A stretch of 64,000 nt of DNA from Hericium rajendrae (Eukaryota; Basidiomycota; Agaricomycetes; Russulales; Hericiaceae). The stretch is taken from assembly GCA_033439255.1 (NCBI GenBank), contig CM065882.1, positions 1,116,001 through 1,180,000 of the forward strand. Direction: 5' to 3'. The notes under the pieces are model-generated. The model searched no databases and was not told where the DNA came from. It saw only the letters and a program-made list of their open reading frames with translations. The position numbers were made by a program, and so were the translations under genes. Of this stretch, positions 1-64,000 are shown piece by piece (positions within the stretch are counted from its first letter, which is position 1; every line of letters starts with the position of its first letter).

Positions 1-1263
1 GTGTATCATCTGAAAAATTGAAATTTTACATAGCCCAGTATTGATCTATATGTTTTATCATAGCACTATAAGGTCTATCACTATTTATGCCACCACAGTT
101 CTCAACTATGTAAGGCTATGAGACCTATCATAGCTATCATAACAGTAGTTGGACACTATATAGTGCTACATGTTTCTGAAGGATAGCTGTAGTTGTTGTA
201 CAAATCATATAAATTCAAAGGCTTGCTCTGATCTATATGGTCCCTACTACTATGATCCCTGCTATTAGTACTGTCTCAGATCAATCAGGTACAAGAGATA
301 TAGAGCCAAAATCAATTATATTTCATACAGCTACTAGTACAATCAAGTATATTACAAGTTCAAACAGTGCACATATGCACAATGGTGCACATCATGTACA
401 GGTAGAGCTATATGCAGGCATGTGTGCACTGGTAAGGCACAACAAAAGTACATATGTGCATAAGGCACTAGGTTCATGCACAAGACATGATAAGTGTCAT
501 AGCTGTGCAGGAGGTCCAGTGGCCATGCTCACCAATGTTAAGCTGTAGTGGGCCTATATGTAAGATGCAATGCACAGTGAGGATGTGTGAGATATTGAGA
601 ACCATGCATGAGGCATAGAGGGTGAGCATAAGGCATGCAGGCCCATATGTAGGGTTGCTACTAGCTTGTACAGGAGATCAACAGGGTGTGGTGGCTGTGC
701 ACAGGGTGCTGCAAGTATGTGCAGAGTGTCAAGATGCTGTAAGCCTGTACATGAAGTACAGTAAGCATCTATGGGATGGTGGCTTGTATGCAAGATGTAG
801 TGTAGCATGATGAGCATGCATAAGGCACTAAGCCTATGCATGGCTTGGTATGTCTGTGTATGAGGCATGAGGCACAAGGTACAGGCAGGTGACACACCTG
901 TACATAGCAACACACAATGCATGTATGTGGTTGTGCTGGCTGACATGCTCACATTCAGCTGTAGTCATCTCTAAGCTGTCACTGGCCCATCCACAAGGTA
1001 CATCGAGATGTGGTAGATCAGCATAGGGTGTAACCAGTGAACATGAGGCATAGTGAGCTGGCATGAGGTGTAGCAGGCATGCATGAGGCACTGGCCCCAG
1101 CACAATGCTACATGCCAAGTATAAGGCATGAGGTACAGGCCTGCATGCAAGATGTCAGTGTACCTGTACATGGCCATACATGATGGTAATTTATATACCT
1201 TCATTGATGATAAAAAAAAGGAATCGTTTTGCCATGCACAGCATTGGCCCTCTTCCACCAAGT
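1..1263 (-). mobile_element. Z0: 5' part of a Z-family element, cut by the window edge
   Basis: The sequence is the reverse complement of the first ~1.26 kb of Z1 (4787-6050), with the ACTTGGTGG end at 1255-1263. The flank at 1264 (TGTTCTTATAAATC) is the interior of the CATC element P', as seen uninterrupted at 40562. Open frames here are imperfect GCATGAGGCAC-like quasi-repeats read in all frames and are not taken as genes. The first ~1070 bp also carry an old CATC-type end (CATCTGAAAAATTG at 8) homologous to the left end of element C, so Z0 holds a captured or fossil CATC fragment. Confidence 0.75.
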
Positions 1264-1430
1264 TGTTCTTATAAATCTGAAATCTTATAAGTTATTTCTG
1301 ATTATTTCTGATAGATGACACCTGTCTTAGATGTCTGACTATCTGATGAATCTGAATGTTGCTACCAGTTTCTCCAGATTTCAATCAGATTTTATAAGAC
1401 ACAATAAGATAGTTTGTAGAGTTTCTGATG
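1264..1430. mobile_element. P': right part of a CATCAGG element interrupted by Z0
   Basis: It aligns with the right half of element P (40562-41311): the same TCTGA-rich text and the same terminus (TTTCTGATG). In P the insertion site of M2 falls where this copy is uninterrupted (near 1340), and that comparison proves the 2-bp TA TSD of M2. The left end of P' lies outside the window. Confidence 0.7.
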
Positions 1431-2028
1431 CATGGCTCTTGACGCCATGCGTGTGGGTACTGAGAGTGCATGCACCTGGTCTTGGTCATGTGCAAATTCA
1501 TGGGAACCTCCACATGTGGTGGATGTGTAGGGATGCAAGTGTGTGGGGCTAACAGACATAAGGAAGGTCACGGACAAGAAATATGAGATGTCATGTTAGG
1601 CACAACATGGAGATGGTGCATGGAGGGAATGCAGAGCGTTGAAGAGGCAGAGGGGGTCATGGAGTGTCCAAGGCAAACTGAAAATGAAAGATGATGACGT
1701 CTCACTCGTTATCAAGCGAGACTTACAAGATTAGTACAAATGCAGTGAAATAGAGTTTTATTGATGCACCTGAAGCCCTTCCGAGACCTACATAGCCCTC
1801 TTTGCCTTCGAGTTGAAAGAAATTGCAAAGAGGAGAAGATGGGAGGTTGTGACAAGTAGTAAGAGCAACTGACCTGTGAGTGACCTGTGATGTCACAGGT
1901 ACCTGACCTGCAGCTCTGGATCACCTGGTGGTGCAAACTCGTCCGGATCCAGGTCAGCCTTGCTGCCATGTTGAATACCTATGGGTTCAGATCTGGGTCA
2001 CTCACAAGTGCACTCATGTTGAACCCTA
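1431..2028 (-). mobile_element. U3: right part of a U-family element
   Basis: It ends in GTTGAACCCTA at 2028, the U-family terminal inverted repeat, preceded by the family's subterminal GGTCA/TGACC half-sites. On the minus strand it has the family hairpin GTCTCGCTT...CGAGTGAGAC at 1699-1722. The left portion is interrupted by P' and lies beyond the window, so its TSD cannot be tested (the right-hand candidate is TATGACTC). Confidence 0.65.
1699..1722 (-). other. U-family covarying hairpin (U3 copy)
   Basis: Stem GTCTCRCT paired with AGYGAGAC; it lies ~50 nt downstream of a degenerate donor-like GGTGCA on the minus strand. Equivalent in position to the hairpins at 6901, 11200 and 53767. Confidence 0.55.
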
Positions 2029-2299
2029 TATGACTCTGATAATAGTGTTATGTAGTATATATAACTTAACAGTATAGCAGCATATGTGAGCATAGATGTG
2101 CAGCCATCTCAAAAATGTAAAATCTACATAGCTGCCAGCCAATGCTATGCCTAGTTTCATAGTGCTATAGTTGCTATGTAGTTGGGCCACAATTTATAAT
2201 CAATCTGACCAGTGAGACTTAACTCATTTATGCACTGTTCTAAATATAACTCACAATTGAAAAAAAAATCATCTTGTTATATGAAGCATCACCCCTCTT
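2029..2299 (-). mobile_element. Z8: fragment of an old Z element, continued at 22882-22892
   Basis: On the minus strand, 22892-22882 (ACTTGGAGCAA) joined to 2299 downwards gives a degenerate Z 5' end: ACTTGG..., GAGGGGTGATGC, then an A/T-rich run. It resembles the Z10-like end at 54471. Element A is inserted here with a 2-bp TT duplication (2298-2299 and 22882-22883). No gene is visible. Confidence 0.6.
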
Positions 2300-2639
2300 C
2301 ATCTGAGAAAAAGGATTTTTATATAGCAGCAAGTCCCATTATGGGCCCTATCAGTGAGCTATAGAGGCTATGAGGCAGAACTGTCTAGCTATGAAGAGCT
2401 ATGGGGAGCTATGATAGGCCCTATAGCATGAGGTGTTAAATACATAGGATGCCATAGCCTCTATAGCTTGGGGTGTCAAATGTATAGAAGTATCATAGTT
2501 ACTTAGAGAAAGTATAGATACTATGGCTACTATATACACTATTGTCAGCTAGCCAGGACTCAAGACATTGAAGCAAAAAAAAATCTCATATTCAAGATAC
2601 ACTACCACAGACAAGAGCACTACCACTAACTATTTAGTA

Positions 2640-3720
2640 GGTAACAAATCGGGGGCCAGGAGAACCTGCATGAGCAGGTCACAGGCCAGAGGCATCGAAC
2701 AGGTGCATGCTGTCCGGGCACACAAACGAGCACACGGACAGGCACGCACTCAAACGGGTAAGTGCGCGCTGTTGGGCATGCATAAGCATGTGTCAGCAGT
2801 ACGCAGCACACCTTCTGGGGCATGCGTGAGCAGTTGGTGTGGACATGCGTGGCTGTGCACTCATATGAGAGTGCATACGCGCATGCCCCAGGGGAACACG
2901 CATGCAGTCGGGGCCTCGGTCTTCGCGCGGTCGCTGGGCCGAGCGTGGTCGCATACGTTGGAGAGGCTGTCTGGGTGTTGCGCACATCGGACTTCGCCCG
3001 GGTTTGCACACCATGCACGGTTGTGCTTGGGCCTGCATAGACATGCATGGCTGCACGCTCGCATGCAGGAGTGCGTGCGTGCACTGGTGAGGCCATTCGC
3101 GCATGCACGGCCACGTGTCATGTCCACAAGCACGTTGCTGGGGGCATGCTAGCTCATCCACACCATGCGGGAGCTCGCACATGAGCCTGTTGAGGGCGTG
3201 CGGTGTTGTCGTGGGCATGCGAGAAGCACAGTGGCTGCAGCAGGCCGGGCAAGGGACCTCAAGTCGCACCTCGTTGCCATAGCAACGAGGTGCGACAGTG
3301 GTGACGGCGGCGGGGATGTTGAGGAGATGGTGCAGCAGGCTCGGGATGTAGGCGTGGGTTGTTGGGACCTCGTGTGGGCTTGCATGCCATGCATCGCCAT
3401 GCGTGATCGTGCATGGGAGTGCATGCATATGCTAGCTGGCCTGTCCACAGAAGTGCGTGGCTGGGCATGCCTAGCCACGTGTCATGGCTGCAGGCATGTT
3501 GTCGATGGCAAGGAGGTGGTGGTGTGCATGGTTGGTATGAGGACATGCAGGTGTTGTTGAGAGGATGCGAGGGTGCAGGTGAACGACATCATGCCCTGTT
3601 GCCATGGCAACGAGGCACGATGACGTGGACACAGATGCCGTTGTCGATGCATGGAGTGCGGGAGGCGGGAGGCTCGTGGATGTGGGCGTGGGCATAGGCG
3701 TGGGGTAGGTGACGTGCAGT
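2640..3720. repeat. GC-rich GCATGC quasi-repeat block of A
   Basis: Dense CATGC/GCGTG text gives overlapping Pro/His/Ala/Arg/Cys-rich open frames on both strands. None shows a domain or conserved start between copies. It contains a near-perfect 34-bp hairpin at 3263-3296. The homologous block in A' is at about 19000-20170. Confidence 0.6.
3263..3296. repeat. 34-bp hairpin, GTCGCACCTCGTTGC stem
   Basis: A 15-bp stem (GTCGCACCTCGTTGC with GCAACGAGGTGCGAC) around a CATA loop. A' keeps a degraded version at about 19524-19555. A shorter relative (GTTGCCATGGCAAC) occurs at 3598 and 19203. Confidence 0.7.
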
Positions 3721-3833
3721 GGGTCGGGACTGCCAATGATGTAGTTGAGAAGCAGGTGTTGTGCTGACGGGGCAGCGGAAAGAAGGCGAGGTGGTGGAAA
3801 GATAGCGATGGGGGAGGAAAAGTGGAAGAACAA

Positions 3834-3869
3834 GAGAGTATTGCTCATTCGAGAACGAGTGATACTCTC
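3834..3869 (-). other. CATC-family hairpin (A copy)
   Basis: GAGAGTATTGCTC and GAGTGATACTCTC pair with two wobble pairs around a 10-nt loop. It lies ~40 nt downstream (minus strand) of a perfect donor-like AGGTAAGT at 3909-3916. Same position and orientation relative to the TATA box as in B, N, Q and A'. Confidence 0.7.
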
Positions 3870-4305
3870 TTTATTAGTATGAAGAATGCTAATAAAGAGT
3901 TTAGTTTTACTTACCTTGATCCCTCTTCGCCCTATCGAGACCCTCCTGCATTTGATGTGACGAGTTAGTGAGTAGACAAACGGCAGAGGGACGAGAGGAG
4001 AGGAGGGTGGTGGTATGAGAGTCAAACTTTGACGTGCCTTCGGTGCTTCAGCTACTGAATGCACGCGAGTTCGAACGTTTCGAGCCTAGTAAATCAAATA
4101 AAACACTTTAAATTCTGAAAAAAAGATAAAATTCATGATTCATCTACAACATTGAATCGTATGAGGTGAGTATCTAACTAATCTACTATTAGCTACTGGG
4201 CAACAAAGTGAACTTAGCAAAATCTGGCACTTAGCCTCTAACGCGAATGCTTGGCACCGCCCGGCCCGGTCTCGGCAGCCACATTTGGTGCTCCACTCGC
4301 CACGT

Positions 4306-4315
4306 CTATATAAGG
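4306..4315 (+). promoter_or_regulatory. TATA promoter of element A
   Basis: CTATATAAGG within CCACGTCTATATAAGGCC, followed by GCGCGATGCGC and a long pyrimidine-rich tract ending in donor-like TGGTAGGT about 100 nt on. The same arrangement recurs in A', B, C, N and Q, which is unlikely by chance. The transcript would run away from the hairpin-bearing transcript on the opposite strand. Confidence 0.65.
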
Positions 4316-4799
4316 CCTGCGCGATGCGCTGTCTCTCTCTCTTACCTACCACTACCATCTCCTGTCTTTCGTCATTCACTCTTCTTTTATTCTAACCCTC
4401 TTATGTTTGGTAGGTTGTTATATTGTGTTCTTGTCCACTAACCCTAATGTTCTTTGTAGACTTTATATTTTTGCTTTTTCTTTTCTTTGGTATGTCTTAT
4501 TATGTTCTTATATTTCTCTTTTGTCTTGTACTAATTTATTTCATTATGTTTAGATCATATTTTCACTTTTTCTTATCTTTGAGGTAAGTTTTATCTTATC
4601 TCTTATCTTATCTCTTATATATCCTATCTTATCTTTTATCTTATCTTATCTAGCTTGACTTGATTATAAGTTGCTATCTATTGTAGTTTTGTAGTAATTT
4701 GTAGTCTTGTATAAGTATATTGCAATGAGATATTGTTTATAATATCATGCTTCTAAATTTTCAATCTTTTGAAAGTTTTAAACATAACTTGGTGGAAGA

Positions 4800-6042
4800 G
4801 GGCCAATGCTGTGCATGACAAAACGATTCCTTTTTTATCATCAATGAAGGTATATAAATTACCATCATGTATGGCCATGTACAGGTACACTGACATCTTG
4901 CATGCAGGCCCATACCTCATGCCTTATACTTGACATGTAGCATTGTGCTGGGGCCAGTGCCTCATGCATGCCTGCTACACCTCATGCCAGCCCACTATGC
5001 CTCATGTTCACTGGTCACACCCTATGCTGGTCTACTACATCTCGATGTACCTTGTGGATGGGCCAGTGACAGCTTAGAGATGACTACAGCTGAATGTGAG
5101 CATGTCAGCCAGCACAACCATATACATGCATTGTGTGTTGCTATGTGCAGATGTGTCACCTGCCTGTACCTTGTGCCTTATGCCTCATACACAGACATAC
5201 TGAGCCATGCATAGGCTTAGTGCCTTATGCATGCTCATCATGCTACACTATATCTTGCATACAAGCCACCATCCCATAGATGCTTACTGTACTTCATGTA
5301 CAGGCCCACAGCATCTTGACACTCTGCACATGCTTGCAGCACCCTGTGCATGGCCACTACACTCTGTTGATCTCCTGTACAAGCTAGTAGCAGCCCTACA
5401 TATGGGCCTGCATGCCTTATGCTCACCCTCTATGCCTCATGCATGGCTCTCAATATCTCACACATCCTCACTGCACATTGCATCTTACATATAGGCCCAC
5501 TACAGCTTAACATTGGTGAGCATGGCCACTGGACCTTCTGCACAGCTATGACACTTATCATGCCTTGTGCATGAACCTAGTGCCTTATGCACATATGTAC
5601 TTTTGTTGTGTCTTACCAGTGCACACATATCTGCACATAGCTCTACCTATACATGATGTGCACCATTGTGCATGTGTGCACTGTTTGAACTTGTAATATA
5701 CTTGATTGTACTAGTAGCTATATGAAATATAATTGATTTTGGCTTTATATCTCTTGTACCTGATTGATCTGAGACAGTACTAATAGCAAGGATCATAGTA
5801 GGGACCATATAGATCAGAGCAAGCCTTTGAATTTATATGATCTGTATAACAACTACAGTTATCCTTCAGAAACATGTAGCACTGTATAGTGTTCAACTAC
5901 TGTTATGATAGCTATGATAGGCCTCATAGCCTTACATAGTTGAGAACTATGGTGGCATAAATAGTGATAGACCTTATAGTGCTATGATAAAACATATAGA
6001 TCAATACTGGGCTATGTGAAATTTCAATTTTTCAGATGATAC
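4800..6042 (-). repeat. Fossil CATC-type segment inside the Z1 5' arm
   Basis: Read on the minus strand from 6042 it starts CATCTGAAAAATTGAAATTTC and follows the left end of element C (7862 onwards: ...TATCATAG...GAGGTCTAT...). The match is diverged and is shared by Z0, Z1 and Z2, so the piece was in the Z ancestor. No second CATC end is recognisable. Translations (Cys/His/Met/Leu-rich) reflect the ATGCATGAGGCAC text. Confidence 0.5.
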
Positions 6043-6564
6043 ACACTACATCAACTCATATATGCACTCTTGGCTCACATTTTTTGACCTATGCATACTT
6101 TTGTTGATCTGCTTACACATGTATCAACCTATGGGCATCACAGCAAACTTATATATGCTTCTACTACCTCATACATTTTCTGTTAGCCTGTGCACCTTCT
6201 ATTGATTTGTATGCATTGCTGCTAGCACCAAAGGCAGAATTTAATTTCTATATTTGGATTTTTTTTTCTGACTTTTACAAAAAATAACATAAATCATACC
6301 AGTTTTTTTTTTAAATAGGGCTTATATCTCTTCAATGTATTATACAATCTAGTCAGTATTTTTCTATTTTACATGCATAAAATACTATTAAAATTGAATT
6401 CTCACCTTCAAACCATATTTTGTATACTGGCAGAAATTAGTGACCAAATATGGCAACTACTTTCTGGTAAAATTGCCTGTTGATTAGCATGAAGGTCCAG
6501 AGTAACAAAAAACTTATACAAATGTATAAGAGCATCAATTGTGCAAACATCACTTTAAGTATAT
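6043..6564. other. Unique interior of the Z arm, no gene seen
   Basis: A/T-rich sequence also present in Z2 (16074-16592, inverted), Z3 and Z4. It supplies the uninterrupted reference (around 6412) that proves the AT duplication of element B. Confidence 0.6.
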
Positions 6565-6900
6565 TAGGGTTCAACACAAGTGCACTCATGAGTGACCTAG
6601 ATCTGAACTTGCAGGTATTCTATCTGTCCAAGGTGTTGACCTGGATCCATGCAGGTTTGCACCACTGGGTGATTTGGAGCTGTGGGTCAGGTATCTGTGA
6701 CATCACAGATCACTTGCAGGTCAGTTGGTCTTGAAGTTGTGTCTCACTTTTATGATGCCCTCCTCTTTGTTTCTTCATCTGGATCCTCCCCTTTTCACCA
6801 TATCTTCTCAATTCAATGGCAGGATGGGTGTTATGGAGATTCAAGAGGCTTCTAGGTGAGTCCAAAAGCCTTTTATTTCATTGTATTGTACTGATCTCAA

Positions 6901-6928
6901 GAGTCTTGCTCGATAACAAGCAAGGCTC
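6901..6928 (+). other. U-family hairpin (U2a copy)
   Basis: GAGTCTTGCT pairs with AGCAAGGCTC. It follows a donor-like AGGTGAGT at 6864 by ~30 nt and precedes TTCTTTGACAGG. Several pairs differ from the CATC version in a compensatory way. Confidence 0.6.
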
Positions 6929-6959
6929 TCATTTTTCACTGTTCTTTGACAGGTTTCAT

Positions 6960-7861
6960 GATGTTTGACAGGTTTCATGATGTCCCACCATTTTTTGACA
7001 TCATCCACCATATCTCGTGCACCATCTGTGCTTCTCCCATCGTTCTCATCAACAGGTCAACCAGCCAACCGGCCCTCACCCATCTTCGACAACTAGCACT
7101 CATGTGCACCAGAGATTTAATTTCCACTCACAATGGTAAGAGCATGCACAGTGCCAGTCTAGCACTGCAACTGCAAGGCCCACAATGCCTGTCAGGTCTT
7201 GTTGCTACAGCATTGTTGCTACAACAGCAAGGCTCGACATCTTTTTGCTGATCATCTGAGCAGTGCCTAGCATGCCTCGACAATGCACAGTTGTTTGCAA
7301 ACAGCTTTGCATATCCTTGCATGTCTGAGACAGTGTGCATCTACCAATACATGCCTTGCTAGTATACACGTTTTTGACTACATGCCCCCACCATCCCATA
7401 GTCCATTGCTCAAACTACATGTGTGCATTCATGCCCATGGACATCACACATGCCACTATGCATGCTGTCATGTCATTCATCTGGCAGAAGCCCAATGTGA
7501 GGCAAGTTTTATATGTCATCAGTGCTATTCAACAACCAAAATGCACCCTCCCCGGTCTCATTCTCAATTCCTATCCAAGCTGGTGATGTTATTTGTGTGT
7601 GCATGCCCACAGCTATGCCAGTAAACCAGCACCCACACATGCTCCCCTCGCACATGTGCCAGCCCATGTGCACACACATACTCAAAGCTGCCCCACCGGC
7701 ATGTGCACGCCCATGTCGATGCCACAAGTATGTTGCATGTAGCCTTTTGAATCCATACCTTGCTTGTAAACTTCATACACTTCATGGGTATGACAAGATA
7801 TAGTGATAATGGGCATATGTGATTGGAGCTGTAAGTTAGTGTTGGCAGATGGCATATAGTA
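6960..7861. other. U2a interior, no confident gene
   Basis: Shared with U2b (14896-15690, inverted). Open frames of 60-110 codons on both strands are not conserved in frame between the two copies. Composition is rich in CATGC and CACATG. Confidence 0.5.
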
Positions 7862-8194
7862 CATCTGAAAAATTGTTATTCCACATAGTACAGTGTTCAT
7901 TTATGTGTCCTATCATAGTGCTATGAGGTCTATGGCCATCTATGTAGCTACTCCTCTCAACTATGTAGGTCTACAAGGCCTATCATAGCTTCCATAGCAG
8001 TAGTGAGACATTATACAGTGCTATATATTTCTGAGGGGCAGCTATAGTTGCTATGTAAACTCATTGCTTGCTATGGTCCCTATGGTCCCTATGACCCCTA
8101 CTATTAGTACCATCTCAAGTCAACCAGGTATGAAAGATATAAAGTCAAAATTGATTACATTTAATATAGCTACTAATACAGTCAACTACACTAC

Positions 8195-9420
8195 AAGTTG
8201 AAAGGTGTATCACAGAATGGCATGCACGCGCACAAGGCGCTGGGTCCGTGCACGAGGCACGGCAGGCACAGTTGCTGTGCAGGAGGTGCAGTGAGCGCGG
8301 CAGGCATGCAGTGGCCATGCATGCTGGCATCAGGCTGCAGCGAATCTGCGCGCGAGGTGAGTGGGGCGCAGCAGTATGCGCAAGACACCGGGCCCATGGG
8401 CAAGGCACTGGGCCCATGGGCGAGGTGCAGCAGGGCACGATGTATGAGCGTGAGGCACGGCGGATGCATGCGGGGTGCTTGGCAGCCGCTGGTTTGTGTG
8501 CAAGGTACAGTGGGGCACAGTGGCCAGGCACGAGGTGTAACGGGATGCGGCAGGTGAGCACAAGGCACCAGGCCCATGTGCGAGGTGCAGCAGGTGGGCG
8601 CAGGACATGATGGGCAGCTGTGAGGCATGGCAGAGGCACGGCAAGGGTACATGAGCCGTAGTACGATGTGCGTCGCAGGGCGTGGGGAGTTGCGCAGTGT
8701 GGGCCTGCCACAGATTCATCCGCGAAGGGCGGCGAGGTGTCACTGGGTGTGAGGCATTGCAGGGTGGTGGGGCGTCGCTGGGCGTGGGCTGATGCAGGCT
8801 CATCTGCGAGGTGCCACGGGGCGTTGTGAGGTATCAGGCATCGAGAGGCATTGCGGGACGTGGGGCGTTGTGGGACATGGGATTGCTGCAGACTCGTCCG
8901 CACATGCAACGAGGCGTCGTTGGACATGGGGCTGTCATGGGCTCATCCACGAGGTGCGGCGAGGCATCGCGGGCATGAGATGTTGTGATGCGTGGGGCGT
9001 CGCGGGGCACGGTGCTGGTGCTGGCTTGTTCGCGAGGCGCGGCAGGCATGGGCGAGGCGTGGTGAATGTGGGCGAGGCATAGCGAGCATGCTGGTGGGCC
9101 CGCACGCAGCACGGCGGGGTTGTGCACAAGGCGTGGGCTCATGCGCGAGACGGGCCATGCACAGCACGTCTGGCCTGCACGCCACACAGCAGTGTGACAC
9201 CCAGATTGCAAGGCCATGCGCGAGGGGTGGAGCCCATGCGTGAGGCAACGGGCTGACGTGGGCATTGTCCGGTGGGGTGCATGTGCTGGCAACGTGGGTG
9301 TGGGCATTGGGAGACAGCACGCCAGCCACTGCAGGCATGACGGCGATGCTAAGCGATGGGAAGGCGACGGGGGGTGATGGTGATGCTGAGCAATGGGGAG
9401 ATGATGGCGGGAGGTGACGG
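8195..9420. repeat. GC-rich GAGGCAC quasi-repeat block of C
   Basis: Irregular repeats of GCACGAGGCACxGG. Long Pro/Ala/His/Cys-rich frames exist on the minus strand (up to 260 codons) but are not conserved between C, N and B. I treat them as by-products of composition. Confidence 0.5.
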
Positions 9421-9883
9421 CGGGAGGCAAGGGGCATCGAGAGGTGCAGAGAGAGAAGGAGGTTGAGAGTACTGCTCTCTATATTAGCACGAATAGACAC
9501 AATTAGATTTTTTTGACTCACCTTGTGGCCCCTCGTCACCCTACTATCCTCCTTCGGTGTTCCGTTTGATGGGAGAGGACGGAGAGATGGGAGGAGGGGG
9601 TTGGATGGTGGGAGAAGAGTCGAACATTGAACGTTTGAACATTCGAACTTCGACAAATGTTTCGAGCGTAGTAAATCAATTTAAATAGGAAAAAATCAAA
9701 GAAAAAGAGAGTATATACAATTCATTAAGAGAATGCGACTGAATGAGCTCAGTATCTATCTACTGTACTACAGGCTACTGGGTAGCGACACGAACTTAAT
9801 GATGTCTGCCGTCTTAGCCTCTAATGCAGCATCCGGCATCACCCGGGCCAAGTTGCGTCACCCACATTTAGTGCTCGCCACGT

Positions 9884-9893
9884 CTATATAAGG
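9884..9893 (+). promoter_or_regulatory. TATA promoter of element C
   Basis: CCACGTCTATATAAGGCATG followed by GCGATGCGC, a CT-rich leader and donor-like CGGTAAGTTG at ~9986. Same architecture as in A. Confidence 0.65.
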
Positions 9894-10559
9894 CATGTGC
9901 GATGCGCTTGCTCTCTCTCTTCCCTACCACCACCATCTCTCATCTTTTGTCACTCTCTCCTCTTTTGCTTTAACCTTCTTATGTTCGGTAAGTTGTTTTA
10001 TTGTTTTATTGTCTCTAACCTTATGTTTTTTTCTATAGCCTTTGCATTTTCGCTTTTTTATTTTCTTTGGTATGTTGTTATTTTGTTTGATTGTTTCTAA
10101 CCCTAATGTTTTTCACAGACTTTGCATTTTCGCTTTTATTTCTTTAGGTAAGCCTTAGATCTTTCATTTATTACATCTTGTAATATTAATTTGTTGACTT
10201 GACTTGTAGATCATTTTCGCTTTTTCTTATCTCTAGAGTAAGTCTTATCTTTTATCTTTCTATCTTATCTTTTATCTTATCTTATCTTATGTTTATCATT
10301 GATCTTATCTCAACTTTTGTTTATCACTTATCTTATCTTATCTTTTAGTTTTATCATATTTTGTAGTGTATTATACATTTGTTAGTAATGTTTGTAGTAA
10401 TATACTAGATGTGTTGTAATCAAATATTACTTGAAATATAATGCTTTTCAATATTTCAGATGTGTTATGATTATTTTATTTCATTCATAAGTTTATATAT
10501 TGTTGGCAGAGGTGACGTAGAGTAAATAGTAGTCTTACTAGCTAGATGTAATACAATAC

Positions 10560-10740
10560 TAGGGATATACATCATAGCTCATATAGCCATGATAGCCATC
10601 ATATGCTATGGTAGCTATGATAGCTATGGTAGCTACTGCCTTATACTATGGCAGCTATGATAGCTATGATAGCTGTCATCTCACACTATGATAGCTATGG
10701 TAGCTATGATAGCTCTATGTAGATTGCCTTGCTGCTATGT
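10560..10740. repeat. TAGCTATGATAGC subterminal repeats of C
   Basis: Short imperfect palindromes (AGCTATGATAGCT, AGCTATGGTAGCT) are stacked ~90-270 bp inside the right end. A', B, N and A carry the same block; Q has CTACTGTAGCTACTGTAG instead. They could be transposase-binding sites (inference). Confidence 0.6.
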
Positions 10741-10883
10741 AAAGCTATGTATAAAAGGACACTGCTACGGACCTATGAGATCTATGTAGGCTATATAAGT
10801 CTGTATACCACTGTCATATTTCTTAGATGTATGTAGTTAGTTAGGGATCACGACATATAGATTTGAACTTTGCAATATAATAT

Positions 10884-12265
10884 ATTAGGGTTCGACACGA
10901 GTGCACCCATGGATGACCCGGATCCGAACCCATGAGTATTCAACATGGCGCAAGGCCTGACCTGAATCTGTGTGGGTTTCAGCCACCGGGTGATCCGGAG
11001 CCGTGGGTCAGGTACCTGTGACATTACGGGTCACTCGCAGGTCAGTACGTTCATTTTTCTCTTACACCTCACCACACCCTCCAATCGTTCTCTCTTCGTC
11101 GTTCCTCGTCAACACAGCCGCAGGAAGGGTTTTGGAAGAGTTAGAGAGGCATAAAGTGAGTCTAAATGGCCTTTTTTCCATTTTGCTGTACTGATCACAA
11201 GTCTCGCTCACATTATCAAGCGAGACTCATCTTTTGTTGTTCTTCGACAGTCCCCAATGCTTCACCATCCTTCGACAGCTATCTCGCTTATCGCGCACCA
11301 CCCATATCCCCCCTCATCATTCCTGGTTCTAAAATCCCTCAAGAGCCCATAATACTATCGTTCAATCAGCAGCCCGGCCCTTTCCCACAACCTGCGCTCA
11401 TATGTGCAAGGGATTTTACCTCCCATTCATGCCCCCAAAGGCAAGTGCTGTCTTGCTATAGTGTGTTCACAGCCAGCAACGTGTTATCAACCACAACTGA
11501 TCATTTGTTGATCACTCACACAGGGGCCGCATGCGTCTGATGACTTCAAGACTGTCCATGCCTGTATTTCTCCCATCCTCCGCTGTACGCCTCCCTGATG
11601 GCGCGCATCTGCTGCACATGGCATCTTCGTGCGAACATGCGACTCTATTAAGAGCCATGCATGCTCGCATCCTCGTCTGCCGTGCCAGACTGATTTGTGC
11701 TGATACTTTGAGCACGATGATCCCGAGCGGACATGCCGCACATCAGATGCACCACAAGGACATCAAGAACACGTACGTGCACGTCATGCGTCGTATCCAG
11801 GACACATATGTGCATGTCATGCAGTGCGTCCGAGACACATCGCATTTGGTACATTTATAGCCGAGATGCTCAACGTGAGTGGGGTAGAATGTGCAGCGTG
11901 CATGGCAGTGGGGCTAGTGAACGTGCATGCACAGAGGCACCGTGACGATAAGTGAGTGGGGCAGCGGCGGTAAACAGGTGGTGGCGTGCAATGAAATTGG
12001 CCTCAGATCTGCAGCTAATAAGACATTCTGGTACATTATGTAGTGCAATTCATGTACATATCAATGTCTATTTAATAAATAAGAGTTGGAATTGCAGATC
12101 ATTATCGGGTGACTTGCGGGTCAATACACTTCAGCAAATCCTTGACCTGGATCCGGACAGGTCTCAGCCACTGAGTGATCTGGATCTGCGGGTCCGATAC
12201 CTACGAGTAAATTTGACAGGTATACCTGTATCGACCCGCAGGTGACTCTGAATTGTGTCAATTCC
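10884..12265 (+). mobile_element. U1: U-family element, 1382 bp, inside U2a
   Basis: Ends ATTAGGGTTCGACACGAGT and, inverted, GGAATTGACACAATT, flanked by TATAATAT on both sides (10876-10883 and 12266-12273), an exact 8-bp TSD. Removal restores GCAATATAATATGTTAACC as in U2b. It carries the family hairpin (11200) and donor-like AAGTGAGT (11155). GC-rich frames at 11500-11950 show no domain. Confidence 0.85.
11200..11227 (+). other. U-family hairpin (U1 copy)
   Basis: AGTCTCGCT pairs perfectly with AGCGAGACT around a ten-base loop, followed by TTCTTCGACAG. The last motif also follows the hairpin in A' (18970-18980), a CATC element. Confidence 0.65.
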
Positions 12266-12659
12266 TATAATATGTTAACCAAAATAAAGTTTGGATAGCA
12301 GGTCACCTGCAGGTCACTCACAGGTCAATGGGTTTGAGCACAACCTTGATCTGGATTTGTGCAGGTCTCAGCCACCAGGTGATCTGGATCTATGAGTTAG
12401 ATCCCTGCAGGTCAATTTTGTGGGTATACCTGTGTTGACCTACAGGTAACTCTGACTCGTGTTGAACCCTTAAGCATATAAAAAAAACACTATTTAATCT
12501 AATCTAATCATGAGTAGTTTAGCTCCTACCTCTGATAACTCTACATTTTCTGCTATGTTATATATCTTAGCACCTTATTTTATATATAATCTTGTATGTT
12601 ATACAGTACACACTTGTCATATCTTATTATACTCAGCTCAATATATGATATACACTATT

Positions 12660-12815
12660 TACGATTCCTTAGAATCGTTTACTCTATACCGCCTTTTCAT
12701 AGTGAAAACGACACCAAAACGATGACTATGCCCATTAGGCAGTTGGCTTATATAATCACATATCTTCAATCTAACGAGTTTGCAGGTTCAACTCCAGCTC
12801 TAGCCAAACTTTGTT
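12660..12815 (+). repeat. Z terminal hairpin plus tRNA-like segment (Z2 copy)
   Basis: It starts with the hairpin CGATTC-CTTA-GAATCG. It then has box A-like TAGGCAGTTGG (12736-12746) and box B-like GGTTCAACTCC (12785-12795), ~49 nt apart as in tRNA genes. No 7-bp acceptor stem can be formed, so it is not a working tRNA gene. Other copies: 22388-22538, 24560-24716, 24735-24891, 27823-27975, 51250-51403, 57290-57445. Confidence 0.65.
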
Positions 12816-12854
12816 GATTTAATGTAACTTGATCAGTTCTCAACCAATTCACCT

Positions 12855-13345
12855 GTTCTCAAATGCATCTGGATCTGCTCATTTATTGCTTTCTGACAGT
12901 ATTTTTTGCATCCTGATCTGTGCAGAACTCATAGAATGCAATGAATTTCTACATTTTCCCTTTATGACACTTGAACTTGAGCTACCTCAGTCCATTCTTC
13001 ACCGATTTACTCGTTCTCAAATGCGTCTAAATCTACTCACTTATAGCTTTGCTACCATACTTCATGCATCCAAATCGGTTAAGAACTCACAGAATGCAAA
13101 GTGTTTCTTTTTTTCCTCTTCTAAAATGCTTGAACCCTAGCTAACTAGGCCAATTCTCAACCAATTTACTCGTTCTAAAATGCATCAGAATCTACTTATT
13201 GATAGCTTTCTGACGGTACCTTAGGCGTTAGGATCGGTGCAAAACTCGCAGAATGCGAATTGTTTCTGCATTTTCCCCTAGAATGCTTGAACTCCAGCTA
13301 ACTTAATCAGTACTCAACCGATTCACTTGTTCTCAATTGCATCCA
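12855..13345. repeat. 158-bp tandem repeat, ~4 units (Z2 copy)
   Basis: The marker GTTCT(C/A)AAATGC recurs at 12855, 13013, 13172 and ~13329, spacings 158, 159 and 157. Each unit carries CTTGAACTyyAGCTA and a GAATGCAAA(A/T)TG segment. The same array occurs in Z1, Z3 and Z4, and expanded in Z9. Confidence 0.75.
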
Positions 13346-13511
13346 AATATACCAGAAAGCTGGTCTCTAACATAATTTACTGCTTATAGAAAGATACAGC
13401 CACTAAATGATACACAGCAAACAAATGTACATACTGTTTATTGATAAAATGAGCAAAAAATGCAATTTATCGGTAGCAGTGGGTCCTGAGACTCGGTCAT
13501 GTGATCTTACA

Positions 13512-13537
13512 AGACCTTGTGCGGCCGAACAAGGTCT
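13512..13537. repeat. CGGCCG-centred palindrome, copy 1 of Z2
   Basis: Nine-base arms AGACCTTGT/ACAAGGTCT around GCGGCCGA. The second copy of the same element is at 14264-14289, 752 bp away in the same orientation. Confidence 0.7.
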
Positions 13538-14263
13538 TAGCGCCTGCTTACATAAGCATAAGTCGGTTAGAGAGCCAATACACTGTATACAGTGATTGCT
13601 TTATAGCTCTGCAACAAAGCAATCAATCGACGAACGGTAAATTGTGTTCATATATCTTGGATTACATCTTTCCAACCCAATTTAGAATACGAAAATCGGA
13701 TCACTGTAAGCAGAGATATTCTTTGATTTATATGCTATATTAGCAAAACAGTATTGTCTCCTATCTCAACAACCAATGGTGCTATGATGTTGTACACTGT
13801 ATTGTTAGAAAGCTATTGTAAATCTGAGTTCAACAAGCCCTCATACATCATGATTGATGCAGTATCAGCAGAGCTATAAAGCAAACAGTCTGCCACATCA
13901 TCATAGACATATAGTCCAATAGGTCAGCATTTTGTCATGCTATTTTGTTGTTTGTGGCACTATTCTAGAGCTATTGTAAATCTGATTCTAACAAGCTTTA
14001 ACTCATTCTGATTGATGTGGTATTGAGAGCTCTATGGCCTGATCTCTATGCCACATCATCAGCAGAAAGTTGGTGATGGCCCCACACCATCATTGGACAC
14101 CTCAGCCGCAACTCGCTGCAGATGGGGACTGGGCATGTCCAAGCCTTGTAGTTAGTGTGCACTACTGGTAGTGTCACACTGACTTCAAAGCTATCTGAAG
14201 AAAAGAAGAGAGAGCAGAGAGCGCAACATCAACTACTGCTGACATAAGCTAAGCACAGCCACC

Positions 14264-14289
14264 AGACCTTGTGCGGCCGAACAAGGTCT
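14264..14289. repeat. CGGCCG-centred palindrome, copy 2 of Z2
   Basis: Same 26-bp motif as at 13512, flanked by CCACC and GCTATTGATCA. Kept in all four Z elements with an intact 3' region. Confidence 0.7.
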
Positions 14290-14650
14290 GCTATTGATCA
14301 TGTGATTGGCCATTAGCTTTGTTCAACAATACAATGTTTGACATTGATCATATATTCAATCTTGAATCTTGTTTGATTAGACATACAACTAGACTACTAT
14401 TATAATTGTAAATATTACAAGTATTTATAATATAAGCATATATAATATAAGCATATATAATAGTGTATATCATATATCGAGCTGAGTATAATAAGATATG
14501 ACAAGTGTGTACTGTATTACATACCAGATTATATATATAATAAGGTACTAAGATATATAACATAGCAAAAAATATAGAGTTATCAGAGGTAGGAGCTGAA
14601 CTACTCATGACTAGATTAGATTAGATTAAATAGTGTTTTTTTATATGCTT

Positions 14651-16073
14651 TAGGGTTCGACACAAGTCAGAGTCACCTGTAGGTCAACACAGGTATACCC
14701 ATAAAATTGACCTGCAGGTATCTAACTTGTAGATCTAGATCACCTGGTGGCTGAGACCTGTACAAATCCAGATCAAGGTTGTGCTCAAACCCATTGACCT
14801 GTGAGTGACCTGTGGGTAACCTGCTATCCAAACTTTATTTTGGTTAACATATTATATTGCAAAGTTCAAATCTATATGTCATGATCCCTAACTAACTACA
14901 TACTATATGTCATCTGCCAACACTAACTTACAGCTCCAATCACATATGCACATTATCACTATATCTTGTCATACCCATGAAGTGTATAAAGTCTACAAGC
15001 AAGGCATGGATTCAAAAGGCTGCATACGACATACTTGTAGCATCGACATGGGCATGTGCATGTCGGTGGGGCAATGAGACCGGGGAGGGCAGTGCATTTT
15101 GATTGTTGAATAGCACTAATGGCATATAAAACTTGCCTCACATTGGGCTTCTGTCAGACGAATGATATGACAGCATGCATAGTGGCATGTGTGATGTCCA
15201 TGGGCATGAATGCACACATGTAGTTTGAGCAATGGACTATGGGATGGTGGGGGCATGTAGTCAAAAATGTGTATGCTGGCAGGGCATGTATTGGTAGATG
15301 CACACTGTCTCAGACATGCAAGGATATGCAAAGCTGTTTGTAGACAACTGCGCATTGTTGAGGCATGCTAGGCACTGCTCGGATGATCAGCAAAAAGATG
15401 TCAAGCCTTGCTGTTGTAGCAACAATGCTGTAGCAACAAGACCTGACAGGCATTGTGGGCCTTGCAGTTGCAGCACTAGACTGGCACTGTGCATACTCTT
15501 ACTGTTGTGAGTGGGAATTAAATCTCTGGTACACATGAGTACTGGTTGTCGAAGATGGGTAAGGGCCGGTTGGCTGGTTGACCTGTTGATGAGGACGATG
15601 GGAGAAGCACAGATGGTACACGAAATATGGTAGATGATGTCAAAAAATGGTGGGATGTCATGAAACCCATCAAACATCATGAAACCTGTGGAAGAACAGT
15701 GAAAAATGAGAGCCTTGCCTGTTATCGAGTGAGACTCCTGAGATCAGTACAGTACAATGAAATAAAAGGCTTTTGGACTCACTTAGAAGCCTCTCGAATC
15801 TCCATAACACCCATCCTGCCATTGAATTGAGGAGATATGGTAAAAAGGGGAGGATTAAGATGAAGAAACAAAGAGAAGGGCATCGTAAAAGTGAGACACA
15901 ACTTTCAGACCAACTGACTTGCAAGTGACCTGTGATGTCACAGATACCTGACCTGCAGCTCCAGATCACCCAGTGGTGCAAATCTGCATGGATCCAGGTC
16001 AGCACCTTGGACAGATAGAATACCTGCGAGTTCAAATCTAGGTCACCCACGAGTGCACTTGTGTTGAACCCTA
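14651..16073 (-). mobile_element. U2b: U-family element in Z2, 1423 bp
   Basis: Ends TAGGGTTCGACACAAG and GTGTTGAACCCTA, flanked by ATATGCTT (14643-14650) and ATATACTT (16074-16081). It is the same insertion as U2a, inherited by both Z1 and Z2, and gives the uninterrupted reference for C and U1. Eroded hairpin at ~15707-15735; donor-like ACTCACTT at ~15780 (minus). Confidence 0.8.
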
Positions 16074-18484
16074 ATATACTTAAAGTGATGTTTGCACAAT
16101 TGATGCTCTCAGGCATTTGTATAAGTTTTTTGTTACTCTAAACCTTCATGCTAATCGACAGGCAATTTTACCAGAAAGTAGTTGCCATATTTGGTCACTA
16201 ATTTCTGCCAGTATACAAAATATGGTTTGAAGGTAAGAATTCAATTTTTATAGTATTTTATGCATGTAAAATAGAAAAATACTGACTAGATTATACATTG
16301 AAGAGATATAAGCTCTATTTAAAAAAAAAACTGGTATGATTTATGTTATTTTTTGTAAAAGTCAGAAAAAAAATCCAAATATAGAAATTAAATTCTGTCT
16401 TTGGTGCTAGCAGCAATGTATACAAATCAATAGAAGGTGCACAGGCTAACAGGAAATGTATGAGGTAGTAGAAGCATACATAAGTTTGTTGTGATGCTCA
16501 TAGGTTGATACATGTGTAAGCTAATCAACAAAAGTATGCATAGGTCAAAAAATGTGAGCCAAGAGTGCATATATGAGTTGGTGTAGTGTGTATCATCTGA
16601 AAAATTGAAATTTCATATAGCCCAGTATTGATCTATATGTTTTATCATAGCACTATAAGGTCTATCACTATTTATGCCACCACAGTTCTCAACTATGTAA
16701 GACTATGAGGCCTATCATAGCTATCATAACAGTAGTTGGACACTATATAGTGCTACATGTTTCTGAAAGATAGCTGTAGTTGTTGTACAAATCATATAAA
16801 TTCAAAGGCTTGCTCTGATCTATATGGTCCCTACTATGATCCCTGCTATTAGTACTGTCTCAGATCAATCAGGTACAAGAGATATAAAGCCAAAATCAAT
16901 TATATTTCATACAGCTACTAATACAATCAAGTATATTACAAGTTCAAACAGTGCACACATGCACAATGGTACACATCATGTACAGGTAGAGCTATGTGCA
17001 GGCATGTGTGCACTGGTAAGGCACAACAAAAGTACATATGTGCATAAGGCACTAGGTTCATGCACAAGGCATGATAAGTGTCATAGCTGTGCAGGAGGTC
17101 CAGTGGCCATGCTCACCAATGTTAAGCTGTAGTGGGCCTATATATAAGATGCAATGCGCAGTGAGGATGTGTGAGATATTGAGAGCCATGCATGAGGCAT
17201 AGAGGGTGAGCATAAGGCATACAGGCCCATATGTAAGGCTGCTACTAGCTTGTACAGGAGATCAACAGGGTGTGGTGGCCATGCACAGGGTGCTGCAAGC
17301 ATGTGCAGAGTGTCAAGATGCTGTGGGCCTGTACATGAAGTACAGTAAGCATCTATAGGATGGTGGCTTGTATGCAAGATGTAGTGTAGCATGATAAGCA
17401 TGCATAAGGCACTAAGCCTATGCATGGCTTGGTATGTCTGTGTATGAGGCATGAGGCACAAGGTACAGGCAGGTGACACACCTGCACATAGCAACACACA
17501 ATGCATGTATATAGTTGTGCTGGCTGACATGCTCACATTCAGCTGTAGTCATCTCTAAGCTGTCACTGGCCCATCCACAAGGTACATCGAGATGTGGTAG
17601 ACCAGCATAGGGTGTGACCAGTGAACATGAGGCATAGTGAGCTGGCATGAGGTCATCTGAGAAAAACACCAGAGGTATATTGCACTATATAGCCTACATA
17701 GTTCTAATAGGGCCATAGCAGTCCCCTTTTCTTCATAGCCATTCTATAGCAGCAAGGTAATCTATATAGGGCTACATAGCTACCATAGGATCAGACAGTA
17801 GCTATGGTAGCTATGGTAGCTAGCATCAGTATAGAGCATAAGCTATCATAGCTGCTATAGCTACCATAGGATAGGATAGCTATAAGAGCTATGTTAGCTA
17901 TATGATATATTACTTACTATCATATTATATCTAGTTATCTAAATTTCTATCTACCCTATGTCATCTCTATCAAATATGTCACTCAGAAGTACTATAAATA
18001 TATCAAAAAATATCAAAAAAATCATAAATCTGTCTTATTATATTTGAAGCACTCAAAACATCGAAAATTTGAAAGCATTATGTTATAAACAATATCTCAT
18101 TGCAATACATTAATACAAAACTACAATACACTACAACAGATAGTAACTTATAATCAACTTAAGTTAGATAAGATAAAAGATAAGATAAGATATAAAACAT
18201 AAGATAAAACTTATCTCACAAAGATAAGAAAAAAGCGAAAACATGATCTAAAAGTAGGTTAATAAATTAGTACAAGACAAAAGGTATATATATGAAACAT
18301 AAGACATACCAAAGAAAAGAAAAAGCAAAAATATAAAGTCTATAAAAGAATATTAGGGTTAATGGACAAGAAAACAATACAGTAACCTACCGAACATAAG
18401 AAGGTTAGAGTAGAAGAGGAGCGAATGATGAAAGACAGGAGATGGTAGTGGTAGGGAAGAGAGAGAGACAGCGCGTCGCGCAGG

Positions 18485-18494
18485 CCTTATATAG
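18485..18494 (-). promoter_or_regulatory. TATA promoter of element A'
   Basis: Minus-strand CTATATAAGG in CCACGTCTATATAAGGCC, followed by GCGCGACGCGC, a CT-rich leader and donor-like GGTAGGTTAC ~100 nt on. Confidence 0.65.
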
Positions 18495-18938
18495 ACGTGG
18501 CGAGCGGAGCACCAAATGTGGCTGCCGAGACCGGGCCGGGCAGTGCCGAGCACTCGCATCAGAGGCTAAGTGCCAGATTTTGCTAAGTTCACTTCATTAC
18601 CCAGTAGCGTATAGTAGCTTAGTTAGATACTCACCTCATACGATTCGATGTAATAGATCAATTATTGCTGTTGTCTTTTTTTCAGAATTTAAAGCATTTG
18701 ATTTGATTTACTAGGCTCGAAACGTTCGAACTCGCGCGCGTTCGGTAGCTGAAGCACCGAAGGCGCGTCGAAGTTCGACTCTCATACTTACCACCACTCT
18801 CCTCCCTCTCCTCGTTCCTCCGTCGTTTCTCTTCACTTTAACTCGTTGGATCATACGCGGGAGGGTCTCGAGGAGGGCATAGAAGGATACTAGGTAAGTA
18901 AAACTAGTCTTTATTCTAATTGTTCGTACTAATAAAGG

Positions 18939-18969
18939 GAGTATCGCTTGTCGTTGACGAGCGATACTC
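18939..18969 (+). other. CATC-family hairpin (A' copy)
   Basis: GAGTATCGCT pairs fully with AGCGATACTC, with further pairing of GTCG and CGAC inside the loop. It follows a perfect AGGTAAGT at 18891 and precedes CGTTCTTCGACA. Confidence 0.7.
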
Positions 18970-18999
18970 TCGTTCTTCGACATCCACGACGCCTCAATC

Positions 19000-20170
19000 A
19001 TCCCATCCCCGACTTCCTCCCTCGCATTGCCTTCCCTCCGCCATGTCGCCAGCGCCCTGCCTGCCTCTCGAACACGTCGTCGGCAGCCCCGACCCTCTGC
19101 GTGTCACCTTCCCCATGCCCATGCCCATGCCCACGAGCCTCAAGCCTCCCTCCCGTTGCCCCGTTCACCGACAATGGTGTCCGCGTCCACGTCGTTGCGC
19201 CTCGTTGCCATGGCAACGGGGCGTGATGTCATTGGCCCGCGCCCTCGCATCCCTTCAACAATACCCGCACGTCCTCAACAGGTTCGTGCGGGCTCACCAG
19301 ATTTACCAACCCCGTGCATCACCACCTCCCCACCATCGACAACAAGCCTGCGGCCACGACACGTGGCTAGGCGCACCCGGCCACGCACTCCCGCGGACAG
19401 GCCAGCCAGCGCATGTACGCACTCCCGCGCGATCACGTATGGTGACGCACGGCATGCAAGCCTGCGCGAGGCCCCGACAACCCATGCCATCTCCTCAACA
19501 CCCCCGCCGCCGTCGCCACCATCGCACCTCGTTGCTACGGCAATGAGGTGCGACTTGAGGTCCCTTGCCCGGCCTGCCGCGGCCACTGCGCCCATCGCAC
19601 GCCCACGACGACACCGCGCGCCCTCAACAGGCTCGCGTGCGAGCTCCCGCATGGTGTGGATGTGCCAGCATGCCCCACGCCGCCGGCAACGTGCTCGCGG
19701 ACACGACACGTGGCCGTGCGTGCGCGAACGGCCTCACCAGCGCACGCACGCACTCCTGCATGCGAGCGTGCCACCACGCACGTCTACGCAGGCCCGGGCA
19801 CGACCGCGCACGGTGCGCAAACCCGGGCGAAGTCCCGATGTGCGCAACGCCCCGACAGCCTCTCCAATGTATGCGACCGCGCTCGGCCCAGCGAGCGCAC
19901 GAAGACTGAGGCCCCGACTGCGCGCGTGTTCCCCCGGGACGTGCGCGTATGCACTCTCATGCGAGCGCGCAGCCGCGCATGTCTATGCTGGCGCGCATGC
20001 TCGCACTAAGCGTGCCTGCTCACGCACGCCCCGGAAGGTGCGCTGCGCACTGCCGACACATGCTTATGCATGCCGACAGTGCGTGCTTACCCGCTCGAGT
20101 GCGTGCCTGCCCGTGCGCTCGTTCATGTGCCCGGACAGCGCGCGCCTGTCCGATGCCTCCGGCCTGTGAC
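19000..20170 (+). repeat. CpG-rich block of A' with a 380-codon open frame (coding doubtful)
   Basis: An open frame at 19027-20169 gives a 380-residue Pro/Ala/Arg/His/Thr-rich translation without domain, signal peptide or membrane segment. The homologous block in A is broken in every frame, chiefly by C-to-T changes at CpG. It could be the body of a non-coding exon, or low-complexity protein; the sequence does not decide. It would follow the donor-like site and hairpin at 18891-18969. Confidence 0.35.
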
Positions 20171-20744
20171 CTGCTCATGCAGGTTCTCCTGGCCCCCAAT
20201 TTGTTACCTACTAGATAGTTAGTGGTAGTGCTCTTGTCTGTGGTAGTGTATCTTGAATATGAGAATTTTTTTTGCTTCAATGTCTTGAGTCCTGGCTAGC
20301 TGACAATAGTGAATATAGTAGCCATAGTATCTATACTTTCTCTAAGTAACTATGATACTTCTATACATTTGACACCCCAAGCTATAGAGGCTATGGCATC
20401 CTATGTATTTAACACCTCATGCTATAGGGCCTATCATAGCTCCCCATAGCTCTTCATAGCTAGACTGTTCTGCCTCATAGCCTCTATAGCTCACTGATAG
20501 GGCCCATAATGGGACTTGCTGCTATATAAAAATCCTTTTTCTCAGATGGTGTAGCAGGCATGCATGAGGCACTGGTCCCAGCACAATGCTACATGCCAAG
20601 TATAAGACATGAGGTACAGGCCTGCATGCAAGATGTCAGTATACCTGTACATGACCATACATGACGGTAATTTATATACCTTCATTGATGATAAAAAAAA
20701 GGAATCGTTTTGCCATGCACAGCATTGGCCCTCTTCCACCAAGT

Positions 20745-22538
20745 ATATATGCTTATACTATAGATACTTGTAATATTTACAATTATAGTAGTAGTCTAGT
20801 TGTATGTCTAATCAAACAAGATTCAAGATTGAATATATGATCAATGTCAAACATTGTATTGTTGAACAAAGCTAATGGCCAATCACGTGATCAATAGCAG
20901 ACCTTGTTCGGCCGCACAAGGTCTGGTGGCTGTGCTTAGCTTATGTCAGCAGTAGCTGATGTTGCGCTCTCTGCTCTCTCTTCTTTTCTTCAGACAGCTT
21001 TGAAGTCAGTGTGATACTACCAGTAGTGCACACTAACTACAAGGCTTGGACACGCCCAGTCCCCATCTGCAGCGAGTTGCGGCTGAGGTGTCCAATGATG
21101 GTGTGGGGCCATCACCAACTTTCTGGATATCTTCTGATGATGTGGCATAGAGATCAGGCCATAGCTCTCTCAATACCACATCAATCAGAATGAGTTAAAG
21201 CTTGTTAGAATCAGATTTACAATAGCTCTAGAATAGTGCCACAAACAACAAAATAGCATGACAAAATGCTGACCTATTGGACTATATGTCTGTGATGATG
21301 TGGCAGACTGTTTGCTTTATAGCTCTGCTGATACTGCATCAATCATAATGTATGAGGGCTTGTTGAACTCAGATTTACAATAGCTTTCTAACAATACAGT
21401 GTACAACATCATAGCACCATTGGTTGTTGAGATAGGAGACAATACTGTTTTGCTAATATGACATATAAATCGAGGAATATCTCTGCTTACAGCAATCCGA
21501 TTTTGATATTCTAAATTGGGTTGGAAAGATGTAATTCAAGGTATATGAAGACAATTTACCGTTTGTCAATTGATTGCTTTGTTGCAGAGCTATAAAGCAA
21601 TCACTGTATACAGTGTATTGGCTCTCTAAGCGACTTATGCTTATGTAAGCGGGCGCTAAGACCTTGTTCGGCCGCACAAGGTCTTGTAAGATCACATGAC
21701 CGAGTCTCAGGACCCACTGCTACCGATAAATTGCATTTTTTGCTCATTTTATCAATAAACAGTATGTACATTTGTTTGCTGTGTATCATTTTAGTGGCTG
21801 TATCTTTCTATAAGCAGTAAATTGTGTTAGAGACCAGCTTTCTGATATATTTGGATGCATTTGAGAACAAGTGAATCGGTTGAGTACTGATTAAGTTAGC
21901 TAGAGTTCAAGCATTCTAGGGGGAAAATGCAGAAACAATTCGCATTCTGCGAGTTTTGCACCGATCCTAACGCCTGAGGTACCGTCAGAAAGCTATCAAT
22001 AAGTAGATTCTGATGCATTTTAGAATGAGTAAATTGGTTGAGAATTGGCCTAGTTAGCTAGAGTTCAAGCATTTTAGAACAGGAAAAAAAGAAACACTTT
22101 GCATTCTGTGAGTTCTTAACCGATTTGGATGCATGAAGTATGATAGCAAAGCTATAAGTGAGTAAATTTAGACGCATTTAAGAACGAGTAAATCGGTGAA
22201 GAATGGACTGAGTTAGCTCAAGTTCAAGTGTCATAGAGAGAAAATGTAGAAATTCATTGCATTCTATGAGTTCTGCACAGATCAGGATGCAAAAAATACT
22301 GTCAGAAAGCAATAAATGAGCAGATCCAGAGGCATTTGAGAACAGGTGAATTGGTTGAGAACTGATCAAGTTACATTAAATCAACAAAGTTTGGCTAGAG
22401 CTGGAGTTGAACCTGCAAACTCGTTAGATTGAAGATATGTGATTATATAAGCCAACTGCCTAATGGGCATAGTCATCGTTTTGGTGTCGTTTTCACTATG
22501 AAAAGGCGGTATAGAGTAAACGATTCTAAGGAATCGTA
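20745..22538 (-). repeat. Z1 3' module: tandem repeats, palindromes, tRNA-like end
   Basis: Inverted counterpart of 12660-14430. It contains CGGCCG palindromes at 20899-20924 and 21659-21684, ~3.5 units of the 158-bp repeat (about 21840-22370), and the tRNA-like segment with terminal hairpin (22388-22538). No gene. Confidence 0.7.
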
Positions 22539-22892
22539 ATAAGTCAGATTTATATTAGATTTATATCTTCTTAATATCTTGATAGTACTTCTGAGTGACA
22601 TATTTAACAGAGATGACATAGGGTAAATAGAAGTCTGAATAACTAGATATCATATGATAGTGAGGATATATTACATAGCTAACATAGCTCTTATAGCTAT
22701 CTTATACTATGATAGCTATGATAGCTACCATAGCTACTACCTTATCCTATGGTAGCTATGTAGCCCTATGTAGATTACCTTGCTACTATGAGATGGCTAT
22801 GAAGAAAAGGGGACTGCTATGGCCCTATTAGAACTATGTAGTCTACATAGTGCAATATACCTCTGGTGTTTTTCTCAGATGTTGCTCCAAGT

Positions 22893-22959
22893 TAAATGCA
22901 ACTAATAATAAAAAAGGAATCGTCTTGCCGTGTGAAGCATCGGCCCATTTTTCCCAAGT
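22893..22959 (-). mobile_element. Z7: 5' end of a further Z element
   Basis: On the minus strand from 22959: ACTTGGGAAAAATGGGCC, GATGCTTCACACGGCAA, then GACGATTCCTTTTTT. Z8's end follows at 22892, so Z8 sits inside Z7 in the same orientation. The other end of Z7 is not in the window. Confidence 0.6.
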
Positions 22960-23279
22960 CAAGATGCATAGAATAGGTTAAAAAAATGATGAATGAGTAA
23001 ATTCTGACACATTTTAAAACAAGTGAATTGGTCAAGAACTCACTGAGTTATAGTAAACTTGGGGGAAGAGGGCCGATGCTCTGCACGGCAATACGATTCC
23101 TTTGAAATTGTTCTAACTTTGTAGTGTTATGCTCACAGAATTAATAAGATAACAGAGAATTGAATATACTAGTATTGTCATACTGCAAAGATCTCCATCT
23201 TCAAAGTATATTGTTTTACACTTATCTCTTATTTTTAAACTTTGTTACCAGCAAGAGTTGAACTAATGACAAAATAATG

Positions 23280-23323
23280 GTCACGTGCAACAGCGAGCTC
23301 GGTCAGGCTTGCTGTTGCATGTG
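23280..23323. repeat. Inverted repeat TCACGTGCAACAGC
   Basis: TCACGTGCAACAGC and GCTGTTGCATGTGA pair (13 of 14) around a ~16-nt spacer. Confidence 0.65.
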
Positions 23324-23644
23324 ACTTCTCATTAATTGTGTTTACATTTATGAAGTACATAAGTGTGGCCTTTGAAGGTCTGTCAACTGTTGTATGTTGT
23401 CTAGATTGATTTTATTTTTGCCTTCTAGGGGTCTGAATCAGTAATTTGGCTATATCTCTGTCAATTCTCTAGCTATAAACATAAACTCAAGTGTTTCTAA
23501 ATAGTACTATCAATGCCCATATTAACACGATTTTTACTGATTTTTTATACTACTCAGTATGTGTCTATTCTCAGATGATCTGATGATTTGCCCTAGACTT
23601 GAATGATTTTTTCGATTTTTTCCTGCTTATAAATCGCTTATGTA

Positions 23645-23730
23645 ATCCGCAGCACGGGCAAAATGACGTACTCCCGTCCCCCTCATGATGTCATAGGATG
23701 GGAGTATGTCATTTTGCCCGTGCTGCGGAT
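23645..23730. repeat. 31-bp inverted repeat with 24-nt spacer
   Basis: The left arm 23645-23675 (starting ATCCGCAGCACGGG) is complementary to 23700-23730 with one mismatch. The spacer is C-rich then ATGATGTCAT. It is GC-rich in an A/T-rich neighbourhood, which suggests a separate small insertion. Confidence 0.75.
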
Positions 23731-25681
23731 TATGTAAGACCTTGAAAATAGGCAAATAGGAGGTTTTGTGATAATTCGAGTGTACCTCCTTAAGTACTGG
23801 AGATATCATCGGTCCCTTGATTGTGTCAGAAAGATCTCCATTATACCTTTTCAACAACACTAGGTACACTACAATTGGATGAGTCGATAAAAAGATATGG
23901 CCTCAACAAGTTTGCCCCTACCTCTAATACCAACCCTTCAGTAATCGCTACCGCGTTTTCTCAATACTTATCCGATCGTCTTGTATAATATGCCGTTGGA
24001 AAGGTGCAAATCAGACCTTTTCAACGGTATCTTTAGCGTGTAAATAGCGCCACTCATTGCTCCACTACAATGCAATCACTATGATCTCCTTCTCAAGGAT
24101 ATCTTTTGAAGTGATTTGCTCATATCTCAGTCATTTCTGGACCTATTGTTATGAAAACAAATGTTCTGAGGAGGTAAAATTTGCTCTCATTATATTACCA
24201 TATATCACACTCACTTACATCAATAAAAAGATACAGACTTTACTATGAAGTACATTTATTCACTATCTTGTAACAAGTTTGCACTTTTTCATACTGAGAA
24301 CTTCTGGTCCTAATATGACTAGCATTGATTTAAATATGCATATAGTCTAACAATGATTTAGTTAGATTTGAAAGACTGAACATCTCTAAGAAATATCCAA
24401 AATTATAAGAATGGCAATTGGCAGAATCAAACTTATAACCTCACTTTATATGAGAAATTAGTTAGAGTAAATGATTCCAAGAAATCATAATGAGATATAA
24501 ATGTTCTATATAATGATTGTGAACAGTGACAGTGAGATATATTGATTGTAAAATGAAAGAAAAGAATTCAAGGTTGAACTGGAATTGAACCTACAAACTC
24601 GTCAGATTGTTGACTTGTGATTATATAAGCCAACTGCCAAATGGGGATGGTCATCGTTTTGGTGTCGTTTTTGATAGGAAAAGCCGGTATAGAGTAAACG
24701 ATTCTAAGGAATCGTAATAAAACAAAGCATAAAAGAAAAAGTCATGCCAGAGCTGGAATTGAACCTGCAAACTCGTCAGATTGATGATCTTGCAATTACA
24801 TAAGCCAACTGCCAAATGGGGATGGTCATCGTTTTGGTGTCGTTTTCGATAGGAAAAGCCAGTATAGAGTAAACGATTCTAAGGAATCGTAATTGCGCTA
24901 TCGTGATAAGGATATAACCTAATCATAGGGTTAACTGCATAAATCTATCGAGTTTTGCATCTACATCTAGTTCCTCCTGCCAACCAGGCCTTTCATATCT
25001 GCTCAGCTTAACTCAGCTAGCCAATTCCTGACTGACACTATCGTGTACAGTATCATGCATGAACCATGTGTAGCAGACCCATTCTCTCTCAAAGGAAGAA
25101 ACGGAGTGATCGAGAGCTCTGCCAGACACTGCCACAACGCTTCGAGCATTATACTCAAACTCCAGACCTGCACTGGGCAAATGGAGTGTCGCACCAGCAT
25201 ACGATCCCATAGTACACAGGATATCGTACCATGATGCATGACTCTGCATATCTCTATGCACTGGAGTCCGTCGATTGTTGATGATCGCGATGCCATTGAA
25301 CACGGAGGGCCACTGATATAATGCTGACTTCAAGGGATCTGTTCTGCTCAGCAGAGACTTCACGGATGCCGTAGCATGATGTAGATTCCCGTGCACAACT
25401 GCCAGAATCACGCTGAATAGTGCAGATGATTTAGCAATGTCGTGGAGCCATGCTGCACTGTTCGAATTGCCATGCCATAGATTTATGACTGGGGATGTAC
25501 ACAATACATCGGTGGGACATTGGAAATGCATCTCAGTAAGTTGTCCATCCTGTGAAGATGGAATGCCATACATCCTCACATTGTGGGCTTGTTGGAACCA
25601 TGCCAGAGACAGGTTCAAAGTACCGGGGACAAAGCAGAGGCATGCAGCAGTGTGCTGGAACAAGTCTGCATCCTCCCTCTA

Positions 25682-26312
25682 TAGAGATCTGCAGGGGTAG
25701 GGGGACCCCTGGAGGGTAAGGGGTAGGGGTATCTGAGGGTAAGGGTAAGGGTTAGCCTTCAGAGACCCTTGTACCCTTGTACCCCTACTGAGGGGTTAAG
25801 GCACAATACCCCTCTGAATTTTCTGTTCTCTATGCTCACAACTAGCTTGCTACATGTAAAGCTCATGTTCACAAAATGTATTGCCTTCGGCTTTCAGTGC
25901 AAACAACTTGCATGCTACTCTGCCTTGGAGTATGGAGTCTCATAGGACTGATACGGAACAAAGATGTTCTTGCTGTCATGACTGCGATGCCAGAAATTAA
26001 GGGAGATCCTACAGATGAGGAACAGGAGTTTGAAGATGATTGGGATATGATTGCCCCAAAGACTGTAGATAGTACTTAGCTATTGTGCATGAGAGTCCAA
26101 GACCTCATTTGAATCCCTTTTTTCGACTGAGGATAGACAATGATATTAAACCCTTGTTAATACCCTTGGAGGGTAGAATACCCTTGTGTACCCTCCTACC
26201 CCTGTATAATACCCTTACCCCTGGTGACCCTGGGGTTGAAGGGTAGGGTATATGGGGGGTAAGGGTAAGGGTTAGGGTCCAAATACCCTGGGGTTACCCC
26301 TGCAGATCCCTA
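25682..26312. mobile_element. 631-bp TIR element with 8-bp TSD and telomere-like repeats
   Basis: The terminal inverted repeat TAGAGATCTGCAGGGGTAG (17 of 19) is flanked by TCCCTCTA on both sides (25674-25681 and 26313-26320). Both ends carry GGGTAAGGGTAAGGGTTAG-type runs. The centre holds an unassigned 67-codon frame (25876-26079) with an acidic C-terminus. The 8-bp TSD and CAGGGGTA core suggest hAT. It interrupts the dioxygenase gene. Confidence 0.8.
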
Positions 26313-26343
26313 TCCCTCTATATGCTATGCGGCGCAGCATCAG

Positions 26344-26634
26344 CATCAGGAAAAGGGGAAATGTCTGACTGTCTGACTGTCTGACAGTTGTCTGAAATGT
26401 CTAAACTTCTGACCCACATATGGATGGAATTACATATAGATTATTATTATATAGAGCTCAGATAGACTCAGACTTCAGTCTGACATCAGACAAAAATGTC
26501 TGAAAGGCACTTGACGATAGGGACCCGTCTAATTGGTCTGATTGTCTGATCATCTGGACCAGACAGAACCAGACAGAATCAGATCAGATTAGACAAAGTC
26601 AGACACCATTCAGACAAATGCTGGTTTACTGATG
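26344..26634. mobile_element. Probable small CATCAGG element in the dioxygenase gene
   Basis: It begins CATCAGGAAAAGG and ends TTTACTGATG, with a TCTGAC-rich interior like M2/M3. A matching TSD could not be defined, so the ends are provisional. Confidence 0.45.
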
Positions 26635-27019
26635 CAGGGTCGGCTGTGCTTTTCTTTCCCTGCCTTATATGCATGTTTAAATGCTCAGTAGCCTTCAAAA
26701 TGGTTTCCTGCATGGAGAATGAGAAATAGAAATGGATAATCACTGTGTATTGCATATCTCCTGCTCTGATGAAATAAGACCTGGTAAATACCACAGGAAT
26801 ATGTAGCCGTGCTTATCTACAGCGATAGAGGGTTTCTTATACGTTGGCTGGCCTTGCAATGGTGGGTATCGCTGCATCTGAAAAAAGTGTTTTTTGATTG
26901 ATAGCCATGGCTACATTACATTTCATTACAGAAGTGGTGCCTGTGTTACTGATAGATTGCTGGTGGGGTATAATAGCCGGTGTTCTGATATTGATTAATG
27001 CCCATTGTTACATGTGGTA

Positions 27020-27600
27020 CATCAGGAAGGTTGACAACTTTCTGATTGACCTGACAATTTTTAACCCTACTGACAGCTCCTGATTGACCTGATCCACCTG
27101 AAAGCAATCTTAACAGGCAAATATCTGATCAAACTTTTACATTTAAGTAAAGACATTTATTGTTAGATATATAAGTTTGTAATCTCTAACTAATAGATAT
27201 AACAAAATCTCTGATATCTGAAATTTTCTAAATCTGAGAGTGTCTGATCTGAGATTTTTTTCAAATCTGGAGGTCAAATATCTGAAAATTATCTGCAACT
27301 GTCTGAGAGCATCTGATGGTGTCTGACACTGTCTGATCCATCTGACTGATATTTGACCTCCAGATTTGAAATCAGACACTCTCAGATTTTCAAAAATTTC
27401 AGATATCAAAGATTTTGATATATCTATTAGTTAGAGATTAAAAACTTATATATCTGACAATAAATGTCTTTTCTTGAATGTAAAAGTCTGATCAGATATT
27501 TGCTTCTCAAGATTGCTTTCAGGTGGATCAGGTCAATCAGAAGCTGTCAGTAGGGTTAGAAATTGTCAGGTCAATCAGAAAGTTGTCAACCTTCCTGATG
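27020..27600 (-). mobile_element. M3: CATCAGGAAGG palindromic MITE, 581 bp
   Basis: Ends CATCAGGAAGGTTGACAAC in inverted orientation, TA on both sides (27018-27019 and 27601-27602). The interior is itself largely palindromic. Practically identical to M2 (40640-41220), in reverse orientation. The 88-codon frame inside it is a by-product of the palindrome. Confidence 0.9.
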
Positions 27601-30600
27601 TAGCCACATCTGAGAAAACTAAATTTTATATAGCTGCAGCATCAGGAACCTTCAAAACTTTCTGTTTGACCTGCGAGACATCTGACAGTGTCTGCATGAC
27701 CTGCAGCAGTTGCATCAGACACATCAGATACTCTCAGACAACATCAGCTACTCTCAGCTAGCTGCAGAATATTTGACCTCAAGATTCAAAAAAGTATCAA
27801 TGCAGAATGCTTGCAGACTGATTACGATTCCTTAGAATCGTTTACTCTATACCGCCTTTTCATAGTGAAAACGACACCAAAACGATGACTATGCCCATTA
27901 GGCAGTTGGCTTATATAATCACACATCTTCAATCTGACGAGTTTGCAGGTTCAACTCCAGCTCTGGTCAAACTTTGTTGATTTAATGTAACTTGATCAGT
28001 TCTCAACCAATTCACCTGTTCTCAAATGCATCTGGATCTGCTCATTTATTGCTTTCTGACAGTATTTTTTGCATCCTGATCTGTGCAGAACTCATAGAAT
28101 GCAATGAATTTCTACATTTTCCCTCTATGACACTTGAACTTGAGCTAACTCAGTCCATTCTTCACCGATTTACTCGTTCTCAAATGCGTCTAAATCTACT
28201 CACTTATAGCTTTGCTATCATACTTCATGCATCCAAATCGGCTAAGAACTCGCAGAATGCAAAGTGTTTCTTTTTTTCCTCTTTTAAAATGCTTGCACCC
28301 TAGCTAACTAGGTCAATTCCCAACCAATTTACTCGTTCTAAAGTGCATCAGAATCTACTTATTGATAGCTTTCTGACGGTACCTCATGCGTCAGGATCGG
28401 TGCAAAACTCGCAGAATGCAAATTGTTTCTGCATTTTCCCCCTAGAATGCTTGAACTCCAGCTAACTTAATCAGTACTCAGCCGATTCACTTGTTCTCAA
28501 ATGCATCCTAATATATCAGAAAGCTGGTCTCCAACACAATTTACTGCTCATAGAAAGATACAGCCACTAAAATGATACACAGCAAACAAATGTACATACT
28601 GTTTATTAATAAAATGAGCAAAACAATGCAATTTATCGGTAGCAATGGGTCCTGAGACTCGGTCATGTGATCCTACAAGACCTTGTGCGGCCGAACAAGG
28701 TCTTAGCGCCCACTTACATAAGCATAAGTCGCCTAGAGAGCCAATACACTGTATACAGTGATTGCTTTATAGCTCTGCAACGAAGCAATCAATCGACAAA
28801 CGGTAAATTGTGTTCAAATACCTTTGATTACACCTGTCCAACCCAATTTAGAATATGAAAATTGGATCACTCCAAGAAGAGATATTTCTCGATTTATGTG
28901 CCACATCAGCAAAACAGTATTGTCTCCTATCTCAACAACAAGTGGTGCTATAATGTTGTAAACTATACTGTTAGAAAGCTACTGTAAATCCAATTTCAAT
29001 AAGCCCTCATACATCATGATTGATGCAGTATTAGCAGAGCTATAAAGCAATTAGTCTGCCACATCATCACGGACATATAGTTCAATAGATCAGCATTTTG
29101 CCATGCTATCTTACTGTTTGTGACACTATTCTAAAGCTATTCTAAATTTGATTCCAACAAGCTTTCACTCATTCTGATTCATGTGGTATTGAGAGGGCCA
29201 TGGTGCAATCTCTATGCCACATCATCAGAAGAGATCCAGAAAGTTGGTGATGGCCCTACACCATCATTGGACACCTCAGCCGCAACTCACTGTAGATGGG
29301 AACTGGGCGTGTCCAAGCCTTGTAGTCAGTGTGCACTACTGGTAGTATCACACTGACTTCAAAGCTATCTGAAGAAAAGAAGAGAAAGCAGAGAGCGCAA
29401 CATCAACTACTGCTGACATAAGCTAAGCACAGCCACCAGACCTTGTGCGGCCGAACAAGGTCTGCTATTGATCACGTGATTGGCCATTAGCTTTGTTCAA
29501 CAATACAATGTTTGACATTGATCATATATTCAATCTTGAATCTTGTTTGATTAGACATACAACTAGACTACTACTATAATTGTAGATATTACAAGTATCT
29601 ATAGTATAAGTATATATAATAGTGTATATCATATATCGAGCTGAGTAGAATAAGATATGACAAGTGTGTACTATATAACACACAAGATTATATATAAAAT
29701 AAGGTGCTAAGATATATGACATAGCAGAAAATGTAGAGTTATCAGAGGTAGGAGCTGAACTACTCATGATTAGATTAGATTAAATAGTGTTTTTTTATAT
29801 GCTTAAAGTGATGTTTGCACAATTGATGCTCTCATGCATTTGTATGAGTTTTTTGTTACTCTGGACCTTCATGTTAGTCGACAGGCAATTTTATCAGAAA
29901 GTAGTTGCCATATTTGGTCACTAATTTCTGCCAGTATACAAAATATCATCTGAAAAAACCAAATTTTATATAGCTGCAGGTTACATTATAGGTGCTATCA
30001 CAGAGCTATGTAAGCTATATAGCTTGCTTATCTAGCTATATAGCATTATGAGAACCTTCATAGCTTTCATAGCTAGTAGTACAGGCTATGTAGTGTTATC
30101 ATAGCTTCCATAGCTAGTAGTATGATCTATATAACACTATCATACTGGGTAGGGTGAGCTATGAAAGCCTATGACTTCTATGAATACTATGTCTTGAAGT
30201 CAATCAGGTATTACAAGTTCAAGTCAAAATTGATTATATTTAATAATACTACTACTACAATTCAAAGTACTACAGATATGAATCATGCCGGGTGATGCCA
30301 AGGCAGGCATGCACCCAATGGTAGCATTTGCGTGTAACGCGGCATCCGTGTGTGAGGTACGGTGGGTCTGCGCGAGGTGCGCAAAGCTGGCGTTAGGCGT
30401 CAAGAGGCGGCGGAGAATACGCGAGGGGTGCACGACGCACGCAGTAGGCGGCGCACCCATGCGTGAGGCAGCCAGGGCAGGGAGGCACGGCACACGGCTT
30501 GCACTTGCAAGGTACGCGGGGACACTTGCGAGGTCCGACGTGTCCGTACACACGGCATGGGGTCCACACGCTCTCGCACACGCGCTGGCTGTGCCCGTTC

Positions 30601-31354
30601 GTGATAGGGCGGGCCTACGCTGTTCGGTGGACTTGTGCACGGCATGCATGATGCACAGAAGGCATACGTGGGGCGCGAAAGATGCACACGGGATGTGTGC
30701 AATGCACAGGCCCGTGCACGAGCCCAACGGGCCGCGAGGCCGTGCGCAGGGCATGGGAGGCAGCGCGAGGCACGCGAGGACGTGTGCGAGGAGTCAAGGT
30801 GTGGCGAGAGGCGGCACGACGGTGCAGGGCGATGTGAGGTGTGACGTGACAGGCCTGCGCGCTGGAAGCAGAGGTGCTGGGGACGTGCGCGAGGAACGTG
30901 CGCGGGGCGCGACAGGCATGGAAGGTGGCGGGCCCGGATACACTATGCGGCGAGACAGCGCACACGATGTGTGCGGGGATGCACGACGTGCAGGCCTGGT
31001 GTGGGAGGCATCAGGCATGTGGGGGGCAAGCGACGGTCTTCGGGCTGTCGCGAGCCCGTGCACGAGACATCGGCTGCCACGGGCCCGTGTGCAATGCGTC
31101 AGGCCTGCGTGCGAGGCGCACAGCTGTAAGCAGGAGGGCGGGCGAGCAGAGCCACGCGCGACGTGTGAGCGTACGTGCGCTGGCATGCCCGTCCGGAATT
31201 GTGGCCAACGGGGTGCACTCCGGTGGTCATGGTCGACGGAGGCAGCGCCACAGGCGCTGGTGACGTGGCGGCGAGGCGGCAAGGTCGAAAGGTGATGGGG
31301 TGATGGAGGAGAAACGACGGGGGGGTGAGGATGGGCGCAGGAGGACCAAGTCGT

Positions 31355-31386
31355 CGAGAGTATTGCTCGAATTCGAGTGATACTCT
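31355..31386 (-). other. CATC-family hairpin (B copy)
   Basis: GAGAGTATTGCTC and GAGTGATACTCTC around GAATTC; paired throughout with wobbles. On the minus strand it follows AGGTAAGT by ~45 nt. Confidence 0.7.
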
Positions 31387-31830
31387 CTGTTTTAGCAAAC
31401 ATACGAAATAGAAAGATTTTTTTACTTACCTATGTCCCTCGGCTTCCTATGCGTCCCTCTCCGGCATCCGATTCGATGATAAAAGGGAGGGAAGCAGGAG
31501 AGAAGAGGGAGGAGAAGAGAAGAGGAGTGGGAAGTGGTAGCAGAGAAGAGTCGAGACGAAGTTCAATGCACGTTTCGGTGCTTCAGCCACCGAACACGCG
31601 CAAGTTCGAATATCTCGAACTTATCAAATCGAATCAAATCGAATAGAATTTGAAAAAAAGAGAGACACTACAATGTACTTATAGAATACAATCCAGTCAG
31701 ACAGATATCTAGCTAAGGTACTACAAGCTACTTGACAGCGACATGAATTTAGTGAAGTCTACGACTTAGTCTCTGTCACGGCACTTGGCAGCGCCCGGCC
31801 CGACCACATTTTGGGCTCCGCTCGCCACGT

Positions 31831-31840
31831 CTACATAAGG
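31831..31840 (+). promoter_or_regulatory. TATA promoter of element B
   Basis: CCACGTCTACATAAGGCCC then GCGCAACGCGC, CT-rich leader, donor-like TGGTAAGTTC at ~31934. Confidence 0.6.
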
Positions 31841-33000
31841 CCCGCGCAACGCGCGACCTCTCTTTCTTCTCAACTACTACCATCTCTCATCTTCGCGACT
31901 TCTCTCTATTATCCTTCAACATCTTGTTATCTCTGGTAAGTTCTTTATATTGTTGTGTTCTTATTATCACTAATATGGATTATCTTATCAAGATATTTTC
32001 GCTTTTTTGTATGTTTACTTGTAAGTCTAATGTTTCTTAACTACAACTAATACTAATCTTATGTTTATTGTAGAACTATTTTTCGCTTTTTAAAGACTTT
32101 GTTGTCTTATATTTTGATTAACAAAGACTTAGGAAACTTGTAGAGTAGTATACAATTTGTGTAGTAGTACCTCTTTGAATAAATATAGTCTTATAATTTT
32201 CGATGTTTTGTCTGTCTTAAAACTAAGAGATTTTGTAAGATATAAGGCCTATAAAATGCTTGAAAATATTATCATAATTGTATAGGATATCTGATATATA
32301 TATCAAGAAGAGGAGATGTAGTGTAGGTAGTCAACATAGCTTTGATAGGTCTATAAGACAGAATAGCATATATATAGTCCATAGTTGACATAGCTGTCCT
32401 CTTATGCTATGATAGCTATGATAGCTATACCTTTGAGCTATGACAGCTATGGTAGCTATGATAGCTCTATATAGATGACCCTGCATCTATAGCTAGGCTA
32501 TATATAAAAGAACACTGCTATGGACCTATCAGAGCTATGTAGCTGACATAGCTCTATATAACAGTGGTAATTTTTTCAGATGATGATTTGAAAGTGAGAA
32601 TTCAATTTTAATAGTATTTAATGCATGTAAAATAGAAAAATACTGACTAGATTATACATTGAAGAGATATAAGCTCTATTAAAAAAACTAGTATGAGTTA
32701 TGTTATTTTTTGTAAAAGTCAGAAAAAAATCCAAATATAGAAATTAAATTCTGCCTTTGGTGCTAGCAGCAATGCATACAAATCAATAGAAGGTGCACAG
32801 GCTAACAGGAAATGTATGAGGTAGTAGAAGCATACATATGTTTGCTATGATGCCCATGGGTTGATACATGTGTAAGTAGATCAACAAAGGTATACATAGG
32901 TCAAAAAATGTGAGCCAAGAGTGCATATATGAGTTGGTGTAGTGTATATCATCTGAAAAACTGAAATTTCACATAGTCCAGTGTTGATCTATATGTCCTA

Positions 33001-36000
33001 TCATAGTACTAGCTTGAAGTAAACAGACGTAGCAGGAAGGTACAATATGCACTGTGCTTGAGATGCATCCAGCACAGTTGGTGGTTCACTGTGCGTATGC
33101 ATTGGCAATGGGGTCTGTGGTGCGGTGGTATGTCCTATCGTAGGTGGGGGCTCACTCTGGCAAGTTGCAGGCACATTCATCACATCAGGCAGAGTGTCAG
33201 CTGGCACATCGTGCAGGGCTTGCTCTGTGACAGTTGGTGACATGTGGTCTGGAGGCAGTTGGTCGGCCTCTGGGACAGTATGGTCTGTCGTGGGAGTATC
33301 TCTCAGTGCAGCATTGTCTCCGTCAATGGCAACCCACTCCTCTGGAGCACGACCATCAAAAAGTTCAATTAGCCAATCATCCGTGAGCATGTCAGTCATC
33401 GGCAGCAGTGCAATGTCATCTCAAATGACATTGCACTCAACAGTGATCGAGTGCTTGCAGGGCCAATATACTAATATTCCTTTGCTCTTGCTGCTGTAGC
33501 TAACGAACTTCCCTTTGTCAGCACATTCATCAAGCTTTAGTCAGTTCTCAATGCAGACCCAGATGGGGCATTCCCATTCATGCAGGTCCAACAGGTCTGA
33601 TTTCTTGCTGAATGCCCATTCATATCGGGTTTGGTTGCCAGTGATCTTTCCTCTGGTGCAGTTCCAAAGCCACATGGCATGTTGCATCACAGTGGCCCAG
33701 AGGAATTTAGGGAGTCCCACGGCCAATAGCATTGCAAGGATGCATGTGACACTCATGCAGAAAAAAAAAGTTCTGTGGCACCATTCTGTGAAGACGAGTC
33801 ATGCAATATCTTTTCATGATGTGTGCCTTGCTTCATGAGATGATCTTCGAATGCGAGGCTGGTGTACTTGCCACCTTGGTCAGAATAGAAAATCTGTATT
33901 ACAGAGACCCTCCAATGAACTTGGACAAATTTCTGGTAGTTCACATATTTGTCGAAAGCTTCGCTCTTGTGCTGGAGGAATGAGATGAGGACCTCATAGG
34001 TTGTATCGTCCAATAATGTCATAGCATACCAATGTCTGGCAAGGGATGCAATGTGAGCAGGGCCGAATAGATCAGATGATACAAGTTTGCCATAGATTGT
34101 CGATCGAGATCACGTGCATTCTTTTGGAAATGGCACATGCTGGATTTTTGCTTGGACACAAGCTCGGCAGAGTTCCATCTCCTGGATCAGATCATCGAGA
34201 TTAATGCCAGTGATCATGCCATGCTTGATTAGAGACTTTGCAGCATCAATTGACATATGGCCTAGCTGGTGATGAAGGTCAGCAGTGGACAGCATGGGAT
34301 TGGCACTATGGTCATCGATGGCCACAATGGAAACTAGCACATGTGCGAGTGCATCTGCAGGACTAGTAAATTTGTAGAGGTTGTTGTCACACAGGATGCA
34401 TGTGATGGTTTGCAAATCTGGCAATGTCCATCACAGAACATTGTCAAAAAGCCCAATGCATTAATGCAGCTGATTGAAATCAGGGTAAACACTATGCTCA
34501 GCATGTACAGTACTGTACCATTTTGATCGTAAGCTCATGTCACAGGTCACAGGGACCCTTGAGCTATGCCTAATCATCACTTTGTCACTAGTCACAAGGT
34601 CTGATGAGCCTCATTGATATCTGTGACCAAATTTTGATTATAATTAAATTAAAATCAAAATTTTCTCGGTGTAATGCAAGACCTTTGTGGAGGGCTAAAA
34701 TCATCTCATTACATGTTCAAGCTGTCTGAGCATTCACAACAAGATAATATGAGATGTCTCCAAGCATATGAGCCTCAACTCCTCAAAAACATAAGGGATG
34801 AGTGAGCCTATTTTATTTTGGTCATAGGTCACAGCCCGTTGTGAGCCTAAGAGACCAAATGAGCCTACTAAGTTCTCAGTCACAGCTCAACCCCCATGAG
34901 CCTATGATCGAAATGGTACAGTACATCCTTCAGGGTGATCCTGGTGATTGTGTCACCATTTGGGAAGGTAATAATTACATCACCGCAGCCTGTCATGAAG
35001 AAGACATGCTTGTCAGCAGTGATGATCAGTTTAGGTGCAATCTAATGGAAGTTCAAGAATTCTGATCAGAAAGAGGAGTAGTGGTGACTGGTGCTGATGT
35101 TGATGCATTGCATCAGCGCTGAGTCAGGAACCGTGGCAGCTAGTGCTGAGAAAGCAAAATGGGTCTCGAGGGTGGCAGCCACATTTGCTGTACCTTTCCC
35201 ATTGCTGTCCTTGTCTTTCCTGCTGCTCTTGCCCTTCCTATCAGATCCCTGCCCCTTTTTTCTGCCTCCTTTCTGCCAGCAATTAGTGGTGCTGTGAAAA
35301 TGGTGTCTGCAGTTCGAGCACTTGACATTGTTCTTCGTGCCAGAGCTACTGCTATTGCTGTTGCCACACATGCCTTGGCTAGTGCCACACTTCTTTGGAT
35401 TGGATCCCACAATGAGCACTGTATCAACCTTGTTGAGCTGGGCCTTGATCGCATGATGATCAAATTTCTCATCGACATGAGAAATGATGGTCATTGGCAG
35501 GATGGTCTTTCCAGTGATACAAGCAGCTAAGAGCATTGCTGAGAGGACAGGATTGTAGTCAGTGAGGAGCAAGGATAAAATTATGGCAGTGAAATTGGTG
35601 TCAATTAGTTTAGCCCCCATGCCTGCTAATTCTTCCTTCATGCAAAGCAACAAATTGAAATGCTCATGAATGTCACCGCTGGGTTGACAACGTGTCTCCT
35701 GGAGCCATCACCGGAGATTGATTTGGACCATTTTGGTCTTGCCCTTGTATTCATTACATGTATGGCAGACCATACTTTGTGTGCACGATCAAGATCTTGC
35801 ATGCATGAAAGGAGTGATTTGATGATTGTCAAGAAGATCTGTTGTTTGATGGTGTATTCCTGTTGGAGCCACTTGTTCCACTTTTCTTTGTAATCATCCA
35901 GTTGCTTGGTCATCGGATTGACATCCTTTTTGTCTTTATCGAGTGATGTCAATGGTTCCTTTGGTTCCTTGGCAGTGCCTCTCAGATGGTGCATCAAACC

Positions 36001-36130
36001 TTTTACTCTGATCATGATCACAATGCAGGTTTTGTACATCACCCAGTTCGAGCCATTGGCTGTGAGCTTCGGAACAGTGCAAAGGTTGAATGAGTTGTTG
36101 AGCAACATTAATTCAGGACCAGGGCCCATA
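33001..36130 (-). pseudogene. Captured Ty1/copia fragment in Z3 (gag to integrase, no RT)
   Basis: Same content as the plus-strand copy in Z4 (42202-45545). From 36129 down: gag, zinc knuckle CSNCRHHFHSTTNC (~35300), post-protease segment, GAG-pre-integrase HHCC and integrase core (34424-33760), integrase C-terminal LPKFLW motif (~33700) and an acidic linker (33399-33001). Frames are broken several times. Reverse transcriptase and RNase H are absent. It follows Z's minus orientation, so it travels with the element. Confidence 0.75.
34513..34921. mobile_element. TA-duplicating MITE in the copia fragment (Z3 copy)
   Basis: Ends CTGTACCATTT(C/T)GATC in inverted orientation, TA on both sides. 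Removal restores the coding text L-K-D-V-L-Y-T-L of the Z4 copy. The same insertion occurs in Z4, so it predates their split. Confidence 0.75.
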
Positions 36131-36425
36131 ACCTCTTAGAAGAACCAGGGTATGGGAGGTATCTAAAATGATACTGAGCAGTCAGGACTCAGTGATAGAA
36201 GAATTCACTGCATTGATTATGTACCTAGAATGATACCGAGCAGTCAGGACTGCCCATGGAGTAAGTACATTAATAATCAATGAAAGAAGCATAGATCACA
36301 TACCTCAGTGATAGAAGAATTCGCTGAGGTAAACATCCTGCAAACTTGTGCCTACATCAACAGCACGAGGGGCTGAAAGCAACTGTACAGTAGTGTACAT
36401 AATCGATCTGGGCTCCAGGCCTGAA
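36131..36425 (-). repeat. Probable copia 5' LTR remnant and leader (Z3 copy)
   Basis: Directly upstream of gag. It holds two imperfect copies of a segment with GAATTCTTCTATCACTGA and CAGTCCTGACTGCTCGGTA. The facing copy is 41920-42195. LTR identity is inferred only from position. Confidence 0.4.
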
Positions 36426-37539
36426 ACATCTAATCTAAAGGTAAGGAACGAGATAAGATGAAAATCACACTTAGTGTGCTTTGATAATGGGCATTTGCCC
36501 CAATCTCAACAAAGGTACAGGCAAGTGACACACCTGCACATGGCAACACACAATGTGTGTATATGGTTGTACTGACTGACATGCTCACATTCAGCTGTAG
36601 CCATCTCTGAGCTGTCACTGGCCCATCCACAAGGTACATTGAGATGTGGTGAACCAGCATAGGGTGTGGCCAGTGAACATGAAGCACAGTGGGCTGGCAT
36701 GAGGTGTAGCAGGCATGCACGAGGCACTGGCCCCAGCACAATGCTACATGCCAAGTATAAGGCATGAGGTACAGGTACATGACATGCCTACACAGGTGTG
36801 CTAACTGATGTGCTTGTGCATAGCTATGACCATTTATCAGCCATACATATGCTAGCATGTGTAGCATCTGAGCCCATGCATAAGACATCAGAGGCAGGGC
36901 ATGGTGTGTCTGATCTATGTGTGAGATAATTTATATACCTTCATTAATAATAATAAAAAGGAATCGTTTTGCCATGCACAGCATTGGCCCTCTTCCCCCA
37001 AGTCAGAACTGATCAGATTTATATAAATTTTAGATATTGAAAACTTTGTTGCATCTAATGATTAGAGTTGGATGACTACTATATCTGTCAATAGTTATTG
37101 ATTTCAAAATATAAAAGCTCTGATCAGAAATTGATCTCTAATTAGAGCCTGCAGCTGGATCAGGTCTTGCAGTTGATCAGACTCTGCAGGGTCCATCAGA
37201 AAGTTTTGAAGGTTCCTGATGAGGTTATATTATGGGTACTATGACTGAGCTATCAGAGCCATGTAGTTTGCTTATCCAGCTATGTAGAGCTATGAGAGCT
37301 TTCATAGCTTCCATAGCTAGTAGTGTCAGCCATATAGTGTTACCATAGCTTCCATAGCCAGCAGTTTGTATTATATAGCACTATCATACACTACCATACT
37401 TACAAGGTGAGCTATGACTGCTATGAGTATTATTAATACCATATCAAGTCAGGTAGGTACAACACCAGGTCAAAATCAATTATATTCAATACTATCACTA
37501 ATACAATTGAGTATACTATATTATGCACAGTGTGCATAA

Positions 37540-38640
37540 GCAGAGCCAGCACACATGCTCATGGGGCATGACAAGGCATGCATGCGCATGCAGGTAGGGC
37601 TAGTATGCACGATGCAGCAATTCTCTGTACACGGGAAATGCGAGGTAGGGAGCCCATGCACGAGACGCTGGGCTGCCATGGGTTCATATGTGGCCATAGG
37701 GTAGTAGTGCATGAGCTGATGGGGCACATGCAAGGTGTGAGGGCCCGTGCATGTGGCGCTAGACTATCTTGGGCATGGATGCAAAGTACAGGGGGCGTGG
37801 ACAGGGTGCGGGGCACGCGAGAGGCAGGCATGGGCATGCGGGAGGTGGGCACGAGCATGTGGGAGGCAGGCACATGGCGCGGCAGGTGTGCTTGAGGCGC
37901 GGGTGGCATGAGGGAGGTGGCACCAGGAACTGGGCCTGTGTGTGAGGCGTGGCGACATGTGCAAGGTGTGGCAGATGTGCGCAAGGCATGGCAGACATGC
38001 GCAAGGTGTCGGGGCTGTGCTCGAGGCGTAGCAGGCTGGAATGGAGCGCAGAGGGCGTGCACGATGCAAAAAGCCTGCGTGCTAGAGGCACGCGGCTTGT
38101 GTTGCCACGGGTCCATGCATGACATGGCAAGCTTGCGTGCGAGGCACAGTGACTGCACGTGGGAGGGCAGAGCGAGACCCGAGGTGTGGGGCCCGTGTGT
38201 AATGCGACGGGCTGCGATGCACCTGCATGCCCGTCCCATATCATGTTGTGCTAGCATTCCCACTCCCAGTCATGCAGATATTGCTCATGCCGGCATCCAA
38301 GTGCAGCTGTGGCCATCTGCTGGCTGTGCGCATGCACAATGGCGAGGTCGCACACAACACGTCAGTCCATGCGTGAGACGAAGAGGCTGCATGCAGCGTG
38401 CCTGTCTGTGCATCAGACAGTAGTACGGTACCACCGTACATAGGATGGCAGGGCCATGCGGGAGGGGCAGAACCCATGGGCGAGGCAGCGGGCTCGGGTA
38501 TGCATTGTCTGGTGGTGAAGTGCACCAAGTGCATGCGGTCGTGGTCATTGGAGGCAGTGAGTCAGCCTCTGCAGGCAAGGCAGCGATGTCAAGGGGGTGA
38601 ATCGATGAGGGGAGGCGGTGACAGAAGGCAAGGGGAAGGG
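37540..38640. repeat. GC-rich GAGGCA block of N
   Basis: Irregular GCAAGGYGTGGCAGAC-type repeats. Open frames up to 234 codons on either strand are compositional. Homologous in position to the blocks of A, A', B, C and Q. Confidence 0.5.
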
Positions 38641-38666
38641 AGAGGCACAGAATGGGGAAGGAAATC

Positions 38667-38696
38667 GAGAGTATTGCTCATTCGAGCGATACTCTC
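38667..38696 (-). other. CATC-family hairpin (N copy)
   Basis: GAGAGTATTGCTC and GAGCGATACTCTC around ATTC; ~40 nt after donor-like AGGTGAGT (minus, ~38741). Confidence 0.7.
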
Positions 38697-39122
38697 TATG
38701 TTAGCATGAATAGAGACAATGAGAGTTTTTTTTACTCACCTGAAGGCCCTCGGCATCCTGTAACCCTTCTTCGGCCTTCAGTTTGACGAGAGTGAGGGAC
38801 GAGGGAGGAGAAGAGAGGAGGAAGGGGAGTGGTGGTAGTGGTGGCATGAGTGGAACTTCGACGTGCGTTCAGTGCTTCAGCCACCGAACGAGCGAAGCCC
38901 GTTGCTCAAGCCTCAGCAAATCAAACAAATTTGTATAAAATCAGAGAAAAAGATGTCAGCATTAAATTGTACACTTCATTAGAATACATGAGAAGACTAT
39001 GTATATACGGAACTATGAATCTCTGAGCAACAGCATCAATGCAGTAAAGTCTGACACCCAGTCTCTGACGTGACGCTCGGCAAATGCTCAGCAACCACAA
39101 ATCTCGGCTCCACCTGGGATTT

Positions 39123-39132
39123 GTATATAAGG
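39123..39132 (+). promoter_or_regulatory. TATA promoter of element N
   Basis: GTATATAAGGCATGC, then a CT-rich leader and donor-like AAGGTAAGC at ~39311. The upstream CCACGTC part is lost. Confidence 0.5.
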
Positions 39133-40097
39133 CATGCACAACATGCGTTACCTCTTGCTCTTTACCCCCACCATCCCTTACCACGTTGATGCCTTTGTCG
39201 TCGTTGCTCGCTCACTCGTCGTTGTCATTTCCTTGCTCGTCGTCGTCATCATTTTGTTGCTTGTCATTGTTCCTTGCTCGCTCTTCGTTATTGTTCTCTC
39301 TATTGTTTAAGGTAAGCTCTATTCTTAGTTATCTTATAACTCCTAATGTCTTTGTACTTATTATAGTACTATTGTGGTTGTATCAGGTGAGTTTTGTTAT
39401 GTCTTACACTGATATCTTCAAATCATATTGTAGGCATTCGCTTTTTTATTAGTTTGGTAAGTTTTCATATATTATCTTGATTATTGTTTAATACTGATAC
39501 CTTTGTCTTATTTATATTTTCACTTTTTGTAGTTATTGTAAGTTTGTTATTCTTTGTAGTCACATTGTTATTGTTGTAACTTAAGTAATGTTTTGTAATG
39601 AAATTTTATGAAAAATTTAATAAGCTTTAAACTTTGAATATTTGTGATTAAGATGAATAAAATTATTGAGCTCATATTTTTTTTCAACATGCTAAAACAA
39701 CATATGTGACAAAGGTGATATAGAGTGGATAGAAATCTTATTAGCTAGATATGATATAACAATAATAATATAGTATATAGTTGGTATAGCTTCTATAGCT
39801 ATTTTATACTATAATAGCTATGACAGCTATGATATCTTATACTCTATGCTATATCAGCTATGTAGCTTAGGTCCTATGCTATGATAGCTATGGCAAGCTA
39901 TGATAGCTATGTATAAATTACTTGACTGCTATGAGACTGCTATGTAGAAAAGAGGACAGCTATGGACCTAGGAAAGCTATATAGCTTACATAGCCTTATA
40001 TACCAGTGGTAAATTTCTCTGATGCAGCTTTTTACTATAGCATCTGTAGCGCAGCCTCTGATGAAAGAAAGAAACATGAAATATATTCAAAATTAAG

Positions 40098-40506
40098 CTA
40101 CCAAATTGTCTGATATGTATACATGCTTGCCCAATTATTAACATAGAATGAATGTGCTTGATCAAGGACCTTTTCTGAAGCCCAGAGTCTGTCAACCTTC
40201 TCCGCAAAATGTGGGATAAGTTGACATGATTGTTGAATTTGAGATAACGGTACAATACTTCCCTCTCTTTTCACTGTTACAGACACACTGTACATCATGT
40301 GGTTTTTGTTTGCAGTGGGCTGAAAGGGGGTATACCACTCTACATAAGCCAATTCCTCTTTGGTCCATGACAGCGTAAAGTGGGCGACCTTCTCCAGAAG
40401 CTTGAAGATTACATGAACACGTCTAACACGAGTCCCTAGATAGTCCTATAAATTAAAAAGGTTTAATTAAGATGAGATTAAAAGGTACCTTCAACACCTG
40501 TAGACT
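40098..40506 (-). pseudogene. Plavaka-type transposase gene 1, C-terminal exon
   Basis: Read from 40446 down: YLGTRVRRVHVIFKLLEK, then LAYVEWYTPFQP, MMYSVSV, CQLIPHFAEKVDRLW and LDQAHSFYVNNW before the stop at 40098. This is the order of the Plavaka-class C-terminus (known family pattern, recognised by eye). A short intron (branch-rich, ending TTTATAG at ~40447) precedes it. Upstream coding is displaced by P (40507-41311) and continues at 41466-41312. After removing N and M3, a TET/JBP gene follows ~0.2 kb downstream. Confidence 0.75.
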
Positions 40507-41311
40507 CATCAGGAACCCTACAAACTTTCTGCTATGTCTGATGTATCTGATTGTATCTAATTGTTCTTATAAATCTGAAATCTTATAAGTTATTTCTGAT
40601 TATTTCTGACAGATGACACCCGTCTTAGGTGTCTGACTACATCAGGAAGGTTGACAACTTTCTGATTGACCTGACAATTTCTAACCCTACTGACAGCTTC
40701 TGATTGACCTGATCCACCTGAAAGCAATCTTGAGAAGCAAATATCTGATCAGACTTTTACATTCAAGAAAAGACATTTATTGTCAGATATATAAGTTTTT
40801 AATCTCTAACTAATAGATATATCAAAATCTTTGATATCTGAAATTTTTGAAAATCTGAGAGTGTCTGATTTCAAATCTGGAGGTCAAATATCAGTCAGAT
40901 GGATCAGACAGTGTCAGACACCATCAGATGCTCTCAGACAGTTGCAGATAATTTTCAGATATTTGACCTCCAGATTTGAAAAAAATCTCAGATCAGACAC
41001 TCTCAGATTTAGAAAATTTCAGATATCAGAGATTTTGTTATATCTATTAGTTAGAGATTACAAACTTATATATCTGACAATAAATGTCTTTACTTAAATG
41101 TAAAAGTTTGATCAGATATTTGCCTATTAAGATTGCTTTCAGGTGGATCAGGTCAATCAGGAGCTGTCAGTAGGGTTAAAAATTGTCAGGTCAATCAGAA
41201 AGTTGTCAACCTTCCTGATGTACCTGATAAATCTGAATGTTGTTACCAGTTTCTCCAGATTTCAATCAGATTTTATAAGATTTTATAAGATAGTTTGTAG
41301 GGTTTCTGATG
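40507..41311. mobile_element. P: CATCAGGAACCC element in Plavaka gene 1 (holds M2)
   Basis: Ends CATCAGGAACCCTACAAAC and, inverted, CATCAGAAACCCTACAAAC, CT on both sides (40505-40506 and 41312-41313). 224 bp without M2. A relative (P') sits at 1264-1430. Confidence 0.85.
40640..41220 (+). mobile_element. M2: CATCAGGAAGG palindromic MITE, 581 bp
   Basis: TA duplication (40638-40639 and 41221-41222); P' shows the empty site. Nearly identical to M3, opposite orientation. Confidence 0.9.
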
Positions 41312-41466
41312 CTCTGTGCCAGCTAAATACAGTCCAATAATGGTGTCAAATTGAGCTGCCTGTTTACACGTTGCCGGCTGTGCTTTTATTGTCTCTTGTT
41401 TGTGATCAGGTGAAGTCATGACATCAGAGTGCCCAAGCTCTGTACGGGTGAATTTGAAGCTGTGGT
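41312..41466 (-). pseudogene. Plavaka-type transposase gene 1, middle piece
   Basis: Translates as YHSFKFTRTELG...IKAQPATCKQ...QFDTIIG, matching the family stretch with H-K-F, D..A-x-P and R/Q-F-D-T. Z4 cuts the gene exactly before YHSFKF. Joining 51404 to 41466 gives L-A-L-Y-H-S in frame. Confidence 0.7.
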
Positions 41467-41919
41467 ACTTGGGGGAAGAGGGCCAATGCTGTGCATGGCA
41501 AAAAAATTCCTTTTTTTATTATTAATGAAGGTATATAAATTACCTCACACATAGATCAGACACACCATGCCCTGCCTCTGATGTCTTATGCATGGGCTCA
41601 GATGCTACACATGCTAGCATATGTATGGCTGATAAATGGTCATAGCTATGCACAAGCACATCAGTTAGCACACCTGTGTAGACATGTCATATACCTGTAC
41701 CTCATGCCTTATACTTGGCATGTAGCATTGTGCTGGGGCCAGTGCCTCGTGCATGCCTGCTACACCTCATGCCAGCCCACTGTGCTTCATGTTCACTGGC
41801 CACACCCTATGCTGGTTCACCACATCTCGATATACCTTGTGGATGGGCCAGTGACAGCTCAGAGATGGCTACAGCTGAATGTGAGCATGTCAGTCAGCAC
41901 AACCATATACACACGGAGC

Positions 41920-42195
41920 CCAGATCGATTATGTACACTACTGTACAGTTGCTTTCAGCCCCTCGTGCTGTTGATGTAGGCACAAGTTTGCAGGATGTTT
42001 ACCTCAGTGAATTCTTCTATCACTGAGATATGTGATCTATGCTTCTTTCATTGATTATTAATGTACTTACTCCATGGGCAGTCCTGACTGCTCGGTATCA
42101 TTCTAGGTACATAATCAATGTAGTGAATTCTTCTATTACTGAGTCCTGACTGCTCAGTATCATTTTAGATACCTCCCATACCCTGGTTCTTCTAA
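41920..42195 (+). repeat. Probable copia 5' LTR remnant and leader (Z4 copy)
   Basis: Mirror of 36131-36425, with the duplicated TCCTGACTGCTC(G/A)GTATC segment. It ends just before gag at AAGAGGTTATGGGCCC, whose TTATGGGCCC resembles a text that begins the coding ATG. Confidence 0.4.
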
Positions 42196-42201
42196 GAGGT
42201 T

Positions 42202-43256
42202 ATGGGCCCTGGTTCTGAATCAATATTGCTCAACAACTCATTCAACCTTTGCACTGTCCCGAAGCTCACAGCCAATGGCTTGAACTGGGTGACATACAAA
42301 ACCTGCATTGTGACCATGATCGGAGTAAAAGGTTTGATGCACCATCTGAGAGGCACCGCCAAGGAACCAAAGGAACCATTGATATCACTCAATAAAGACA
42401 AAAAGAATGTCAATCCGATGACCAAGCAACTGGATGATTACAAAGAAAAGTGGGACAAGTGGCTCCAACAGGAATACACCATCAAACAACAGATCTTCTT
42501 GACAATCATCAAATCACTCCTTTCATGCATGCAAGATCTTGATCGTGCACACAAAGTATGGTCTGCCATACTTGTAATGAATACAAGGGCAAGACCAAAA
42601 TGGTCCAAATCGATCTCCGGTGATGGCTCCAGGAGACACGTTGTCAACCCAGCGGTGACATTCATGAGCACTTCAATTTGTTGCTTTGCATGAAGAAAGA
42701 ATTAGCAGGCATGGGGGCTAAACTAATTGACACCAATTTCACTGCCATAATTTTATCCTTGCTCCTCACTGACTACAATCCTGTCCTCTCAGCAATGCTC
42801 TCAGCTGCTTGTATCACTGGAAAGACCATCCTGCCAATGACCATCATTTCTCATGTCGATGAGGAATTTGATCATCATGCGATCAAGGCCCGGCTCAACA
42901 AGGTTGATACAGTGCTCATCGTGGGATCCAATCCAAAGAAATGTGGCACTAGCCAAGGCATGTGTGGCAACAGCAATGGCAGTAGCTCTGGCACGAAGAA
43001 CAATGTCAAGTGCTCAAACTGCAGACACCATTTTCACAGCACCACTAATTGCTGGCAGAAAGGAGGCAGAAAGAAGGGGCAGGGATCTGATAGGAAGGGC
43101 AAGAGCAGCAGGAAAGACAAGGACAGCAATGGGAAAGGTACAGCAAATGTGGCTGCCACCCTCGAGACCCATTTTGCTTTCTCAGCACTAGCTGCCACGG
43201 TTCTCGACTCAGCGCTGATGCAATGCATCAACATCAGCACCAGTCACTACTACTCC
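42202..43256 (+). pseudogene. Copia gag (frameshifted)
   Basis: Start MGPGSESILLNN at 42202. The first frame runs to 42693, then a frameshift near 42685 leads to the frame from 42678. The capsid-like region has WVTYKTCIVTMIG and DYKEKWDKWLQQEYTIKQQI. The zinc knuckle CSNCRHHFHSTTNC (C-x2-C-x4-H-x4-C) is at ~43012-43053, followed by a Gly/Lys/Ser-rich basic tail. The frame ends in LDSALMQ, where copia proteases have D-S-G; the catalytic context looks lost. The MITE at 43257 interrupts what follows. Confidence 0.75.
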
Positions 43257-43456
43257 CATCAGGAACCCTTGGAACTTTCTGATTGTCTGATTTTAATCTG
43301 ATTCAATCTGATTCAATCTGATTGAAATCTGATTGATCTGTAATCTTTTTACAGATCAATCAGATTAATGTCAGATCAATCAGATTAATATCAGATTAAA
43401 TCAGACTGAAATCAGATTAAAATCAGACAATCAGAAAGTTCCAAGGGTTCCTGATG
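43257..43456. mobile_element. CATCAGGAACC MITE in the Z4 copia fragment, 200 bp
   Basis: Near-perfect palindrome with ends CATCAGGAACCCTTGGAAC, flanked by CC (43255-43256 and 43457-43458). Z3 has the empty site at ~35070. It dates Z4 activity relative to the Z3/Z4 split. Confidence 0.9.
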
Positions 43457-45005
43457 CCTCTTTCTGATCAGAATTCTTGAACTTCCATCAGATTGCACCT
43501 AAACCGATCATCACCACTGACAAGCATGTCTTCTTTGTGACAGGCTGCGGTGATGTAATTATTACCTTCCCAAATGGTGACACAATCACCAGGATCACCC
43601 TGAAGGATGTACTGTACCATTTCGATCATAGGCTCATGGGGGTTGAGCTGTGACTAAGAACTTAGTAGGCTCATTTGGTCTCTTAGGCTCACAACAAGCT
43701 GTGACCCATGACCAAAATAAAATAGGCTCACTCATCCCTTATGTTTTTGGGGATTTGCAGGCTCATATGCTTGGAGACATCTCATATTATCTTGTTGTGA
43801 ATGCTCAGACAGCTTGAACATGTAATGAGATGATTTTAGCCCTCCACAAAGGTCTTGCATTACACCGAGAAAATTTTGATTTTAATTTAATTATAATCAA
43901 AATTTGGTCACAGATATCGATGAGGCTCATCAGACCTTGTGACTAGTGACAAAGTGGTGATTAGGCATAGCTCAAGGGTCCCTGTGACCTGTAACATGAG
44001 CTTACGATCAAAATGGTACAGTACTGTACACGCTGAGCATAGTGTTTACCCTGATTTCAATCAGCCGCATTAATGCATTGGGCTTTTTGACAATGTTCTG
44101 TGATGGACATTGCCAGATTTGCAGTTCCGCTGGACAAACCATCACATGCATCCTGCGTGACAACAACCTCTACAAATTTACTAGTCCTGCAGATGCACTC
44201 GCACATGTGCTAGCTTCCATTGTGGCCATCGATGACCATAGTGCCAATCTCATGCTGTCCACTGCTGACCTTCATCACCAGCTAGGCCATATGTCAATTG
44301 ATGCTGCAAAGTCTTTAATCAAGCATGGCATGATCACTGGCATTAATCTCGATGATCTGATCCAGGAGATGGAACTCTGCCGAGCTTGTGTCCAAGCAAA
44401 AATCCAGCATGTGCCATTTCCAAAAGAATGCATGTGGCCTCGATCAACAATCTATGGCAAACTTGTATCATCTGATCTATTCGGCCCTGCTCACATCGCA
44501 TCCCTTGCCGGACATTGGTATGCTATGACATTATTGGACAATACAACCTATGAGGTCCTCATCTCATTCCTCCAGCACAAGAGCGAAGCTTTCGACAAAT
44601 ATGTGAACTACGAGAAATTTGTCCAAGTTCATTGGAGGGTCTCTGTAATACAGACTTTCTGTTCTGACCAAGGTGGCAAGTACACCAGCCTCGCATTCGA
44701 AGATAATCTCGTGAAGCAAGGCACACATCATGAAAAGACAGTCCATGACTCGTCTTCACAGAATGGTGCCGCAGAACTTTTTTTTCTGCATGAGCGTCAC
44801 ATGCATGCTCGCAATGCTATTGGCCGTGGGACTCCCTAAATTCCTCTGGGCCACTGTGATGCAACATGCCATGTGGCTTTGGAACTGCACTAGAGGAAAG
44901 ATCACTGGCAACCAAACCCAATATGAATGGGCATTCAGCAAGAAACCAGACCTGTTGGACCTGCATGAATGGGAATGCCCCATCTGGGTCTGCATTGAGA
45001 ACTGA
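43457..45005 (+). pseudogene. Copia post-protease segment and integrase
   Basis: 43470-43650 reads IAPKPIITTDKHVFF, GDVIITFPNG and LKDVLY, the usual copia stretch after protease. After the TA-MITE, 44042-44839 has the zinc-binding H79/H83...C113/C116 and the catalytic triad D145 (SSDLFGP), D209 (CSDQGGKY), E245 (QNGAAE) with 35 residues between the last two (DD35E). A frame change leads to GLPKFLWATVMQHAMWLWN (44790-45005), the integrase C-terminal region. RT never follows. Confidence 0.8.
43612..44021. mobile_element. TA-duplicating MITE in the copia fragment (Z4 copy)
   Basis: TIR starts CTGTACCATTTCGATC; TA at 43610-43611 and 44022-44023. 410 bp, interior AT-rich with a central TTTTGATTTTAATTTAAT palindrome. 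A TA TSD fits the Tc1/mariner type (inference). Confidence 0.75.
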
Positions 45006-45146
45006 CCGAAGCTTGACGAATGTGCCGACAAAGGGAAGTTCATCAGCTACAGCAGCAAGAGCAAAGGAATAGTAGTATATTGGCCCTGCAAGCACTCGAT
45101 CACTGTCGAGTGCAATGTCGTTTGAGATGACGTTGCACTGCTGCCG

Positions 45147-45545
45147 ATGACTGACATGCCCACGGATGATTGGCTAATTGAACTTTTTGACGGTCGTGCT
45201 CCAGAGGAGTGGGTTGCCATTGACGGGGACAATGCTGCACTGAGAGATACCTCCACGACAGACCATACTGTCCCAGAGGCCGACCAACTGCCTCCAGACC
45301 ACATGTCACCAACCATCGCAGAGCAAGCCTTGCACGACGTGCCAGCTGACACTCTGCCTGACGTGATGAATGTGCCTGCAACTTGCCAGAGTGAGCCCCC
45401 ACCTACGATAGGACATGCCGCTGCACTACAGACCCCATTGCTAGTGCATACGCACAGTGAACCACCAACTGTGCTGGATGCATCTCAAGCACAGTGCATA
45501 TTGTACCTTCCTGTTACGTCTGTTTACTTCAAGCTAGTATTATGA
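45147..45545 (+). pseudogene. Copia linker after integrase
   Basis: A 132-codon acidic Pro/Thr-rich frame (GRAPEEWVAIDGD...), typical of the spacer between integrase and RT. It stops where the Z arm resumes (45546), marking the right edge of the captured piece. Mirror: 33001-33399. Confidence 0.65.
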
Positions 45546-47089
45546 TAGGACATATAGATCAACACTGGGCTATGTGAAATTTCAATTTTTCAGATGATAT
45601 ACACTACACCAACTCATATATGCACTCTTGGCTCACATTTTTTGACCTATGTATACCTTTGTTGATCTACTTACACATGTATCAACCCATGGGCATCATA
45701 GCAAACTTATGTATGCTTCTACTACCTCATACATTTCCTGTTAGCCTGTGCACCTTCTATTGATTTGTATGCATTGCTGCTAGCACCAAAGGCAGAATTT
45801 AATTTCTATATTTGGATTTTTTCTGACTTTTACAAAAAATAACATAACTCATACTAGTTTTTTTAATAGAGCTTATATCTCTTCAATGTATAATCTAGTC
45901 AGTATTTTTCTATTTTACATGCATTAAATACTATTAAAATTGAATTCTCACTTTCAAATCATATTTTGTATACTGGCAGAAATTAGTGACCAAATATGGC
46001 AACTACTTTCTGATAAAATTGCCTGTCGACTAGCATGAAGGTCCAGAGTAACAAAAAACTCATACAAATACATGAGAGCATCAATTGTGCAAACATCACT
46101 TTAAGCATATAAAAAAACACTATTTAATCTAATCTAATCATGAGTAGTTCAGCTCCTACCTCTGATAACTCTACATTTTCTGCTATGTCATATATCTTAG
46201 CACCTTATTTTATATATAATCTTGTGTGTTATATAGTACACACTTGTCATATCTTATTCTACTCAGCTTGATATATGATATACACTATTATATATACTTA
46301 GAATATAGATACTTGTAATATCTACAATTATAGTAGTAGTCTAGTTGTATGTCTAATCAAACAAGATTCAAGATTGAATATATGATCAATGTCAAACATT
46401 GTATTGTTGAACAAAGCTACATCAGGAAAAACTGCAAATCCATCAAACATGCTTACCGATCATCAGAAGTTTGATGGGCGCTACTGATGTCAGATTAGCG
46501 CTACTGATCTAGACTTAGTGATGTAATAGAAGAATCATGATCACTGTAATTTAGCCGTAGCTTCTGTAGCACGTAATTATGCAAGGCACATTTTGATCAA
46601 GGAATCTGTAGACATCATCTACCTGCTGTAGCTATGATGCGCCTGCTGTAGCTGCGGTAGACAACATATTAACATGCATTATATCATCGACTTTAACTAT
46701 TCTATGATTCTTATATACATATACCATTAGTCAGCAACAAAAATATGATATATATGATCAACTCTTATAAGTTTACTTAAGACTGTATAGAGTTGAGTGT
46801 TGCCGCATTGTGTGAGCAGCAGGACGAAGAATGTTGCCCAAATATGGGCATGATTTGTCATCTCAAGTGTGGCTGTACTGGAGCGCTGCGACTCAACAAG
46901 TTGAAACATTGAAGTCCTGTCTCAAGGTAAGTTCACAGTATGTATTGATACTATTGCATATGAAATTATAGGTTCTACTACTGCCCTTGCCTCTGGGCTT
47001 TGTATCTGGGCCTTGGCTCCAAAAAATGGTTCTGATAAGTACGTCAAATAATCTTCTGAATTATAGCACAAATGTTTCTCTCTAGACCT

Positions 47090-47700
47090 CAAACCTTCGT
47101 CGATTTACACGATCTTGGCGTCGTTCGAATCATGCTCATCGTAGCTTTCGAACGAGCCCACATGCGAGGCATTTGGATAAGTATTAGGTGAGTTACTTGT
47201 CTTATTCTGATAGGTACTTACTGATAGAAGGATCTTGGCATAGCGCAACGAGCAGAGCATGTATCGGCTCGTATATAGGCTTGTTCGAATGCTATGACTC
47301 ATAGCTTTCGAACAAGCCTACATATGAGTCGATCCAACCAGCCGTTGCTCCGCAGCAAGACATTCTCTCCTCCTGGTAAGGCGAAATTCGCCTTTTAGCG
47401 AATTTGTCATATCTCAATCAATACAGTACGTATCAACGACGTTTTAACAGTTTTGGAAAGCGCTGATTTATACCTTTCCAATAAGCCTACATACATGTCG
47501 ATAGGACCAGGTAGCGCCACGAAACAGCAAGATCTCCTGGATGATGTGGCAAAACGTGTTTTTGCCATATCTTGGGATATATTGTACGTATCACAGCTCT
47601 CTTAGGCTCGGCGGAAAGTTCTAATTTGTAGCTTTCAGATAAGCCCTCATGCGTCCATATTGGTGGACTTTTCATTGCGCAAGGGACAAACTTGTCCCAT
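47090..47700. repeat. Phrase repeats GCTTTCGAACAAGCC in Q
   Basis: Four diverged copies of (A)GCTTTCGAACRAGCCYACAT...GTCGAT..., about 180 bp apart (47147, 47310, 47490, 47633). The same phrase (as GGGCTTGTTCGAAAGCG) recurs in the LTR element at 59.5-61.7 kb, and a faded form in the Z 3' module (13838: CAACAAGCCCTCATACATC). Confidence 0.6.
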
Positions 47701-47914
47701 CATCCCCCCTCCTAGGCGAGTTTTTTTTTCACTTTCTCAAATCTCCATCATTTTCTATGATCTTAGGCTTATTTTGCTCACACAATACAGGGCTTTCATT
47801 TTATTATATTAATCAGGTAAGTACTGGATGTGTGGTACTGCAATATTGATACCTACGATTTCTTAGGTGTCACCTTGGAGGTTCCCACGCCCTCGGCAGA
47901 GCGGCACAGAGCAG

Positions 47915-47954
47915 GACGAAGAATCTTGCCCAAATTTGGGCAAGATTCTTCGTC
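47915..47954. repeat. Perfect 40-bp palindrome in Q
   Basis: GACGAAGAATCTTGCCC and its exact complement flank AAATTT. A decayed copy of one arm lies at 46828 (GGACGAAGAATGTTGCCC). Confidence 0.9.
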
Positions 47955-48521
47955 ACGCGGAGAGGGCGCGCGGTGCAGTGCGGTGCATGGGTGAGGTGCG
48001 ACATGGCATGGATGTGACTGTGGGTGCAATTCTGTGAGCATATGCATGACATAGCACAATGGATGGGCTTGTGGGTGAGGCGCAGCACAGCGCAGTGGAC
48101 AGGCACATGGGCAAGGCATGGTGCAGTGCAGCAGGCAGGCACACGTGCACATCAGAGATATGGGGTGCGAGCATGGGCACAGGATGTGGGCACACAGGTG
48201 AGGCGCAGCGCAGGCATGGTGCAATGTGTGGTCACATAGGCAGGTGCGATGTGCAAGGCATGATGCGGGAGAGGCAGGGGGCGAGCATGGTGTGGCATGC
48301 AAGCACAGGATGGGCGTGGGGTGGTAGGTGGCATGACACATTGGTGGGTGGCGAGGGGCATGCGGTAGGCAGCGCGACGCATCGGTGGGTGGTGCGACGC
48401 ATCGGTGGGTGGCGCGACACATGCGATAAGTGGGAGAGGCATGTGGTGGTGATGTCGAGGGGGGGCCAAAGCAGGAGGGGGCAGCGACGAGAAGTGACTC
48501 GAAGGGACAGGGAAGGAAATT

Positions 48522-48551
48522 GAGAGTATCACTCGAATAAGCGATACTCTC
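48522..48551 (-). other. CATC-family hairpin (Q copy)
   Basis: GAGAGTATCACT and AGCGATACTCTC, one mismatch or wobble; ~40 nt after AGGTAAGT (minus, ~48594). Confidence 0.65.
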
Positions 48552-48990
48552 AGTGTTAGCATAAATAAACAAAGAGATTTTTTTTTACTTACCTGCCAGG
48601 CCCTCATCATCCTATAACTGTCCACCAGTGTTTGATTCCACATGAAAGGGGGAGGAAGGAAGAAGGAGAGGAGAGATGGGAGGGGAGTTGATGGTAGCAG
48701 CTGCAAGAAACTTCAATGTGTGTTAAGTCGTTTAACCAACGAATGTGTGCGAGTTTGAATGTTTGTAATGTAGTAAATCAAATAAAATCAGGATAAATCT
48801 GAAAAAACAACAGTAGCTATATTTCATTAGTTTAATTCATTTGAATGATGAAACTATCTAGCTATTATACTATAAGCTATTGGAAAGCAACACGAACTTA
48901 GTGAAGTCTGCCATCTTGGTCTCTGATGTAGCACCCAGCAGCACCCGGGCCGGGTTGCAACAGCTGCATTTCGGGCTCTGCTCGTGATGT

Positions 48991-49000
48991 CTATATAAGG
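48991..49000 (+). promoter_or_regulatory. TATA promoter of element Q
   Basis: GTCTATATAAGGCATGC followed by a CT-rich leader; CpGs of the upstream CCACGTC have become TpG/CpA. Confidence 0.6.
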
Positions 49001-49736
49001 CATGCATGATGCACAACCTCTCTTTCTTTCCAACCCCCATCATCTCTTCTGTCATTGACTCAAGCTTTTGCATGATGAGTCTTCCTTTTCTTATGTCTAG
49101 TAATCTTTGTGCTTATGTCTTACCCTTACTATGGGTGTATACATTTTCGCTTTTTTAAAAATTTTGGTAAGTCGCTTTTAGTCTTCGATGCTTCACTAAC
49201 TAGCTTTTACTACTTGTTAGATATTGCTTTTTTTTGTGATGTACGTAAGTGTTCATTTGAACCTTTTGTGATGACCTTTATTAATGTTTGTTTGTCTTAC
49301 AGTCTCTATACTTTTGAATCCTCTCATAGTATAGCCTCTTATAGTACCATGTATTTGCTAGTCAATAAATTTTGATTGTTGTTTGATTAAATCCTTATAA
49401 ACTGCATAAATTTTTTTATTGACTTGGATGTTATATTGAGTGGTCAAGACCTGCAAATATAACAGACTGTATATGTGCAATAAATCTATTGTAGCATGTA
49501 TAGACTACTGTAGTTGTGGTAGCACATTATAGCATTTGTAGAAGATTGCACATTTTGAGAACTTGACTTGTCTACAGTAGCAAACCTGTACTACAGTGAA
49601 CTACAGTAGACAATATCTGTCTACTGTAGGTACGAAAAATAAGAAGAGTCCTACAGACACTATGTCAACTACTCTGGCTACTGTAGCTACTGTAGCCAAC
49701 GGTAGTTCACGATAGTACATACAGTTTTTCCAGATG

Positions 49737-51403
49737 TAATGGCCAATCACGTGATCAATAGCAGACCTTGTTCGGCCGCACAAGGTCTGGTGGCTGTGCT
49801 TAGCTTATGTCAGCAGTAGTTGATGTTGCGCTCTCTGCTTTCTCTTCTTTTCTTCAAATAGCTTTGAAGTCAGTGTGATACTACCAGTAGTGCACACTGA
49901 CTACAAGGCTTGGACATGCCCAGTTCCCATCTGCAGCGAGTTGCGGCTGAGGTGTCCAATGATGGTGTAGGGCCATCACCAACTTTCTGGATCTCTTCTG
50001 ATGATGTGGCATAGAGATTGCACCATGGCCCTCTCAATACCACATGAATCAGAATGAGTGAAAGCTTGTTGGAATCAAATTTAGAATAGCTTTAGAATAG
50101 TGCCATAAACAGCAAGATAGCATGGCAAAATGCTGATCTATTGAACTATATGTCCATGATGATGTGGCAGACTAATTGCTTTATAGCTCTGCTGATACTG
50201 CATCAATCATGATGTATGAGGGCTTATTGAAATTGCATTTACAGTAGCTTTCTAACAGTATAGTTTACAACATTATAGCACCACTTGTTGTTGAGATAGG
50301 AGACAATACTGTTTTGCTGACGTGGCACATAAATCGAGAAATATCTCTGCTTGGAGTGATCCGATTTTCATATTCTAAATTGGGTTGGAAAGATGTAATC
50401 AAAGGTATTCGAACACAATTTACCGTTTGTCGATTGATTGCTTCGTTGCAGAGCTATAAAGCAATCACTGTATACAGTGTATTGGCTCTCTAGGCAACTT
50501 ATGCTTATGTAAGCGGGCGCTAAGACCTTGTTCGGCCGCACAAGGTCTTGTAGGATCACATGACCGAGTCTCAGGACCCATTGCTACCGATAAATTGCAT
50601 TGTTTTGCTCATTTTATCAATAAACAGTATGTACATTTGTTTGCTGTGTATCATTTTAGTGGCTGTATCTTTCTGTGAGCAGTAAATTGTGTTGGAGACC
50701 AGCTTTCTGATATATTAGGATGCATTTGAGAACAAGTGAATCGGCTGAGTACTGATTAAGTTAGCTGGAGTTCAAGCATTCTAGGGGGAAAATGCAGAAA
50801 CAATTCGCATTCTGCGAGTTTTGCACCGATCCTGATGCATGAGGTACCATCAGAAAGCTATCAATAAGTAGATTCTGATGCACTTTAGAACGAGTAAATC
50901 GGTTGGGAATTGACCTAGTTAGCTAGGGTTCAAGCATTTTAAAAGAGGAAAAAAAGAAACACTTTGCATTCTGCAAGTTCTTAACCGATTTGGATGCATA
51001 AAATATGATAGCAAAGCTATAAGCGAGTAGATTTAGATGCATTTAAGAACAAGTAAATCAGTGGAGAATGCACTGAGTTAGCTCAAGTTCAAGTGTCATA
51101 AAGGGGAAATGTAGAAATTCATTGCATTCCATGAGTTCTGCACAGATCAGGATGCAAAAAATACTGTCAGAAAGCAATAAATGAGCAGATCCAGATGCAT
51201 TTGAGAACAGGTGAATTGGTCAAGAACTGATCAAGTTACATTAAATCAACAAAGTTTGGCCAGAGCTGGAGTTGAACCTGCAAACTCGTGAGATTGAAGA
51301 TGTGTGATTATATAAGCCAACTGCCTAATGGGCATAGTCATCGTTTGCATGTCGTTTTCACTATGAAAAGGCGGTATAGAGTAAATGATTCTAAGGAATC
51401 GTA
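49737..51403 (-). repeat. Z4 3' module
   Basis: CGGCCG palindromes at 49763-49788 and 50523-50548, ~3.5 units of the 158-bp repeat (50690-51235), tRNA-like segment and terminal hairpin (51250-51403). No gene. Confidence 0.7.
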
Positions 51404-51984
51404 ATAAAGCAAGATCTGTAAAGGGAAGTGTGCCATCTTGAATCTGCCTACATTTGGCCTTTTCTGTGGTAGGAAGAAAATTGTTGATATAGCACTTGAG
51501 AGCTAGGGTGAAACCAGGAGCGTCATGTTCCTTCTCGATAGACAATATAGGAACCTTGAGAAATAGGGGTCATTTGGCAACCTGAATGGATGGTGTCATT
51601 TTCAAAGGAGGTGTAGTACAAGGTGTTGTCATAGCTCCCTCTTGCTGAAGAAAGGTATCAAACATGGCCACTTTTTTCTGACAAGTGAGCCATTATGCCA
51701 TCTGTGATCGCTTGTCTCGGTGGTTTGAAGCACACCATGCCTCCTTGGCAAAGTCGATGTGAAAGTGTTCAAACATTTCAGTATTGTAGTTATCTGTTGT
51801 TCAAACAGACAGATGGACTCTGTATAATGAACCAAGGAATGGAGTTTAGGAATATTGAAGTGCTTTCGTATGCTAAGATTTTTCAAGACCTGCCTGTTCT
51901 TGAAGAAGTCGTCTAATGCCTTCTCCAGATAGCCAAGGGTTGTATCATCATGAGTGAGATACTGGACAATATAGATGAAATCTA
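51404..51984 (-). pseudogene. Plavaka-type transposase gene 1, upstream piece
   Basis: From 51984 down: DFIYIVQYLTHDDTTLGYL, then IRKHFNIPKLHSLVHYTESI, the family's characteristic H-F-N-x-P-K-L-H-S block. A degenerate T-x-E/S-E-R-L-H segment and LALKCYINNFLP with PFTDLAL follow before Z4. At least two frame changes or stops. The R element (51985) separates it from more N-terminal coding, which I did not find in the window. Confidence 0.75.
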
Positions 51985-52595
51985 CATCAGGAACCTTGAT
52001 AATTTTCTGACAGGTCTGATAGTGCTGATAGTACCTGATTGTGTCTGAGAGCTTCTGATCAATCTGCAGCAACTGATCATTTTTGCAATCTGACAATTTT
52101 CTCTCAGCAGTGATCAGATAACATCAGACATGTTCAGCTAATGTCAGATATACTTTTAAAAATCAAATACTTGTTAGTTTCTAAGCAGATGCATCAGATA
52201 TCTTCAGACAATATCAGAAATACTTTGAAAAATCAGATGTCTATTAGTTTTTAAGCAGATGCATCAGATATCTTCAGATAGTATCAGAAATACTTTTAAA
52301 AATCAGATATCTATTAGTTTTCAAGTAGATGTATCAGATATCTTCAGACAAAATCAGAAATCTCATTAAAAATTATATGCTTGTTAGTTTTCAAGCAGAT
52401 GCATCAGATATCACTTGGTGGAAGAGGGCCGATGTTTTGCATGGCAATACGATTCCTTTTTTATTGTTAGCTAGTATATTTTATAAAGGTGCATAAATAA
52501 GTAAACTTGCTTCTTGTTCTTTTGCATAATGCAAATTGCCAAAACCTGATAGCATACCTTCAAACTCACATTGTCTACCAGTGGCTGCTCCATCA

Positions 52596-54110
52596 TAGGG
52601 TTTGACATGATTCAGAGTTACTCATGGGTCAACACGGGTAAACCTGTGAAATTTACCCATGGGTTCCTGACCTGCAGATCTAGATCACCTGGTGGTTGAA
52701 ACCTGTCTAGATCCAGATCAAGACTTTGCTAAACTTCATTGACCTACAGGTAACCCATGGTGACCTGTAACTTGAACTTCAATTGCCAAAGTGTTACAAT
52801 TATTCAGGATATGAGCTCTAATTTACAGTAGTAACTACATATAATTGTAGAGCTAATACTGTTGCACTACACCCTCTGCTGCTACCCATTGCACTCTGTG
52901 AGTGATATGGCTTAATGGCACAGGTTGCTACAGGGCTTGTGGGGGCCATGTATAAGCAGGCACACATGCAGTAGAGGGTCATGTGCAGATAAACACGAGG
53001 GCACGTGGCAGTATGTGCACCATCTGTGCCATACATGGACATGCAGTCCAAGAATTGCAGGGACAGCAGGTGCATGTGCATGCATGCACTGCTGTGGTGT
53101 ATGCTATCCTAGGCATGCAAAGGCAATTGTGCACTGTCAGATGCAAGTGGAAGTTGCATAAAATGGGGTGTCACTCATCAGAGACAGCTGAGGGGATGAC
53201 ATGCTTGCTGAGAAAGTTGAGAATGTCCTCACAGATCTTGGCAAGCTTGAGCTCACTCCTGATCCTCTCCTAGTCATCCTTGATCACGGAGATCTGCATC
53301 TCATTGTCCTTCAACTGATCATTCTGTCCAATCAAAGACACAATCCATCACGATGTGCATTGAGAGCCAATGATGTCCTTGCATGAGGCATCTGTGGGGA
53401 AAACAGTCAACTAGACATGCAAATGACTGTATACTGCAGTACAGAGGGATGAGAGTGATGTAAGCACAAGCCTGATGCTGGAGTCTGTAGATGCAACCTG
53501 CACAATTTATCAACAAATGAGAATCAAGCCTCATTGCTATACAGCATGTTGTTGCTGACGTTATGCTAGCACTATGTATGCTCTTCAGGATGTGGATGGA
53601 AGCTGAAACACTTGCACATGTGAGAGCAAAGTTTGTAGGTATTATCAGTACTAAGGGCATTATTGAACATACAGGTGATGGAGAGAAGCATGAACAACAT
53701 GCTAGGTGAGACATAATGTCAAAAGATGATAGTGGGGCAGTGGGCTATCAAAGAATATTGAAAACAAGTCTCACTCAATAATGAGTGAGACTCTCAAGAT
53801 CAGCAATGTACAACAAAATTAACAGTGATTAGACTCATCTTAAGTCTCTCAAGCCGATTCAAACCCATTTCTGCTATTGCATTGACAAAAATGATGCAGT
53901 GAAAAGCATACTTAGCATGTCATGATAGTAGTAAGTGAAGACAAGATGAACTGATCTGCAAATGATCCATGATGTCACAGGTACCTGATCTGCAGCTCCA
54001 GATCACCCAGTGGCTGAAACTTATGTAGATTCAGGTCAGCCCTTGCGGCATGTTGAATACCCATGGGTTCAGATCCAGGTCACCCATGAGTGCACTCATG
54101 TTGAACTCTA
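52596..54110 (-). mobile_element. U4: U-family element, 1515 bp
   Basis: Ends TAGGGTTTGACATG and CATGTTGAACTCTA, flanked by CTCCATCA on both sides (52588-52595 and 54111-54118), an exact 8-bp TSD. Hairpin at 53767. Frames at 52818-53714 have no recognisable domain. Confidence 0.9.
53767..53792 (-). other. U-family hairpin (U4 copy)
   Basis: AGTCTCACTCA pairs perfectly with TGAGTGAGACT around ATAA. Relative to U1 a C-G pair has become T-A on both arms. Confidence 0.7.
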
Positions 54111-54470
54111 CTCCATCATGGTATCAGATTCTTTTTCCTTTATCAATAATTCTTGCAGTAAAATGAACTGCTCTAAAATACACTATAGCTACAAGTTTAA
54201 ATGTTGTTTTTCTTATTGTCTGTATGATGTTTTATGGTAAATGAGTAATTTATTTTAATGTTGTGATAGTCAAGTTTTACTATTATTAATGGTGGAGTAT
54301 TGTTGTTAAAGACAGTTGTGACATGAATAGGACTATTATACTGAGGACATTTATGCTGATCTTATTCATATTTTTTCAAGCTTACTAACTATATTTGACT
54401 CTGCAGATAAGCTAGCAATATGCAATACAAGATTGTAAACATCTTCAGTTATACAATATGTACTTGATGT

Positions 54471-54676
54471 ACTTGAGAGAAGAGAGACAATGCTTTGCAT
54501 AGCAAGATGATTTTTTTTTACTATTAGTTATATTTAATAACAGTGTATAAATGAGTAAAGTCTTACTAGTCAGATTGATTATAAATCTCTATGAAATTTA
54601 TAGCAAATAGTCTATAATAACACTAAATACAAATTGGTAGTACTTAATTAAAGTATGATCAGTGGAGAACTGTCAG
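54471..54676 (+). mobile_element. Diverged Z-type 5' end (Z10-like)
   Basis: ACTTGAGAGAAGAGAGAC, AATGCTTTGCATAGCAAG, then ATGATTTTTTTTTA: same spacing as the Z start with several changes. No separate 3' hairpin is seen before 57445. Confidence 0.45.
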
Positions 54677-55943
54677 ACTTACCTCAAGGTCAAGAGCCTG
54701 GGGGACAAATCTCAATTTTGAGTCTTGATTTTTGAGTTCTAAACAATACAAGACCTGTATAGCATGGCTGAGAAGCAGTTCATTAGTAAATTTTGGAGCA
54801 TTTGAGAACAAGAGAATCGGTAGAGCATTGATGGACTTACCTCAAGGTCAAGATTTCTAAAGAGGATAATTCCAATTTCGAGTCTTGGTTTTTGAGCTCT
54901 TAACAGTCTGAGGGCTATGTAGCATGGCTACAAAGTGATTGATTAGTACATTTCAGGGCATTTTGGAATAAGAGAATCAGTGGAGAACTGCTAGACTTAC
55001 CTCAAAGTCAAGATGGTGAGATTGAGTCTTGATTTTTGAGTTCTAGATGGTTTGAGGGCTATGTAGCATGACTGGAAAGAGATTAAATAGCAAATTCTGA
55101 TGCATTTGAGAACCAGTGAATCAGTGAAGAATTGATAGACTTACCTCAAGGTCAAGATTTTAAGGGAGTAATCTCAATTTCGAGTCTTGATTTTCGAGTT
55201 CTGGATGGTTTGAGGGCTATATAACATAGCTGGAAAGTGATTAATCAGTAGAGTTGAATGCATTTTAGAATGAGAGAACCAGTGGAGAACTGAGAGACTC
55301 ACCTCAAGGTCAAGATTTTAGGGGGGAGATCTCAGTTTTGAGGTTTGATTTTTGAGTTCTAGATAATTTGAGAGCTACATAGCATGGTTGAAAAGAGATT
55401 AATTAGCACATTTGAGCAAAATTTAGAATGAGTAAATCAGTGAAGAACTGAGGGACTCACCTCAAGGTCAAGATCTTGAGGGGATAATCTCAATTTCGAG
55501 TCTTGATTTTCGAGTTCTAGATGGTTTGGGGGCTACATAGCATGGCTGGGAAGAGATTAATGAGCACATTCTGATGCATTTGAGAACAAGTGAATTAGTA
55601 AAGAATTGAAGGACTTACCTCAAGGTCAAGATCTTGAGGGGGTAATCTCAATTTCGAGTCTTGATTTTCGAGTTCTGGATGTTTTGGAGGCTATATAGCA
55701 TGGATGGAAAGCAATTAATCAGTAGAGTTGAACGCATTTTAGAACGAGAGAATCGGTGAAGAATTGAAGGACTTACCTCAAGATCAAGGTTTCTAGGGGG
55801 TAATCCTAATTTCGAGTCTTGATTTTTGAGTTCTAGATGGTTTGGGGGCTATGGAGCATGGCTGGAAAGCGATTAATCAGGAGAGTCCAATGCATTTTAG
55901 AACAAGAGAATTGGCAGAGAATTGATGGACTTACCTCAAGATC
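54677..55943. repeat. 158-bp tandem repeat, eight units
   Basis: The marker ACTTACCTCAAGGTC (or ACTCACC...) starts at 54677, 54835, 54995, 55139, 55297, 55455, 55613, 55771 and 55929. The spacings are 158, 160, 144 and then five times 158. Units carry CTCAATTTCGAGTCTTGATTT and GGCTATGTAGCATGGCTGG. Confidence 0.95.
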
Positions 55944-56450
55944 ATTTGAATAATGATAATTGGTTGATTTTCAACTAGGCAGATAGGCTAGCATAGCTCA
56001 GAAGGCCTCATCTGGAAGCAGCTATCAATATGGTTTTGATAAGCTCTAATATGTCTTAGTTGGTGTCAGATTTAGAGACCTATAAGTAAATTAGTCTGCC
56101 AGCTCAGCAAGTTAGATACATACAAGACGACCAAAGTGAGCCGCTGGATCGAGTACCTTCTGGTTCCAAACCATCAACCACTCAGCGTAAGACTTTACTG
56201 CTAGTGCTTCAAAACTGAAATTTTGATTATATAATCAGTCTTCAAAACCATAAATTTCTAGGCACTTTTGTACTTATAATATACTATAAGAGTAGACATT
56301 GTACTAATGCTAATTGCTCATTGATTATATTATTCTTAGTATTAAAAAATATCAAAAAAATCTGGCATGAACTGGAATTGAACTTGCAAACTCAAGAGAA
56401 CTCACACTTCACCACCGAGTTTTGATTATATAATCATCACATGATCACCA
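55944..56450. other. Spacer in Z9, no gene seen
   Basis: A/T-rich, with a solitary tRNA-like box B stretch (complement of GGTTCAATTCC) at about 56360-56400, a decayed relative of the Z end. Confidence 0.5.
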
Positions 56451-56525
56451 TCATGGTATAGCCGTACCATGGTGAAGTGCTCATGTGATCACAACCATGG
56501 TACAGCCGTACCATGATGAAGTGCT
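56451..56525. repeat. Paired GGTAC hairpins
   Basis: Two copies of CATGGTAYAGCCGTACCATG (20 bp, palindromic), 42 bp apart and separated by GTGAAGTGCTCATGTGATCAC. Confidence 0.7.
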
Positions 56526-56739
56526 GTTACATTGGAGCTCATACTAAGACTGAATCTTTCAACAGTCATTAAATGATTTGATCACATAGTAGATTGCTAT
56601 ATAGTATATGTACTTATTGAGTCTGCTCAATGTATACTAAAAATAATTGAGCAATATAGATCACAAAACTGAGTTTTTGTGTGAGTTCTACATGGATCAT
56701 AATACATAAAATATGGCTAGAAAGCGATGAGTGAGTAGC

Positions 56740-57290
56740 ATCCGATTCACTTGAGAACGAGTGAATCAGTGGAGAATTGACTGAGATAGCCAAGGATCAA
56801 GCATACTAGGAGAAAAAATACAGAAGTGCTTTGCATTCTATGAGTTCTGCATGGATCAAAATGCGAAAAATATGATTCAAAAGTTATAAATGAGTAGTAT
56901 TTGATTCACTTGAGAATGAGTGAATCGGTGGAGAATTGATTGAGATAACTAAGAATCAAGCATACTAGGAGGAAAAATACAGAGATGCTTCATGTTCTAC
57001 GAGTTCTGCATGGATCAAAATGCATAAAATATGGCTAGAAAGCAATGAATGAGTAAATTCTGATACATCTAAGAATGAGTGAATCAGTCAAAAACTGACT
57101 GAGCTAGCTGAGGATCAGATCAAGCTTACTAGGGGGAAAAATACAGGAATACTTTGCATTCTGCAAGATCTGCATGGATCAAGATGCATAATATATGGCT
57201 AGAAAGCAATAAATGAGTAGATTCTGGTGCATTTGAGAATGTGTGAATTGGTCAAGAACTGACCAAGTTACAGTAAACAAAGTGTAAAAG
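56740..57290. repeat. 158-bp-type tandem repeat, ~4 units (second array of Z9)
   Basis: GAGAAYGAGTGAATC recurs at about 56753, 56912, 57071 and 57235 (159, 159, 164). Closer in sequence to the arrays of Z1-Z4 than to 54677-55943. Confidence 0.8.
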
Positions 57291-57445
57291 AAAAAGTCTG
57301 GTCAGAGCTGGAATTGAACCTGCAAACTCGTTAAATTGAAGATGTGTGATTATATAAGCCAACTGCCTAATGGGCATAGTCATCATTTTGGTGTCGTTTT
57401 CACTATGAAAAGGCAGTATAGAGTAAACAATTCTAAGGAATCGTA
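57290..57445 (-). repeat. tRNA-like segment and terminal hairpin of Z9
   Basis: Reverse complement of the 12660-12815 pattern; hairpin now imperfect (ACAATTC-TAAG-GAATCG). Confidence 0.65.
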
Positions 57446-57645
57446 ATTAGTTAAGTGTCAGAAATTGTTTTGAAAATTAGCTATCTATCAGTTTTTAAAC
57501 AGTTATGTCAGATCATTTTAGGCAAGATCAGAATTACTTTAAAAAATCAGATGTCTATCAGTTTTTAGACAGATATATCAGATCTCTTCAGACAAGATCA
57601 GAAATCTTGTTAAAAATTAGATGCCTATCAGTCTACTTTACAAGT

Positions 57646-57979
57646 CTATCACTTAGTTTGAGTTGAGAGTCAGTTTCAATAAGTGTCACTAGATGTTATA
57701 CAAAGAGATCTGAAGTTGGTATTATGATATTAATCACTATTAGTAGTAAGAATCAAAATCAAAATTGAACATCAAAGTAATGTCAAAATAATAAGTCAAA
57801 ATTGATAAGATTCTTACTCTGTTAAGTTGAAGAAACACTTCACTAAAACTAACTAGAAACATATGTTTTTGCTAAAGTAAAATTATATTGACAAAACTGG
57901 TAGTATACAGGTAAAGACTAAATAATGTACTAAATAATGTACAATAATGAAAAAGAAAACAACCATTCAAAGTCAATCT
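57646..57979. other. A/T-rich spacer, no gene seen
   Basis: Lies between the R remainder and the stop codon of Plavaka gene 2; may be its 3' flank. No TIR or repeat recognised. Confidence 0.5.
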
Positions 57980-58142
57980 TTAGAAAGCAAAATCATAAGC
58001 ATGATGATCAGAGTACTTGTTTACATAAAAAGAGGAAAATGCATCCAAAGAATAAGTATGTTTGAAATCTTTAGGAAGAAACTCAGTCCCATATACTTCA
58101 ATAAGATGTGCTCCCCGATAAATTGTGTTCAGATGAACTACA
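57980..58142 (-). pseudogene. Plavaka-type transposase gene 2, C-terminal end
   Basis: Read from 58136 down: VHLNTIYRGAHLIEVYG, then LDAFSSFYVNKYSDHHAYDF before the stop TAA at 57982-57980. This is the family's usual C-terminus. The LTR element at 58143 separates it from the rest at 63231. About 25 residues expected between the two pieces are missing, which agrees with the absent TSD of that element. Confidence 0.75.
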
Positions 58143-58569
58143 CGAGGAGGGTATAAAGGTGTCGTAGACCTCCTAGAGAGAGTCCACGAGCTAGAGCTAA
58201 CAGAACCGAGGATGCCTCAGTCCTGCAGCCAAGCAGATGAGTGATGAGCTGGTACCTCCTCTGAGGGCCAGCAGCAGATATAGACCTCCTGATGAGGGTA
58301 TTGGGGGCCACACACCTTCCTTTGAGGGTTGGATCCCAAGAGAACCTTTCAGATATGAGGAGAACAAGCAGAGACTGAGACAAAAGCAGACAGATGGTGG
58401 TGAGTTGGCAAGATAGATGCTTATTCCCAATAAGGAAATCCGCTCTAAGTACATGATTCAAACTCAGCTATCCTAATAAGAAAACTCTGCAAAACTCGAA
58501 AAGTAAGCCAGGTAGAAAAGAATAAGAAAGTAGAAGACTATAGTAGTAACTTATAAACCATCCGTTACA
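58143..58569 (-). repeat. 3' LTR
   Basis: 427 bp, ~99% identical to 62804-63230. The terminal CA (minus) is changed to CG at 58143. Confidence 0.85.
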
Positions 58570-59319
58570 GAGCCCCCCCACTTTCTTGGTCTTTGAGACT
58601 CCTGAACACAAAGTGAGTAGTGCAAAGCTGAGAATGAACAAAGCAGAAAGGGAACAAGACAAAATTAGAAAAGAAGAAAAAGGGTTAAAGTAGAAAAATC
58701 AGAGAAAAATCTAGAGAAGAAAGTAGAAACAAGATAAAAGTGAAAAATTAGAGTGAAAAATTAGAGTGAAAAATTAGAGAAGAAAATTGAAGAGAAAATC
58801 TGCATGTGAAGCTCTGCAGCTCCAGACTTAACTGCACCAAGCTCTCTTAACAGAGCAGCCTCCAACCCTAGCCAAGCTACAAGTCCTCCAGCTGCAGCAC
58901 TTCACATCCAAAAGAGAAGGATGAAAGATGCTAAGCCAAGGCCACAGGCTATCTTAGCCACCCAGACTCCAGACTGCTCTCAGCAAAGAGACAGGATCTC
59001 TTCAGCTCCTAGGTCTCCAAGCTGGTCTCAGGATGGCTGAGGCCTGAGGCATCCAGCCACTCCTCCAGTCTGCTCACAGCAAGAAGGCAGGATCTCACAA
59101 GCTCCTATGCAGCTCCCAGCTGCTCTCAGCCCTAAGGATCTGACTCCAAAGGAATGCTGGATCCAGTGCTCTGCAAGGCTCCAGCCTCCCTCCTATACAT
59201 CCCTATAGCCCCCCATCGCTAGCTCTGTGCAGGTACTCCCAGTAGATGGACAGGGGGAGCGAAACCTCCATACCTCTAAGGTCCCAAAATCCTGAAAACT
59301 GTGCCTCAGGCCCTAGTCA

Positions 59320-61890
59320 CACAAGCCCCCCCAGACTCCGCATCAGAAACTAGATGGAAGTCCAAAATATGGGTGGATGGTGGGGTCGAGGACGGACGAT
59401 GAGTGAGGCGTGCGAGCCCCCCCAGACTGGTGCAGGAGATTTGAGTTGAGAGTAGACAGGATTGAATGAGGATCACAGAGCATAAGAGCAGCGAGGGTTG
59501 CAGATAAGCAGAAAGGGATGGATGCCATCCCTAGGATGTTGAAGGAGATAAGGATGGAGAGAAGGGATTTGCAGAGCAAGGTCGTGTCGGATTAGGACGT
59601 GTGAGGGCGCGTTTTGGAGGTGTGAACAATGCGGAGGAGATGCAAAAATCCGCTTGTTGATTTGTGGTCTGGATGCCGAGATATGGCTGAGCCAAAAGAG
59701 GCCTAAATCGCCAAGTGACTTGCTGGATGACTACCCGAGCCATAGAATACCCCAGAGCTTGTATAGGGATTCAAAAGTGTTCGAGTATGCGAGCAGAGCG
59801 CAAAAATCCGCATCCAAATCGGTCCAGAAACGAAGGAGATGCAGCAGGATAGGGAGGATGGCTAGCTGCAAAAGCCAGGCGAAGGTCGAATGGGAACGGC
59901 TGGGTGGATGACAATGGGTGAGGGCTTGTTTGAATCCCTTTTTTGAACGTGTTAAGGGCCAGAAGAGTTTGCAGCGATAGCACATGTGGATCGAGCGCTA
60001 CAAGCCTTCTAAGGCACCCAAGAGCGCCATCAGTTCCATTGGAATCCAACGGAATGGGATGGCGTTCATAGAAACGTTTTGGGTGCCCCAGAATACGACG
60101 ATTATTGCGGTCCAGATGCAAAAATCTGCTTAGGAATTGGTCCACGGATGGCAGAGATATGGATATGCAGTCTGGGCCCTTCCCGGAGGCTGTGGCCCCA
60201 TAGGTGAAATGGGAAGGGCTGGTCATATCAGGTCGTATGAGGGCTTGTTGGAATCGCATTAAAAACGCAAACTTGGGCGTTCAAACCGTTTGACAATCCG
60301 CCAGATATTCGGCCTTGGGTGTAGAGATAAGTCTGGCCTGAAGAACAGGCAGGGCCAGAGAGATGGTGAAGAAGGGAGCCTCTCAGGGCAGAACAAATGC
60401 AGGAATACGAAAGCGAATTCTCAGTGGATTCCACCGAGAAAGGTTTCGAAAGAATTGGAGGAGAATTGAAGAAGATACAAGGAAAATTCGCCCCAGAGGG
60501 AGGAGGAAGAGGAGATGATTCGATCTTGAGAACGGCTGGACCAATCAGCACGATCTTGGGCTTGTTGAAAAGCGTTTACAAAGGGTAGGCTGAATGTAGG
60601 AAGAACAGGAGGAATGAAGCTCCAGTGGATACCACAGAGCTTCATCCAAGTGCCACTATATCGCCCAGGGTCGCCCAAGTCTGGCCATTGGCAGCCCCCC
60701 CAGCCTCCTGGTCTTAAGACGAATGAATATGGTGAAACAAAGGAATAGATGACAAGAAACCGCTTGTTGATATCACCCCTGGTCACGGAGATATGGAGCT
60801 GGGGCTGCCTGGGGAATCCCCTGGACTATGGACACAATTCCGGAGGAACGGCTGGACGTCCCTCAAATCGTTTTGGTGTTCCAGTACCGGGTCAATAATG
60901 CGAGTCGAGTGCAAAAGACCGCTTCGAAATCGGTCCAGTATTAAGGGAGATACCAGCTGGCACTCAGGAGGGGCAGCAGGGTGAGTAGCCCCTCGAGCAT
61001 AATGAGAACCGGTGGTCGGATCTGGACGTATGAGGGCTCGTTCGAAGCGTATTTGCAATGTGGACTCGGGCCAAAAGTCCGTTTGGTCATAGCTAGCATG
61101 AGCGCCATGCTATGGCCATCTTAGCGCACCAGGAAGCGTCCTTGATACCCTCGGATTCCAAGGGGATGGCTGGACACTCTGAAAAGCATCCTGGTGAGCG
61201 GAACGGTCCTAAAGGCACACATTGACGTGCAAAAACCCAGTTCCAAATCGATAGAGGGAAAGGAGAGATACAGCAGTGCAATATGATCTCTCCTCCAGGC
61301 AGAGCAGGATCACCGATGAAATGAGAACTAGGGCTCCAATCAGCTCGTGCAAGGGCTCGTTGGATTCGTGTGGATGGTCCGAATCGAGGCGTCCTGTCCG
61401 TATAAGGATCCGTGCAGAACTGACTTCATGAGCCCCAGGATAGTCCGGCCATAGGAGATGGACTATGGCGAAGATTTGACAGGTTGGGTCTTCTCCCAGG
61501 GTGAAAGCGGTTATGCGAAGGTGTATCAAATGCTCCATGGATTCCACGGAGCAAGTTTCGAAGGAATAGAAGAAAATTTGAAGGAAATACAGTGAAATTT
61601 CGCTTCAGAGGGAGGATGAGGAGAGCATGAAGATATCTTGACAACCGCTGGAGCGCTTGAGACGTTCTTGGGCTTGTTCGAAAGCGTTTGAAAAGGCGAA
61701 GAGGATGGTGGAGTGGTTTAAGGAGCAGGGGCAACGTACAAAGCACGATTTGCATCCAAACCCTCCCTACATCGCCTGACAGAGCCTGATTTCAGCGATC
61801 TACAGCCCCCCCAGCCTCCTGGACTTGAAGCGAGGTGGAAAGCGTTTGAAAAGCGAATAGGATACAAAAGAAACCGAGGGAATCCGTCCA
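59320..61890 (-). repeat. Diverged phrase repeats in the LTR-element interior
   Basis: About seven units of 150-380 bp share GCAAAAATCCGCTT, AAATCGGTCCAG, GGAGATA and GAGGGCT(C/T)GTTCGAAGCG in this order (starts near 59643, 59800, 60118, 60755, 60908, 61231, 61866). AGCCCCCCCAGMCT occurs separately five times (58572, 59325, 59413, 60694, 61802). Frames of 60-160 codons on both strands are not conserved between units. Confidence 0.7.
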
Positions 61891-61902
61891 GAAATGAGAG
61901 AG

Positions 61903-62490
61903 TTAGAGAGGGGGTGAACTACCAGGCTCCCTGACCCTCTCCTCGGCATGGGAGTTCTCGAGGCAAGGCCCTGTTGATAGGGCGATGAAGCGAAGCATCT
62001 CTATGAGGACTAGAGATGCATATAGAGCCCTCCAAGCAGCCAGAATTGGGCTGAAGGAGGAGCTGGAGGCAGGGAGCTGCCCAGAGGAGAAGGAGGCCTG
62101 GAATGGCCGAGCGAGTCTTGCGTCAACAGACAGTGGCCGGAGAACACATGGGACATGGTCTGTGTGAAGGTAGAGAGCTCCTGGGACTGCCAGGGACATG
62201 GATTCCACGTCCCTGAGGTCCTCAACTCGAGGAGGAGGAGGAGTCTTGATGGCAGGAGGAAGAGCGCCTGCATACTGGAATAGGATATCGACACCTTCGG
62301 CGACTCGTGCCTGCAAAGTGCGCCAGGCCCAACGAACGTCCCAGGGAGACGGTGACCCATGGAGACAGGAACAGAGAACGAGATCCCTGTCGACCATAAA
62401 GACAGAACTCGGGGGGTATGGCAGGCAAAACCCAACTTGATCGAGCAACGATTGAAGTCGCTCGATGACCTCTAAGGCAAAGTGGAGCAA
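61903..62490 (-). CDS. 195-codon frame near the 5' LTR, function unknown
   Basis: Opens with MLHFALEVIERLQSLLDQVG, then Pro/Ser-rich sequence and a hydrophobic LAAWRALYASLVLIEMLRF stretch. It lies where gag would be, ~310 nt inside the 5' LTR on the element's strand, but has no zinc knuckle or capsid motif. Could be a degenerate gag or chance. Low confidence that it is translated. Confidence 0.3.
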   Translation of the reverse strand: MLHFALEVIERLQSLLDQVGFCLPYPPSSVFMVDRDLVLCSCLHGSPSPWDVRWAWRTLQARVAEGVDILFQYAGALPPAIKTPPPPRVEDLRDVESMSLAVPGALYLHTDHVPCVLRPLSVDARLARPFQASFSSGQLPASSSSFSPILAAWRALYASLVLIEMLRFIALSTGPCLENSHAEERVREPGSSPPL

Positions 62491-62803
62491 GGGCTCCCTG
62501 ATCCGAAACTGATGGGCTCAGATACCAAGCCCATTGTCGACAAGATCACTGTCGACAAGGGAATGAAACTGGAGAGCAAGAACACGGCTCTCCAGCGAAT
62601 GGCGATAAGACGACTTGACATCGTCGCTTGAGATAAGGAACCTGGACATGGATGCCACGTCCAGGGAGAGGGGAACTGAATGAGACATGTGAAGTCCTCA
62701 CCAGCCAGCCAGAGACAAGTGGACTTCCGGATATGTCCACCTTTGTAACGGACGATAGAGGTCGAGCCGCTACTGTCCGGGAAGTCCAAGGTAGGCGAGC
62801 GAG

Positions 62804-63230
62804 TGAGGAGGGTATAAAGGTGTCGTAGACCTCCTAGAGAGAGTCCACGAGCTAGAGCTAACAGAACCGAGGATGCCTCAGTCCTGCAGCCAAGCAGATG
62901 AGTGATGAGCTGGCACCTCCTCTGAGGGCCAGCAGCAGATATAGACCTCCTGATGAGGGTATTGGGGGCCACACACCTTCCTTTGAGGGTTGGATCCCAA
63001 GAGAACCTTTCAGATATGAGGAGAACAAGCAGAGACTGAGACAAAAGCAGACAGATGGTGGTGAGTTGGCAAGATAGATGCTTATTCCCAATAAGGAAAT
63101 CCGCTCTAAGTACATGATTCAAACTCAGCTATCCTAATAAGAAAACTCTGCAAAACTCGAAAAGTAAGCCAGGTAGAAAAGAGTAAGAAAGTAGAAGACT
63201 ATAGTAGTAACTTATAAACCATCCGTTACA
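62804..63230 (-). repeat. 5' LTR
   Basis: Minus-strand TGTAACGG...CCTCCTCA. The sequence after it (CTCGCTCGCCTACCTTGG) would hold the primer-binding site; I could not match it to a tRNA. Confidence 0.85.
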
Positions 63231-64000
63231 CAAGTGCATAGGGATAGACATTTTGATTATATTTAAAGGAGAAAAACATTCTAACTTGTGCAACATAAAT
63301 TCTCCTCATTCCTGGTAGATCAGGATCATGTTGAATAAAAACACAGTCATGTCATGCAGGTCCATTGTGCCAGTGAGGTAAAAAATAGATACGATGACGA
63401 TGCATGCTTGTTATTCCTGATACATCACTAGGAGCATAATATGTTGCCATAGCAGAGTGAAACACATCAATCTTGTGAGGTGCTGGTAGACAAGTATCCA
63501 AATCAACATCCATAGAGGTTAATTCAGGAGTTCCATACAACTGATCATATAAGAACTGTCGGATAAGTACAGGAAGATTTTGTAGATTTTGTATCTCTGC
63601 AAGCTGTGATAACTTTTGAGGATATCCTCTTTTACGTGTAGCTGAAAGAGTCACTTGAGCAACAATATGATGTCCTTCAGCAACTCCATAATTTGGAAGT
63701 TCTATGTCCTCATTGTTCAATTCTCCTGCAGTTGGATCTGGTAGATTTTCTGACTGTTCTACTTTAAATTGCAAAGACTTGTCTAGTATGCCACGATCAA
63801 TAAAGTCCTTTGTACAAGCATTGAGTTTGTCAAGCCTCTGATTGGTCATGAGCATCTGACCAAGTGCATTAAATCTGCTAGAACGTCTTTATGGCTCTTT
63901 GACAGCTTTGATGTGTTTAGACTCAGCAATTGCAGAATCAAGTCCACCTGGCACTGCAAATTCTTCAATCAATAGCCTATAATGCTTGATTGAATGCTAC
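63231..64000 (-). pseudogene. Plavaka-type transposase gene 2, main piece (runs off the window)
   Basis: From 64000 down: SIKHYRLLIEEFAVPGGLDS, SKHIKAVKEP-stop-RRSSRFNALGQML, TNQRLDKLNAC, then VFHSAMATYYAPSDVSG, PHWHNGPA-stop-HDCVFIQH and YVAQVRMFFSFKYN. Block order and the Y-A-P-S-D-x-S-G core are those of the Plavaka class. Two in-frame stops (63889-63891; 63352-63354). The second is a TGA where the family has CGA, i.e. a C-to-T change at CpG. The LTR element cuts it at 63231. Confidence 0.8.

Follow-up and report, generated by a model that had tools for sequence, protein, structure and literature searches.

A covarying hairpin beside putative splice signals in transposons of the basidiomycete Hericium rajendrae

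The window, a stretch of 64,000 nt on contig CM065882.1 of Hericium rajendrae, harbours ten copies of a short hairpin (Table 1). Nine of them had been listed in a preliminary description of this DNA, and all nine are present; the tenth, a decayed copy in element U3, was absent from that list. Judged by the accompanying intron signals, the copies listed at 1699, 3834, 31355, 38667, 48522 and 53767 lie on the minus strand and those at 6901, 11200 and 18939 on the plus strand. The donor sequence AGGTRAGT, said to precede the hairpin, is found in six of the ten copies, but two have AAGTGAGT and the homologous site is altered in the other two (1699 and 53767). A scan of the window gave no match to Rfam families at gathering score.

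Table 1. Hairpin copies, putative splice signals and carrier elements, in positions of the window.
Feature	Position	Strand	Details
Hairpin of U-class copy	1697..1724	-	donor position altered to AGGTGCAT (1771); branch-point CTAA at 1734
Hairpin of CATC element A	3836..3867	-	9/11 pairs
Donor AGGTAAGT of CATC element A	3916 (start)	-	branch-point CTAA at 3877
U1 left end (TAGGGTTCAACAC...)	6565..6732	+	
U1 putative 5' splice site AGGTGAGT	6854..6861	+	
U1 hairpin	6901..6928	+	branch-point TACTGATC at 6889-6896
U1 candidate 3' splice site TTCTTTGACAG	6952 (end)	+	
U2a element (TAGGGTTCGACAC..)	10886..12267	+	duplication matches 7/8, read by eye
U2a hairpin	11199..11228	+	donor AAGTGAGT at 11154-11161
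U2a candidate 3' splice site TTCTTCGACAG	11250 (end)	+	
U3 element (TAGGGTTCAACAC..GTGTCGAACCCTA)	14651..16073	-	duplication matches 7/8, read by eye
U3 decayed hairpin	15710..15737	-	8/11 pairs; donor AAGTGAGT starts at 15784
CATC-ended element A' (CATCTGAGAAAAA..TTTTTCTCAGATG)	17654..20548	+	2895 bp; 2-bp duplication GT
A' putative 5' splice site AGGTAAGT	18892..18899	+	
A' branch-point motif TACTAATA	18927..18934	+	
A' hairpin GAGTATCGCTT..GAGCGATACTC	18939..18969	+	10 Watson-Crick + 1 wobble of 11 pairs
CATC-ended element	29947..32582	-	2636 bp; 2-bp duplication AT
Hairpin of the 29947..32582 element	31358..31385	-	9/11 pairs
Donor AGGTAAGT of the 29947..32582 element	31431 (start)	-	branch-point CTAA at 31395
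Hairpin of a CATC element	38669..38694	-	10/11 pairs; donor AGGTGAGT starts at 38741; branch-point CTAA at 38704
Hairpin of CATC-class element	48524..48549	-	9 Watson-Crick + 2 wobble of 11 pairs; donor AGGTAAGT starts at 48594
U4 element	52597..54110	-	8-bp duplication CTCCATCA, read by eye from flanks
U4 hairpin GAGTCTCACTC..GAGTGAGACTT	53766..53793	-	donor position altered to AGATGAGT (53840)

The hairpin is real and occurs far beyond chance. Its stem pattern matches 275 sites in the genome, and the reversed patterns, which served as a chance control, match none in 46.8 Mb. The carriers fall into two classes by their ends: CATC..GATG with a 2-bp duplication or, in the U elements, TAGGG-type with an 8-bp duplication. 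Ends of the CATC type together with 2-bp duplications were found automatically for 10 of the 37 hairpin copies examined, the duplications being GT, AT, GA, TA, TC or AA; for any one copy, a match of 2 bp is weak evidence. One further copy (L016) was recognised by eye. The end variants CATCTGA and CATCAGG were counted in, and the duplication of L006 is not clean. Duplications of 8 bp flank the U copies L018m8741 (CTGCATAC) and L128 (GTCAATGT) and, read by eye, U4 of the window. The stem lies about 1.2-1.55 kb from the left terminus in CATC elements and about 0.3-0.7 kb from it in U-ended ones. That the elements have no evident protein is borne out.

For PlavakaB (CMCT clade), PMC12730594 gives termini CATCA..TGATG and duplications of 2 or 3 bp. 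CATC elements match these in termini and in duplication length, but no transposase was found in their copies, which look non-coding and carry the hairpin intron. They appear to be PlavakaB-like ends on non-autonomous elements, to which no transposase gene could be assigned. The genome is rich in Plavaka and KDZ genes; the 151 listed hairpins are not in excess within 6 kb of 79 of the 132 Plavaka matches, and no CATC ends of the tested type were found upstream of a Plavaka match. TAGGG-type ends are usual for hAT. Duplications of 8 bp are reported in PMC12730594 for hAT or Zisupton/Dileera (KDZ) elements, whose non-autonomous members have them in common with U. None of the 40 U ends listed lies within 6 kb upstream of the hAT matches tested, and one of the 40, compared with 122 of the 172 KDZ matches, lies 2 kb upstream of a KDZ gene. 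This end is part of a separate U insertion that is itself complete.

The two families, which had been called unrelated, are so in their ends, but chimeric copies show exchange of a promoter-intron-hairpin module, which moves between families, so part of the sharing is descent. In several pairwise comparisons, homology stops just beyond the hairpin; the exon from -171 to -60 is unaligned in some cross-class comparisons, and other pairs align through it. Of 40 large-locus copies, 19 have a TATAWA box at -470..-380, almost all of them in the CATC class, versus 7 of 351 control windows. The box is not common to U copies, the sole U2a match falling outside the element, and this counts against the reading favoured below. 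The stem letters had been tied to the element ends, a tie that is not strict, since the CATC-ended copy L020p4891 has a GTCTC stem.

The module follows a near-constant order: AG|GTRAGT, a CTRAY branch-point motif some 38 nt on, the stem 6 nt further, and an AG-poor pyrimidine tract. The branch-point motif between donor and stem did not figure in the preliminary description; its A is followed by the stem after 6 nt in 93 of 113 copies. The distance between donor and hairpin, given earlier as 30-60 nt, is tighter, with 42-48 nt from GT to stem in 110 of the 112 copies measured. A combined donor and branch-point score favours one strand in all 84 one-mismatch hairpins examined, in a few of them weakly, and the donor-plus-branch-point rule is satisfied at a chance rate of 299 in 40,000 random window positions. 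A 5' splice site and a branch point at fixed spacing, as expected of an intron, are present by motif.

Covariation on both arms was confirmed. Among 55 cluster representatives, 10 of the 14 stem pairs vary on both sides, and none of 500 shuffles equals the data in the count of these pairs or in covariation score. Most fetched copies had been picked with a pattern that demands pairing in the 9-bp core, and all five pairs outside that core are among the ten. A tree-based null with Watson-Crick pairing argues against independent change at several pairs, with pairs -1, 0 and 4 at 0 of 500, pair 8 at 0.02 and pair -2 at 0.04; with wobble counted as paired, the null was not rejected at pair 0 (0.08) or pair -2 (0.06), and pairs 1, 3, 9, 10 and 11 gave no signal in the tree-based test. 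Twenty by-catch copies were not selected by stem, and in 15 of these, standard pairs form at 10 or 11 of the 11 positions. Pair 4 tolerates three pair types (A-T, C-G and G-C), and pairing is kept by compensatory change, as the intron reading requires. RNA folds of six copies have z values from -1.8 to -5.9. In the core, the letters GTNTCGCTC are conserved far more strongly than pairing alone requires.

The wobble pairs noted earlier speak for RNA at the core and outer pairs without CpG, but not at the CpG pairs or the loop-closing pair. At the former, G.U:A.C is 45:11 on the sense strand, above background (Fisher p=0.008). The two CpG pairs, at 41:22, show no excess over the mutational background of 86:56, and the loop-closing pair has more A.C than G.U (18:13).

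Beyond the stem, AG is found at 0.51 of expectation over 60 nt, with an AG:GA ratio of 61:184 versus 770:721 in filler. With donor and branch point upstream and this AG-poor tract after the stem, the hairpin would lie between branch point and 3' splice site. The earlier view of a selected structure beside splice signals thus stands, but not its adjacency to the 5' splice site alone: the position is set by the branch point, before the 3' splice site. A clear 3' splice site is present only in a minority of copies. TTCTTYGAYAG follows about 22 nt past the stem in 4 of the 17 U-class copies printed and near-exactly in two more. The 11 copies of that set without such a site count against an intron, as does a first YAG that ends at least 70 nt past the stem in 42 of 60 clusters, seven of which have no YAG within 200 nt of the stem. 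The first AG (n=107) stands in the context GAG in 25 cases and AAG in 7, both poor 3' splice sites.

The reading favoured here, with a probability of somewhat under 60%, is an RNA hairpin in a spliceosomal intron, placed downstream of the branch point and ahead of the 3' splice site; the intron would be carried by DNA transposons that are non-autonomous and apparently non-coding. The stem would fold in the pre-mRNA, bury AG dinucleotides that otherwise lie nearest the branch point, and shorten the path so that a downstream YAG comes within reach of it. With these AGs buried and that YAG in reach, the module could splice onto any following sequence. Better accumulation of transcripts that contain introns may be the reason why the element, in a basidiomycete, retains this one; in the basidiomycete C. 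neoformans, intron removal lowers mRNA accumulation, according to PMC3744415. The module has moved between carriers with PlavakaB-type ends and carriers with 8-bp-duplication ends. A bolder version, which is doubtful, sees a portable, sequence-specific half-intron, its hairpin replacing a fixed 3' splice-site context, that is traded among DNA transposon superfamilies and selected in non-coding, non-autonomous elements since splicing enables their transcription, openness or silencing escape.

Repair of quasi-palindromes also yields paired changes, and these would thus be expected if the symmetry belonged to the DNA, as the binding site, inside the elements, of a transposase or regulator that acts as a dimer, or as a product of template-switch repair between the arms. 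Such a palindrome would suit the core letters conserved beyond pairing demands and the absence of RNA-type bias at CpG and loop-closing pairs. It is nevertheless unlikely, given a stem at near-fixed distance from donor and branch point, on their downstream side, and about 300 to 1,550 bp inward of the left terminus, away from the ends. The three pair types at pair 4, G.U above A.C at non-CpG pairs and the avoidance of AGs past the stem also argue against it. Letters kept alongside pairing across the termini classes could instead be read by an RNA-binding protein that controls export, retention or silencing and not 3' splice-site choice, for example by letting the element escape, or feed, spliceosome-coupled RNAi. 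Splicing geometry explains the tight branch-point spacing more simply, and a protein-read hairpin is quite unlikely.

The lack of an evident transposase, together with the abundant Plavaka and KDZ genes, would also fit a half-intron with no present role, left over from an intron in the 5' untranslated region of genes for autonomous transposases. This is very unlikely, because the 151 listed hairpins lie near Plavaka or KDZ genes no more often than by chance and homology ends just beyond the hairpin in several comparisons. The 3' end of fission yeast telomerase RNA is made by first-step-only splicing, and the distant YAGs and AG-poor tract would agree with a similar process here: many subfamilies would have no usable 3' splice site, and donor cleavage would lead to a defined 3' end or a stalled spliceosome. 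The TTCTTYGAYAG-type site in 6 of the 17 U-class copies printed and the lack of an evident conserved RNA product, which follows from the partly unaligned exon, make this the most improbable of the alternatives.

The hairpin intron preferred here has partial counterparts in yeast. Meyer et al. are said to have described a 3' splice-site thermosensor, an intronic stem-loop in a yeast host gene. A stem-loop of this kind brings cis-acting elements closer, according to a passage of PMC7404189 referring to Meyer et al. 2011. In yeast SUS1 intron 2, a stem-loop likewise lies close to the branch point and to the 3' splice site, and it affects splicing, according to PMC4691836; this is a host-gene intron with its branch site near the apical loop. 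The hairpin here differs from the yeast stem-loops in that it recurs in hundreds of transposon copies and begins 6 nt after the branch-point A. Introners and proliferating stwintrons are, like the present elements, mobile sequences linked with spliceosomal introns. Introners are themselves introns, with splice sites at or near their termini, and an introner identity was rejected because the splice signals here lie inside the element, separated from its termini by hundreds of bases. For stwintrons, PMC8469720 describes inverted repeats and no flanking short duplications, in contrast to the hairpin-carrying elements, which have them. TET/JBP genes are carried by different fungal DNA transposon superfamilies, according to PMC12730594, and resemble the hairpin module in passing between superfamilies; they are protein genes, whereas the module is a non-coding promoter-intron-hairpin unit.

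Searches of open-licence PubMed Central papers brought up no report of such a shared hairpin. If the intron reading is true, non-coding transposons are selected for their manner of splicing, and a structured intron module is traded among superfamilies like the coding TET/JBP genes. Occurring naturally in three variants and in hundreds of copies, the stem provides a ready compensatory-mutation series, which could address the effect of the hairpin on 3' splice-site choice in basidiomycetes and that of splicing on transposon silencing. The third stem type, GTGTC..GACAC, occurs at 59 genome sites. All 14 hairpins of this type inside the fetched regions have a donor-like site, and their branch points are CTRAY in 11, CTTAY in 2 and TTTAC in 1.

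All nine hairpins that the preliminary description had placed beside AGGTRAGT in two kinds of transposon are present in the window (9/9), together with a tenth, decayed copy. A pattern search of the 46.8 Mb genome to which the window belongs found 275 sites for the stem GTMTCGCTC..GAGCGAKAC, 48 and 53 for its one-change variants, and 59 for a third stem, GTGTCGYTC..GARCGACAC. These copy numbers are pattern matches and hence lower bounds. The reversed control patterns gave 0 sites for each stem type across the 46.8 Mb genome. Of the 50 sites listed out of 275, 43 have A-T at pair 4 and 7 have C-G, the pattern having also permitted A-G and C-T. GTGA-type sites were examined in 36 of 53 cases, many of the other 17 representing one subfamily. 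For the GTGTC stem, the listing gave 50 of the 59 sites; of the 15 regions retrieved, one lacked its site. The window contains no match to a known RNA family.

Read in the sense direction, the module consists of a donor AG/GTRAGT, an A/T-rich stretch, a CTRAY branch point, six bases, the stem, loop and second stem arm, and a pyrimidine-rich tract. The distance from GT to the stem is 42-48 nt in 110/112 copies, and the branch-point A lies 6 nt from the stem in 93/113. Donor and branch point score higher on one strand in 84/84 one-mismatch hairpins, which were picked by stem alone, a few of them weakly. A donor-like site accompanies 14/14 GTGTC-type hairpins in the fetched regions, with CTRAY as branch point in 11, CTTAY in 2 and TTTAC in 1; at the GTGTC loci L116, L117 and L124, TACTTAT, TATTTAC or TACTTAC replaces CTRAY. 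A similar donor and branch-point rule is satisfied by 299 of 40,000 random positions. By eye, a GAGGG-like motif stands ~6-12 nt upstream of the donor in many copies of both the CATC and the U elements.

Selection that required a donor, a branch point and the left arm, but not the right arm, yielded 62 candidates; all 11 pairs are Watson-Crick in 23 of them, and the score distribution is two-peaked. Because 19 of these 23 carry the stems by which their regions had been chosen, the 20 by-catch copies provide the fairer count: 11 of 11 standard pairs in 10 copies, 10 in 5, 9 in 3 and 8 in 2. Two window candidates, 26576 and 26469, passed the scripted filter and look false. Both are counted in the spacing, G.U/A.C and TATA data, and only 26576 in the element-end data; both are excluded from the tree null, the 3' splice-site data, the 55-row covariation and the by-catch counts. 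Judging from the layout and the pairing counts, the hairpin lies between the branch point and the 3' splice site of an apparent spliceosomal intron.

The proposed covariation of the two arms was borne out, with 10/14 pairs changed on both sides among 55 cluster representatives, in which 94.7% of cells are paired. The score was matched by 0/500 shuffles, and slid partners score far lower. The 55 were drawn from 60 representatives, leaving out L017 (long loop), the window U2a copy (11194-11233) and sites in L061, L074 and L091, the last three for short flanks or doubtful context; these three were kept in the G.U/A.C count. In most rows the 9-bp core was chosen by its pairing pattern, and all five pairs outside it (5/5) belong to the 10 changed on both sides. 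A custom null (not R-scape) used a tree of 93 copies, built from upstream sequence alone, and placed changes independently. Observed Watson-Crick pairing was matched in 0/500 null runs at pairs -1, 0 and 4, pair 4 showing three same-branch double changes; the values were 0.02 for pair 8 and 0.04 for pair -2. Scoring wobble as paired raises pair 0 to 0.08 and pair -2 to 0.06. Pairs 1, 3, 9, 10 and 11 gave no signal on this tree, and pairs 6 and 7 had been selected by the search patterns.

Such paired changes can also result from template-switch repair of a DNA palindrome. Selection on an RNA is expected to leave more G.U than A.C in the sense orientation. With one count for each 80% cluster, G.U:A.C is 20:5 at the non-CpG core pairs, 25:6 at the two outer pairs, 41:22 at the two CpG pairs and 13:18 at the loop-closing pair. 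In the filler of one subfamily (L006:3582-6275 with four relatives), CpG changes show a sense-strand bias of their own, 86 C>T against 56 G>A (p=0.015), for which transcription-linked deamination could be the cause. The CpG pairs do not differ from this neutral 86:56 (p=0.64), and their G.U bias was dropped as proof of RNA. Core and outer pairs without CpG (45:11) exceed the background (p=0.008), the yardstick being CpG change, since non-CpG neutral changes are few and lean in the opposite direction (3 C>T and 15 G>A over all regions compared). The wobble evidence leans towards RNA and is not decisive. A second sign of RNA, which speaks against repair of a DNA palindrome, is the avoidance of AG downstream: AG and GA occur at 0.51 and 1.53 of expectation in the 60 nt after the stem, and at 0.76 and 0.72 in filler.

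Other roles fit the elements less well. A transposase-binding subterminal repeat would be expected near the termini, and the stem lies far from them. A spliced-leader-like RNA would not need the branch point, and inspection by eye found no Sm-like site between donor and stem. The genome has numerous Plavaka and KDZ transposase matches, which together with the Tet_JBP gene in the window suggest a basidiomycete, probably an agaricomycete. Membership of the hairpin in such autonomous transposase genes was rejected for want of above-chance proximity between 151 listed hairpins, a set apart from the 275 sites of the main stem pattern, and the listed non-fragment matches (79/132 Plavaka and 122/172 KDZ). 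A coding role seems unlikely: long frames in the GC-rich part vary among five copies of one subfamily and so look like stop-poor sequence.

The preferred explanation is an RNA hairpin within the intron of non-coding, non-autonomous transposons, to which we give a somewhat better than even chance (about 0.57). Thin evidence from the 3' splice site and the TATA box holds this estimate down and lends slightly more weight to a DNA-level palindrome and to splicing that stops after its first step. Layout, covariation, the AG-poor tract and sharing across element ends are established at the level of sequence. The element would be transcribed, with splicing starting from the donor; the stem may hide AGs and shorten the path to a downstream YAG. 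The gain to the element could be transcript accumulation, because in C. neoformans, also a basidiomycete, mRNA levels drop when introns are removed (PMC3744415). Yeast SUS1, in which an intron stem-loop alters splicing, offers a precedent for a hairpin intron (PMC4691836). Stems enclosing a splice site reduce yeast splicing (PMC8496845); the passages concerned do not deal with hairpins downstream of a branch point. The splicing explanation is weakest at the 3' splice site. TTCTTYGAYAG follows ~22 nt past the stem in 4/17 U-class copies printed, near-exactly in 2 more, and the first YAG ends >=70 nt past the stem in 42/60 clusters, of all classes. Branch-point-adjacent hairpins and PlavakaB-type elements are known kinds; among the papers listed in a literature search, none reported one hairpin-intron module in hundreds of copies with different transposon ends.

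The CATC elements measure 2.6-3.3 kb and have CATC..GATG ends with 2-bp duplications (automatic detection, 10/37 copies); the termini published for PlavakaB read CATCA..TGATG, and its duplications are 2 or 3 bp long (PMC12730594). The U elements, ~1.3-1.5 kb long, have ends of the TAGGG type and duplications of 8 bp, the one at locus L128 being exact. Further 8-bp matches flanking window copies extend across large inverted duplications and were disregarded. A TATAWA box at -470..-380 occurs in 19/40 large-locus copies, nearly all CATC-class, and in 7/351 control windows; U copies lack it. The stem is followed by ~0.7-1.3 kb of GC-rich sequence in printed CATC-ended and chimeric copies, a part that is absent in U1 and U4. 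Homology ends just beyond the hairpin in several comparisons and continues for hundreds of bases in others (L015 vs L024). The signals on the opposite strand of the L006 element suggest a divergent transcript with a short intron and no hairpin.

Positions of individual features in the window and at other loci
Feature	Location	Strand	Remark
Decayed tenth hairpin	window 15710-15737		
Tet_JBP dioxygenase domain gene	window 25013-25675	-	Pfam PF12851, E=7e-15
Tandem arrays	window 54658-55944, 12825-13352, 56682-57263		diverged ~158 bp units within larger repeats
Plavaka transposase gene fragments	G000 C5:1180586-1184999 (window's contig)		just beyond window end
Donor, TACTAAT, TTTCAG	L006 element, ~600-730 nt from left end	-	by eye
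Paired hairpin introns	L011:4384-4965; L018:4359-4937		~510 bp apart, facing outward; GTATCGCCTG stem on one side

That unrelated families share the hairpin stands in so far as different ends carry one module; the sharing itself is in part exchange, as indicated by chimeras and by the mixing of stems and ends. L018m8741, a chimera of 1.8 kb, is flanked by an exact 8-bp duplication; its ends resemble U2a (left 89% identical, coordinate-placed; right 81% similar), and it has an upstream block at ~-440..-205 with 67-73% identity to CATC-class copies. In L012m4954 the upstream region is CATC-class and the far end U-like. Among the matches listed, U-type left ends have five GTGTC hairpins <=0.7 kb downstream, and GTATC and GTCTC stems are both found with CATC ends. 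The paired introns of L011 and L018 make up a bidirectional form of the module; comparison of the two loci gives 76.6% conservation over the stretch that separates the introns and far less similarity outside it.
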